From: Rhyacophila brunnea
Taxonomy: Eukaryota; Arthropoda; Insecta; Trichoptera; Rhyacophilidae
Assembly (NCBI GenBank): GCA_022495005.1
Contig: JAGYXB010001580.1
Coordinates: forward strand, 434,001 to 498,000
Length of the DNA: 64,000 bases
Direction: 5' to 3'
How positions within the stretch are numbered: the stretch's first letter is position 1; each line of letters opens with the position of its first letter. Positions 1 through 64,000 of this stretch are shown piece by piece. Made by a program: the position numbers and the translations under genes. The notes under the pieces are model-generated. The model was given only the letters and a program-made list of their open reading frames with translations, searched no databases and was not told where the DNA came from.

Positions 1-1511
1 GAATGAATAAGATAATGTTGACATTTTTAACCAGTGTATTTTAATGTTGATAATTTTATGTATGTAACAGTGTTAGGTATCTTAACATACTTTTTACAAG
101 GAATGACTGGTCATTCGCTCAACCCTTAGATGCGTATCATGAATAAAAAAGAAATGGAACGATTTGGCGCCAACAACTGATGAATGAAATATGTGAAAAA
201 ATTTACTTCACATTCTTGAACAAGCTAGTAGACAAGTAATTTTAATATAAAGCATGCATTTGTATATCTATAATATAAGCAAGTTTATGGTTGTGTGCTT
301 TCACATTCTAATATTGCACTGAATGGCAGCGATATTGTGCAATAACTTTTATGAATCAATACTTTGCTGATGGTGCAATATGTTTCAACGAACTTTTGAT
401 TGCACAAAGCTTCAACATAACGACCAATCTTGTCGATTTTTTAGTTGACATATTGAAAGTTTGTTGAAGTACATTGTGTAATTTGTAAATATTATTGCAT
501 GCTATTGCTGCAGCTCAACGTAAGATTGGAATATAAAAGCACACCATCAACATTTATGACGATAGAAACTTTGTATCACAAACCAGATATTATCTTGTCA
601 TCCAGTCAGCAGCGCCGAATCGTCCTAGACCCAATAAAAATACACAATTTTGTTAATTTTACCATGATACAAACCTGTGACTCGCCTATCAGAAGGAAGA
701 GATACATTCTGTACTAATGCGGGTGCCGATTTATTAATATGTATATTTTAAGAACTGTGAGATATTTTATAGACATGTAAAATGAATCTTAGAATAATAA
801 TGGATGATCCAAAGTAAAGCACAGTATAATGCCTTTTAATCTTATAAATGTAAAGTTATTATTTTGTCCAAGTATTAATTGAATGGCTACCGTTGTGTAT
901 TTAGCTCCATCTAGAGGGGGTTGATTATTTGAATGTATGGCAAGCAGGGTAATTGTTTCTGTGGCCCTATTCTATCAGTTGTGTTAACTGTTAACAAAAA
1001 ATGTAGCACCTGAAAAGGGTATACTTCAATGACATTGAAGAAAACTTTCTCTACCAAACAGAAATATGTAAGTCTACATTAACATCAATTTATTTTCATC
1101 TCGGATTCCTTTCTAGCAGACTTCACTAATTTTGCTAGCACCTGTCAAAAATCGCCAGCATCTTTTAAGAGATTTTCGATTCAGCGAAACACTCAATTCC
1201 ATGAATTATTATCATAGCAACTTTTTTTTTCCTCGCAATTGTTTTATTTCTCGCACTAGGTAGATGTTGCTAAGTATTTATTGCACTATGAATTCCCATC
1301 AGGAAATGCCCACTGCCGACAGAAACTTTTGACGCAGTGAATTTTGTATATAACATCACACTGTTTCGTTGATTAATTTATAGGTTCAACAAATATTTTG
1401 TATAAATTCGCTGCTCGCCGCTGGACTGTCACGAAAAATTTGATCTTGTCTGTAAACCGATACAAACATCACAGGGATGGTGCGAAACATTTGTAGATGG
1501 TGGAAATAAAA
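1..1511. other. Unassigned AT-rich sequence
   Basis: No coding region, RNA gene or repeat boundary recognised. It lies downstream of the claudin-like gene. Confidence 0.5.
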
Positions 1512-1806
1512 GCAGAAACACATTGTTGTCACATCATGTGAACTCACATGCTAGAACAACCGGAACATTCAATAATAAAAACATTGTGTCAATTCTTGTT
1601 ATTTATAGCTTCTTTCTAAACTAATTTAAAAAAAAATATCTATGAGATCACGTGACTCAAAAATGTGTAAACCTGCAAAAAATAAAAAACTTTTGTTGTG
1701 TGACTTCAGTGTTGCTTTAATACATATGTGCATATTTCTTGCCCGGAGCGCAATTTTACCATGAACTCACATGTGCCCACATGATGTGATAATAATATGT
1801 TTCTGC
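1512..1806. mobile_element. MITE-like element with imperfect terminal inverted repeats
   Basis: The left end (gcagaaacacattgttgtca, then catcatgtg) is mirrored at the right end (1765-1806, reading gcagaaacatattattatca on the minus strand). Length about 295 bp, no coding capacity. I could not identify a target duplication, so the superfamily is open. Confidence 0.6.
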
Positions 1807-2541
1807 CTTAATTCGCATTAGTATTTGCGAGCCTTAAATATGTTCCAGAAATGCCATCAATCGTTTTAATACTAGAATCTCATAAGGCTCACTTATGTTA
1901 TAGCCAAACTCTTTGATATGGTTATTATTTATTACCTTGACAATAATATGTGCAGGTGCTAAATTTCATATATTAACATTGATCACGACTGCTAGAACAG
2001 TACTACTGAAGTCTAGGGTATGGTAATTTTGAATGTGTCAGTACGTCCTCCCAATGGTGTATACATATAGTATATAATATGATTTAAAAATAACTGTTTG
2101 AATCAACCATAGTTTTGCAGTGAAATAAGATAGATATATCATGGAAACAGGCTGTGCCTATTTTCAAAACTGTTTCATTTCATTTTAGTACAAAGACACT
2201 ACATCTAGTCTATTATTTATTCTCTGCTTGATGTATTATTAAATTTATGGTAATTGATTATTGACCATGGGATTGAATTGATGCATATCGCAAAAGAGAG
2301 TATGACGTGTAATTAATATAACATGTCACTTACTGTGTTTTACATTGGATTGGCAGAAAATGTTATTTTTAAAAGGTTGTTTTGTTTTGGATAAAGCAGA
2401 TTATTTATTCGCTGTATATAATGTAAGTAGATAGAAACTCTAATAAAGATATTATCATTAATAAAACGTTTTTCCATTCTATTATTTTACTAAACCTGAA
2501 TAGTTGTTTCTCGGTTAAAACTAAATCCTGTTTATTTGACA
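1807..2541. other. Unassigned AT-rich sequence
   Basis: Nothing recognised on either strand. Confidence 0.5.
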
Positions 2542-2985
2542 CTTGCATTCTGACGGTGCTGCTTTACGGTAGTGAATCATGGCATCTTACGAAGACTCAG
2601 AGCGACCGTATAGTGAGCTTCGAGAACAGATGTTTGCAACATTTGACTTTAAGAGTAACAAGGAGATAAGAGAACAAACCAAGTAGCCTCTCATCAGGCT
2701 GAGAGTGAAGAGGCGACGTTAGACCTGGCTCTATCAAGTTTTGCAGATGCCAGAAGATAACCTCAACCTGGCTTGCCTGTTCTTGAAGCCAACCGGTTTC
2801 CAGTGTCCTGGAAGACTGCTAAATACTATCTATAGCTGTATCTATATCATCTGTAGCTATATCATATGCTGGTATGACCTGGAATGACACAAGAAAACTG
2901 GCGAGTGACAGGGATTCTTGAAGACGCTGTGTGGTGTCCATATGCTCCAGCTAAGGGCAGATATAGCGGAAGAGGAATAGTTGTT
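2542..2985 (+). pseudogene. RTE-like retrotransposon 3' end, family A copy 1
   Basis: Decayed C-terminus of a non-LTR reverse transcriptase. It aligns at nucleotide level with the better copy at 11640-12080: it starts at the CILTVLLYGSESW segment, passes through the NKEIREQTK, RVKRRR and KPTG segments and ends near CPYAPAKG. In-frame stops (for example after EQTK near 2682) and a short (ctatat)-rich expansion at about 2825-2870 show it is dead. Confidence 0.75.
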
Positions 2986-3690
2986 AAATTTTCACTTTCA
3001 CACTTTTATTCACAATTTTAGTAGGTAATATACTTATAATAGTCTTAAATGGAAACTATACTTATCATGTTTTGATGATAACCATAAAAATAGCGTAGGT
3101 GCAATAAATATTTAAACAATAGAAATGACAACCGAAATCAAATAAAACGACAAGGTTATTTTTATTTAATAACACTTTATTCTTAATAAGATATTTAAAA
3201 CAGTTTTTATTATTTCATTAAATATTTATAACTTTTAATTTTCCGCATTAGACTTTTTTAATTAGCATCAAAAGTATAAAAGTAAATCTGTAAAGCTAAC
3301 CCTCATTAAATATTCTGCCAAACCTTCTGTAATATTAACAACAAATTATTCTATTTTGCATGTAGCGTTATTTTCAATCTCCAAATTCATTACCAGTACT
3401 GTAGTTAAAGAATTAGATAATCAGCGTCAATAGAATAATCTGATGTACTTATGAGTGACACAATAATTATTATTACCTACTAAGCTTGCTATTGGTTATT
3501 ATACCGGGCTTGCAAAGGGATCGGCCAATGCTGTCCTACATTTTAATAGTAATACCTACTAATTGCCGGGGGACTTAAGATTTTCTGGATTTAAAATTTT
3601 CTTAACATGACAATCATGTTGTATGAGTATTTTTTGCAGAAATGGAAGCCACGATGGTAATCACTAAGTAACTTTTTCTTTAACATAGTC
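2986..3690. other. Unassigned AT-rich sequence
   Basis: No gene or known repeat recognised. A short GC-richer patch near 3505-3530 has no identifiable function. Confidence 0.45.
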
Positions 3691-4265
3691 ATAGAGAAAT
3701 AAATATTATTTTGGTTGGGCCAATTATATTCGCATTCATCCTTTCTTTCCACCAACCTCAAATCCTCAATTATTGTCACAAGACCACCAATCACGGGTCA
3801 TGATCGACCATGATGAAAGTTAAGTTTAGTCACTCCAAGTCAGCCGAACGCGTAGATTTGTTAAAGCTATCGCGCTCTATCTGATACGATACGAACGAGG
3901 CCGCGTTAACTACAGAGTAATTCATACAAAATGCATCTGTTAACTACAGAGTAATTCAGTCAAAATGCACCTTCGTTGTGCTGAATCTGATACGGTTTGA
4001 GTAAACGTCGCGTATATCATCCATACTGAACTTTCCATCATCATTCATCCCAAAACAAAAGTGAAACCGTGAGAGTGACATTCCGAACCGTCCGTTAACA
4101 GTGCATGAGTGCGTGAGCACCGAACTGGCTCCAGCGCGCGCCAGCCCTCTCAACATGAAAGGTCAGTGCCTGGTATCCTGTGTAAACCCCCCCCCTTAGA
4201 TCCGTATTCCACCAACCAGCATCTTCAAATTATTACAGTCCACTGCAAAAATGCCACCATATTTC
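3690..4265 (-). repeat. Dispersed repeat U, copy 1 (inverted relative to 54690-55195)
   Basis: The reverse complement of this stretch matches 54690-55195 over several blocks: gcagtggactgtaatttgaa, the homopolymer C run near 4188, gagagtgacattccgaaccg, and the segment around 3730-3830 (tcacaagaccaccaatcacg). Copy 1 also has a tandem 34-bp duplication (gttaactacagagtaattca at 3905 and 3939). No conserved reading frame links the two copies, so a non-coding mobile repeat is more likely than a gene. Confidence 0.7.
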
Positions 4266-4435
4266 AATAAGTATTATAGATCGATCGCTTTTATCCCAAT
4301 GTTAAACAGAGAGCCTCAAGACTATATCAGCACATTATCAGTTTCCTTCTACACTACTGGCAACAATTACGATTTTTTTTACATGTAAGTACATTTCTTT
4401 ATTATATATCTATCTATGTATATTTTTACAACAAC

Positions 4436-5415
4436 CAGGGCTGGACTATATAACTGAAGGGGTCTAGTCCGGGGGGGCTCAGGGGCTGAAATATAAATCT
4501 CCCTATGAATTTGGGGATCCAAAAACTCGACAAAAGCACATGGCTACTTTTAATAAAACATAATAATTATTTAGATCAGTTACAAAAAAAGGTATGAATA
4601 AATTAATATATTTACAATGCACAAATGAGACATCCCCTGCAACAACACTGTATATCGATTTTGGGCAGTTCTGAGTTATGAATGCCACAATGTTTTACAT
4701 CTCCTTGGGCATCAAATGATGTATTGAACAACCATATACATGAATAAAAAACATTATTTAAATCAATTTTTAAGTTGCCGTCTTTTTTTCCATAGTAAGA
4801 AATGATGTAGGTACAAGGTTTTTACCACTGGGGTGATATACAGTGTTATTGCAGGGATATATTTCTTTTTTGTATGTAGACCACTAAAAATAATCTAAAA
4901 AATAAGATAAAAATGTTATTTGCATTACTTTTTTTTGCTTCAAAACGTTCTTTTCATTTTCCCAACATTTGTTAAAATTGATATACAGTGTTATTGCAGG
5001 GGAGGTCTCATATATCAAAAGTCTTTTATTTTGTTAACTGTCAATTCATGGTGGAACTGCATTGTAGTGTTGTTTGATTTAATAAAACGCAATTTTTTTG
5101 TAGATGTTTGTAAGGCGGACGAAACCGGTCCTAATTTATTGATTAAAAGTGGAATAAGTACAACAAAAAAAATGCGTTTTATTAAATCAACAAATATTCA
5201 AAAGTCTCGCTCTATTAGGGGACACAAAAATCATTTTATTTTGTACTAGCCAAACCTTAATGATTAGAAACAGGTTGAATATTATTATAAATCATATTAT
5301 TTTTAAATGGAATTTGTCAACAAAAAAGTAAGTTTTATAATTCACATTTTAACAAGATGTTTTTAGGGCCCCCAATACGCAAGGCCAAGCCCCTTCAATC
5401 GTAAATCCGACCCTA
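4436..5415. mobile_element. hAT-type non-autonomous element with near-perfect 8-bp TSD
   Basis: The left end CAGGGCTGGACTATATAACT and the minus-strand right end TAGGGTCGGATTTACGATTG share the CAGGG(C)-GGA-AAGGGG layout seen in hAT ends. Flanking 8-mers are ACAACAAC (4428-4435) and CCAACAAC (5416-5423), 7 of 8 identical. The interior carries a block, gatatacagtgttattgcag, in three copies (about 4626-4660 minus, 4833-4856 plus, 4978-5002 plus) and a nested Q-family repeat (5030-5195). The 109-codon ORF inside is AT-rich and unlike any protein I know. Confidence 0.65.
5030..5195 (+). repeat. Q-family repeat with hammerhead-like core, copy 1
   Basis: Contains the family terminus (gttaactgtcaattcatggt), an inverted-repeat arm at 5068-5098 mirrored at 5157-5192 (built around aataaaacgcaattttt), and between them the 15-base core GGACGAAACCGGTCC at 5117-5131. 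Confidence 0.75.
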
Positions 5416-5423
5416 CCAACAAC

Positions 5424-6363
5424 TCTTAGCATATGTCCTAATATTCTAAGTAAAATTTAAAAAGTTACAAGTAGTACCTACCTCAATATTAACAAATAAA
5501 AATAGTATTAAATTTATATAATATTAATTTCAAGTGGGCTTAATTTCTAGAATCTAAATACTGACAAAACAGTAATATCATTGATATGATACAGAGTGGT
5601 TCAATTTTATTATTTAATTAAATACTTTCTTAATTATATTTTTACTACGAAATTAGGTACTGAAATAAGCGCATATTTAAAATTAGATGGTTGCATAGGT
5701 ATTATAATATTAGAACAATCATTAAAAACTCTTATTTTACAAACAAATTTGAATGGAGGGATGTTTAATTACTTAATATTTATTATTAATAATAAGTGAA
5801 ATACACTATTGAAAATAGTTTTTGTTAACAATAATACAATGCTTCTATAAATATTATAATGTACTTAAGATCCTCCTCTTTAGTGACTTCATTTAGATAC
5901 ATATTATTATGTACTCAATTATTAACAATTGAGCGAATGGCTAAATCCAGTACCTACTATGGAAAATAGGTATTCGCTTTTTCAGATGACTCATTAGCTC
6001 CGGGGCGTTCATAAACATAATGTAAAGGCCCCTTTATTCGAATACAAAGGTCTCCTTATCATATATGAGCGCGACACCGGTGTCCCGTCTGTAACGGGCC
6101 TTAATATAGATACCTACCTACTAACTGCATTTGCAGTGATTTGTGGCCGGTATCCATATCGACAACTACAAAACTATTATTTTATTATTACAGCCAAATT
6201 AGAGTATTTTTTGTAATTTAATTAAAATAGATATAGTAATTAGAATTTTAGTCAAGTGGTCAGTGAATCGACTGGGTTGATGATTTGCTGGTTCCGCTGG
6301 TTCCACTATGCGACGTTCCCTCTAATTTATCTATTGCGTGTGCGGATCATCAACGCATCTGAG
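5424..6363. other. Unassigned AT-rich sequence
   Basis: No gene recognised. Nearby ORFs are low-complexity AT-rich translations. Confidence 0.5.
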
Positions 6364-6614
6364 CAGTGGCGTAACTAGGGTCGGTGTCACCCGGGGTCCC
6401 ACACACCCCACAATCACACAACATTTTTTTTTAAATCATCCTTCCGCCTTTCGAGAAATGAGTCGAAGAATTGTTTTCGTACATTCGAGCAAAATTAAAA
6501 TCTGGCAAAGGAAACATTCTTTTACAATATTTGTGTGTAAGGACTGTGCGGGGGATGAAAACATGTGTGCGGACACATTTTGGTAGGTGTGCGCACACAT
6601 TTTGGTAGGTGTAC
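6364..6614 (+). mobile_element. Possible truncated hAT-like end with a 22-bp tandem repeat
   Basis: Begins CAGTGGCGTAACTAGGG, a typical hAT-style terminus, but I found no matching right end. About 200 bp inside, a 22-bp unit (gtgtgcgNacacattttggt plus ag) is repeated at 6567-6610. Frames here are open but not recognisable. Confidence 0.4.
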
Positions 6615-7570
6615 ACCTTACAGGGAACATTGACTATGACATGTCTGATTTTATTTTTCGGATATAAGTAGTTATCTTACCAATTGCATAAAATGATTCG
6701 ACGTGAGATGGGTGTAAATCATAGTTTCAAAAACTTTTTTGGCTCATCGCCTTTAACCCCCTTTCCATTCCCATACAAACATCAATTATTTTATTTAACA
6801 ATGAATTAATAAATCTCAATAACTTATGACAATAATATCCACACAAACTTTTATAGGTAGGTAATTACAAAGATATTATTAAAATCAACCAATAAGGTTT
6901 GATTTTTTCGCTGCTCTCAGTTTTATTCATCGAATAAGAAAATCAATACTTAATTGAGATTTTTCTCAAAGTAATACATTTACTTAAAAACTAAGCAGAA
7001 AAGTAAGTATCCATTGTGTTCAATAAATATAAAAGCTTTATAAAAACACTTATGCTACATATTTTAAAGTATCGTTGAAGGTAGAATAATCATAAGAAAA
7101 TGTCATGCAAGGCATAGTTTATAAAATATATACAAAGCACATTTTGGAAAGAGTCATTACAGATATACGATATACGTAAGGACTAGATACTTACATAATG
7201 TAGAAATTTATCCATTTATTTTCTCGGACATTATTAACATTTAAACGTATCTCCTGCCACATGCATAGATCGAATAGCTGTTTTACCAGGTCGCATCCTT
7301 ACCCAGTTTCATACGTATCATATTATTATCGCAGCGATAAATATCCGCGCAAAAATTTTCCGCGGAACTGCAGGTATAGCAGTTTTCACATTACACATTT
7401 TATTGCGACGTGAAATACAAGCACATATATATAATATATCAATGTTAATACTTCCTATTTTACAGCAACCATTACTTCTGAACTTATTTAGCAAAATTGA
7501 TCAATTCAACAAATTGTTATTAGTAGTAGTAGAATGGTGTCAGATTCTTCTGGCAGTGCAGGCAACTCAT
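6615..7570. other. Downstream flank of the claudin-like gene, nothing recognised
   Basis: AT-rich. It may include the end of the 3' UTR of the minus-strand gene: AATAAA on the minus strand at 7404-7399 would give a UTR of about 520 nt. Confidence 0.4.
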
Positions 7571-7574
7571 TTAA

Positions 7575-7680
7575 GTGTTGATATCGTTACCTACTTTCAA
7601 ATGACACTAACACCGTTCCAAAGTGATTTTGTCGTGGCCGCAATGTCAGAAAAATCTGTCCTTCCTTTACATAGTTTTTT
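7575..7680. repeat. Short dispersed repeat shared with 50058-50155
   Basis: The stretch containing aaatgacactaacaccgttc and aaagtgattttgtcgtggcc recurs near 50085-50135 with a few substitutions. It would lie in the 3' UTR of the claudin-like gene. Origin unknown. Confidence 0.55.
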
Positions 7681-7920
7681 TTTAATTAATCATACATGGA
7701 TTTTAACATAATATATTCGAGAAATTATATACTTTTTCAAAATAAATTTTTGAATTTGAAAAATGCGTATTGGGACCGCAATATACAGACAGCATTTTAC
7801 GGTCTGCATGTAACGCATAATTCAAGCGACTGCACGCTGACTGCAAACCGACTGCAAAATTTGATTGTGGCTTCTATTTACATGCTCAATCAAGTAAAAC
7901 TGCTTCCAACTTTTAATTGA

Positions 7921-8198
7921 TTAAACCAACATCGCAGATATCGGATTGAACCTCATAATTTTCGACAGCATAATCCAAAAGAAGCTTGTGACCGCACAAA
8001 GCGCGACACCTCCCCACCCGAGGTCCAGAGACCACGAAGTACTAAATATTCTTGCTCCGAGAAGATCCTGGCCCAAGCTGACTCCTCTCTGGCCTCCTAC
8101 TACTCCATCGATGCTGCCGTCTCCGTCGTTTGCTACTCGAGGTTTTCCCTGCATTCGTTTGAAGTGGATTATCATCAGGGTAAAGAGGGCGAATAAAG
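7921..8198 (-). CDS. Claudin-like protein, terminal exon E (TM3 end, loop 2, TM4, stop)
   Basis: Last coding exon, residues 164-255 and stop TAA at 7923-7921. The acceptor TTTTTCTTCCAG is strong. It finishes TM3 (LFALFTLMIIHF), then a hydrophilic, glycine-rich second loop with several basic residues, then FSTSWSLDLGWGG leading into TM4 (GVALCAVTSFFWIMLSKIM) and a short tail ending AMLV. The W-x-L-x-x-G-W lead-in to TM4 is claudin-like. No PDZ ligand of the classical claudin type (YV) is present, though the last residues LV are hydrophobic. Its GC content is clearly higher than the flanking AT-rich sequence. Confidence 0.9.
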
Positions 8199-9133
8199 CT
8201 GGAAGAAAAAGACAATAAGGATTTTATAATATAAGAGCAGCATGCACAATCTAAGATTTCGTTCCTAAGGATAAGTCGCCGAAAAGCATGACTTAACTAT
8301 AGACAATCCTGAGTATAGAGTTAAGGAATCCTTAACCATAGACTACTTTTGTTATGAACACGCCCCCTTCTGTATTACCATTTACCACTGACAGCTGCTG
8401 TCAAAATAAATTCGCATGTCTATAAAAAAGTCCATACACTCAAATTCATTTAACAATGTATCTCAATATGGATACTGATAGTGTTAATTCGTTTGGCATG
8501 TACTTGCAGAATATTATTTTACTTTTATACCCCAGCCCGCAGAAATATAAAATGCCAGGTGAAGAATGACACTTGACGCTAGTGTTACCATGTTAAAAAA
8601 ATATCTTGCGGTGCCTGTGGAATCACGTTTAATGACTTATAACGGAAACATAAAAGTATTATAATTAAATATTAATATGTATTTATAGTTATTGCATTTA
8701 TAAAATGCAGTTGTCATATTTATGTCATCGTTTAGCAATTATAAAATAATTTACCTAAACTATAGGAAAGAGAATTTTTAAATTATGGTATTATTTTCAA
8801 TAGAAATGATCTTAACTAACGACAATGTTTCTGCATAGTGTTTTCTGCTAAGGAAATTTTAGTTATGACAAATGTTTCTGCATTCCGATCTAAGATGGTA
8901 AACTGAGATAAGATAATGTATATTACAGTACAAAAAATGGGCGTATAGTTAAGTTATAAATTCAAGACGTTGACAGCATAAGACGTTCGGTCAAAAACAA
9001 AGCAATGTATAATTGAATTACTATAGTGTACTAAAAAACAGAACAATTAAAAGAGTAAATAAAAGTAGATCCTATTTTAAAATATATATAAAATAATGTC
9101 GACCTAAACTCACGCACGGAAGTGGGATATGTA

Positions 9134-10437
9134 CGAGGGTGGGTCAATAAGTCCTTAGAAAAGCCGACAGGTGGCGCGACTAGTACTGTAGTAAGCGGTT
9201 TGTTTTCATGCAGCGGCACTACCGATTCAGTATGCTGCGAAGTTTCAATCAGATTGGTCGGGTTGTTGTGTGTTTCTCGTGCATTTAAAAAAAAAATTTG
9301 CTTGTGGAAAATGGAAAAATGGAAAATGGAGAAAATTGAGTTTAGAGCTGTTATTAAACATTTTAATATAAAGGGTTAACAGCAAAGGAAATAAAAAATG
9401 AGTTGGATTTAGTTCACGGCATATCTGCTCCTTCACTTGCAACTATTTATAACTGGTTAAATGAATTTAAACGTGGTCGTACATCAACAAAGGATGAACC
9501 ACGCTCAGGACGTCCTGTAGAGGTGACTACACCAGAAATGATCAATAAAATCCACGATATGGTGTTAAGTGACCGAAGATTAAAGTTGAGTGAGATAATT
9601 GAGGTTACAGGATCTCAAAAGGTAGCGTCATTTCTATTTTACATGACAAATTGGGCATGAAAAAAATTTCTGCAAGATGGGTGCCGCGTTTGCTCACAGT
9701 CGACAATAAACGCAATAGGGTGGTGGCCTCTAAAGCCCTGTTGTCGCTCATGCAACGCAATCCGGATGAATTTTTTCGTCGCTTTGTGACTGTAGATGAA
9801 ACATGGATACACCACTATACTCCTGAGACGAAAGAACAGTCAAAGCAGTGGATTGCGAAGGCAAACCATGTCCAAAGAAGGCGAAAACCGTAAAATCAGC
9901 TGGTAAGGTTATGGCTACTGTATTTTGGGATGCACGTGAAATTATTTTCGTTGACTATTTGGAAAAAGGAAAAACAATAACAGGGGATTATTATGCATCT
10001 TTATTGGACCAGCTAAAAAACAAAATTGAAGAAAAACGGCCTCATTTAAACAGGAAAAAAATCCTCTTTCATCAGGACAATGCCCGTGTTCACACATGTT
10101 TACGATCAATGGCTAAAATTGAAGAATTGAAGTTCGAATTGGTCGACCACCCACCGTATTCGCCAGATTTAGCCCCCAGTGACTTTTTCCTTTTCCCAAA
10201 CTTAAAAAAATGGCTAAGTGGACAACGTTTTTTTTCAAATGAAGAAGTCATCGATCGGACAAATGCTTATTTTGAGGACCTTCCGAAAACTTATTTTTCT
10301 GACGGTTTAAAAAAAATTGAGAAACGTCTTACCAAGTGTATTGAGCTCCAAGGAGATTATGTTGAGAAATAAAAAAAAAATTCAAAAATAAAAACTGTTT
10401 TAATGCTTTTTTCTAAGGAATTATTGACCCAACCTCG
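9134..10437 (+). mobile_element. mariner-family DNA transposon, 1.3 kb, TA target duplication
   Basis: Terminal inverted repeats begin CGAGGGTGGGTCAATAAGTC on the left and, read on the minus strand, CGAGGTTGGGTCAATAATTC on the right. TA dinucleotides flank both ends (9132-9133 and 10438-10439). The length of 1304 bp is normal for mariner. It sits inside jockey-like copy J1: removing it restores alignment with the paralogous empty site at about 48920 (gtggaataaatcaacaccca). The transposase inside is broken, so this copy is non-autonomous. Confidence 0.95.
9309..10372 (+). pseudogene. mariner transposase, DD34D, three frameshifts
   Basis: Encodes a transposase of the Tc1/mariner superfamily that would cut and paste its element at TA sites. 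The frame starts at ATG 9309 (MEKWKMEKIEFRAVIKHFNI) and shifts near 9376, near 9620 and near 9855, so no intact protein can be made. Reading across the shifts shows the HTH region (YNWLNEFKRGRTS, then RSGRP), the motif ISARWVPRLL, first catalytic Asp in VDETWIHHYTPETKEQSK, second in FHQDNARVHT, and third in YSPDLAPSD. 34 residues separate the second and third Asp, the DD34D signature of mariner proper. The frame closes with ELQGDYVEK and TAA at 10370-10372. All three catalytic aspartates survive, so the damage is recent relative to substitution. Confidence 0.95.
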
Positions 10438-10589
10438 TATATCAATACCCGTAGTGAGTGATTGAACACAGTCATTGCCCTGCCAATTGGCATTACCGGT
10501 GGTACGTTAGTTCTGCACCTTATGATAACAAACAACTGATGTTCCCAATTTTTAAAATAAGTTATCAGGGACACACGACGGTTACATAA

Positions 10590-11000
10590 TATAATTTATA
10601 CGTAAAACATTTCACCGTGGCACAGTTCGCCGTGAGCTTTCTTATCGGAAAGAGATGACCGTATACTATACGGTCTCCAATTTTATTAGATTCAATATGA
10701 ACATTAATTCAATTTTCATAGCTGATTTTGGCAATATTCTTGAATAATTCAAGAATGAAAACCTAACCTAACCTAACAAATAATCCAGTATATCGGTTAT
10801 TTTTCAAAATTTGTTTGCTGCTGGCTTCCTGTAAAGTGTAAACCGACAAGAACCGTATTTTATTTAGACATGAATTTTATGTCAGTACTATACGATCCAA
10901 AGAGGTTGGACGGTCTTTAATATACGACCATATATATCCGATACAACATTTCACGGTGAAGTATGATACGGCGAACTGCATACGTACAAGTTTCGGACAC
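10590..11000. mobile_element. Foldback-type element FB2 with internal CCTAA tract
   Basis: Inverted motifs at the ends (acatttcaccgtggcacagt near 10607; its relatives cacggtgaa and cggcgaactg near 10950-10980), further inverted pieces inside (gaccgtatactatacggtct), and aacctaacctaacctaac at 10771-10788 near the middle. It interrupts J1 (the J alignment stops near 10588 and resumes near 11010). It shares atttcaccgtgg with FB1 at 56.1 kb. Exact ends are uncertain. Confidence 0.55.
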
Positions 11001-11448
11001 GCACATCCGACAATACTACCGAAAATGGCAGAACTCTCATTTACAGCGCGATAAGTGGGAAAAGTATGTGGCCAAATATAAATATAGTCTAAGGTTTAGA
11101 CTACAGTATGTAAGCATATCTAAAAGAAATTCGGCCTGATAAAGTAACGGATAGTATTCATACAGCCTCGAGTAAAGGAATTTATATTTTTTATAGCGTG
11201 ATTTCTTTATAAAAATGAGCTAGCTTGTCGTTGAATTTTCGTGCATGAAAATAGGAATGAGTAAATATCTTCATAGACACCTATTATTTCTATCTAAATA
11301 CGAGTATGATAATATATTTTTTTAAACCAGCTAATGTAATATTTCTTCTTCGTTTTCGTGTTGTTTGCCGTTAAGGATTGTGACTCTCTAGTAATCTATG
11401 CTTCATCACACTCTTTGACTTCATACTACAGAAGTCTATACCACCCGA

Positions 11449-12080
11449 CCGAGGCATATCTGTTACCCCTACGGTGAAGCTATGTGACCTGGAATATGCC
11501 GATGACGCTGTCCTATTCAACAACTCAGTCGAGGGCATTCAGGAGACAATCGACAGGTTGCATGACATCTCGTCTCGCGTTGGTTTAAAAATCAACGCGA
11601 AGAAAACCAAAGTTTTATGCAACAGCATCTGTAATGATGCTCAGTGTCTGGGCGCTTGCATTCTGACGGTGCTGCTTTACGGTAGCGAATCATGGCACCT
11701 TACTGAGGCTCAGAGCAACCGTATACTTGCTTCGAAAACAGATGTATGCGACGGATACTTGACTTTATGAGCAACGATGAGATAAGAGAACGCACCAAGC
11801 AGCCTCTCATCACGCTGAGAGTGAAGAGGCAACGTTGGACTTGGTTCGGCCACGTGCTGCGGATGCCAGAAGAGAATTTTAACCTGGCTAGCCTGTTCTT
11901 CAAGCCAACCGGATTACGGCGTCATGGAAGGCCGCTAAATACTGTATATAGAGTGTATACGGCGAAGCTACGGGATGCTGATTTGACCTGGAGCGATGCA
12001 AGAAGCAAGCGAGCGATAGGGATTTTTGGAGGCGCCTCATGGTGTCCATATGCTCTAACTAAGGGGCGAGTAATCCATGC
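11449..12080 (+). pseudogene. RTE-like reverse transcriptase fragment, family A copy 2
   Basis: Best copy of family A. It opens in the RT palm with GISVTPTVKLCDLEYADD; the catalytic YADD is at 11495-11506, followed by AVLFNNSVEGIQETIDRLHD and GLKINAKKTKVL. It then jumps directly to CILTVLLYGSESW, so the segment that normally lies between (the VNG...YLGS region and the following helices) is deleted. After a frameshift near 11750 it continues as NDEIRERTKQPL, RVKRQRWTWFGHVLRM, KPTGLRRHGRPLNT and LTWSDARSKRA to WCPYAL, the standard C-terminus of RTE/BovB-like elements. No endonuclease domain is present. It lies in intron D-E, opposite in strand to the host gene. Confidence 0.88.
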
Positions 12081-12424
12081 ATCTTCTCCTCTGTATGTGC
12101 TAATGGCATTGAGAGTTGTGTCCTTCACTTGGTCGGATCATCGAGTTAGCAACTCGACTCTCCCGCTGACAATAAGTCTTTCCAAATTATATTGGTTGTC
12201 CCCTGTGAGACATACTTTGAAGATCCGGTCCTTCACATGTATTTATTTCAGTTTCTATGTAAAGGAGACAAATTTGGCTGTTCGCAGATGAACGAAAATG
12301 AAAACAAATCCAATCAAAATCACAGTTAAATAATATGCGGATAGTTTAACATACTCGTATTACGCCGCGTTATCAAAGTATCTGACGTTATTTTATATAA
12401 CTATAATAATATAAAGGATCTCAC
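12081..12424. other. Intron sequence, nothing recognised
   Basis: Open frames continue across this stretch from the RTE relic but show no recognisable domain. Confidence 0.45.
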
Positions 12425-12562
12425 CTGCCAACAAATACATGACTCCAGTCACAAGGACCGCACTGATCTGGTGTTTACACACTCCGAAAGCACCAACCAG
12501 TGCAGCGCTGCCAAGGACGATTAGGCAGACCAGCGCGCAGGATATCGAAAGGTTCTGCATCC
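12425..12562 (-). CDS. Claudin-like protein, exon D (TM2 and most of TM3)
   Basis: Residues 118-163 plus the first base of codon 164. Joining CAC-A to GG-ATG gives HRMQNLSISCALVCLIVLG, the start of TM2. TM2 ends near GAFGVC146, followed by a short basic turn (KHQ) and TM3 starting ISAVLVTGVMYLLA. The donor is GCAG|GTGAGA. The acceptor TATAATTTAAG is weaker than the others but is the only one that keeps both the frame and the helix. The small cytoplasmic turn between TM2 and TM3 is typical of the family. Confidence 0.9.
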
Positions 12563-13380
12563 CTTAAATTATACAATAATGAAAATATAACCATTATTGA
12601 AAATCTGGTTTTGATTTTCAAATACCTATACATGTCTGTAGTTTCATCAATAATAGGTACAGTAGGTAGGTAACACAATATAGTCATCACCATGAAAACT
12701 CCGCCAAAGAATAACAGTGTGTCATTTGCTGAAAAAATATTTGAATATAATTTAATCATAAGCCTTAGTAACCGTTTTCAAGCCTCTCTTTCATATATTT
12801 AGGCTACGTTTTTATAGAAGGTTTCCTCAATGTATTTGGTGATATTATACTAAATCATAATAATATGTACACATAATTTTGAAAACAATTCTAAGAAAAT
12901 ATATTATAACCAATAGAAAAAATCTTTTTGAAAAAAGTAAGACACCCCGCAGGAATTTAACCTGCATCTCTCGGGTATCGCGCCCACGCACATATACCAC
13001 TATGCTAAAGAAGTCATACTTAATTGCGACAAATTTTAACTAATGGCTTTTAATATTCACTGAAGCGCTTTCCAAATTGACCTACTATTGGCGATGGGCT
13101 TTTGTATTTTAAATCAAAGTAGGTATTACTTTAATTACTAACCGACGTCACGGATCACTACAAGATTTTTTGTTTGTAACTTACTTGAACTTGCTAATAA
13201 TTTAAAATTAGTTTTTTTTTATATTCAACGAATAATTCACAAGATTTAAGAATGTAACATTCTAGTTATTGAACATACATAATTCAAAACACTTCTGAGA
13301 AAATATATTATTTATAACCAATAGAAAAAATCTTTTTGAAAAAAGTAAAACACCTGAGAGATTAATTAATTAGAACATAC
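12563..13380 (-). other. Intron C-D, filled with SINE-derived sequence
   Basis: 818-bp intron occupied by a minus-strand tRNA-derived SINE (family B) flanked by two direct copies of a segment of about 75 bp (12872-12947 and 13278-13354) sharing CAATAGAAAAAATCTTTTTG. Confidence 0.75.
12872..13354 (-). repeat. SINE family B (tRNA-derived) flanked by direct repeats
   Basis: The minus strand carries a tRNA-like head at about 12943-13010 with a degenerate B box (GGTTAAATTCC). The body matches the copy at 26.5-26.9 kb (ctaaccgacgtcacggatca on the plus strand here). A segment of about 75 bp occurs at both ends in direct orientation (12872-12947, 13278-13354), suggesting a partial second copy in tandem. 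Confidence 0.65.
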
Positions 13381-13500
13381 TGTGTTGCCAGTCAGCCCTC
13401 GGTTCTTCCCCTCTGGCTCCCTCCGTTCCACCAGCAAGATAATTGACGCAAGAGTGAGCCTTGGGGAACCCCACTCTAGACAGCAACACTATCTCTTCAT
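13381..13500 (-). CDS. Claudin-like protein, exon C (loop 1 second cysteine)
   Basis: 120-nt symmetric (phase 1-1) exon, residues 78-117 plus the first base of codon 118. The acceptor is AAATTTCAG and the donor CACA|GTATGT. It encodes DEEIVLLSRVGFPKAHSC followed by VNYLAGG and a glycine/glutamate-rich tail ending DWQH. C95 is the expected partner of C73 for the conserved loop-1 disulfide, with an unusually long spacing of 21 residues. The exon is too short to stand out as an ORF; I found it because exons B and D alone lacked the second loop cysteine. It lies immediately beside SINE-derived sequence on its 3' (left) side. Confidence 0.85.
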
Positions 13501-14097
13501 CTGAAATTTAATAGTAATTATGTATCTCTAGTATAATGCAGATACGATAGTTTTCATATTAATTACGCGTCGGAATAAGGGTTCTAGTTCTGTCATAATT
13601 TTGATAATCTTAGCTTAACTTAAATTTAATTCATAAAAGGATGACGGGCGAAAGAATGACGTCTGCTAGGCCAGAACTTCCCAACCAGTATCTCGCAAAA
13701 GCTATGCATCGAACCAGATATTAAAAAATCTCTTAAATAAACAAATACCTACCCCATTTAAAGAATTGGTTGCAATTTATAATTATTTTTTAGTGGGGTT
13801 TAAATATTTTTTTTTCATTTACGTCTAAAATGAAAATAATCCTCATTGTTTTTAATATTCGCCATGGCGTTTGTAGTTTGTTTTATGGTACATGTATGTT
13901 GCCATGGAATTGTCATACGTTTTCATTAGATTAGATAATATAATAAAGGTATTATATATTAAGCTATTTTTTACGTGAAATACGCAAAAAAATAAGTTAT
14001 TTTCGAGTTTGAAAAAAGTGCTAAATATTCTTCAGCGTGCCGCAATTTGAATAGGTAAACGTTATCTTCATAAATAAGCTACATTTATATCCGATCC

Positions 14098-14215
14098 TAG
14101 CCACTTCTCAACCTAATGAGTCCATAGATTTTTTGTTGCCAGATCCGGGATTCGAACCCGGGACCCACAACATTATAGGCAGACATTTATCTATTCGGCT
14201 ATTACGAGTGCCAAA
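14098..14215 (-). repeat. SINE family A, truncated copy (tRNA-like head)
   Basis: The minus strand has a B box GGTTCGAATCCC (within 14150-14163) and a degenerate A-box region near 14200. The body is shortened by an internal deletion (ccacttctcaacctaatgag joins the head). Confidence 0.7.
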
Positions 14216-14269
14216 ATGGGGCATAAATAAAACAAGAATAAAAAATATTCAACCATTATGGCAAGTATG

Positions 14270-14350
14270 TCTTCTTTCTGTGCCATCTCCGTTATCGGAC
14301 ATAGGCAATGATTTTTGTTATCTTCTCTCCGTCTGTAGGAAGCAGCGCAT
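14270..14350 (-). repeat. RTE 3'-end scrap
   Basis: cttctttctgtgccatctcc resembles the terminus of RTE-type insertions at 42895 and 60484. It is cut on the right by MITE M1. Confidence 0.4.
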
Positions 14351-14618
14351 CTTTTCTATACACAAGGCTGCTATCGGCGGCTATCGAGGGTAGTTTACCA
14401 TTGTATTGACGCGGTTAATTTTTACAATAAGTTAACCGTCTGAACTGTGTGAAAAGTACTATTTAACAGCACCTCTCTTGGTTAGGTTAACTTTTAGAGC
14501 GAGATACAGTTTTGACAATTTATACGGCTAACTTATTGTAACAATTATGATACCTCGATATATAAATATGATAAACTACCCTTTATAGCCGCCGATATCA
14601 GTCTTGTGTATAGAATAG
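14351..14618. mobile_element. MITE M1 copy 1
   Basis: 268-bp foldback with terminal inverted repeats of about 45 bp: left cttttctatacacaaggctg, right end on the minus strand ctattctatacacaagactg, both continuing to GGGTAGTTTA. A second inverted pair inside (acaataagttaaccg / ggctaacttattgtaa) extends the palindrome. It contains TTGGTTAGGTTAAC in the loop. The second copy is at 36235-36504. Confidence 0.85.
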
Positions 14619-14988
14619 ATCCGCACAAGTAGTTATTATTGCTAATAAAATGCCGCTCGATGTGGTCAAATTATGCTCAATTTTCAGTTTACTTCTTTGA
14701 TAAATTTCTTTGGTCCTTTTCATCCTCGATATTCGTAACTTTGTTTTTCGTTCCAGCTGATACGGAGTACTTATACATTTTTGTACACCCACATTGAGAA
14801 ACCTTCAAGTTCCCTGAGCGTTGTTTCTATGGACACTCCCAGAAGCAATGCTTGCATCACGTGTAGTAATACCTAAATGACGTAACAACTTACTATTCTT
14901 ATTTTTGTTTGAATCGTGGTTACATAGTATATTCCTTAGTCGTGGTATATGTTATATCCAAATATTAAACGAATTGTATGAGGATCAC

Positions 14989-15082
14989 CTGTCAAAGCGA
15001 CGCACAATGTCCAAATTCCACCATTCATTGGGACGAGAAAGGTGTTTCTGTTTGACCTGTCGGGGCGATTTTTCTCAACGAT
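14989..15082 (-). CDS. Claudin-like protein, exon B (loop 1 GxW-x2-C motif)
   Basis: Residues 47-77 plus the first base of codon 78. The acceptor is a pyrimidine-rich stretch ending TTTGTTGCAG and the donor is ACAG|GTGATC. The exon encodes the stretch ending NGGIWTLCVALT. W70 and C73 fit the W-x2-C half of the first-loop signature of claudin/CACNG-type proteins. The segment before it (residues 49-59) is charged and hydrophilic, as expected for an extracellular loop. It begins in phase 0, matching exon A, and ends in phase 1, matching the next exon. Confidence 0.87.
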
Positions 15083-15467
15083 CTGCAACAAATAAAAATA
15101 ATGTAAATAACAATAATATATACATTCTCGTTTGATATCGTATAATAATGCGTTTTGCTTCACCATTTCTGTTACAGATGACATGCTACATACGCCCAAA
15201 TATGGGTGATAACTTAACAGTTCTTTTTTTGATTAAGAATGATTTTAACTCATATAGTCAAGTCAAGTCGAGTTCGGAAATCCACACCTAGCAGTCGTGA
15301 CTGAGGACTGCTCGTACCCCACTTATCACCTACTTTTACCACTTCCCCGGGTATATTTCCCATCCTTAGACACTTTATGCTTTGATTTTTATTTATGAAC
15401 GTCTAGTCTGCAGCTATAATCACTGATGGAATGTCGAACTCACAAACGGTTATTGTATACTATAGGT

Positions 15468-15821
15468 CAGGGGTGGCGAACCTATGGCACGCGAGATGAA
15501 TTTACACGGCACGCGAATGAAAACTTGAATTGAATGAACGAAACGTAAATTTTCAAAATAGTTTTACAATAATAATGACGACATAGCCATGCGCTTTTCC
15601 TTCGGGTTTTAATATTATTTTTATCAATCGACGCGCAGATCGCATTGTACAAAAAATAGCAGGCAAAAAAACGAGCTGACTGCGAAAAATTGAGTAACCT
15701 GCGGCCCGCGGCGAAATTTTTCACCTAAAACAAACGAGACGACTGTTTGGCACGTCAGACAGTCGAAAAATATTTTTTGGTAAATTTTGGCTCGCGTATG
15801 TAAAAAGGTTCGCAAACCCTT
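15468..15821. mobile_element. hAT-type MITE with perfect 8-bp TSD
   Basis: Starts CAGGGGTGGCGAACCTATGG and ends with a degenerate partner (GGTTCGCAAACCCTT). The 8-mer CTATAGGT occurs exactly on both sides (15460-15467, 15822-15829). The interior includes the cggcccgcggcgaaattttt segment often seen in hAT derivatives. 354 bp, non-coding. Confidence 0.88.
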
Positions 15822-15829
15822 CTATAGGT

Positions 15830-16820
15830 TAATATTATAAGTACCCTCAGTATCCGTATGTATCATCAGTGACGTACTGTCAAATTTTTTAGACATGCCG
15901 CATGACAATACGATTTTTTTACGTTTATGGGGGGGGGAGTTCCAGACATATGGACTCCCTCACACGACTGATTGTCATGACTACGTTTTCATACTGATGT
16001 ATGGGGTGAAAATAGGGATGGATGTTCAAAGATGGATGGACAAAGTTTATAGTTCCACCGATCGCGGCTACTATGTCCGCAGCCATAGTTAAACTATTGA
16101 CATTTTTTAGAGCACCGTGAAAGAGAAATATTTGAAAACCCTAGCACAGTGAAAGTAAGAAAAGCTTTGGAGAAGATTGGTAATGTGTATTTCCCGTCTA
16201 CTAAATAATGATAATGGTGAAATAAGTGTGTACTAAAAAAATATTGCCCCAATTAAGAAAATAACAGCAAACTTTCTTTAGTTCAATCGTTTATTGTCAG
16301 TAGTTGGGCACCGTCATTAGATATTAATCGCTTGTCATAATATTTTATTCACCCAGTCACGCATTAATGGTATACATACATTTTTTTATTCATACACGCG
16401 GCACCGCTTAACGAATGAATAAATAATCATCCCTAGCATTATTATTTAGACGTCAAATAAAAAATTCAAACAAGGGTTTTTTTTATTTGATTGTTCGTAA
16501 TTAGTTGAAGACTAATCGCATTTCAATCGACAGAAAATATTGTGGAAAAATTCCTTTCTTCTGTTTCTTATTCTCATTTTAGAAGTTTTTGTTAAATTTC
16601 CGGAAAGATAAGTGACGAAATCGCAGCTATTATTATTGTGTACGTAAAGAAAAATCTGTGAGGAATAAATATGAGACCTTTTAACTCTGCCGGTGAAAAA
16701 TCGTTAGTAACATTTAAAATTAATTAATCTAAAAAAATCAGCATTGATTTACATTTTTTACTTTTAAAAAAAGTACCAAGTAACAAAACGTCCCCGTGGC
16801 TCCGGACGGATAGGGTGTGG
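15830..16820. other. Unassigned intron sequence
   Basis: AT-rich with a G homopolymer at about 15929. No repeat boundary or gene recognised. Confidence 0.45.
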
Positions 16821-16828
16821 ATCGCTGG

Positions 16829-17199
16829 CAGTGACGTCCCTAGATAAAATGCTGCCCCTAGGCAGCGTCAGAATGCCGCTTAATTTTTTTTATCATTCTT
16901 TCATGAGCCCAATATGTTACATGGATGCATTATTAACAAAATATCAGACGAATTATTAGTAAATCTGCACGTGTCGTTTCTGGTCACCAAGGACGTCGAA
17001 GAGCAACGGAAGTAAACCAGATATCGCGAACCCGACAAAACCAGTGCGCTGAATTTTTTTATGGAAAGATATTTCATTATTACTATGTTTGGGTAGCTAT
17101 TTCTATATATTCCAAATGATTCTCCTCGATTTGCCGCCCTTCGAGTAACTGCCGCCCCCAAGCGACGCTCAATCTGCCTACCTCCACAGGACGTCACTG
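16829..17199. mobile_element. hAT-type MITE with perfect 8-bp TSD
   Basis: Perfect 11-bp termini CAGTGACGTCC ... GGACGTCACTG. The 8-mer ATCGCTGG is duplicated exactly (16821-16828, 17200-17207). 371 bp. Inside are ctgcccctaggcag and tgccgcccttcgagtaactg, GC-rich against an AT-rich background. Non-coding. Confidence 0.92.
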
Positions 17200-17277
17200 A
17201 TCGCTGGAGATAATGAATGTAATGTTATAGTCTTGTCAAGATAAACACGGTTTTGGCTATTAACAGTAGAAATTACA

Positions 17278-17445
17278 ACATCCTGGATGGTCGAGCTGTA
17301 ACGTATCGGCCAATAATGTCGTGGGTCCCAGGTTCGTATTCCGGGTGTGACAAAAAATACATGTTGTTTTTCAGTATGTATTGGGACCCAGAGCATGGAC
17401 CTAATAAGTTGAGCAAATGTCTGACATATATTTCTTGTAAAAATG
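17278..17445 (+). repeat. SINE family A, degenerate copy
   Basis: Plus-strand head with GGTTCGTATTCC as a decayed B box (near 17331), then the family body (gcatggacctaataagttga). Confidence 0.65.
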
Positions 17446-17454
17446 CTGGTTGAA

Positions 17455-18485
17455 TTTCTCTCCGGTGCGTTTAGTTACCACGTACTATTTCGCTAGAGCC
17501 TTTAGACCTACCTTTCTTACCTGTTTTATACCTTTTATGTACCATTGGTCACTAGATGACTAGATTTTTCTAGGGATAGCCCTTTTAGTTTAAGCCGGTT
17601 GTTTTGTCCTCTAATGTTTTCGTCTTTATTATCATTTTATAATATATATATATATATATTAACCATGTCTAATCCTAATAAGATCATAATATGAGTCTCC
17701 ACAGAGTGGAGGCTTGTATTAACAGGTTTTGTTTTTACGAGAAATGGATGTTATAGCCACTTGCTCAACCTATTAGGTCCATACTCTGACTCATACACAA
17801 ATTGAAAAACAATATGAGGTGTACTTTGCCAGTCCCAGGATTCGGACTTGGGACCCTCGACACCAGTGGCGAAGAGTGGAGGTAAGCTGTTAAGATCCGC
17901 CATAAATAGTGCACATTAAAATTTTTCAGTCAAATGTACATATTTTTATTGAAATAAGACTACAATTTGCAGATGGTATTGGTTGGGTTTTAAAAATCAA
18001 TTAAACCCTGTCTTAACCAAACCATAATAGCATTGGTATATTTTAAGCGATATGACAAAATTTTGCACATTTTTTCACTCTGACTTATTTGTTTTCGTTA
18101 GATTAAAACTACGTATTACACATATTGTTGGTTCATTTTTTTAATTCATCATGCTATGCCTAAACCAAACTATAATAGATAAAAATTATTATTCTATCTA
18201 TAAAATATCCAAATTTATGTATGAGTTAATTGCATAATTTTAGATATACGAGTATTTTTTGACTATTATCTATTATGGCTTGGTTTTCGCAGGGTTTAAT
18301 TGAATTTTAAAAACTAACCAACACCATCTGTAAAAAGTAGTCTGATTTCAATGAAAACAAGTATGTATGACTGACAAAGTTTAGTGTGCACTATTTATGG
18401 CGGATCTTAACACCCTACCTCCACCCTTCGCCACTGCTCGACACTATAGGCCGACGCTTAAGCCGCGCGGTCATCGTGGGTGTGG
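17455..18485 (-). repeat. SINE family A, long form, interrupted by a hAT MITE
   Basis: On the minus strand: tRNA-like head at 18437-18485 and 17835-17863 (B box decayed to GGTCCCAAGTCCGAATCC), the usual body down to about 17672 (ggacatggttaa on the minus strand), then an extra tail of about 200 bp (17455-17660) that also follows the SINE copy at 43405-43620. A (TA)n run lies at 17640-17660. The element is cut by the 573-bp MITE at 17864-18436. Confidence 0.82.
17864..18436. mobile_element. hAT-type MITE with long TIRs, inserted in a SINE
   Basis: Ends CAGTGGCGAAGAGTGGAGGT and, on the minus strand, CAGTGGCGAAGGGTGGAGGT. Similarity continues for well over 60 bp (ttaagatccgccataaatag in both) and resumes further inside. 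The target 8-mer CTCGACAC flanks both sides (17856-17863, 18437-18444). The uninterrupted target ggaccctcgacactataggc exists at about 47221. No transposase. Confidence 0.95.
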
Positions 18486-19605
18486 GGGGTTGGGTATGAA
18501 TAATTAGTCGTATGGTATTTGGAATTGAAGATTTGCGATATCCCCAAAATATTTATGTAATATTGATTTATATATCCACTAGCAGAACTAGGTATATTTC
18601 AGTACCTACAGTTGACAATAGAATTGCGCAATAAATAGGCACGCTATATTATTACATAGTACTTTATTAATTTTGTCTGGGAATGCTTCTCATCTATAAT
18701 ATCATCTCTGGACCGCACACCACTGATGATGATATTACATTATTGTTAATTTTTAAGCAAATGTCTACAAAGTTTTATTTAACTAGATTGATCACAAAAA
18801 CACAAATAATTTCTCGAATTTTATTATTTTGTTTGCTATACCAATTCTTTATACTTAGTTTTCTTACTTGCAGACAGTGAAACAAACGAAACAGTAAATT
18901 TAAAAGTTTTTGACTTATTCATCACGCGAAGGCCCCTATGTACGATGACTGACTGATATTTCAAATTCAAAATGAATTCAAATATAGAACAAACGAAAAA
19001 AAAACTAATTTATATGGCTGTTTCGTGACAACGAAAGTCCCACGGTAATAATATTTTCATGTATTTTTATATTGGCAATTTTGCATTGAAATTGGGCAAT
19101 GTTCAGTGACAAAAGTATTTACTAACAAACCTTCTTCTGCTCTTCGGACGAATATGGAAATCGATTCAAAAATTATCGGAAGAAATCTGATTTAGAAAGG
19201 GGAAAAGGCGGTATCAGGATTAATACCCGCAGTCTAATTTTACAGAACAGGTTTATTTATAAACACCGTAAAATACAGAGTACCGAACGGTAAAAAAAAC
19301 TACGTGATAAGATTTCCATGCTTATAGAAAGAATAAAATTGGCCAGACGGCCCAGCTGACTGGATCAACTTAAGCTTCGCTCTTGAACTACCCTTTTCGT
19401 ACACATTTAGGATATTTCCAGAGGATCTCGTTTGCAACCTGTAATACTCTGCCATATTATGGACATTTGGGTCGGGAAAAAGTCAAAAATTGACTGGTAT
19501 GGTGGTTGGGAACCAAAGTGCGAGTTCAAAGGTTGCGGGTCCTTTACTGGTCTTTATATTTCGACATATTTCGGACCCTTGTCGATGTTAAGAATATTGT
19601 TTCGA
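18486..19605. other. Unassigned AT-rich intron sequence
   Basis: No gene recognised. The GC content rises abruptly near 19610 where the R1 element begins. Confidence 0.5.
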
Positions 19606-21905
19606 TTTCATGTTTCCGAAGTAGGGGTGGCAATGATCCGTGGGGCCCCCCCTTCCGCGTGATGAAGCTGGGCTTACGGCCCGGAAAAGTCATGTCGGCG
19701 GTACGGCGCCCCGACGGATCGTTCACCAATAGCTCTGAAGAGTCCGCCACAGTCCTGTTGGATGCTCTTATCCCGCAGGACAACGAGTCGCTCGACATTG
19801 ACAACGACCGATTTCAGCAGCTTCGCGTCTATGCGCTGCTCCCCTTAAACACTCCGCGATCCGCAGCCACTACCATGTCCGAACTAGGGATCCTGTTTGC
19901 CAGCCTCCCGATTGGCAAAGCCCCGGGGCTTGACTGCATAGATAACGCGCTAGCGAGAAGGGCGTGGTCTCTTGCCTCACACGAGATCACGCAACTCTAC
20001 AAAGAATGCATGAGTAGTGGCATATTCCCCGACTGCTGGAAAAAGGGTCATCTCACGGTGATCCCCAAAGCCGGCAGTCGCCCTCCTTGTGACCCGAAAG
20101 CGTATAGACCGATTACGCTCTTTCCCGTCTTCGGGAAGATATTGGAAAGATTGATAAACAGCAGGATTGAGTCCCACCTGTCGGAAAACTGTCCAATCTC
20201 GCAAAGACAATTTGGGTTTAGACCCGGAAAGTCCACCGAGGATGCGATTCGCTTTGTGATCGATTCTGTGGAGAGCTCTGGCAAGGACCTCGTTGCCGGG
20301 ATTTTTCTCGACATAGCGGGCGCGTTTGATACTGCGTGGTGGCCCTTGGTTCTGGCAAAGCTTAGGCTGAAACAGATCCCCGGGGACCTCTTTGCCTTAG
20401 TTCAAAGCTACTTCAGCAATAGGGAGATAACCTACGACTCCGGCCCCAGCCTGATTCACAGGAGGACCACCATGGGGTGTCCCCAGGGCTCCGTCCTGGG
20501 ACCCCTTCTGTGGAACATTCTGTTTGACGACGTTCTGTCCCTGCCACTGCCTCCGGGCTGCACGCTCGTTGCGTACGCCGACGACTTGCTCCTGCTTGTT
20601 GGGGCGACCAGCCGACCGGTACTTGAGCGTGCAGCCACGGACGCCTTGGGCAGAATCCTTAATTGGGGGTTGCTGAACAAGCTGACCTTTGCCCCGAGCA
20701 AAACGGAAGCTGTCCTCCTCAGGGGTAGTTCTCGGGTCAACATAACTCGACGGCCGCCCACGGTTCGTTTTGGCCAGACCTCAGTGCGTTTCTCCGAAAG
20801 GGTTACGTATCTGGGAGTAATTCTTGATGACAAGCTGTCTTTCGTTCACCACGCCAAGACGGCCGTCTCTAAGGCCAATTCGGCCTATCAGAGAATGGCC
20901 CGAATGGCGGGCAGCAATTGGGGACTTAAGCCTAGAGCCCTTAAGGTTGCATACGGCGCAATTTTCATGGGAATTGCCGGTTACGCCTCCAGCATTTGGC
21001 ATTCTCGAGTAAACTCCTTAACTCTCGTGAGACGCGCACTATTAAGCGGGCAGCGACTTGCGCTGATCTCGCTTACCAAAGCCTACCGCACAACTTCTAC
21101 TGACGCGCTTGCCGTACTCGCGGGGGTGCTACCCCTCGATCTGCACGTCCAAGTCAGAGGATCGATCACCCTCCTCTTGAGGGGGATCAGCACAATACTC
21201 GCCGGTGTCCATCTGACACCACCGCAGAGATCCGAGGACGTTCCTTACAGGAAGACTGTAAGTGACATTGTGTACAAGACCGCATTTGCGGCATGGCAGG
21301 CGAGGTGGACCGCCTCCCCCAAGGGGCGGCACACTTACCGTTTTTTTCCAGACGTATTCTGCAGGCACCAAACTAGAAGACTCCAACCTTCGCACTGGAT
21401 TAGCCAGTTCCTCACCGGCCATGGCAACTTCGCCGCCAGACTCCACGAGTTTGGCTTGATAGTAGATGGGCCGGGTTGTACCTGCGGGCATGACCACCAA
21501 GATGTTGAACACATCCTCTGGGATTGCCCGCTTATGGAATTCGAACGAGCGGAGCTGTTTGCCAGGGTCCGTCCTCACACGGGCCCAATTGGTCATGGAG
21601 ATCTGGTAGCAACCGAGGCCAACTTTGCGGCATTTGAGAAATTTGCAGCGTCGTATGGGGAGCGGGATAGTCCCGACTCTTCTGTAGACTCATCCATTTC
21701 AATTCGTGACACTCAGTATGCGGGTACACAAAGCGCTTAACGTCAGCGGACAGCAGAGCCAGTCCAAAAACAAACATTTTCTTTCTTAACTTTCTTCTTT
21801 CAGCACTACGGTGCATGGTTGCAGCATCAGTCCCGTGCGGCTCCGTCTCGGGACGGAATGAGCACTTAAAATCACTTCTTTCAGACACGTTTAAAGCGTC
21901 ATAGA
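19606..21905 (+). mobile_element. R1-clade non-LTR retrotransposon, 5'-truncated
   Basis: GC-rich island (clearly above 50 percent by eye) in an AT-rich intron, containing an open ORF2 C-terminal two-thirds and about 160 bp of 3' UTR. No poly(A) or clear target duplication is visible. The left edge near 19606 is placed where homology to R1-type pre-RT sequence begins; the right edge is approximate because a Penelope-like fragment starts soon after (21960). Confidence 0.8.
19614..21740 (+). CDS. R1-clade reverse transcriptase (ORF2, 5'-truncated, open)
   Basis: Uninterrupted frame (open from 19506) to TAA at 21738-21740. It encodes the reverse transcriptase of an R1/TRAS/SART-type element, which copies element RNA into DNA at a nicked target. 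Credible homology begins near GGNDPWGPPFRVM (pre-RT). Then come the RT blocks LPIGKAPGLDCIDNAL, WKKGHLTVIPK, YRPITLFPVFGKILERLI, QFGFRPGKSTEDAI, FLDIAGAFDTAWW, GCPQGSVLGPLLWN and the catalytic VAYADD (YADD at 20574-20585). A C-terminal CCHC knuckle follows (CTCGHDHQDVEHILWDC, about 21477-21527). The N-terminal apurinic-type endonuclease and ORF1 are missing. The frame has no stop or shift over 2.1 kb, so the copy is young or transposed recently. The residues before GGND are probably flank. Confidence 0.93.
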   Translation, partial: FRSRGGNDPWGPPFRVMKLGLRPGKVMSAVRRPDGSFTNSSEESATVLLDALIPQDNESLDIDNDRFQQLRVYALLPLNTPRSAATTMSELGILFASLPIGKAPGLDCIDNALARRAWSLASHEITQLYKECMSSGIFPDCWKKGHLTVIPKAGSRPPCDPKAYRPITLFPVFGKILERLINSRIESHLSENCPISQRQFGFRPGKSTEDAIRFVIDSVESSGKDLVAGIFLDIAGAFDTAWWPLVLAKLRLKQIPGDLFALVQSYFSNREITYDSGPSLIHRRTTMGCPQGSVLGPLLWNILFDDVLSLPLPPGCTLVAYADDLLLLVGATSRPVLERAATDALGRILNWGLLNKLTFAPSKTEAVLLRGSSRVNITRRPPTVRFGQTSVRFSERVTYLGVILDDKLSFVHHAKTAVSKANSAYQRMARMAGSNWGLKPRALKVAYGAIFMGIAGYASSIWHSRVNSLTLVRRALLSGQRLALISLTKAYRTTSTDALAVLAGVLPLDLHVQVRGSITLLLRGISTILAGVHLTPPQRSEDVPYRKTVSDIVYKTAFAAWQARWTASPKGRHTYRFFPDVFCRHQTRRLQPSHWISQFLTGHGNFAARLHEFGLIVDGPGCTCGHDHQDVEHILWDCPLMEFERAELFARVRPHTGPIGHGDLVATEANFAAFEKFAASYGERDSPDSSVDSSISIRDTQYAGTQSA

Positions 21906-21983
21906 AAGCGGCCGTGCATATCCACGGTTGTGCATATATGACGGGTGGTGGTGGGCACTTTAACGTATCCTAGCTATCCTATC

Positions 21984-22295
21984 TTTAGCTGTCGCGGATA
22001 CCCAAAAAAGTATATAGGCCAAACTTCTAAAACAGTAAAGAAGCGTGTGAGTGAACACGAGAGGGCATACCGACTTAAACATTACACGATGTCAGCAATT
22101 GCCGAGCACTCGATGGATACAGGACACAAATTTGACTTTAAAACCAAGATATTGGGTCGGAATAAAGAATATTTCGCACGATTGGTAAAAGAGGCCATTG
22201 AAATCTATAGAAACCCTGAAAATATTAATAGGGATGATGGATTACGGTTAAAAACGTCATGGCTTCCGGCACTATCAGCAAAATCCAATATTTGA
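21984..22295 (+). pseudogene. GIY-YIG endonuclease domain of a Penelope-like element (truncated)
   Basis: The C-terminal domain of a Penelope-like polyprotein, which nicks the target for the linked reverse transcriptase. It shows CRGYPKKYIGQTSKTVKKRV with the YIG half of the GIY-YIG motif and the conserved arginine helix, then SEHERAYRLKHYTMSAIAEH, TGHKFDFKTKILGR, and a final VKEAIEIYRNPENINRDDG ending LPALSAKSNI. The frame is open to TGA at 22293-22295, but the RT domain is absent upstream, where an R1 element's 3' end lies instead. A 5'-truncated relic; the domain itself looks intact. Confidence 0.88.
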
Positions 22296-22433
22296 GCCGG
22301 TATCTCTGGTCCTAAAGATTGACACATTACTCTGAGCAATGTTTTCTCTTAGCTAATCAGATTCCTTTTGACATTCTTAGAGCAACGTTTACATTCATAT
22401 ACCTACACTACATTTCATCATAAAACATATCAT

Positions 22434-22471
22434 TTCTTGATAATGGCCTCTGCAACGAGCCCGAAACGTCG
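22434..22471 (+). ncRNA. Hammerhead-like motif in Penelope-like 3' end, copy 1
   Basis: cTTGATAATGGCCTCTGCAA then CGAGCCCGAAACGTCG. The order is a CUGAUGA-like box (here UUGAUAA), a short stem II (GGCCUC / GAGCCC, imperfect), GAAA and an A-C/G-U helix followed by UC, as in the minimal hammerheads known from Penelope-like elements. Two core positions differ from consensus, so activity is doubtful. Confidence 0.45.
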
Positions 22472-22510
22472 AGGAAAGAAGGAAGAAGGACACACGGTGG
22501 AAACCCTAAA

Positions 22511-23468
22511 ATCTAAAAAACAACCGTGAAAGCCTCAAACAGTAAATGATGTATTATTAATTAAATTAAATGCAAATTTTATCGTAGTGATTCCACTTTT
22601 ATTAAATATAACTGGACCGGTTTCGTCCGTATAAATATTTTAATTATATTTAGAGAAGTGAAGGTTTTAGTTAACGTCGCTGAGTTACATCAACATACTA
22701 AATAAATTTAGATAATGATGATTGGGATATCAACAGAGCTAATTTCTCAGTGAAAGAATTGCCAAATATTTGCCATAAAAATTATATGACCTACAGTACC
22801 TAAAACAATAAATTATTCAAATTTTATCAGCGACAATAAAATTTTAATCTACAATTTGGCTTTGTTTGAATTCATTTGAATTAAAACTTCAAAACCAATT
22901 CGAATTATAAACAGAATGCAATATTAAATTGCGGCAATCGTAAAACTTTATTATTAGAATCGATTAAATATGAAATTAACTGACTTTTGCTGGGATATTG
23001 AAATCGTGAATAATTCCTGTGGCGCATAGAAATCACTTAAATTTAATTCATGCCTTATTTACGAGACTATAAACTGCTGGCGTTTACTTTGAAACACGGC
23101 TTGCCAACATGTTTGACGTAATTTATAGCTATAATATAATACAATCGGAAAAGTAGAAGACATACCCATACAGGTAATATTAAAAATAACATAATTCACC
23201 ACTGTTTTACAATTATCAATTACCGATTCATTCAATATAATATTTTGCACGTAATATGGCATCACTATACAATATAACGTCACATTATTTTCGGTATTTG
23301 AACCCCCTTTCCCCCATTCATCATTACATTTATTTACAACATCTTTTATCTCCCTTCACATTATTTGTCCATTGTAATAATAATGTAATATTTTATTCTC
23401 AGAAATAAATTAGTAAGTATAATATATTTTGTTGGTATTATTTGCTTAATTATTTTCTTTTGTTTTTT
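22511..23468. other. AT-rich intron with a Q-family fragment
   Basis: A minus-strand Q-family piece lies at 22588-22665 with the core GGACCGGTTTCGTCC at 22614-22628. The rest is unassigned. Confidence 0.55.
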
Positions 23469-24100
23469 TGTTAACTGTCAATTCATGGTGGAACTGCATT
23501 GTATTGTTGTTTAATTTAATAAAACGCAATTTTTTGTAGTACTTATTCCACTTTTAAAAGTTATTATGAAAGTATTAAAAATTACTAGTATTAAAAGTGG
23601 AATAAGTACTACAAAAAAAATGCGTTTTATTAAATTAAACAATAATACGATTAATTATTTGTTTAACTAAATAAAACACAATTTTATAGTACTTATTCCA
23701 CTTTATTAATTCAATTTTGGACCGGTTTCGTCTTCCATCAACTATATTATTTTATTATATGTTTCATTAATTTTTAGAATAGTTGGTGCAGTTTTCTTAA
23801 TGCTATAAATATCAAGTATCAATGTCTAATTGCTGTAATTATATTTCAATGGTGCTTGGTTATTATGGACGTTCACTGCGATATATTGATAGAATTATAT
23901 TGTCGCTTTCATGATTTTGTTTGATAAATGCCTGTTTTAAGATTATTATTTAGTTGATAATGTCCCATTGAGAAGGACGAAACCGGTTCAAATTTAATTA
24001 ATTAAGTGGAATAAGTACTATAAAACTGTTTTTAATTAAACAAATAATTAATCAAATAATACAATGCAGTTTCACCATGAATTGACAGTTAACACTATAA
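23469..24100. repeat. Compound palindrome of Q-family repeats
   Basis: Both ends carry the family terminus facing inward as mirror images: gttaactgtcaattcatggt at 23471 and its complement near 24075-24095. Inside the left half is a near-perfect hairpin with arms 23501-23557 and 23591-23648 around a spacer of about 33 bp. Two core motifs point outward from the centre: minus strand at 23719-23732 and plus strand at 23975-23989 with TTGATAATGTCC upstream. Roughly 220 bp of unique AT-rich sequence separates them. Confidence 0.8.
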
Positions 24101-24109
24101 AATAAATAT

Positions 24110-24680
24110 TTTGCCGGCTTTGCGACGTTAGATTTTCTACAACCCCACCCTTCCTAACCCCTTAAATCAGACTTCCTCTTTCTAACGTAACGTCATATAT
24201 GGACGATCACATATAGGTGTGTGTTTCTTCGCATGAAAAAGAATACTTTTTTACCAATGATTATACGATGAAATAAATAATAAATAAATTTGGTTCATGG
24301 ATAACCCAAAAATCTCTGCATTACCTACATATGTATCAATTCACAATATTTATGAGATGCGTGGCACGCTATGAGCTTTATCCAGTAAATAAATTTTACG
24401 AGGCATATTTTATTTCATCGCATGTCGGGCTAAAACGCTTCGATCAAAATGAGTGTTTCCTACCTGAAACCGATTGAGAGCTTCTGGATTTTCAGTTTTG
24501 ATCAAAGTTAACATGATATCCAGCAGGAAATGGGTCAATTAAGATGTATGTGGATACATTTCCAGTAATTTAAGGAACATTTTGATAGACGTTAGGTACT
24601 ATTTATGAATACGTTAAGCGGTATAATTTAAATTACAAATTTTGGGAAATTACTTTACTAATTTATTATTCTTTATGAAA
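24110..24680. other. Unassigned intron sequence
   Basis: A GC-richer patch (24130-24210) without recognisable function; otherwise AT-rich. Confidence 0.45.
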
Positions 24681-25292
24681 ACTTTTTATGATTTATCTAA
24701 TTCTATTTCAACCACTGCAACTTTTATGGTACCATCTTTGGAAACTCGACGTTCTATATCTGATCAATATTTTCTTTTTAAAATTATCAATGGTTTTGTC
24801 GCCTCGCCAAACCTACTCGAAATGGTGGGTTTCCATTGTCCATCAAGATTTATTCGAAACCAAACTTTGTACCATGTCAGTCGTAGCGATTCTAATTATG
24901 CACAAAACTCTTTTATTCGGCGCTCTTGTTCAAATTACAATATGTATTTCTCCACCGTTGATCCTTTTAATAATTCACCTGTTTCATTTAAACGCGCTAT
25001 CTCCAAAATTTTGTATAAATAGATACATATACTTATATATATTTTTTTAAATGTTACTTTTTTGTATATAATTTAATTATTCATTATTCTGCTTCATTCT
25101 TCTCATGTAATTTTCTTATGTAATTTCTTTATATTTATGTTATTCTTACTCTCTGTCTTGTTAGGCTTAACCATATTATAATTTATACAGGGAAACTTTG
25201 CTGGTTGCAATAACTTTTCATTATTATATTTTAAATGTTTGTAATCAATATTTAACTGTTTGTTTCCTTAATAAATTAAATTAAATTAAAAA
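24680..25292 (+). mobile_element. Jockey/CR1-type non-LTR 3' end
   Basis: The ORF2 C-terminus is readable with a frame change: SLETRRSISDQYFLFKIING, LLEMVGFHCPSRFIRNQTLY, and NSPVSFKRAISKILYK ending at 25022. This layout (SLxxRR, FLFKxxNG, PSRxxR, SFKxxI) is typical of jockey/CR1-like polyproteins. A 3' UTR of about 260 bp and a (TTAAA)n tail at 25268-25290 follow. No RT domain remains. Confidence 0.75.
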
Positions 25293-26341
25293 AAAACTAT
25301 ATACTTAAGTTATTATATTGTGTCGTAACAATATCTGTGATATATAATATCCTTCGTTTCAGAATCCTTCACTATTGAGGATCGTAACTAGTCTTAATTA
25401 TGTGTCTCCGCCGATCCCTGCATTCCGCCGTCCGCATAGCTGTTGGTTATGAAAATTGCAATCATTAACGTGCGTTGTTATTAAGCAACCGACTGCTTTG
25501 ATCTATTAGCATGATTTTTGTTTTCGATTCATTTATTTCAAGATCAATGGCTCTGTTTTTCATTTCTACGAGTTTAAGGAGTGCGGTACGTAATACAAAA
25601 GCTCGTAATTTGAGTAATCTTTGGTTTAAGATATAAATCCTTAGATTTACCAAGTTTTAATGGTGAAAGTTCAAAATTCCATCAACATTTCTGTTGTTTA
25701 CGGCACCGTAGTGGGAAATTTTAGCATTTTTCTGAACTATGTAAGGATAAAAATTTACATCCCGTTTAAGTTAGATTAGTTTTTGACGCGAAAGACTAAA
25801 TATAAAAGGCAAAGAGCCCCATAGAGATAAAAATGTATTGTCTAACTAAGGTACTAGGTACAAACTATCAATAAGTATTGAAATCAATGATAGGTACATG
25901 ACTTTTTGTCAGTATGGTCAAATTAACTATTATCTGCGAACCGCATAGGCCATAGGGAATACTGTTATCATTCTACCGTGGCTCCAAGGTACGACATAAG
26001 CGATGAGCAGTTGTACATTTTAGCATTATTTGCTAGCTTTTAAAACTAGACATTGTAACAAACAATATCAATACAACTGCGAATCGCGTTTGCCGTACAC
26101 ATAGTGCCACTGTAGAAGGATTCTATTTTAAAACTGCCTTCCGTGAATAATTATTTATGCCCTTTTGAGACCAGAAAATATAATGTTGTCATATTATTTT
26201 ATATTTTTTGATGGTATTATGAGTTCAGAACTGAATGGAAAAGGATCGCCAGGCATTAATAGAGATGAATCAAGGCTACAGGAGGTCTCGATCTACAAGA
26301 AGTGGTGTAGCGTCAGGAATAATAAGAAGTAAATAACCAAT
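25293..26341. other. Unassigned AT-rich intron sequence
   Basis: Nothing recognised on either strand. Confidence 0.5.
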
Positions 26342-26480
26342 CGGTGGCTCTCGTAGTCCATTGCACGAGGTACTGGTTTCTCATGTCGGAGGTTCCGGAT
26401 TCGATACCTACTGACGTCATGATATGATTTTACCAAGCCTGAGAGTTTTGTCATGTGTTTCACAACTCGTGGCCTGATGG
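26342..26480 (+). repeat. SINE family C, old copy
   Basis: Diverged relative of the SINE at 39002: ggtggctctcgtagtccatt for the head, ggttccggattcgata for the B-box region, and accaagcctgagagttttgt for the body. Confidence 0.65.
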
Positions 26481-26499
26481 AGTATGTATATAAAAAATA

Positions 26500-26942
26500 T
26501 TATATTCGCACAATAAAATACATTATTTGAAAACATCTCATGTTTATGATACCCACTAGAAAAAAGCTTTTTTAGAGAAAAAATATACTACACCTGACGG
26601 GACTTGAACCTGTAACCGCTGGATTTGCGCCAGTGTGCTTTTTACAATTAACCTACAGGTACCCTGCTTAATTATTACGATTTTAACTAGAAGTTCTTAC
26701 TTGAATTGCTTATCGAATTGCGTTGTAATGTTGGCTATCCGCTTATCAAATTTATTAAATTATATTAATTCAAGATAGGTACTAATTAGTAAGGTTAATT
26801 ACTAACCGACATCAGGGATCTTTTCAATATTTAGTTTTTATAACGTACTTAGACTTGCATGAGATGTTTTCAAATATTGTATGTTCAATATATAAAATAT
26901 TACATTCTCGATTCTTGTGAATTATTCATTGAATAAAAGAAA
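26500..26942 (-). repeat. SINE family B copy
   Basis: Minus-strand tRNA-like head at 26590-26660 with B box GGTTCAAGTCCC. The body shares aattactaaccgacatcagg and gtgaattattcattgaataa with the copy at 12.9-13.3 kb. Confidence 0.7.
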
Positions 26943-27410
26943 TAGTTTATTAAAATAGACTGTTTTCATTAAGCGCCGACAAAATTATTGAAGAAAATCA
27001 CGTTAGAAATGGATGGTTTTCACAAGTGAGAGACAACTGTCAAATGGTAGATTTTCACTAAGGAAAGAAATAGTTATCATTTGTCAATAGATTATTGTAA
27101 CTAATTACCTATAACACTCGAAAATTAATAGGCGTATCAATGGATAATCTCTTCTCTTCTTAGCGGTTAAATTAATTATAAGATTATTTTAACCTGAATA
27201 TAATAGTAATGTACATACTCTATTCAGATATAACAATATCATATTATTATCAGTACCCAGATTAATTTATTATGTTACCCGTACCCACGTATTATAAATA
27301 CATATTATGTATTGTAACTACATTGAAAAAGCAAGACAATATTAGCAAGAAGCCAGCATTTGTACGCTATTTATAAACAATTAATTGTTCAGTGCATTGA
27401 ATCAGAGTGT

Positions 27411-27850
27411 TGTAGCTTAGCTCGGAGCAGGAGCACGGAGCAGTGGAGCAATTATCCGGAGCACCGAAACTTTGTAGTGCTCCACTGCTCCGGATGTTTT
27501 TTTATTAATAAATTTTAGTCCTAAAATCCAATGAAAATATTATATTTGACACTTTGCAACACTGGAATTATTTAAAATACGGCAACACTGTCGAGTGATA
27601 AATAACCCCGCTTTTTTTGATCGAAGCGGCAAATAATAAAAGACGATTTGTTGTCGGTAATTTTGTTTAATAGAATTATTAATAATGAAAAAGACGAAAC
27701 ATTATTTCGAAACTACTTTTTTGTATGCACAAAGTACATATTAAAAACTTTTTATCCGGAGCGGAGCAGACCCTGGAGCGGAGATGGAGCAAATATTAGG
27801 CCCTGGATCGGAGAAACTCAAAGAAAGGTCTGCTCCAACCGTCTGCATTT
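27411..27850. repeat. GGAGC-rich repeat family G, copy 1
   Basis: A cluster of ggagc/gctcc words at the left (27420-27495) and right (27758-27835). The interior and right end match 35968-36175 (gagcagaccctggagcggag). Inverted ggagc blocks suggest a DNA-transposon derivative with degenerate ends. Confidence 0.6.
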
Positions 27851-28518
27851 AATACATACAAAAATATATGAACTTTTCTATAGTAACTAATTCAATCACA
27901 CTTCTTAAGAACGTTATATGTAGGTAAGTGTTCTAATAAAAATGATAATATTACTCACTGTATTTTGTTCAGTCGCTTTAGTTTGAAACAACATTAAATC
28001 AAATATAAAGTGACGGAAATACGATCTAACTTCATCAACACTGAAAGCATTGCACACAAGTTAAAATAATTGTATAGCTAATACACCCCTGTTTTACAGT
28101 GTCGAACGAAATCAGGTCAATGTAGAAAATTTTAATACCGGTATTTTATTATGACAAATTTATTGCAAATTGCAACAGCTTGTGCATTAAACAGTCGTGT
28201 TTATGTCGCGTCCTACAGACCCTGTTGCCATTAGGGAAGAAAATCACGGCCAGAATTCCGGGATTTCACGATTTCGACAAATATTGGTAAAAATATTAAA
28301 TTTTATTCTTTTTTTTTGCTTGTGATATAATAAATATTAAAAAAGTTGACTAATAAAATAAATTGATATTATTTCGTTTTACACATTTATATTTTATATA
28401 ATAAACGATGTTTTTTAAATTAAATATAAAATCATTAAAACCATAAATAATTAAAAAAATTGTATAAGTACTTCCAAACTTATCAAACTACATTCTCAAA
28501 CTACATTTTACATTACAG

Positions 28519-28675
28519 TTGAAAATGTCTATATGAGGCGGACGAAACCGGTACAAATTTATTTATTAAAGTGGAATAAGTACCTACTACATACCTTTAT
28601 TAAATCAAACAACAATACAATGCAGTTCCACCATGAATTGTCAGTTAACAAAATAAAAGAAATTACATTCTACAT
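28519..28675 (+). repeat. Q-family repeat, copy with core
   Basis: Starts TTGAAAATGTC, has the core GGACGAAACCGGTA (28540-28553), then aagtggaataagtacctact, and ends with the family terminus (ccaccatgaattgtcagtta). Confidence 0.75.
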
Positions 28676-28869
28676 AGTAGAATTTTAATATGTAATATTA
28701 AAATGAATTTTATTACTATTATTGTATAACTGCATATCTTATTATTTTTATATAGACAAGTAGTGAATCATATTTTTAGTATGCATACGTTGTTAGCAAA
28801 TTGATAGCTCTGAACTTCTACTTAAATTACAATTTCCGTATTTTTTATACCAACTGATTTGATTTGTTA

Positions 28870-29455
28870 TTAAGAAGCACAATTTTTCAATTAAATAGAA
28901 TCCAAAGATATATTATGAATGTTAATTGTGAAGTCTTAAAATTGGACCATTTTCTATCCCGATAGAAATAAGAGGTCATTCATATAATATGTCAACACGT
29001 TCTTTCGCCGGAGGGGTCTGATAAAGCATTTCTTTGTACTTCTTCGTGGGTTCATTTACAATCCGTATATATTGGCAAATATTAATTTTCATGTTCCCAC
29101 CAATATCACATATACGGTTTTCAAGATACCTCGTCGCAGGACAGATGTTATGTTTCATGATGCTGTGTATCGTGCAATTAACTTATTTGGTGGCACCATA
29201 CAGGTTGATTCATTTTTTATTAACTATATAATGTTTGTGGACGTGTTAAATAGGTTAAATTTATAACTGTATATTATATTATCGTGTTTCTTTAATATTT
29301 ACATATACACATGCTGTCTTTTCTACTTTCTTGATATATTAGTTGTTATTTGTAATTAAGATATTTATATAATTTTGTATTTATTATGTATTATGGCGCA
29401 TTGGCCAATCGCTGTAATGCTGTAATACTCTTTTTCTAAATAAATAAATAAAATG
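28870..29455 (+). mobile_element. Jockey-like non-LTR 3' end with (AAAT)n tail
   Basis: Broken ORF2 C-terminus: INFHVPTNITYTVFKIPRRR, then DVMFHDAVYRAINLFGG and VDSFFINYIMF, the usual PxxxTRx...IPxxRTxxxxxDxxxRAI...D pattern. The 3' UTR ends in aaataaataaataaa at 29439-29453. Confidence 0.72.
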
Positions 29456-29749
29456 TGATGATTTGTCCGGGGGAGAGCTGTTTAAAATGTGACGTCACGA
29501 AACCAACAAAATATCTAATTTCAACTTACTCAACTGAAATCGATTACCTTCAACAAATTTTCTTTAAAAATTAGGGAATGAGGAGTTAAAAAATGTAACG
29601 TAACTTAAACAGTAAATATAAAAGCTTTGTAGAAGAGGCGGGTGTCAAAAATACCGAAAATCATGTGACAACGTTTTATCCCTAAATTAAGTTGAATCCC
29701 GGCGTCCTCAGAATCGGGATTCCGGGATTTGCTACCCCTAATTGCCACC

Positions 29750-30460
29750 TAACCAAGGCATTGTATTATATTTAATCATCTTTGATATACCATAATGCTA
29801 TCACAAGGTTTATCGTTGAATATCCATAAAAAAACAATACTACCATATATTATATTATTAGTTATTACACAATACCACTATGTATAATAAATATTGTTAT
29901 TTATTCATTTTTATTGTTTACTAAACTAAACCCATATTCTGAATTATTTCAATAATACTTAGGGAAAATGGACATCATTGTATATTATTATTCAATATTG
30001 AACATACGTCATAATAAAAAATAATCTTTATTAAAGAATATACATCATTTTGAAAAACCTCAGAAACACACAAAAATCACTTGGACCTAGTGTGCTTCTT
30101 CCATTTTCCTGGCGTTAGTGAAAGACGTGAGTTCGATTTTTTTCTAAATTATGTATGTTTTTGATTATATTATTAATAATATTATATGTATGCAGTTGGA
30201 TGAAAAAGTCAAAAATGCACGTTTTGTAGCATTATGGAAGATTTAGGGGAATGATTTTTCAACAAGATTTATGAATCTTCCTAAAAAAGCAGTAAACTAC
30301 GATTTATCTTCTAAGTTAGTTTGATACGTCAATGATGTACCAAACTAACTACAGATTGACATTTCGGGATTAATAAATATATTTTCGAACAACTGTTTTC
30401 TGCTACGAGTTTTAGAAAGGGTATTTATATATTCTCTACTGACTGATGAACATAATAGGA
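29750..30460. other. Unassigned AT-rich intron sequence
   Basis: Nothing recognised. Confidence 0.5.
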
Positions 30461-30570
30461 GTAAGATCATGGTAATGCGCGTGTTTGAACATGTAGGTAT
30501 AGTTTTTAAAAAAATATTTTTTTTTTCGGTTAAGTACATGTTCAAACACGCGCGTTAATATAATCTTACG
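30461..30570. repeat. Short palindromic element
   Basis: Arms 30461-30500 and 30529-30570 are inverted copies around gcgcgtgtttgaacatgta, with an A/T-rich loop of about 28 bp. RNA from either strand would form a long hairpin. Confidence 0.75.
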
Positions 30571-33169
30571 CCCCACTTTATTTATCGTTTGTCAATTTAT
30601 GTGCTACGGCCGTATGTTGTAGCTTAACCACTGGGGAATGCCAATAGAAATGGCGTATTTCAAAAAAATACTACCTTATTCTTAGGTCAATAATTATTAT
30701 AAAGCAAACATCATTCGTAGAATGTTTATGACATTCGAATGGTCAACAACATAGCCAATAATCAGTATCTTTAGAATTATCTTTAAATGTGTAAATCTTG
30801 CCCATTTTTTTAATAATAAAATGCCTAATTCTTGTCAAATTTGGGATAACAGAGATTATCAATATATTTTTTTATTGTAAATATTTCAGTATAATAATGT
30901 CGACATAATTTTTACTAATGGTTTTATAAATGCTTTTAAAAATTAATAAATATAAAAAATCTTAACACCACTGCACATGGATGTACTGAAATATGACTAT
31001 ATTCTAAAACATTAGAGCGAGAGGTTTAAAAGAATACTATCTTATGTAATAAAAATACTTTATGCAGTCATCAAATGTTTGAAATAAATATAAAAGATAA
31101 TACGGCTTCAAAATTATGTAAATAGATTATCTACAACATTTAAGGAATGTCCAGGATCATGCTCTGAAAATAGCATAAAATCTCCATTTTGACGTACGCT
31201 GGCATGTGGGCCGTTAAGGACGCATTACTATTATTAATCACTGTAATTTTACAGTTTCTCAAATTTGTATGTAACACCTTTTATAGTTATACAAATCAAT
31301 ACAATATTTCGATCAATACGAGATATAAATAGAATAAAATCACTTAATCGTAATTTTGATAATGGCTAAATTGTTTTTCTGCTAATTTCCTTTTAGATTC
31401 AAAAATAATCGTTCACAAAATTTAACGTTAAGATATTTTTAGCATTATGCCTACAATTGAAAGTGCTTTTAACTTTTAATCGAATTTTACAAAAGTGCCT
31501 TAAATTTTTATCACCTACCAGAGCCCAGTAAGTATTATCGCGCGATAGCATTAGATAGGTACGCGTTTGAATCCTGCCAGATCAGTAAACTTATTTTTCT
31601 TAATGAAAATGTTTTATTAAATTTTATTAAATTGGCACCATAAAATAAAATGTGTAAGTTTCCTTAAGAGCGAGCGTACTTCAGTGAAACGGCAAATAAT
31701 TTTCAACAGTAGGTGCGACGAAATTTCTCACCAGTCGCCAATCGGAGGCCGACAGTCGAGGTGTCTGCACGTCGATTTGTTTTGTCATGGCGTCGGATGA
31801 AAATACTCTAAAATCATGTAAAGATGACCAAAAAAACTTTACGTATGTACTTAAAAAAGAAAACATGTCAATGAATATACTATTATTTCTAGTAATATAA
31901 CAATAAACATAATATTAAATGGACGCATGTTGGATTTTTATGACAAATTATATTTCGTTCGGAACGCGTCATTTGCACAATCCGCGCATCGCATACCCAC
32001 GATCTAAATTAGACCATGCCTCAACTGAAGTATAGCCTTAATATTTAATTATTAATTTTTCTTATTTTTTTTTAAATTATAATAGAACAAATCGTCAAAC
32101 AAATTAAATAAAACTATATTTGTTGCTTATGTATCATGGAAATAGTTAAAACGTTGATCAAAGGTCAAATATTTTGATATCACAAACGTAAACTTCAATT
32201 ATAGTATTAGTATATAATAGCTTTTCGACAATTATTTACTGCAAATGCTAGTATGCATAACTTGATGGTAGATATTTGAATCCATTTGAAGTTATTTCGG
32301 CTTAAAATCAATAATGTAGTAGAGAATTATAAGAAAATATTTCACATTTCATACACATACTTCAACGAAGTGTTTAGCCTTCTTTTTTTCTTTTAATTTT
32401 GATTTCAATGAATGATGACGCAGTCGTTGCTAAAAAATGGAAAAAATAAAGAGGGGCTATTTTTTTTCGAGGAAAAACGATAAAGAATGAAAATAATATA
32501 TTCTTAGGTGTAAATAATGGTTCTTGTTACATCAGATAACCAAGGGACGACCTCTGGAATTTTCTTTTTTAGGATTCATAAGAGCACAGATACGAATCAT
32601 ACTTATTATATACCTACACACGTTTAATTTATTTATACGGAAATTACCTACTTTTAATTTTAATTCAATACCTGTACTAACCAGCATAGTCTAAGGTGTA
32701 TGTTGGGTATACCGCGGATAAACCTCAAAATAAATCAATAGATAAATAATTACAAGATAAAAAAAACTTCTTATATACCACGTTTTTAAATTTTCTGTTG
32801 GATAATATAAACTTGACAATTCTATGTATTAATAAAAACTTTTTATTGTACTTGATAGAAATACGTAATAAATATAGAATACTGAAATGTTATTTTGACA
32901 TTTCATATTGATTTCCATAGTAACGCACGTAAATAATAATAATTTAGTTGCAAGGACCCCCTTAGCAACCAACAATAATAACTTTCCATACAAAACAGAA
33001 TCAACTGAAAATGAATTCAATTCTGCTTAAAAATTGTTAAAAGTATTAAAAGAATGCATTCTCGTCGTGTTCTAATATATTCTAAAAGTTTAAAATGTCT
33101 AGCTAGTCGGGAAGAATCTTCAATCGTCCAATACAAATCTTGAACAAACAAGAAAAAATGTATACTGGA
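30571..33169. other. Unassigned AT-rich intron sequence
   Basis: No gene recognised. A possible tRNA-like SINE head is at 31510-31590 (B-box-like GTTTGAATCC). A stretch at 32745-32835 is repeated at 59680-59772. Confidence 0.45.
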
Positions 33170-33214
33170 CACACAAGAAAAAATCTGTACCGGACAAACA
33201 AGAATACGAGCTAA

Positions 33215-33480
33215 TAAAAACGTGGTAAAATAGACATGTAAGAGAACGCGATGTGATAGAATTTGTCAAGCTGATGACATGGAAATGGACTAGATATGTC
33301 ATTCGGTCATTGGACAACCGCTTGACAAATACAATCACAGAGTCATACCCAAGGGGCATTAAATGACCATCCTAAAACCCGATGAATCGACAGACTCACT
33401 AAGATCGAAGAATATACTTAGAGCAGAGAAGTGTGGAAATAGTTAGGGGATACCTTTATACAACAGTGGATTCAATCATC
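33215..33480 (+). pseudogene. RTE-like C-terminus, family X copy 1
   Basis: Readable as RDVIEFVKLMTWKWTRYVIR, then SLDNRLTNTITESYPRGIK, stops, and an ending near YTTVDSI. This corresponds to the terminal WKW-GH-R...D-R-W...YPRG...QQW pattern of this family. Several stops. Confidence 0.7.
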
Positions 33481-33499
33481 CTCGCTAATGATAATGACA

Positions 33500-33760
33500 C
33501 TAACTAGATTATCATAATCATTTCAGCTACTCTCAATTATTAACTGGTCGATGAAGGTGTCTTTTAGCTGTATTCGTTCTTGTCGGTCCTTAGTCTTTCA
33601 TTGTGACATGATTTTCTCATCGATCTAGCAGACTATTGGCCGGTCTTTAGGTCTTCAATTATTATAGTACCACTGGATGATAAGATTTTGTGTAATATTT
33701 GAGTGATAAACGGTTTTTCGAGGAATGTGGCCATATAACCTCCACACTCCTTTTGCTTTC
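33500..33760 (-). pseudogene. RTE-like C-terminus, family X copy 2
   Basis: Diverged minus-strand homologue of 34980-35200 (for example gatgaaggtgtcttttagct against gatgaaggcctctccaagct; accactggatgataagattt). Tail-to-tail with copy 1. Confidence 0.55.
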
Positions 33761-34974
33761 ATTTTTGTTTATTCCCTTACCTACTAATTAACATATTCTA
33801 TCTCTATGTATTATACCCAACATGCATCTCTCTATGCTGTGTAATATTATTCTTAGTTCATGTTTCTCACTCATACTTTAGTTTAGTACATACTAAAAAA
33901 AAAACAAATTAAACACTTAACTCTTCAGGGATAGTGGAAAGTGAGTCATGAATATTTTTTTCTTCAGACGTCCAAATGCGGTTCATCCTATGTTTGATCT
34001 GTAGAAAATTCGGTGAGAAATTCTTCCATCTATATACATTTATTGTCGAAGATATACATCATTTTTGATTTGTTCAAGCTGGATTCAATTTACAAGGGTT
34101 TCTTTTGAGTCCACGTTTAAAATATACCCCTTATTTTAGAGATATTTAATAGTTTAAACCACTTCTGTAAATTATTGCTTACTTGTCTTGGATTTCATTA
34201 GGTTTTTTTGAAAACATGAGAATATATAAATATAAATTAAATTCGTAAATGCCAATCTATTTTTCTGAAAAACATTTTTAAAAAACAAGAGTGACAGTAA
34301 ATTAATTTGGCGCGATCCTTGTTGGACCCTTTAACTAATAGTAAATCTGCAAAATAATTTGTAATAATTTACAAAAAAATATAACACCGTCTTAAATATT
34401 GCTGAATTTCAACTTAAGTATATTCTGATTTAAATATTTAGACAATAATGTTATATAAATGCAATATTAATGAATCAGTGAAAATACGCAAACAATTGGG
34501 ACTCAAGTTCGCAAACGTGTGAATAAAAACATACTTAGCGGTCTATAAAAGAAGAAAAAGAAGATAATAGCGCTTAGGTATAAAATGGGCAAAAATATCT
34601 CTCGTTACAAATCTGACTAGGCAGGGCAATAAATTTTCAAAAAAGAGGCCGACACTTTCGACAGAGTGTGAAATGTTTAGTTCTGAAATGGGAGAGGGCG
34701 TCTAAAAATCCGACGCCGGTTTTCCGACGCCGCATTCGCCGTTTTAAATTCCACAATTGTTACGGAAACTTTCGCAGGAGTGCCTTTGGAGCAGAACTTT
34801 TTAACATATTTATGGCGAATGTGAAGTCACCAGTGGACTTTGTATAATAGCTTTTCAGAAGCTAGTAACCACCCAAAAGCCAAGTAACGTAAACAAATAA
34901 ATATTTAAGCCTTTCTTGTATACTACAAGATGCGGCGTGGCTTACATATTATAACATAGTTTCACTAAAACTAA
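33761..34974. other. Unassigned AT-rich intron sequence
   Basis: Nothing recognised. Confidence 0.5.
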
Positions 34975-35470
34975 AAAATCATCAGCATCAGCCTGAATCT
35001 ACCCACTGCTGGATGAAGGCCTCTCCAAGCTGATTCCACTTCTTTTGGTCCTGTGCGTTGCGTTGCCACGTACTTCCGCAGAACTTTATCATTTTATCGA
35101 TCCAGCGGCCTCTAGGTCTACCTTGCGGACGTTTTGTACCTCTTGGATATCACTGGATGACTAAATTTGTCCAACCATTGTCCCTTCTTCGAGCTATGTG
35201 TCCAGCCCATTTCCAATGATGCCTTCAAAAGTGACCTCCTACTGTGCCTAAAGCGCAAAGTGTTCAACCAGTGTGTGCTTCCCATAATCACATATGCGTG
35301 TGAAAAATGGACCCTAAGTAAAAGAGAGATCCAGAATCTTAGAGTAGCACAACGTGGTATGGAGAGGTGCATGCTGGGCATAACGCGAAAGGAAAAAAAG
35401 AGGAATGAGTGGATAAGGAAACAGACAAGGGTTTGCGATGTAATAGAGTTCGTTAAAAAAGAATGTAGCG
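34975..35470. mobile_element. RTE-like family X copy 3 with 5' inversion
   Basis: The 3' part reads on the minus strand (35216 to 34975): HWKWAGHIARRRDNGWTN, IQWYPRGTKRP, GRPRGRWIDKMIKF and NQLGEAFIQQWVDSG. The 5' part reads on the plus strand (35221-35465): FKSDLLLCLKRKVFNQCVLP, KREIQNLRVAQRGMERCML, KQTRVCDVIEFVKK. In an intact element FVKK would be followed directly by the WKW segment, so the two halves meet by inversion without obvious loss, as in twin-primed LINE insertions. Confidence 0.82.
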
Positions 35471-35551
35471 ACACGATAATTAATTATTCCTCTTTTCGAG
35501 GCTACAGACTTCGGAATCATACATGTTAGAAAAATCCTTAATCATTCATTG

Positions 35552-35621
35552 ACTGGGATTTTAACACACATCTTTCACATCCGATACAATATTCTAGCCA
35601 TTGAGCTATCGTCCATTGCGG
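35552..35621 (-). repeat. tRNA-like SINE relic
   Basis: The minus strand reads gacgatagctcaatggctag (A-box-like) and later GTTAAAATCCC at the B-box position. Too decayed to be a tRNA gene. Confidence 0.5.
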
Positions 35622-35836
35622 ATTTGGTAAAATAATGATCTGATGAGGTTTTAAAATCCGTTAACAGATGATTACCATATTTGTTTTAATTCATAGATGA
35701 CGTCAAGATTGATTCAAATTTTAGTTGTAATGTAATAAAAACATCAGAAATATATATACAACAAAATCTATAAAAAGTTGCAATCGCAGTCACATCTTTC
35801 ACTGTTAGGATGAGTGCTCTTAACCTATCTTCCTTA

Positions 35837-35896
35837 TATGGTTCATGCAAATTATTACTAATAAGTTATTAGTAATAAATAATTGGCATGAACCAC
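35837..35896. repeat. Near-perfect short hairpin
   Basis: tggttcatgcaaattattac and its inverted partner (ending ggcatgaacca) enclose ctaataagttattag. About 60 bp in all. Confidence 0.7.
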
Positions 35897-35967
35897 TCCC
35901 CTAGCGAGTGTCGAGAGGTTATTATCAGCAATAAAATTAATTATAACTGAGAATAGGCAGATAGTGA

Positions 35968-36178
35968 AAGACGATTTTCTGGCGGCAATTTTGTTTAAAA
36001 GAATTAATAATAAAAATGACTTATTTTTTCTTGTTTTTTAACATTTGTACACATATAATAACTATTAAAACTTTTTAACTGGAAGGGGCAGACCCTGGAG
36101 CGGAGCTGGAGCAAGTATTAGGTCTCGGAGCGCAGCTGAAACGGAGCAACTCAAAAAAGGGTCCGCTCCAACCCTATG
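35968..36178. repeat. GGAGC-rich repeat family G, copy 2
   Basis: gacgattttctggcggcaat onward matches 27640-27845, including cagaccctggagcggag and gctccaaccctatgct. Confidence 0.65.
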
Positions 36179-36234
36179 CTAATAACTACGCTTAATTTAT
36201 TTAAAATTCCACCAAATGAAGGCGATTTGCCCAT

Positions 36235-36504
36235 CTATTCTATACACAAGACTGATATCGGACGCTATCAGTAGCTATCGTGGGTAGTTTTTCATATTTT
36301 TGTATTGAAGTTTTATAATTTTTACAATAAGTGCTATGCTTTAACTTAACAGCACCTCTCTTGGCTGTGCTAACTTTTAGACCGAGTTAGACAATTTTGA
36401 CTGTTTAGACTGCTAACTTATTATAATACCTCAATACAAGCATATGATAAACTACCCTCGATAACAGCCGATAGTGGCCGATAGTAATATTGTGTATAGA
36501 ATAG
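36235..36504. mobile_element. MITE M1 copy 2
   Basis: 270 bp. Left ctattctatacacaagactg; minus-strand right end ctattctatacacaatatta. The interior matches copy 1 (cttaacagcacctctcttgg). Confidence 0.85.
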
Positions 36505-37090
36505 ACACGCAGGGTTGTAAAAATAATTTAAGGGTAAATTATATTACGAACTTAATTTTATTATAATAGCTGACGTCAGAAACAAATTATATTATTTACG
36601 TTATTGTAGGTACTTGCAAATAAGTAAATTATAATTTTTATTTTGATTAATGTCTTTTCACCAAGAATTGAAGTGTATTTAAAAAACAAATTAGTTTAAC
36701 GTCCACGTTATTACGGAATGTAGATAGCCGACTTGTTGATTCCGACCGAAAGGTATTCGGCTGAAATTGTTTACGAGGAAAAATGTCGATTGTTTGGGGG
36801 CCGTTTGTGCTTCTGAAAAGTCAATACTCATCGCCGGATGTTGACGGCTGATTGCGGAAACGGAAACTCGATGGCTTCATTGCTTTCTGGCTGACGAAGA
36901 CGAACTATCGATTCTTATTAGAAAATACACTGTCAAAAATTGACACATTTAAAATAACAATAGAGCTACTATATAATTTGAAATTATTTCATGAATATAA
37001 TATAATTTGTAACAGATATAACTTAAACTCACGTCAATCGTAATTTCGGCACTGAGCATTTCGGATTAAACTATTGATAAAACTTCTAAT
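36505..37090. other. Unassigned intron sequence
   Basis: A GC-richer patch at 36720-36850 without a recognisable product. Confidence 0.45.
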
Positions 37091-37752
37091 TAGGGATTGC
37101 AATATCGAATGAGTATATCAATACCGGTATTTCGGTAGTTCTTATTGAATACCGGTATTCGTCAAAACATATTATAGAAAAAAGTAGGTACCTATCAATA
37201 CATAATATGACTATTAAAATCTAGTTTAAACACTATTTTATAGCAACATACCTACATTTATAATGTTGACCTTTATAAATATGTATGTATGAATCATAAT
37301 ATTTTAGAACTGATAATTTTTACAAATACCTACTATAAGTCCGGGTACAGAAAAATCTCTCTCAAATTCCACGTTTGTTGGATGTATTATCAAAGTTGGA
37401 TCAATGGTTATAAAATAATTGGAAATATTTGCCACGAATGTTTTCTTTTTTTAAATAATATATGTTAATTCATCGCGACAATTCTATAAGTATAGTTGAA
37501 GGATTTTGTTTTAATATTATTTAACTTTTGATGCTTTCAGTCAATATATTTGCATTTTGGAAGTACATATTAAACTTATATATTAAATGTAATATACACT
37601 ATAATAGAAGTAATGAAAAAATAACATTAAATTCATTTTCGAAAACCATAAACGTGTATGCTTTCTTAATACCGAAAATACATGTTTATTGGATTTTTGA
37701 AACCAGTATTTATGTATCGATAAATAATTAAATACCGGTATTTCAATCCCTA
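37091..37752. mobile_element. hAT-type element with perfect 8-bp TSD
   Basis: Termini TAGGGATTGCAATA and, on the minus strand, TAGGGATTGAAATA. CTTCTAAT is duplicated exactly at 37083-37090 and 37753-37760. ataccggtatt occurs near both ends (three times in all). 662 bp, no transposase. Confidence 0.9.
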
Positions 37753-37760
37753 CTTCTAAT

Positions 37761-38987
37761 CATGCGGAACATACTTAAAAACCAACATTTATATTTGGTG
37801 AACACCAAGTTATGAACCTTCCAACTATAAATAAAAGGAGCTTTATACGTAATTTCTTATGACATTTGAAAATATTAAGTAGGTAAATGCATGAATCATG
37901 GTTATGTTGGTAAACTCCACAAATAATATTAACATCGCTCAGTTGGCAATCCATTTTTAATGTTCATCGTGATTACTAATTACTCAACTGCAGTTATAAA
38001 CGGTTGTACACAAATTTTACAGGATTGTTTAACTAAATAATACTGCCGAAGTGTAACACTATTGGCTGCTTACATACTCATCGTGGCATATTATTGTCTT
38101 TTCCGATACCCTGAAAATTTACCATAAATATCTTACTGTCACACAAGAACTTCTTGCCCATGTGTAAAAACTTTGAACTAACAATCCCCTCCAGTGCAGC
38201 TAATTACACTTCCGTTTTCAAATGAGGAACGCCCCCAAAATTATCATTTCAATTTATGCTTTCGTGGTGTATGGATCTGTCAATTTACGTAATTTGAAGT
38301 TTTTTTATTATAAAAATATGTCTAAAACAATAAATTAGGAGTGATGTTACAATTATTATTAGTAAACTTTTGGCTTATTGCGAAGAAGAAAAGTAGGAAA
38401 GGAGAGCCGATACATTATTTAAACACGCGTTACCGCCATGACAGGTTCGTCAGTGAGATGTCTTATATATGCAACTACAGCGACTTCCTGTTATCGCCAA
38501 TTTCTTCTTGCCAGACAGTAACAGTAGTCTGAACTTCTCTGCAAATGAACTTGCAATGCAAAGTCATTTGTAGCTTGTAGCTAACTTAATCAGTATATAA
38601 GTGGTCATTTTTTGCTTCAATTTCATAAATGTAGGCTCCATCTCTTTAAAAGAAGGTTTTTGTCAACGTTTGTCTCAACATCAACTCATTTTAAAAATTA
38701 TCATGAATTTATTACCACTAAGTAAACGTCGAATCACTTGAAAAGATACATTTGAGATTTGGCTCAATATTCCGTTATTTGCGCCAATTATCTATCACCT
38801 TTTAACACCCACTAAAATTTTATCCTCCTGTATCTTTCCCGGGAACCTTATAATGTAGTGATTTAATGACTTTGATGCTCCGCGAATGTAAATTGATTTC
38901 GCTCCGTTGCCATTAGATACGCAACATTGTGATAAAAAGTGAAGTGTGATATAAACCGTGTAAGTATGTGAATCTTGTGACTCCTGT
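37761..38987. other. Unassigned intron sequence
   Basis: Nothing recognised. Confidence 0.5.
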
Positions 38988-39001
38988 AATCTCTCGAGAG
39001 A

Positions 39002-39192
39002 GGCGGCTCTCGTGGTGCAGTGGGTAAGGCGCTGGCCTTCCACCCGTGAGTTCTGGGTTCGATTCCCGGTCATGACAAAAACAATTATATGTTTTTCTCA
39101 AAGCCTGGGTGTTTGTGATTGTTCAAAATTACTAACAACCACCTTGTACGAAAAAGCAAGGACATGGTTATTAATAATTCTAAAAAAAAAAA
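39002..39192 (+). mobile_element. SINE family C, apparently full length, 14-bp TSD
   Basis: tRNA-derived head: ggcggctctcgtggtgcagt, then gggtaaggcgctgg (A box region) and GGGTTCGATTCCC (B box, about 39056-39068). A body of about 110 bp and an oligo-A tail (39182-39192) follow. The 14-bp target AATCTCTCGAGAGA is repeated exactly at 38988-39001 and 39193-39206. The intact promoter boxes and exact duplication point to a recent insertion. Confidence 0.93.
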
Positions 39193-39544
39193 AATCTCTC
39201 GAGAGAAAAAATCAGCACCCCGAGTGAGGGACGTGCCTGCTACCTACAATTCAGGTAAGTGTTTTATTCCACTATACAAATTCAAAAGAGTTCACTCATT
39301 TATCCATCATGCAACCATCATGTTGTATTTATAATAAAGGTTTTAAAAATATTAATTCTAATTCCTAGATGGTTTAGAAATATTTCCTAATTGGTATAGG
39401 TTAGGTTGCATTTATTCAATGAATAAAAATAATAAAAAAAAATGCATTGAGTGGTTATAATTATTTATTTAGTCTGTAAAATAGCATGACATTGCAGTAT
39501 TTTAGAATTTTAGAATGGAGATATAAGACACTCCATTTACTTTA

Positions 39545-39665
39545 TTGTGTTAACTGTCAATTCATTGTGGAACTGCATTTTATTATTGATTAATTTTTAT
39601 AGATGTATTTATTAAAAGTGGAATAAGCACAAAAACATTTGCGTTTTATTAAATTAATCAATAAT
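39545..39665. repeat. Q-family repeat, hairpin form without core
   Basis: ttaactgtcaattcattgtg then inverted arms around gttttattaaattaatcaat. The 15-base core is missing, replaced by tagatgtatttattaaaagt. Confidence 0.65.
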
Positions 39666-39669
39666 ATAA

Positions 39670-40550
39670 GACACTGAAAAACAACAATTATTCGTTTTGT
39701 TATATTTTACTTCATTTGAAAATTTCAGAATAAACGAAAAATTATGTTGTTTTTAATATTTACAAAAGAGTCACGATTACAGACTCAATAATATGATATC
39801 ATAGAGGTGGCACCAATTTCCTACGTTCTAATTTCATTATTTACGTGTGGAATTAGAAACAAATTTAATTAATAGGTTTATAAAGTACTTAGGTATTTTA
39901 ATTATTTTACGAGTCAGAGTAAAAACGTTAAATTATCTCTAAGTATTGAATCTTTGCCGCCGATTTTGTCATATATCATTGATATGAAAAAAAAATAGTA
40001 AAAGATAAGTAATTAAATAAAAAATAATCAGCGTAAAATTAATCAGAAATGAAAATATGCTTGAACAATATTATAAAATAAAACAAATAATGCAATACAA
40101 TCCTCTTCAATAATTCTACAAAAATACATTAATCTTATTAATGTATTATCAAATAGATTAATCACGTAATAGACAACGTCTTAAAACATTGCATTCGTCC
40201 AGCGATGTAGTATTTTGAGCCCCGCAGAATCGCGTGTATGAATGGTGGATGGATGAAAATGAAAACTTACTAGCATAAATGGTTGTAAAAATGAATCGTG
40301 GAAGAAGTGAACAGAAAAATAATAGTCAGCTAGACAAGGATTGTATTGGCAGTAGACCTACAAGAAAAAGTGTAGAAAATGTCAATTGATGTTGATTGTC
40401 ATAACCCATAAGAAATTATTATGTACGTCCCAATGACATTATTAATGGACGACGCACTCAGTACAGTAGCTAGCAAGTAAATTCAAACGCAAAATTCGCA
40501 CGTACATAGGTAGACGTCACGCAATATCCATTTTGCGATATCACGCATCA
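39670..40550. other. Unassigned AT-rich intron sequence
   Basis: Nothing recognised. Confidence 0.5.
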
Positions 40551-40551
40551 G

Positions 40552-40740
40552 GAATTTATAGCAATATCACCTTTATTGTAATGGCGTTAGAACAGTGTTT
40601 CTAGTATCAATGTTCGTTTGAGCGAACCCGTTCGAACCGAACCATTCGGCAGACCCGACAAGAAGCATCGAGAATTTATAGTAATATCACCTTTATTGTA
40701 ATGGCGTTAGAACAGATTATGCCATTCGGCAGACCCGACA
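40552..40740. repeat. Partial tandem duplication, 121-bp period
   Basis: tttatagcaatatcaccttt begins unit 1 (from 40552); the same 44-bp block with one change starts unit 2 (40673). The shared end ccattcggcagacccgacaa occurs at about 40641 and 40722. Unit 2 lacks the middle portion. Confidence 0.8.
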
Positions 40741-41500
40741 AAAAAGTGAGTGTCATTTTTTTTCCAGATGCTTCGTCCATATTAATGTCATTGGTACGTC
40801 CTCAAATACTAAAATCTTTAATTTTATTAGTGTACGTACGCAATCCAACTCCATTACGTGCACTAAGTAAACTCATAGATAATAATGGCGTATTTGAGAA
40901 TAGGTATTTAACACAAATAATACTCATAACGTATTACAGAAATGGTTTTATTTAAATAGGTATATCGAATTTATAATAATAATATTATTACACCTACAAT
41001 TTTATTGGGAGAATGATGTTTTTTTTTTCTCTAATTGCTCTGTAAAGTTATATGATGGTTTGTTTAGGGTGCGTTTTCGAGAGTTAATTGTTTGCTATCC
41101 TATGGTGTCTGTTTCAACAATATGGGAAGAAAATTAATGAATATAAGCCTTGGGAAAATTACATAATATTTACCCATATTTGTATAAACATAAACATGTT
41201 AATTGGAAAAGTAGGGTTAATTATATAATATAACTTAACATATTTTCCATAGTCGTATTTATTTATTACATACAGTTAGTTATGTGCACCTACATAAATT
41301 TATGTGGTCTGTAAAACTTTAAAAATGATGTATCATTTTTAGTTACTTTAGTTTTGTAAGTTTACGTAAGATAAAAGCTAAAGAAATAATTAGTGAAGTA
41401 AAAACTTTCTAGTTGACATAGACCACATCATGCACAATCCCGAGAGATTTCCCGTGGTGGTAGGCAGACCAAGCATTGCTTATGAGCGGTAGATAAAGGT
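40741..41500. other. Unassigned AT-rich intron sequence
   Basis: Nothing recognised. Confidence 0.5.
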
Positions 41501-41504
41501 ATTT

Positions 41505-41655
41505 TGTGTATGAGTCAGAGTATGGACCTAATAGATTCAGCAAGTGGCTGACATCCATTCTCATAAATCCATGCTCGTAAAAACAAAATCTGTTAATGTA
41601 CACCTCCACTCTGTGGTGGCCCATATTATCTTTTTAGGATCGGACATGGTCGAAA
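41505..41655 (+). repeat. SINE family A, 5'-truncated copy
   Basis: Body and 3' end only (tgtatgagtcagagtatgga to aggatcggacatggtc). The tRNA-like head is not recognisable. Confidence 0.75.
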
Positions 41656-41659
41656 GAAA

Positions 41660-42441
41660 AGAAAACATGTATTCAAGTTGCAAGATTGATTGCATGAATG
41701 GATCGAACAAGGTTGGAAGATTCTGAATTTTCACACGAGAGTTGGGATTTGTTCTATATCTACGCCTGCGAAGTAGAACGATAGTGGTGAACCTTCCGGT
41801 AAAAAAACGAACTACACCGCGTAGATTCCTTTTGAGGTTACCCGATTTTCATTACCTATCTGATAGTACTATAAAATGACAACATCTCGTCTCGCTTACT
41901 CTTGAAGAATGAGATTGGTGAGACATTCATCATATTTTACGTATAAACAGTTATTATTTAAGATAGTTTAAAATACACACTATTGCTACAAGTAAATCCA
42001 TGCACGTGTATAGGCGTTATTACAATATCTATAGATACGGAAAATTTAGTAATGCTGAATAGTGTTATGTATTTCTTTTATACACAATAGACAAAAAAAA
42101 TGAAACCATTAACATACTTATCGTGGCATCCAAAAAAAGTATTGACGTCTCCATAATATATAATGAATTCATGGGAGACAGTAATTCGCAGTCGTTATAG
42201 AAACGACCCTCCGCCCTTTGTCCCGATCAGCTGTCCCGATTAAAATATTCGTATCGCGTATCGAGGGCGCCTCCCACCCCCTGCGTGGGTGGAATTGGCG
42301 CCCCGGGACTCGGTCTTTACTTTTCCCACCCATAGAGAGATCTATGTTAGGTCTAAAAATTGTCCACTAGTTGCGAAATTATTTGTAATACGCAGTCGAC
42401 ACAAAAGGACGAATGAAGAAATTTAGGACATCATCAGGATG
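41660..42441. other. Unassigned intron sequence with a GC-rich patch
   Basis: 42190-42330 is GC-rich (cctcccaccccctgcgtggg) and could be an unrecognised transposon end. No gene seen. Confidence 0.4.
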
Positions 42442-42449
42442 CCTTAAAC

Positions 42450-43298
42450 CAGGGGTGGCCAACCTTTTGCATACCATGCGCCAATTTTTTTTACAGACGA
42501 GTTCAGATGCGCCATACAACTCAAGCACCTTTTCTACCTTCTTACGTTCACGGTTGGGGTTGGAAAATAGGGATAAAGGTAGGATCTACTTCGATTGGGG
42601 GAGTAAAAGGAATAATTATTCAATCACGCAATTAAATTAATTAATTTATGCTAGTTCAAAAAACACACGTTTATTGAAGAACCAATCGACAATTAATAGT
42701 CAGAAATGATCTCTTGGACGAGAGGGTGACCGCTGTCGTGGACCCCGCTGATGGTGCTACAGCTGCCGGAGAGTTTCGATTGGTGAAGATAACTTTGGAC
42801 CACAGTTGTTGAATGTGGTGAGAGACAGAGAGAGAGAGATCTGAGTGGGATGGAGCACTGAGAGCTTTTGAGCATTTGGATTTCGCTAGTCTTTCAATTA
42901 TTCTTCTTCTTATTGTGCCATCCCCTAGTGGAGATAGGCCACCATCAAGGCGATCTTGGATATGTCGTCTACCAAAACAGTTCAGTGGAGCTGCACTCGT
43001 ACCAATCACGGAGGTTGAATGTTTGGTGTTAAATTTGTTATTGAGAGCAGCAGAGAATTCTTCAAATCTGAATCAGTCATTCGCGACCTTGTTTTGCTTT
43101 TAATCAATTTATGGATGAAAATGCTTTTTCACATCTGTATGTCGATCCAAAGAGAGCACTCAGGTATTGAAAATATGAAGATGGATTCAGTTGTGACGCC
43201 TACTTCAAAAGAATAAGTAGGCGCAAAGATGAAATGCGCCACTTGTAATCACCCAATGCACTACGTTTGGCGCATGCGCCACGGTGTGGTCAGCACTA
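42450..43298. mobile_element. hAT-like element with perfect 8-bp TSD and nested RTE scrap
   Basis: The left end CAGGGGTGGCCAACCTTTTG is typical of hAT. The right end (minus strand TAGTGCTGACCACACCGTGG) is a degenerate partner, and both ends share a gcgcc-rich inner block. CCTTAAAC is duplicated exactly (42442-42449, 43299-43306). 42895-43015 resembles an RTE 3' end (ttcttcttcttattgtgcca). No transposase. Confidence 0.8.
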
Positions 43299-43404
43299 CC
43301 TTAAACAATCATTTTTACTGTACTAAATCTAAACTAAAGAGGCAATTGCTGGACAAATCTAATTATGAGACCGAGAGGAATGGAACAAGGATTGACCCAG
43401 ATAA

Positions 43405-43800
43405 ATGATATCGTCGTGGGCCCCAAGTTCGAATCCTGGATCTGGCAAGTTAGTAGGTACACAATATATTGTTTTTCAATTTGTGTATGAGTCCGAGTAT
43501 GAACTTTATATGTTGATCAAGTGGCTAACAACCCATTTCTCGTAAAAACAAAATCTATTAATACAAGCCACCACTCTGTGGAGGCCCGTATGATCTTATT
43601 AGGATCGGACATGGTTAATATAATGATAATAAAGACGAAAACATTAGAGGACAAAACAACCACCTTAAACTAATTAAATTGCTAGACAAATCTTGCTATC
43701 TAGTGCCAAATGGCACATAAAAGGTATAAAACAGGCGTGAAAGGTAAGCCTAAAGGCTTTAGCGAAATAGTACGTGGTAACTAAACGCACAGAATCGAGA
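43405..43800 (+). repeat. SINE family A, long form
   Basis: Head with AAGTTCGAATCCTGG (B box near 43428), body to ggacatggtt (about 43617), then an extra tail of about 180 bp (acgaaaacattagaggacaa ... tagtacgtggtaactaaacg) that matches the minus strand of 17455-17640. Confidence 0.82.
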
Positions 43801-44094
43801 GAAATGAAATAAGACTTTCACCCACCAGTGGTTTGACATTATAATGATGATCAAATCTAAGCTAACTTCATGCTGAGACAGATACAGGTTGTATTTATTT
43901 CTTTTTCAAGTGCAAGCATTGAGGTTTTCACTTATATTTTTGAAATCTTAAATTTATCGAGTTTTGATAAACGTGCAACGACTGTCTGCCGCGCAATAAT
44001 CCGACGAAGCAGAAAATAGTGAAGCCAGATTGCAATTAATAACACCTCATAGATTTAACTAAAAAGTGAATTAAAAAATTAAAAATAAAATGAT

Positions 44095-44515
44095 TAGCTG
44101 TCATCACCATCATCTTCATCCGACTTCGATCCACTCTTGGGTGAAAGCCTCCTTCTCCACCAAACTTAATGAGTCCATCTATCCAGCGGTTTTTTGTTCG
44201 TCCAGGATCGTTTAATGCCTCTTGGGTACCACTGTATGACAGCATTTCTCTAGCGGTTATCCACTCGCCAAGCGACAAATCCAGCCCGTTGCCATTACAT
44301 CTGCTTTGCGACCACTTTCATATCGCGAACTTTTATCTGCCATTGATACCTTTTGTAGTATTTCCACATTATTCCCAACCTGCACATTTCCGTGTCATGT
44401 TGCGCTACTCATCATTTTTGGATTTCCCTTACATTAAAGGACTACACATACATGCATTCATAACTAGTAGCATACATTGGTTGAACACTGTTCCCTGTGC
44501 GAGTTTTGCCTAACT
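44095..44515 (-). pseudogene. RTE-like C-terminus, family X copy 4
   Basis: The minus strand reads FNVREIQK-stop-VAQHD, MCRLGIMWK, AGFVAWRVDNRQRNAVIQWY, PRGIKRSWTNKKPLDRWT. The frame must change several times. Same order of motifs as copies 1 and 3. Confidence 0.75.
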
Positions 44516-44519
44516 ACAT

Positions 44520-47030
44520 AAATCATTAAATATTCTTCGATATAGTAAGTGTCATTAAAACATTCGATTACCGCTTTCATTTCTTCAATATTTTGACGCA
44601 AACTTTTATCTAGCGTTGCTTTAAAAAAAAACACTAAGCATTTGATAACTAATCGAAAATTTGAAAAAGTATTTAGCTGCATACTATTGCCGAAAATATA
44701 ATAGAATATATTTAAGTGAATTCATATTTTATTTTATTCATTATACGTGAAAGGGTATCTTGAAACCCTGCGATTATTTTTCGTTCTACTGAAGTTTTTA
44801 CTTAAAGAACTTTTACAATGGCTTACTTAAAAAGCCTGAATGATAACATCAGACCTCTTGTTTAATTGACATTCATTTCTTATCAACTACCTAATCGTAA
44901 TTGAAACTCGACTTTCAGGTAAGCAGGGAGGTATTAATTATTTATTTTATTTTCGAAGTAGGTACTGCATTGCGTGTTAAAAAAATAATGACAATCAACA
45001 TAATATTATAGTATGTTGACTTTGTGGAAAAATTTAGATTTCTACTAGTAAAGGAATCTTAATTTATAAATTTTTGAGCATTGGACGTCAGCCGTTCACT
45101 ATACTACCCCATCCCAGTAAGTAAAGAGTAAATGAAGAATCGACGTTCGTATGTTAATTTGACAGTTGAGCCAAATGGAGAGCGTGAATGGTTGACATCT
45201 AATTTTTGTAAAAAAAAATAAACGTTTCGAGATTATAATAACAGCAATAGGGTAGTAGTTTTTGCGAAGGATCATATATAAAATAATATCATATTTATAT
45301 ATAAAACCTGCCTATCGTTTACATTTATATATTTTCGTTTCAATGTGCATTTGCTCCAGAAGAAATTATCAACAACCCTAACCTCTTAATTTAAAAAAAA
45401 TAGAATACCTTACACTTTTTTAAAACTTAATATTCTCCGCATTGAAGTGAAAATTATCAATTAGCTTCTTACCTTTATGAAGTAAAAATAAATCAAAATT
45501 GGTCTAGTTACACCAGTCCGATCTCGAGCATTTTCTATTCATTGTTTCTAGGTTGGTAAATAATACCTATGCCTCAAATAAAATATGGACAAAAGGTTGT
45601 AGGTACAGTTATATGTAGAAAATAGTGGCAATGATAATATATGATGATGTCGGTCGACAGGCCTATTGAAATATATCACTTAACTCTACAAAAAACTGTT
45701 AAATATAATATGTCGTATTCAGACAGCCAATTATCCCAAGATATGAACTGTTAGGTGTGATCTTTTTTAACGCGGGTCCAGAAGGGCGTGCTACCGGCTT
45801 CTTAGAGGGAGATACAGGATGAAAAATACATCTTCAGATGTGGCGTTTTCGTATATTCATACTAACAATGCAACACCAATGTCACCGCGTAGCGCGGCCA
45901 AGCCGAATTTGGCGAATTACACAACCGCTAGCTGTGAAATGTCATTAATATGATTTACGAATTATATTACGATTAATATGATTTACGCGAAATATTTATA
46001 TTCTCTGTCCCCTAGGTTTCGAGACATCTAGACCGTGACGGTGGCTGAGATCGGTCATCGTTTGATTGATAAAAAAGGTGAGTGCCATTCAACTGAGTAC
46101 CTGAAACAGCGAATAAGCATATCAATTCAAAGAGGTAATGCAGTCGCTGTTTTATGTACTCTTGAGGTATTCAGGGGACTGGAGGAAGTATTTTATATAC
46201 TTGGGGAAACCTAGTATATCAATAGTTTTATAATTATACATAATGTTAATAAAATACAAGTTGTATTATTAAAATATATATTTTATATATAAATAACTGA
46301 GTTTAACATATTCTGTGACTGTGACCAATTACATGTAATTTGTATGAAAACACTTATATCAGGTCGATTCACAAAAGGCAAAAAAGCATTCAAGTCCAAT
46401 TTTCATTGATCACCTCCTTGTACAAACCGTAATTTGTACGAATTTATAAAATCAGTAGGTAGCATTTTCGTACACGTTTCGTATTCGAAATAGTTAATAT
46501 ATGTCAGGCGTATCCTACATATGGCCCGCATGCGTTCCCGGGCATTTAGTAATCCACCCCTTGCCCCAATAATCTAATTTTGTCTTTTATTTTTAAAATC
46601 GTAGTTTTTCTTGAAAAAAAGCTGACGACCAGATAGATTCCGGGACGATTTTTAAATGTTGGGCTGGTTTTTTTGTTGCCCAGAAGATCTATATAAGTAA
46701 CAACTTATTCTATATGTAACCAAATAGAATTATTCTTCACTCAATGTGGTCCAGATTAAAAGTTTGGATACCTATGATGTATGTAATGAAGTTAATAAAT
46801 CAATACCATCATCCATTAAAAACATATTTATATGGTTAACTTACTAATATAAGCATATTTAATAATTTAGGAAATGAAACACTGTTAACCGTATAATTCC
46901 GCGGGACAAGGCCAGTCATAGAAAATGAGCGTGTATACACGCCGTACTTTACACTCACAATACTAGCTCCGGTCGATTGTTTTAAATATTTTAAGTATTC
47001 GGATAGTTCTACAGTTCTTTAGCAATATTC
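44520..47030. other. Unassigned AT-rich intron sequence
   Basis: No gene recognised. GC-richer patches at 45770-45930 and 46500-46560 may be old transposon ends, but no boundaries could be set. Confidence 0.45.
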
Positions 47031-47035
47031 CTTTT

Positions 47036-47272
47036 CCGACCATGTCCGATCCTAATAAGATCATATGAGCCTCCACAGAGTGAAGGTTTGTGTTAACAGA
47101 ATTTGTTTTTACAAGAAATGGATGTCAGCCACTTGCTCAACCTATTAGGTCCATACTCTGACTCATACACAAACTGAAAAACAATATGTGTACTTGCCAG
47201 ACCCAGGATTCGAACCTGGGACCCTCGACACTATAGGCAGACGCTTAAGCCGCGCGACTGTCTAGGTGTAGC
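47036..47272 (-). repeat. SINE family A, well-preserved copy
   Basis: The minus strand starts gcgcggcttaagcgtctgcc (A-box region), has CAGGTTCGAATCCTGGGTCT (B box at 47206-47216) and then the family body to ggatcggacatggtc. It provides the empty-site sequence for the MITE insertion at 17.9 kb. Confidence 0.88.
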
Positions 47273-47274
47273 AA

Positions 47275-48175
47275 TATAACTAGAAGAGAAAATAGTAACT
47301 TGGAAAGACCCATCAATGGCGGAATCATCGAGGGTTGACGATTAATAAGTAATTTGCCTACACGATGATCTGATGCGGACAAAATATGCTACAAATCTCT
47401 CAATTCTTTCTTTTACGAGGAACTAAACTTACTTAGAAATATAACACTTAAGAAAACTCATGATTATCTACATTATGAAAATATGATAACGAGGGCGAAA
47501 TAATATAAACCTAGCATATTAACTCAACAGTGTAAACGCGATTCTAGTGATCTCGTATATTTATATCCAGAAGTTAAATATGTGACATTTATTTTACCTC
47601 CCACGAGTCCCAGCCAAAACAGAAACATAAATGTCCACCCGGAGCGGTCAGGCTTGTTAATGCTAAAAGAAGAAAAAACACAAATAAAACATTCCGAATT
47701 TTCCAAACGAAAAAACCATTCGCTCATTCGTATCCTTTGTGCCCTGTAAAAGTCTTTGTCCTCGCGTAGCGCCGAAAAGTTTCGAAAGGAGACTTATTTT
47801 TCCGAAAATGATAACTGCGGAAAATTCTGAAATATTATTGCGTCAAATAAAGACATTTTGTTGTCCTTGAATATTTTTGAAGCATGACCGTTATTTATAA
47901 TGTTGTTATAATGTTCTTTGGAAAGAAAGATAAGGATACGGTTGTAATAATATATTATATTAATAATATAATACCATACTATAAAGAGGAAGCTGCGTTG
48001 AACGTTTTTCGAGACACGATTTTGCATTGAGAAATAAATATAAACGATTCTTTCGATCTAATATAGCCGAAGATAGTAGTAGATACTTAGGTTTGGTAAT
48101 CAAATTATAAATTTAAATATTATAAAAAATAATATTGTTAATTGTATATTATAAACAACTTACTATTAATATTAT
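47275..48175. other. Unassigned AT-rich intron sequence
   Basis: Nothing recognised. Confidence 0.5.
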
Positions 48176-48177
48176 TT

Positions 48178-48392
48178 TACCATGTTCGATCCTAATAAAA
48201 TCATATTATGGACCTCTACAGAGTGGAAGTTTTATATTAATAGGTTTTGTTTTTACGAGAAATGGATGTTAGCCACTTGCTTAACCTATTTGGTCAATAC
48301 TACAGACCATACACATATTTAAAAACAATACGTGTACTTGCCAGGCCCAAGATTCGACCCTGGGACCCACGACGTTACAGGCATATATCGTA
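48178..48392 (-). repeat. SINE family A copy
   Basis: Full body, head reduced. B box decayed to GGGTCGAATCTTGG. Confidence 0.8.
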
Positions 48393-48649
48393 ATAATATT
48401 TATCTATTTTTTTGATTCATTTATCAATTAGAAATTACAAAAATAATCAAATTTCGGACTATTTACATGAAATATATTCCTCCGCGTGAATTTTTTCTAG
48501 ATGGGTTAGTCACAACAATATTACGTATAACTCAGAATTAAGACGTTGACTCTGTGTCATACTTTTTCATGCGTTGATTGTAGATTTAGATTTACAGCAT
48601 TGATGAGTGCGTAATAGATTATTGCGAACCACCGACTAATTGAAATTCA

Positions 48650-49290
48650 ATTTATTTATTTTTTTACATATTGTGGACATTACAAATTATAAGTTTAAGA
48701 CGTTCACAACATGACATGTAACATTATTATAAATAAGAAAGAAAAAGGAAAGTAATAAACGGGATAAAAATGAAAATATACTACAAACATACAAAAGCAG
48801 TGAAAATACATTTATACATATTATATAAGTTCAAAGAAGTACACCGAGTCTGCTAAGGAGACCCTATTTTAAGAATTTATAAAATAGCGTCCACCTAAAC
48901 TCACCTCACGCAAGTGGAATAAATCAACACCCAAAGCAATTTGGTTGAACATAGTTATCGCCCTCCAAACTGGCATTACCAGTGGCAGGTTGGTGCTGCA
49001 CCTTGGGAAAATAAACAACTGATGCTCCTTATTTTTAAGATAGTTATCAGGGACACACAGGGGAACACTACCCACAATGTCAGACTTCTCATTATACGAG
49101 TACCTCGTATAAGTCGAAAAAAATACTTAGCTAAATATAGATCTCTTCTAAATTGCAGACTGCAGTATGTAAGCATACCTAAGAGAAAGTCATTTGGATA
49201 AAGCCTCGGATAGTATCCATACAAACTGAAGTAAACGAGTCTCAAGAATTTCTTCTGAACCCTCTCAACCATAAGGCCATATTTCAACTG
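48650..49290 (-). pseudogene. Jockey-like non-LTR 3' end, family J copy 2
   Basis: The minus strand encodes the ORF2 C-terminus: VERVQKKFLRLVYFSLYGYY, YPNDFLLGMLTYCSLQFRR and DLYLAKYFFRLIRG, the ERVQKKFLR...YP...SLxxRR pattern of jockey/CR1-type elements. It then decays with frame changes. The 3' end is at about 48655 with an (AAATAAA)-type tail (ttatttatttttttac on the plus strand). The RT core is missing. It is the uninterrupted reference for J1. Confidence 0.82.
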
Positions 49291-49890
49291 ATGCGGTACT
49301 CAAACAATAAATAGACCTTTATACTTTTAACCTTCACGAAGTAATTAAGTACCTTGATTTTCAATAAAAACTATTCTCCGCCCCACAATTATTTTAATTC
49401 TTGGAAGCCGCCCTACTCATGTCTCCTCACTCCAGGCCGAAACCAGTAGGGCCCCCTAAGCGTAAACGTATTTTCAGACGTAACATTTTGCATTCAGTAT
49501 CCTACCAACTTAAAAATATTATAATTTAAATACTCTGGCAGAAAATCAGTATATTAAACGGAAAGGAAAATAAACGTTACGAAAATAATAATCTTAATAC
49601 CAACATAACAGTAAATAAAACATACAAAAGCGCGCCAGGAGGTTAAAAAGGGGTAAGGGAGAATTTTACTGCTTTGCACCTAGAGTCGTATTTTACTGGC
49701 AATAAAAACAAGAAAAGCGCAGAAAGATAAAACAGAAAGAAAATCGTAAACATTGTATATGAGTATAAGAAATTTGGGGAATATTAAATATTGTATTTTT
49801 TTAAATGCACGCATATCGCCGTGTGAGAATAGGAATGTCCGAAAATGCCATGAGACATTTCATCAATCATAAACCGTGGCATCACCTATA
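49291..49890. other. Unassigned intron sequence
   Basis: Nothing recognised. Confidence 0.5.
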
Positions 49891-49894
49891 CTCT

Positions 49895-50005
49895 AAATCG
49901 GTGATATTCTTCGTTTTCCTATACGGTGTTGAAACCTGGAGCCCTAGAGAATCCAATAGGAAAAGAATCGACGTAGTAAAAAAGTACCTCGCATTCCATG
50001 GCATA
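49895..50005 (+). pseudogene. RTE-like fragment (family Z)
   Basis: VIFFVFLYGVETWSPRESNR then KRID, the LYGxETW...RxRID motif that follows the RT domain in RTE-like elements. Short relic. Confidence 0.6.
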
Positions 50006-50057
50006 AATATCTATGTAATTGAAAGAACTTTGTAGAATTGTTTCAGGTTCTTACGAC

Positions 50058-50155
50058 AGTGTAGGTGTTGGTATCGTAGCTTTTAAATGACACTAAAACC
50101 GTTGCAAAGTGATTTAGTCGTGGTCGCAATGCCAGAGAAACTGTCTTTCCTCTAC
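50058..50155. repeat. Short dispersed repeat shared with 7575-7680
   Basis: aaatgacactaaaaccgttg and agtgatttagtcgtggtcgc match the other copy. Confidence 0.55.
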
Positions 50156-50164
50156 CATAAAACT

Positions 50165-50850
50165 TCTCTCATCTCATCAATGTGTAGGTACTACATGGTC
50201 ATTCAGTAAAAGAGAAGTCCATAAGTATTGAGTGGCACAGCATGGTATGGAATTTGTATGCTGTGCAAGTACGTAATAACAATAAACGAAACAATTGGAT
50301 AAGGGAATCAACAATGGTTTGCGATCTATATCTGAGTTTCCTAAAAACCTTAAATGGTAATGGGCAGAAAGATCCTTCCATTGGTAATGCCAATTGGGAG
50401 AGCAAGAACTGTATTTTATAAAATCACCTCAGATATTTATATATTCCACTTGCGTGAGAAGATAAGTTTTAAATACGGTCTACTTAGCTTATTCGGTGTA
50501 TCTTTTTAAGATCTCTCTACTTTGGTACTATTTTAATTACACTGTTTTTTGTATAAATATTCTAAATATATACTGTTACAATTTCATTGTTTTTCCTGTT
50601 GTTATTTTGTAAACGTCTTGAATGTAATTTGGAAAGTTCACTATATAATGTAGTAAATAAATTTTAATTTTAATTTCACAGGATGTATCTAGTGGTATCC
50701 AAGAACTAAACTAATCTAGCATACTTAGAAACTTCTGAATCAACTAGAACTAGACAATAGTTAGGATCTGTGGAAGCTTGTGTCCCAGGACCGATAGGAT
50801 TGGAATCAGCTTGAAGATACTTCTTACAGTGGAGGCTGACTATGATAATA
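50165..50850 (+). pseudogene. RTE-like family X copy 5, interrupted by a J-family insertion
   Basis: The first part (50185-50410) reads WSFSKREVHKY, VAQHGMEF, NNWIRESTMVCD and then IGNANWESKN. It resumes near 50685 (I-stop-WYPRTK, LWKLVSQDR, and a terminal TSYSGG matching the IQQW end of the family). Several stops. Confidence 0.68.
50430..50680 (+). mobile_element. Jockey-like family J copy 3, 3' UTR only
   Basis: attccacttgcgtgag, cgtcttgaatgtaatttgga and a terminal aaataaattttaattttaat match the 3' UTR of J copy 2 read on its sense strand. Inserted within RTE-X copy 5. Confidence 0.65.
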
Positions 50851-52185
50851 AATGATCACTGACCACATATAACAGCTCAGTGATGTCATCTTCGGAAAGA
50901 CTGGAACCCTGACATTGAGATAAATCAGAATTGAGACGGCAAGCACGACTTTTGAAAAAAATATCTCTTCTGCAATCGAGACGTAAGTCTTGGTAACTGT
51001 ACATTGCATTCTAAATTGATCAGCATACTTAAAACATGCACGTTGAATGATCGGGTCATCAAAATACTGGAGATTTAAATACTTGATTGAATAATTGACA
51101 TTTTAATCCATTAAAATATCTAGTGCCCTATATTTCTAATCACAAGTAATATTAACCGAGTTTTAAGAGCCCATTTTTCTGGTACTTCTATAAAGTGAAC
51201 ACACCTCTTATCTCCTTTATAGCTTCCTGTATCCTCCTGATTCTCCATTCATTCTTACGAAATAGCTTTTTAGAATATACTTTGTCACATCTAAGGGTAA
51301 TATCAACCCCTAAAGTGCCCAGATCTCAATGCAAAACTCGTTACCTACCTTATACCCTGTGCTTATAACTTACTAAATTTATAGCTGGTACCTTACGAGA
51401 AAGATTACGTCGCAGTATTTCGCTTTAAACGTTGCTTAAAAGCTCCACATGGAAACGTCAAAGCAATGAGGGCCTATCAGACGTTTACATCAAATTGACA
51501 TAATGAGATTTTGTTTTATTTATTTCATATCAATATAGATTTTAAATTCTGGGAAATTTGATCGATTTATGACAAGTATGGATTTGGTAGTTTCAAGATA
51601 GATACAAATACAGCATTGACTGATTTTTTTAACATTCCTCTGCCCGTACCTCACCTCATATTGTTGAAAATTATTGACAGTATTGACACCGATTTTTTTA
51701 AATATCTATCAGCGGACTCCTCGACCATGAGGGAGTTAATTAATGATTAAATACTTTCTGTTGTAACAGCGTGGTGATGTGATATCAAGTTCTTATATTT
51801 CTATTTTTTATGCTATTGCCAGATGGAGCATATCGCAAATAGCCCAGTAGCAAACACTCCTTACTAAACGGTAGTAAAATATTTTTTTATTACGAGCATT
51901 CAATATAGTATGTATGTTAATTACTTAATTATTTTTATGATATGCATATTAATAAAAAATCTACATACCGAGTGACGTCTATACCGACATACCTACATAA
52001 TTTATAGTTGTTTTTAATAATTAATCTTTTTTTGTCGAATTATTATTGAATTATTAAAGGGTGTATTTTAAGCCCGGTAGATCATTAAATTGTAAAAAAT
52101 AACATAATAAATAAACTTTAAAAAAATCGATACATAGCATTAACATTTGAAATTGGTCATACCGCGTATCGCGTCATCGTACCGC
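50851..52185. other. Unassigned intron sequence
   Basis: AT-rich. No gene recognised. Confidence 0.5.
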
Positions 52186-52189
52186 GGCT

Positions 52190-52790
52190 GGTCTTGATTA
52201 TTTCATTCAGTGCATTCTGGACGTCCAATTTTAGGCCACTTTTTCAAGCACAGGCTGTAGGTATATTATGAATAACACGAACAATGTTGGCTTCTAAGGC
52301 GTCAATTATTGCTGGTTTGTCAGTATAAATCAGTGACTTCACGAACCCTCACAGGTATCTAGAGGTCAAAAGAGTGTAAAATCGCCCGACCTTTGAGGCC
52401 AATTGACATATTCTTTGTTTCTTGAAATCAACTTATCGCCACATTTTGATTTTAATAAGTTAATAGTTGTGATCGCCGTATGGCATATAGTGCTATCCTG
52501 TTGAAACCACTTCTCGTTCGGATCAATTTTATCGATATTCTTAAAAAAAACATTCATCGTGGTCTGGTGACGATGCCCATTGACCGAAACGCGAGCTCCG
52601 GTCTCACATTTGAATAAATGAGGTCTGATGATGCCGCCAGCGTATAACCGCACCAAACGGTATATGTTTGTAGATGTAATGGAGATTGTAGATTCTCTTC
52701 TGGATTGGTCAATTTTGCTTACTAACAAACTCGTTAACACAAAAATGAGCCTCATTGCTAAACGCGATGATTATTATATACGTTATTGTG
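52190..52790 (-). pseudogene. Tc1/mariner-superfamily transposase, second type, decayed
   Basis: On the minus strand, the middle is a 129-codon open stretch (52755-52366): LVRLYAGGIIRPHLFK, then VNGHRHQTTMNVFFKN, EKWFQQDSTICHTA (catalytic Asp retained) and INLLKSKCGDKLISRNK ... NWPQRSGDF. After a stop it continues as FVKSLIYTDKPAIIDALEAN and IVRVIHNIPTACA to about 52190. The spacing between the Asp of QQD and that of GDF is 37 residues, unlike the DD34D mariner at 9.3 kb. No terminal repeats were identified, so it is an isolated relic. Confidence 0.82.
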
Positions 52791-52794
52791 GAAT

Positions 52795-53310
52795 AATTAT
52801 GGAAGAATAATCTAGAATACATTCAATATTATTCAAAATGAAGACACCATCTGACGATTGAGTATCAAAACAATGTGGATTTGATATAGGTCCATATTAA
52901 TAATATCATAATATCGTAGTAAAAAATGGCAAGCAATAGAAAAAATAAAAGCTTTTAATTACACAAGGGAATGTGAAGCTTTGTTTAAATTGTGAAATTA
53001 TTATTCTCCGTTTTTACTGAATATAAAACGAAAAATCTCACAAGTCTCTAGAGTCAAGAGAAATTAACCGAATTATTATAATTTAATTTTCACATTATGA
53101 AAAATAATCCTTCTCTTATAAAAACGGCCAGTTTTCTTTTCGTTAATAATAAATATGATAAAAGCAGTATGGGTACCTACTTCAAAGAATTTTAGCTAAA
53201 GGAAGTCATATTTAAACTTGTTGAAATACAATAGGTACTAAATTTGTGGATATCGATTCCACAGTATGGTTAGTGTAGTTTAATCGGTACCCTCAGTTAA
53301 AATCAAACAC
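52795..53310. other. Unassigned intron sequence
   Basis: Nothing recognised. Confidence 0.5.
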
Positions 53311-53313
53311 TAT

Positions 53314-54525
53314 TTGACTTCATTCTGATAGTGCTGCTTTACCGCAGAGATTCGTTGAACCTTACGAAAGCTCAGAGTAACCGTATACTGAGCTTCGAGA
53401 ATATAATATGTTTGCGGTATTGGGTGTGCAGTTGTATAACTTTAGGAGGAACGAGGAGATAAGAGAGCGGGCAATGCAGCATTTAATCATACTGAGAGTG
53501 AAGAAGCGACGCTTAACCTGTTCCTTCAAACCAACAGGATTCCATGAAATGGGGAAATGAAAGAAAACTAGCGAATAACAGGAATTCTTAAGCCCATATT
53601 CCATTGGCAGATTGCGTCTGGCCCGATCGTCTGCCACGACTGTCGAACTCTATTCTCTATGGTTTTCAAGGATCGTGAGCGATCGGGTCGAAAGTGGAAA
53701 ATTTTCTATTATCCGTCGTGCGATCCTTTCATTATCAAGCGAAGATTGCCGAAAGCGTACGAAAATAGCCGAATATGCGCCTGAGTCATGCAAACGGTCG
53801 TTCATTTCATTCTACTGGTCGATTTCAACTGAACAACTACAAGATGGCGAAAACTTAAAAATATATATGGAGTATCACCGAGGACACAGTCCTCGTCGAA
53901 TAAATACACGCCAAAGATATAGTGTGGAACGTAAAAAAAAACCCGCCATATTCAATGGCGATCACGCTGTTCTTCAGTTAGCCAACTTTTGACCCAGTGT
54001 TTTCGTTTACGGCGAGTCCTGACCGCCTGAGCCAGTTGAAATATAGCCATACTCGCTACAATAAATTAGTCTTTCGATTATTCGATTTCGATATTCGAAT
54101 TACTCAATTGGTTTGGAGATTGAAGCTCGCCCAGTTATTCATGATGTAAATTAACAATAAGTATACAAACTTTCTATAAATGTCAAACGGCCGCATAAAT
54201 TTTAACAGATCTGATGCTCGCTAGGTTTGACAGCTGACAGCTCAGTTTTGTTGACGTGAAATTGCGCGGGAATGCGTTCAGTGTAGCCACCAATCTAAGA
54301 AATATCTAGTTTTCACTCAACCTATATTTTTAATAACACTAGTATTATTTTAACCAATCAAATCAAGGACCAACGAGATTGAATCGTTGCGTGTAATTGC
54401 AAATAGCTAGCGACGACGGTTGGCGTCGATCGTTGGATCGGGTTGGGTCTGTGCGTCTGCCAATGGAATATGGCCTTTAGAGGCGCCTTATATCGTCAAC
54501 ATGCTGAACGGAAGAAGAATAAAAA
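53314..54525 (+). pseudogene. RTE-like family A copy 3, interrupted by PIF/Harbinger-like element
   Basis: 53314-53590 aligns with copies at 2.5 and 11.6 kb (cattctgatagtgctgcttt; gagataagagagcggg). The alignment resumes at 54477 with ttagaggcgccttatatcgt, the continuation seen at about 12027 in copy 2. Decayed, with deletions. Confidence 0.78.
53591..54476. mobile_element. PIF/Harbinger-like element, TTA target duplication
   Basis: Termini AGCCCATATTCCATTGGCAG (left) and AGGCCATATTCCATTGGCAG (right, minus strand). TTA flanks both sides (53588-53590, 54477-54479), the target choice of PIF/Harbinger elements. Its limits are confirmed by the interrupted RTE copy around it. 886 bp. It contains a 126-codon ORF (53612-53992) with no similarity I recognise. 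Confidence 0.85.
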
Positions 54526-54689
54526 ATAGAGCATCTGTGGTATGTATTTTTACGTCATTATATTGTATGTATGCCATACACGATTTTTGTGATTGAACAA
54601 TATTTGAAATAATTTTTATTCAATATATTTAGCTGCTTATATATGTATGTACAATAATAATCGAAGTGATTCATTTTTACAGGCAGTGG

Positions 54690-55195
54690 TCGCGTTTTTT
54701 GCAGTGGACTGTAATTTGAAGATGCTGGTGGTGGATTACGGATATAGGGGGGGGGGGTTAACGGGATGCCAGACACTGACCTTTTATGTTGAGAGAGCTG
54801 GCGCGCGCTGGAGCTGGTTCATTATTCACGCACTCACGCACTGGTAAACGGACGGTTCGGAACGTCATTCTCACGGTTTCACTTTTATTTTGGGGTAAAT
54901 GATGATGAAAAGTTCAAGATGGATTTGTTGGTTGGTTAGATGGTTGCTCAAACCATATCAGATTTACCGAAACGAAGGTCGAACATATGCGTTTTGGCTG
55001 AATTACTCTGTAGTTAACGTCGGCTTAGCTTTAACAAGCCTAGGCGCGTCCGCTGTCTTAGAGTAACTAAACTTAACTTCCATCACGGTCGGTCATGACC
55101 CGTGACTGGTGGTCGCTTGGTCTTGTGACAATAATTGGGGATTTGAGGTTGGTGGAAGGAAAGAATTAATGCGGCTATAATTTGCCCAACCAGGC
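54690..55195 (+). repeat. Dispersed repeat U, copy 2
   Basis: Plus-strand partner of 3690-4265, beginning tttgcagtggactgtaattt and running through the G homopolymer at 54750 to ggttggtggaaggaaagaat. Confidence 0.7.
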
Positions 55196-56047
55196 AATTA
55201 TAGCAACATTTTTCATTATAAAGTAAATGTTTTGATTTTGGTACAAGTCGACCATATTTAAAAAATATATATAATGTTACTTCTACATACTCATTTTGTT
55301 CTCAGTTTCCGTCTATATAGAAAATGATTTAATAATTGAAAATATTTTGTTCAATCAACAATATAATAGGTAACAAAATAATGATGATGTAAGAAAGAGC
55401 ATAATTCATTAGGGTTTAGCACTTCGCAACAGTACATGTTATTGATTATTAAAATCCTTGTAAAACAACGCAGAAAATACTATTTTATTAATCTGAAAAC
55501 ACAGCAAAAATTTATTCCGAAAGGCATTAATGTTCCCATTAATTTTCCTATCTAGGTCATAGCTTTAAAGCGCTCTCTCGTAACTGGAGCCATCTGCGAT
55601 GAAGAAAGAAAAAAAAATAACCAAGAAAAATCTCCAAGAAACATGAAAAACTTTCATCGCTACTGCACTCATGAACTTTCACTTCGAGTATATCAACTTA
55701 ATGTACATAAATAGTATTACGAAAATCTATATAGACTATTTTTCAAATTCCAAGTAATGGATATCACACGACCTATCATTCACGACATGTTTGTTATCGT
55801 ATTTTTATGCGATTCATGATATAAAATAAAAATGTCTTAATAACGGAAAATCGTATGAGTTTAGATTCAATCGCTATACGTATAAAAACCTCAAAATAAA
55901 TCTACACTTTCTAAAACATCACAAAGAAAGAATATTGATTATTATACTTAATTTCAGTGGTTTTTAAACTATTTATTTTGTATCTAAATATTTTCTATCG
56001 GTGCGGCGTCCCGGTTACATGTAAGTTGTACGTATGCAGTTCATTGT
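55196..56047. other. Unassigned AT-rich intron sequence
   Basis: Nothing recognised. Confidence 0.5.
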
Positions 56048-56404
56048 AGGACACTTATTCGTGCACCGCTGTACGTGAAACATGAGTTCGTATAACATTT
56101 TATCAAATGACGAGTTCTTCGTTGAACATTTCACCGTGGAATACATTTGTACGTATCTTACAAAATGTGGCGGTAGTTTGCAAATAGTACGGTTCCAATT
56201 AGATTAACCCTAACCTAACCTAACCTAGTAAAGACATCTCATAAAATACGTATTGAATCTAATTGAAACAGCAAACTAGCGCCACATGTTGTAGCATACG
56301 TACAAATATACCCCACGGTGAAATATTCAACGAAAAACTCGTCATTTGATTAAATGTTATACGAACTCATGTTTCACGTACTGCGGCACACGAATAAGTG
56401 TCCT
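56048..56404. mobile_element. Foldback element FB1 with central CCTAA tract
   Basis: Two arms of about 150 bp are inverted copies (left AGGACACTTATTCGTGCACC; right on the minus strand AGGACACTTATTCGTGTGCC; shared gaaacatgagttcgtataac and atttcaccgtgg), roughly 90 percent identical by eye. The centre is ccctaacctaacctaaccta at 56207-56226. Non-coding. Confidence 0.88.
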
Positions 56405-56409
56405 GCGGA

Positions 56410-56690
56410 GAACTGTTTGTGGTGTTGACGCCGAATGCTTCGCATTTCTTGGACGGAGCACAGGACGAACCAGTCAATCATCCAGAGACTGAAGATAAAG
56501 GAACGGCTCTCGACGATATGTCTGAGAAGAATTCTACAGTTTTTTGGACATATTGTCAGGCGCAGACCGGACGACCTGGAGAGACTGGTAGTTTTGGGTA
56601 GCCTCCAGGGAATTAGAATTTAAATGTGGTCACGATCCTCAGCCATGAGTGCACGACCAAGATGAGGTGAACAGTTTACCTACAAATTTC
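56410..56690 (+). pseudogene. RTE-like C-terminus (family Z)
   Basis: MLRISWTEHRTNQSIIQRLK, then IKERLSTICLRRILQFFGHI, RRRPDDLERLVVLGSLQGIR, stop, then SRSSAMSARP. This is the standard sequence of motifs after the LYGxETW block in RTE-like elements. One stop, missing the end. Confidence 0.78.
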
Positions 56691-56709
56691 CGGATACAGG
56701 CGTCCCAAC

Positions 56710-56860
56710 AAAATATAAATTATTAGGATAGTGTAGCTTGCTGTGGGTACTCGCGTAAACCCAAGAGATGCAGGTTCGATCCTGCCGGGTGGCTTACTTT
56801 TTTCAAAAGGATTTTTTCTATTGGTTAAAATATAATTTCTTAGAAGTGTTTTTCAATAAT
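56710..56860 (+). repeat. SINE family B copy
   Basis: Head with ATGCAGGTTCGATCCTGC (B box), then ttttttctattggttaaaat shared with the 12.9-kb and 13.3-kb copies. Confidence 0.7.
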
Positions 56861-56876
56861 ATGTATGTTTTTTTTT

Positions 56877-57112
56877 TCGACCATGTCCGATCCTAATAGG
56901 ATCATATGGGCCTCCACAGAGTAGAGGTTTGTATTAACAGATTTTGTTTTTACGAGAAATGGATGTCAGCCACTTGCTCAACCTATTAAGTCCATACCCT
57001 GACTCACACACAAATTTAAAAACAATATGTGTACTTGCCAGACCCAGGATTCGAACCTGGGACCCACGGCATGATAGTTCAACGCTTAAGCCGCATGGCT
57101 ACCGTGGGCCAA
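56877..57112 (-). repeat. SINE family A, well-preserved copy
   Basis: Minus-strand head cggtagccatgcggcttaag, B box CAGGTTCGAATCCTGG, full body to ggatcggacatggtcg. Confidence 0.87.
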
Positions 57113-57114
57113 AC

Positions 57115-57944
57115 CATTGTTAACTTCAGGCGATATTATATACGAGGCATACAGGTAGGTTTACTCCTTGCAGCGGCTCTGTATACGCTTACATATTATA
57201 GAAGGCACTGAAGCGTATTTTCCCGGATGTATTTATTTCGTCAATCACGCAAATGATTAGCTCTTCGGCTGTCTTTATCCCTCGAGTATTGCTGAGTGGT
57301 GAAGCTATTAATTTATGTTAAACACTGATATTTTAAGGCTTCTATGATAAAATATTAAAGCTTAAAATAAAATATGTAATAACCGACAAAAGCCTTTATC
57401 GCTTCTCGGGGACAATAGCGGCAGCCATTTGCATAAGCTTGTACTTGGAATTATGCTAAATGTAATAATGCATTTATTCACTTAATATAGTGACGTAAAA
57501 TATACACGTTTTTTTCTACGGTTTATTATATTTGATGAAGATTTTAAAGCATGGCCCCCACACCCTGAACCGGGCCAGTGAACCCCAGGGCCAGCAGTTT
57601 CAAAAAAATATAGATAGAATATAGAATACATTCGAGTAAAAACTGCTGCGTGTTATGTAAGCAATACCGGTTTTTGATATCTCGATTTACCGATTAAATA
57701 ACTAGATTTCATAACCGGTAATCCGGTATTTTTCATAATTTAAAAAAATATTTTTAGTTTAATTATTTGCCTGAGTTATAAAACTACAATATTATTTAAT
57801 GAAATTATCGTAGCTGCAACGGTAAGTGACGGCAATAAGATACTGTCACTGGGTTCTCTTCCAACCTCTTCATTAAGTACCTAGGAGGGGTGGTAGTAAT
57901 AGGTAGCCACCAACGTAATAAATTATATAATGAAATTCACTCAC
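57115..57944. other. Intron sequence next to exon A
   Basis: Includes an ataccggt-rich patch (57664-57735) recalling the hAT element at 37 kb. No boundaries found. Confidence 0.4.
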
Positions 57945-58083
57945 CCTAACTACCTTACCGTCCAGGTACCATTGCAGTGACACAGCTGAACCATTCGCCA
58001 AGACATCGAGAAGTCCTCTGCTCCACGTCACGTTCTCCCAATGGTCAGTCATTATTGCCGCGCACAACATCGCCGTCGAGCAA
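57945..58083 (-). CDS. Claudin-like protein, exon A (end of TM1, start of loop 1)
   Basis: First visible coding exon, residues 1-46 of the joined product. It begins after TTTGACAG with one base completing a codon from an upstream exon outside the window, and ends AGG|GTGAGTG in phase 0. Residues CSTAMLCAAIMT look like the outer end of TM1. The rest is extracellular loop 1, with N-glycosylation sequons N17-V-T and N30-G-S and tryptophans W15, W20 and W38. A second GTAAG donor 13 nt upstream (GTAAG at about 57958-57954) would break the frame into exon B, so the 57945 boundary is preferred. The next exon is 42.9 kb downstream. I assign it to this gene by phase, orientation and continuity of the loop, not by transcript evidence. 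Confidence 0.82.
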
Positions 58084-59679
58084 CTGTCAAATAAAGATTA
58101 ACATTAATATTGTGGGTGGATGTAATATAGGCACTCACATAAATGATAGAATATTCAATTCTAATCAATGGTTCAAATCCTACTTCTAGCAAATTCGCAT
58201 GTTTTTTTTTGATCAAAAAAATCTATCTGTTATGTCCGTTTGCAGTTATAGCGACATCAGCTGATAAAACACACGAGAATTAAAATAAGATACAATAACA
58301 TTAATTAATAATATATAAAAAACGATATCACGGCCCGTCTATAAAGCAGAAATTTTCAATACATACTTATCGGTGACATCTTGCAAACTGTTTATCTAGT
58401 TTAGTATATAATTAGACCTTCCGCAAACGTGCAAATAGCAGAGTAATTACTTGCAAATAAATTAAGCCTTTCCTTTCAAACAAGCTTTAAACAAACGAAA
58501 CAGAAATGACATGGAACCATTATCCTCATTGATTTTTGACCTTATAAGTGAATGGCTAACAATAATATCTTGTAAGAAAACTTATTTAAACACGTGTCAA
58601 GAATACGTCATACGTCGAATACTGACGACTGCTCTAGGTTTATTCGCTATCTCGCTCATTAAAAACTTATTTGTAAGGTGACCAAAAATAATTCAGAGCA
58701 TAATGTAGAGTAAATTAAAACAAAAAAATGAACCACCTTATCTACTTAAACGAAAGACGAAAAAAACTCTCTACCTGGTTTCTGAATGGAGCTTTTTCGA
58801 GCCAAAACGCTACGTCCAAGTTAAAAATTCCGTTCCTAAACATTAAAATGTTCCAAACCATTAAAAGCTTGGGAACCTCTGGTCTATGTGAAACTTAGTA
58901 ATAATTTATGTACGGTGTCTTTAGAATACAACAAAGTTAAGTTAAAGTTTATTAAGTTAAACTGAAGTTGATAATATACCTTGATTTTTGACAGACGGGT
59001 GCCATTATTGTCAAGTCAAATAATAATAAATTATTGGCTCTTTAAATTTTATCGAAATCACGTAATCACTGTAGAATAAAGTTGTGGTATAATTAAATGT
59101 ATACTTAAATAAAAACTAATTGCCTTATTTATCACAATTTCACATGTTTCCCGCTTGATTTAGAGAAAGCTTTATTATGTAATGTTATAATCTATGTTAT
59201 AAACGTGCATTATGTGATAAGAAAATTCAAACAGTTAAAATAATATAGCAGTGGCGTAGTCTACTTATTGTTAGTAAACAATGACTTAACTTTTATCGTT
59301 TATAAAGAAGTTGACCTTGATTTATAAATGAAAAACTTAATTACAAAAATTTTGTAACAACACATTATGCAAATACAATGTGTATTTTTCATATTAAAAC
59401 AATATGTTTTCAATGAAATCTCTGAATTATTTCAAGCGTATAATAATTAATGTAGTCAGTTAAATGTATGAAACACGGTGGTGCCATCATACCATTATCG
59501 GCAAATTCCTTGTGAATCTATAGGTTCTTAAGTCAAAACCTAGTTTAGCGAATAAGTAATATGCTAACAAAACCAGAATTATATTATTATTTGATTTAAA
59601 ATGGAAAATAGAATACGGAGATAGATTAAAATATATTTCAGTTAAGGTTAATACTAGCCTAATCTAACCTAATGGAAAT
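58084..59679. other. Intron upstream of exon A, unassigned
   Basis: By phase, the preceding coding exon must end with two bases of a codon. I found no TM1-type exon from here to the right edge, so it is probably outside the window. Confidence 0.5.
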
Positions 59680-59942
59680 AATAATTACAAGATAAAAAGA
59701 ACTTTTTATATACCTACCACGTTTTTAAATTTTCTGTTGAATCATATAAACTTGACAATTCTATGTATTAATAATTTAGTAAAAATAAGGCAATTGTCAA
59801 CATATCATTTTTTGCTATTTTGCAACTCGCAATCGTTAAAAATGCTGTTGACATATTTTTGAGAATGAGAAATTAAAAAAAGATGTCAACTTTTACAAGG
59901 ATAGTTTGAAAAGTTAAACTATCGGAATATAGGAATATCGGA

Positions 59943-60088
59943 AGATCGAACTAATTCCCTCGTTTTTCTGTCAATCTTGTCGGTGGGGTTCCGCTTTACA
60001 TGTTTATACACAGGGGCTTTCAGTAACTCTTCCATTTTGGCAACATAGTCCGTCGCATCCATAACGACTGTCGCGTTTCCTTTATCAA
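59943..60088 (-). pseudogene. Penelope-like RT N-terminal fragment, inverted
   Basis: The minus strand reads VDKGNATVVMDATDYVAKME, ELLKAPVYKHVKRNPTDKID and RKTRELVR, the DKGN-x-VV start of Penelope-like reverse transcriptases. It lies head-to-head with the 3' end of another copy (60089-60378), an arrangement known for Penelope-like insertions. Only about 49 residues remain. Confidence 0.82.
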
Positions 60089-60378
60089 CCCTGAAAACAT
60101 TAATAGGGATGATGGATTACGATTAAAAACGTCATGGCTTCCGGCACTATCAGCAAAATCTAATATTCGAGCCAGTATCTCCGGTCGTAATGATTGACAG
60201 ATTACTCTGAACAACGTTTGCTCTTAGATAATCGGATTCCTTTTGACTTTCTTAGAGCAACGTTTACATTCACATACATACACTACATTTCATCATAAAA
60301 CATATCTCTTGATAATGGCCTCTGCAACGAGCCCGAAACGTCGAGTAAAGAAGGAAGAATGAGACACGGTGAAAACCC
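60089..60378 (+). mobile_element. Penelope-like element 3' end, copy 2
   Basis: The last codons of the GIY-YIG domain (PENINRDDGLRLKTSWLPAL with the initial residues at the junction) and the same 3' sequence as 22300-22500, a few percent diverged. Hammerhead-like motif at 60306-60343. Confidence 0.85.
60306..60343 (+). ncRNA. Hammerhead-like motif in Penelope-like 3' end, copy 2
   Basis: Same sequence as copy 1 over the whole motif (CTTGATAATGGCCTCTGCAA, CGAGCCCGAAACGTCG), including both departures from the hammerhead core. Confidence 0.45.
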
Positions 60379-60483
60379 AAGAATATACTACGGCATTTTA
60401 AAAATTGGAAAATCGTTAGATGAAGACGTGTGCAGACCTGAATAAAATTGTTTTGTTCCTATTGAAACCTAACTTTTCAAACT

Positions 60484-60732
60484 TCTTCTTCTTCTTCGAT
60501 GGCGCTACAGCTCAAGTCGAGCCCTGGCCTCCCCCACCGCCATCCTCCAGCCGGAACGGTCCTCCGCACGTCTTTTCCAGTTCCTGATTTTTAGCAGTTG
60601 GTTGGCATTTTTTGTAATGTTATCACCCCATCGTGTGCGTGGCTTTCCTACTGGCCTTTTCCCCCTGGGTTTTCTTCGAGGATCTTCTTCGGTATCCGTG
60701 ACTCAGGCATGCGCTGGTCTACCTACCCAGTT
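60484..60732 (-). mobile_element. RTE-like 3' end, young insertion with 14-bp TSD
   Basis: The minus strand reads RIPKKILEENPGGKRPVGKP, RTRWGDNITKNANQLLKI and RNWKRRAEDRSGWRMAVGEA ending RARLEL-stop without interruption: an intact C-terminus and a (GAA)n tail, with very little 3' UTR. The target TAACTTTTCAAACT is duplicated at 60470-60483 and 60733-60746. 5'-truncated to 249 bp. Confidence 0.88.
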
Positions 60733-60829
60733 TAACTTTTCAAACTATCCTTGTAAAAGTTGACATCTTTTTTTAATTTCTCATTCTCAAAAATATGTCA
60801 ACAGCATTTTTAACGATTTTTTCTAATAG

Positions 60830-61290
60830 TTCCGCGGTGTACATTTTAAATGCGACTAATACAGTATATGCTTGAATACTCGCGTAGTGTGTAAATAAAA
60901 TATTTTTATCAGGACTTTCAATCTTTATGGGGAAAAAATCATTATTTTATCATTGACCGGCTTACCTTTGTACCGAATACTGATCAATACTTGAAGTATT
61001 TGTAATAATAATATGAACTGTCCGAGTTCTATTATGACTTGACATGTAAACAATGATATCGTATTAAAAATGACTTTGTCGGTGAAAAGTTCAGAATTAC
61101 AGACTACAGTGAAAAACAATTGATCCTTATCGATCATACTTTACTATAATCAATACATTCTACCACAATACGCAAAGATAAATAATTTAAGCTTTTTTTA
61201 TAGTAATAACTTATATATAAAATTTGCAACGTTTTACTGTGCTATAAGTTTTTTTATCGTGCTTAATTTTCGGTAACCGGACAAAACAGA
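60830..61290. other. Unassigned AT-rich sequence
   Basis: Nothing recognised. Confidence 0.5.
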
Positions 61291-61660
61291 ACATGACAAA
61301 ATAGAACTGTGACAAAACAGAACAGCCAGGGGAAAAATGAAACATTAATTTTTGTGGAATCTATTTAGGTTAGGTTAGGTCATTATTTTGTTGTACCTAG
61401 TCACCCAATCATTTTGAACATATTTATTAAGATGAGATATCCTAAGCTTGCCGGCAAAGTCCCATTTATTTGAGGCTTTCTAGCGATTAGGAATGCAGAA
61501 ATTAGGTATATAATTTGATTTATTATGGCTAAATCTGTGCTAAAAAATCTATCAACATAATAGAGATAGGACAATTTCAATATTAAATTTATATTTTTCC
61601 TGAAAGGTCATAGTTATATTTATCGTTTTTCTGTTTTGTCACTGTTCTGTTTTGTCATGG
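61291..61660. mobile_element. Foldback element FB3 with internal GGTTAGG tract
   Basis: The end atgacaaaatagaactgtga is mirrored at 61629-61660 (ttctgttttgtcactgttct). Flanks of the arms also pair loosely. aggttaggttaggtc lies at 61367-61381. About 370 bp, non-coding. Confidence 0.65.
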
Positions 61661-62359
61661 AACCATTTTTCACTTGTCAGCAAGTAACTATATGAAATTA
61701 TGAAGAGTACTATCCGTTTTATTCTAACAACAATTTTGTCTTCGGTTTTAAGGGTCGTACATTTATGGAAAACTTATATTTTGAGTTATTTAAATATATT
61801 AATGGTAACTGAACGCGAGTTAGCTTAATATTTATGGGTAGTATAGGTATGCATATGTTGCAAGTATTATTTCATGTAAGGGACACATTTTCAATTACTG
61901 CCAGGGCGGAAAACGCCTTGCTACGACCCTGAGTTTGTATGAAATATATAATCTGTGAATCATGATTTTTGTGACTTCATATTGATATACTTATTGCCAA
62001 AAGATTACGTGCCTTAAACATACCAGTCACGGTATCAATTTATTCATAGGTAAGAACAGATATAGAAACTGTTCCGGTAATCTATGATATTGTTTTTTTC
62101 TTTTCTCTTACTCGCTTACTGTAACATCTCAAATAAGCCATATAAAATGTGCATAGTAAAATTGCGCGGACACTATTATGGGAATTCCCCATTTGACAAT
62201 GATCCAAAAACACATAGCAACCAAACTAAAAGTGGAAACCAAATAATGTGGAGGGAATACGGCTATAAAAATCACGTCAATTTTGATCATATTCCGTCTC
62301 CCAATATCAGTGAATAAAAATACTTGGAAAAAAATATGAATTGAACTTACTAAACACAA
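61661..62359. other. Unassigned AT-rich sequence
   Basis: ORFs of about 76 codons on both strands here are mirror shadows without recognisable features. Confidence 0.45.
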
Positions 62360-62433
62360 AAATTGAACCCGTGATCCGCGGCTTCAGGTACGGACGTCGG
62401 ACACTCTACCACTTTTATCGCGGATGGCGGGTC
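62360..62433 (-). repeat. tRNA-like element (SINE head or decayed tRNA)
   Basis: Minus strand: aaagtggtagagtgtccgac (A box), then gatcacgggttcaattttt (B box). The acceptor stem does not pair convincingly, so a SINE head is more likely than a functional tRNA. Confidence 0.5.
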
Positions 62434-63119
62434 AATTCTGTTAATATTCATCCGGATTTTAAATCAAGGTATTAATATTAACAATAACTTTGATTTCTAT
62501 ACGGCGTCCAGATTTCTTAAAATTCTATTTTTAACTTACATAGGTACCTACTTGCGTTTGTAAATATTTTTTTATTAAATAATTAATTTTTATTGAATTC
62601 CTCAAACGTATAATTGTTAGAAACTTTCCGTTTGATTAGTAATTGTATCGGAGACGTAATCGGTAAACCATGTTATCAGTATTGCAAATGATTTAAGTGC
62701 CATTCGGTGTACATAATATCTTCATTTTTTTTCTAACTTCTGTAATTATTCTTTAAATAACAAAAATATATAAAAAAAAAAACATTTTACCTAAATAAGT
62801 GTTTTCTCTTTTATATCGTTGTCAATTCTTGGTGGAAATCTATTATGAATCAAAATATAACACAATATGCAGTACTAACAATTGCACTTAGTACAACAAT
62901 AATCAGGACCTTAATACTCTCTAATATCAATCCTAATACCGATTTCATTAATACTCATTTTATGCAGCTGAATTACCTAAATATAAAATATATTAATATT
63001 TTATGAAAGGCTAGGTTAATTTAATAGATATTTGAACAGAGATTTTTTTATAATTTTATTTATTTATTGTACATATTACTTTAATATAAATTATTTGCAC
63101 ATAATATGTACTTAATTAA
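62434..63119. other. AT-rich sequence with a faint Q-family trace
   Basis: ttgtcaattcttggtggaaa at about 62819 resembles the Q terminus. Nothing else recognised. Confidence 0.4.
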
Positions 63120-63240
63120 AAATACGACACACAACGGGATATACGGGTTCGAGTCCCAACGGGTGTCAAATTATGTACGTTCAATGTAAAGAATGTTACA
63201 TCCTCAAATCTTGTGAATTATTCGTTGAACAGTTTATTAA
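63120..63240 (+). repeat. SINE family B copy
   Basis: Head with ATACGGGTTCGAGTCCCAAC (B box) and body cttgtgaattattcgttgaa. Confidence 0.65.
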
Positions 63241-63284
63241 ATAATTTTCCCTTTTAAAATTTGTAAAATTTGTAAATACACCCA

Positions 63285-63522
63285 CGATGGCCGCGCGGCT
63301 TAAGCATCGTCCTATAACGTCGTAGGTCCCAGGTTAAAATCATAGGTATGGCAAGTACACATTGTTTTTCAATTAGTGTATGAGTCACAGCATGGACCTA
63401 ATCATTTAATAGGTTGAGCAAGTGGCTGACATCCATTTCTCGTAAAAACAAAAATCTGTTAATACAAAACCTTCACTCTGTGTAGGCCCATATAATCTCA
63501 TTAGGATCAGACATGGTCAGAT
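63285..63522 (+). repeat. SINE family A copy
   Basis: Head gatggccgcgcggcttaagc (A-box region), decayed B box (CAGGTTAAAATCATAGG), full body to aggatcagacatggtc. Confidence 0.82.
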
Positions 63523-63590
63523 AAAATTTTTAATATATAAATAAATATTATTGAATTGAACTGAATACATTATTGTATATTCTGTACCAG

Positions 63591-63682
63591 TTGATAATAT
63601 TCCTTTGAAGCGAACGAAACCGGTCCTGATTATTGCTAAACTAAATTAAATTAGTACTACACATTTTATTTAATCTAATTAA
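63591..63682 (+). repeat. Q-family repeat with hammerhead-like core
   Basis: TTGATAATATTCCTTTGAAG then CGAACGAAACCGGTCC (63611-63626), followed by the AT-rich family body without clear terminus. Confidence 0.65.
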
Positions 63683-64000
63683 TTAGTAACTATATAATAT
63701 TTGAACCTGTTAACCCCCTCCATTTGTTTTATTAATAAATCTATTACAGCCCCAATTGTTTTGTTAACATGACCAAATAGTACACTTGTAATACCACATC
63801 CCATCATCAAAGTTACCTTTTTACTTAATACTCATGCAAGCAACCCCATAAAATGACGCACCACTTTGTCAAACGTTTTGAATATCTTTACAAGCTGGAA
63901 CGGCGATATAAAAAATATTTTATCTATAAAACCCCTCCAGCCACTCATATTTCAATGTCTCGTGTGGTTTACTGATAACATTCTGATAGACGTAACGTAC
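63683..64000. other. Unassigned sequence at window edge
   Basis: Nothing recognised. Confidence 0.5.

What the first reader, a model, noticed from the sequence alone, without database searches (positions are those of the whole stretch)
7921..58083. One claudin-like gene spread over at least 50 kb, assembled from five small exons
Five minus-strand exons of 94-278 nt, individually easy to miss, join in frame with compatible phases and GT-AG sites into 255 residues of a four-TM protein. The 120-nt exon at 13500-13381 was predicted to exist because the loop lacked its second cysteine, and then found with the right phase.
Basis: partly seen in the sequence, partly recalled or inferred. Interest (0 to 1): 0.75.

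Follow-up and report, generated by a model that had tools for sequence, protein, structure and literature searches.

The report
Insect claudin-like gene with giant intron
The five scattered pieces fit together as one gene for a membrane protein of the claudin kind, found in many insects and in crustaceans and of unknown function; the gene looks ordinary apart from one very long intron that holds remains of mobile DNA.

Summary
Five minus-strand exons (58083-57945, 15082-14989, 13500-13381, 12562-12425, 8198-7921) have AG/GT borders and matching phases and join into 255 residues plus a stop. The proof is orthologues: 276 proteins match at E<=1e-3, the best beetle, moth and fly at 66-71% identity over the whole query. 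Of 120 orthologues, 117, 119, 117, 120 and 120 hit exons A-E separately, and 113 hit all five in order. The predicted second cysteine is invariant in 64 orthologues.

Two corrections. Only about 11 residues of TM1 are present: a 5' coding exon is missing, none is recognisable in 58084-64000, and the gene probably runs past 64000. And 'claudin-like' holds for the superfamily only; barrier-claudin membership is not supported (cysteine spacing 21 against 9; no profile match), and of five proteins compared MP20 is nearest.

It belongs to an uncharacterised pancrustacean family, in an insect branching beside Lepidoptera (97/89), perhaps a caddisfly. Its 42.9-kb intron holds transposon remains. No transcript could be checked. 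Real and well spotted, but ordinary.

The parts
57945..58083 (-). exon A (139 nt): last part of TM1 and the start of extracellular loop 1 (residues 1-46 of the joined peptide); needs 2 bases of a codon from an upstream exon
   Evidence: borders, phase; hit by 117 of 120 orthologues
14989..15082 (-). exon B (94 nt): loop 1 with FLVPM-GGIW-xx-C, first loop cysteine
   Evidence: hit by 119 of 120 orthologues
13381..13500 (-). exon C (120 nt): loop 1, second cysteine, with 21 residues between it and the first
   Evidence: hit by 117 of 120; spacing; cysteine invariant in 64 orthologues
12425..12562 (-). exon D (138 nt): TM2 and part of TM3, the most conserved exon (mean 98% identity to 8 moths and butterflies)
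   Evidence: hit by 120 of 120; identities
7921..8198 (-). exon E (278 nt): rest of TM3, second loop, TM4, short C-terminus and stop TAA
   Evidence: hit by 120 of 120
15083..57944 (-). intron A-B, 42,862 nt, with interspersed repeats and a reverse-transcriptase reading frame

Best explanation
This is the 3' five-exon part of one protein-coding gene, the orthologue in this insect of an uncharacterised protein found across insects and in decapod crustaceans. It encodes a small membrane protein of the PMP22/EMP/MP20/claudin superfamily: four helices (TM1 largely on a missing upstream exon), a first extracellular loop that folds as a small beta sheet with two conserved cysteines that probably form a disulphide, and a second loop between TM3 and TM4. 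The transcript spans a 43-kb intron that contains transposable elements. Shown here: the exons, their joinability and the relatives. Inferred: the fold (from an orthologue's model), the disulphide, and the function. My functional guess is that the strongly conserved TM2-TM3 and TM4 surfaces hold a fixed partner in the membrane, so that the protein acts as an accessory or organising subunit of a membrane complex rather than as a paracellular seal. I put the identity at about 0.95 and this functional guess at about 0.4; the confidence below is for the gene and family identity.
Against: No transcript data. The first coding exon was not found. The joined peptide scores below Pfam's cut-off for Claudin_2 (20.1 against 29.1 bits), and the orthologue that was folded did not match Claudin_2 at E<=0.01 but weakly matched an unrelated family, DUF2721, below its cut-off. 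Neither the single peptide nor the 64-row profile matched any PDB chain by sequence. The MP20 profile match has a probability of only 29.6% and rests on one sequence. The 43-kb intron could hide an assembly misjoin. No result bears directly on function.
Confidence: 0.9

Rival explanations
1. Exon A belongs to another gene (a paralogue or a stranded fragment), and the real gene is B-E plus a nearer first exon.
For: Exon A lies 43 kb from exon B, across repeats.
Against: Same strand, right order, phase 0 on both sides and no gap at the junction. In a search with 120 orthologues, the hits outside the five exons at E<=1e-3 were two from one model's retroelement-like start, and an HMM of 105 N-termini found no nearer copy above the reversed-window score.
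Confidence: 0.04
2. A septate-junction claudin of the Sinuous, Megatrachea or Kune-kune type, acting in the paracellular barrier.
For: Same superfamily; Drosophila has three claudins in septate junctions (passages of PMC4582180).
Against: Loop cysteines have 21 residues between them here, 9 in mouse claudin-15; the profile does not match claudin-15, -19 or -4 above reversed and shuffled controls; the loops are the variable part and the helices the conserved part. The three fly claudins themselves were not compared.
Confidence: 0.2
3. A TARP-like auxiliary subunit of glutamate receptors or calcium channels (the CACNG-GSG1 family).
Against: That lead is about 1 Z unit; the family motif YSYGWSF (PMC7653359, sections read), placed by eye, reads FSTSWSL here, 3 of 7 identical, and the shared W and S also occur in MP20; the profile does not match TARP gamma-2 above controls; no conserved C-terminal motif.
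Confidence: 0.15

Closest known systems
Uncharacterised pancrustacean orthologues (for example LOC108914133 of Anoplophora, LOC114240669 of Bombyx mandarina, LOC11175743 of Anopheles gambiae)
   Same: 99-100% of the query aligned at 70, 68 and 59% identity; same loop cysteines, TM2-TM3 block and SKIMR near the end
   Different: These three models carry the N-terminus that is missing from this window; the mosquito one has extra residues in loop 1 and at the C/D junction
MP20 (lens fibre membrane intrinsic protein; PMP22/EMP/MP20 branch)
   Different: Much shorter loop 1, 4 residues between the cysteines (sequence); no insect member of that branch compared
TARP gamma subunits (CACNG-GSG1 family)
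   Same: Best fold matches
   Different: No profile match above controls; motif YSYGWSF not kept; no conserved C-terminal end
Claudins (claudin-15, -4, -19)
   Same: Fold (claudin-15 and a synthetic claudin-4), W-C-C pattern of loop 1
   Different: 21 residues between the cysteines against 9 in claudin-15; no profile match

Membership tests
Uncharacterised pancrustacean orthologue group | End-to-end similarity with the group | tested here: met
   99-100% of the query covered by 101 of the 120 listed hits; aligned throughout with 19 of them; placed inside the insect tree with support 98/93 and 97/89
PMP22/EMP/MP20/claudin superfamily (Pfam PF13903/PF00822) | Pfam score above the curated cut-off | tested here: inconclusive
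   Joined, N-terminally incomplete peptide 20.1 bits against 29.1; at E<=0.01, 46 of 64 orthologues match PF13903 and 12 of 64 PF00822 (scores against the cut-off not shown there)
PMP22/EMP/MP20/claudin superfamily (Pfam PF13903/PF00822) | Four-helix bundle with a beta-sheet first loop | tested here: met
PMP22/EMP/MP20/claudin superfamily (Pfam PF13903/PF00822) | G-[LI]-W-x2-C with a second cysteine in loop 1 (pattern recalled; seen in MP20 and TARP) | tested here: met
   GGIWTLC and a second C after 21 residues; both cysteines invariant in 64 rows
Barrier claudins | Short spacing between the loop cysteines (9 in claudin-15) | tested here: not met
   21 in the window; 19-23 in the 58 of 64 orthologues that the pattern matched, 6 not measured (claudin-15 sequence)
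Barrier claudins | Location in septate junctions and a barrier phenotype | not testable with these tools
   Needs tissue and knock-down
CACNG-GSG1 (TARP) family | Motif YSYGWSF before TM4 (PMC7653359, sections 3.1 and 3.2 read) | tested here: not met
   FSTSWSL in the window, 3 of 7 identical, placed by eye (sequence, motif)
CACNG-GSG1 (TARP) family | C-terminal PDZ-binding motif (most TARPs) | tested here: inconclusive
   Window ends ISAMLV, not class 1; the last four residues vary among 64 orthologues, SMIN 11, AMIA 9 and others. A class 2 reading of MLV is not excluded; class definitions recalled

The most novel reading that the evidence does not exclude
A pancrustacean-specific branch of the claudin superfamily, separate from barrier claudins and TARPs, whose TM2-TM3 hairpin is so constrained (exon D 98% identical between this insect and moths) that it serves as an obligate accessory subunit of one conserved arthropod membrane complex.
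Probability: 0.3. Interest if true: 0.45.

Novelty: new member of a known kind. Interest (0 to 1): 0.2.

Why it matters
It shows that a gene with 1.5% coding sequence in its span can be recovered from raw sequence, and it points to a well conserved membrane protein of insects and crustaceans, named 'uncharacterized' or 'hypothetical' in most named hits, that would make a simple knock-down project. The locus itself is an ordinary orthologue; the two Trichoptera genomes of PMC10914795 have mean introns of 1.1-1.4 kb and mean genes of 12-14 kb (passages), so the 43-kb intron is long if this is a caddisfly, but long introns as such are not new.

Tried and rejected
A first script joined exon B one base short and gave stops; corrected. 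A search for a 5' exon by hydrophobic ATG-to-GT reading frames in 58100-64000 gave two candidates starting at 62290 and 61137, rejected by eye because neither resembles the orthologues' N-terminus. An HMM of 105 orthologue N-termini found only exon A itself (11.2 bits, 11 residues) above the best hit in the reversed window (8.4 bits); the next in the true window scored 7.4. This HMM is short and was not tried on a gene with a known first exon, so a small or diverged exon inside the window is not excluded. A weak N-terminal match at 43454-43338 (E 0.017) contains a stop. The insertion found at the C/D junction in some fly and mosquito models has no counterpart that I could see by eye in the 818-nt intron. 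Rfam (gathering threshold) and tRNA searches found nothing. NCBIfam found nothing for three orthologues. Single and profile searches of PDB sequences found no hit. Structural families not shown are not excluded. Weak Pfam matches to other families (DUF7775 in 11 of 64 orthologues, best E 0.0016; DUF2721 in 3; others in 1-2) were taken as chance. Papers: listings seen (68 gave none); passages seen in PMC4582180, PMC7653359, PMC1852559 and PMC10914795, and two sections of PMC7653359 read; nothing that I saw described this family, which says little about print at large.

Full report
What was checked. Every acceptor is AG and every donor GT. The phases fit (A/B phase 0, the other three phase 1), and the joined frame gives 255 residues and a TAA stop. 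The span is 50,163 nt with 769 nt of exon; introns are 42,862, 1,488, 818 and 4,226 nt.

More than chance. The joined peptide finds 276 proteins at E<=1e-3 in 5.8 billion; the best 120 were listed, and the named ones are insects (beetles, moths and butterflies, flies, wasps, bees, ants, sawflies, bugs, a lacewing, an orthopteran), 101 of 120 covering 99-100% of the query, with 70% identity at the top. Taking those 120 one by one against the window, exons A to E were hit by 117, 119, 117, 120 and 120 of 120 at E<=1; 114 hit all five and 113 of these had them in order; 6 of 120 missed one or two. The same 120 against the reversed window gave 2 HSPs at E 0.45 and 0.59. Against the true window there were also 14 stray clusters outside the exons, of 1-3 queries each; the two at E<=1e-3 both come from the start of one moth model, P0097. 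Three of the four junctions align without a gap in the seven sequences printed; at the fourth, C/D, some models of mosquitoes, flies and midges, two beetles, a butterfly and a bee carry an insertion, which fits an intron there. The predicted second cysteine is invariant in the 64 orthologues aligned (64 of the 151 fetched).

Corrections. The exons do not hold a complete protein. In the orthologue P0004 the first helix is residues 23-47 and exon A begins at the residue that aligns with 37, so about 11 of 25 residues of TM1 are present. No exon for the part before it was recognisable between 58084 and 64000, so the gene probably continues past the window edge and then spans more than 56 kb; the test is weak for a very short exon. 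Eight of 151 fetched models start at the internal methionine of this region (MLCxxIM) and one at a later one (MSDHW), perhaps because annotators missed a distant first exon too.

How it may work. Claudins have both ends inside the cell and a larger first outer loop (passage of PMC4582180); the disulphide in loop 1 is inferred. Mean column identity in 64 orthologues is 0.89 for TM2 and TM3 and 0.82 for TM4, but 0.72 for TM1, 0.58 for loop 1 and 0.46 for loop 2. Exon D is on average 98% identical to eight moths and butterflies and 73% to three decapods. A conserved membrane face and free loops suggest a partner in the same membrane more than a seal between cells. This is an inference; no call tested function.

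Which animal. In a tree of 59 of the 151 fetched proteins plus the window, the window row is sister to Lepidoptera (97/89), and with them beside Diptera (98/93). Caddisflies would fit, and so might a basal moth or another order of that group; no such sequence was labelled in the tree. The G+C content of 0.29-0.42 per 4-kb block is near the 31.6 and 32.8% of two Trichoptera genomes. Exon by exon the picture is mixed: exons A, B and D are closest to Lepidoptera or tied with them, exon C to beetles and the lacewing, exon E slightly to flies. So the order remains a guess.

Surroundings. The window holds 15 families of direct repeats and 25 pairs of inverted repeats of 60 nt or more, many in the long intron; a 748-codon plus-strand frame with a reverse-transcriptase domain (E 5.7e-34) lies in that intron, and mariner-type transposase pieces (E 1.4e-21) lie in the D-E intron. 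Of 25 frames given to Pfam besides the joined peptide (5, 20; one search lists 71 of 80 or more codons), the transposon-type matches apart, one weak sub-threshold match was seen (Fn3_Dep-1, 19.7 against 26 bits, at 21942-22295). The remaining 46 frames were not scanned.

Verdict. The gene is a new member of a known family whose hits are mostly named uncharacterised; the interest lies in the family rather than in this locus.

Noticed in passing
window 19494-21740 (+): 748-codon reading frame with a reverse-transcriptase domain (PF00078, E 5.7e-34), perhaps a LINE, inside the 43-kb intron.
   Followed up: partly
window 9367-10372 (+): Mariner-type transposase in pieces in different frames (HTH_32 below cut-off; Transposase_1 E 1.4e-21), in the D-E intron; a further reverse-transcriptase fragment lies at 11384-11770 (E 4.5e-6, below cut-off).
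   Followed up: partly
window 59831-60818: Two 90-nt arms, 100% complementary, 808 nt apart, like a recent terminal-inverted-repeat element; part of it (60080-60387) has a 90-91% copy at 22205-22515.
   Followed up: no
P0126-P0130 and P0132 (Drosophila models): Six Drosophila models of 491-511 residues stop soon after the position of the exon C/D junction, without the MQNLSIS block that begins TM2; either a real short form or truncated annotation.
   Followed up: no
exon C/D junction in orthologues: Many Diptera models share an insertion of about 11 residues (SESQ.SLHPHL type) exactly here, present in one Anopheles nili isoform (P0063) and absent in another (P0022); no counterpart seen in the window's 818-nt intron.
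   Followed up: partly
P0097 (Plutella model) residues 6-41 against window 11755-11862 (+): A moth model of this family carries an N-terminal piece resembling sequence next to a reverse-transcriptase fragment of the window (E 1.7e-4), so that model may be fused to retroelement sequence.
   Followed up: no
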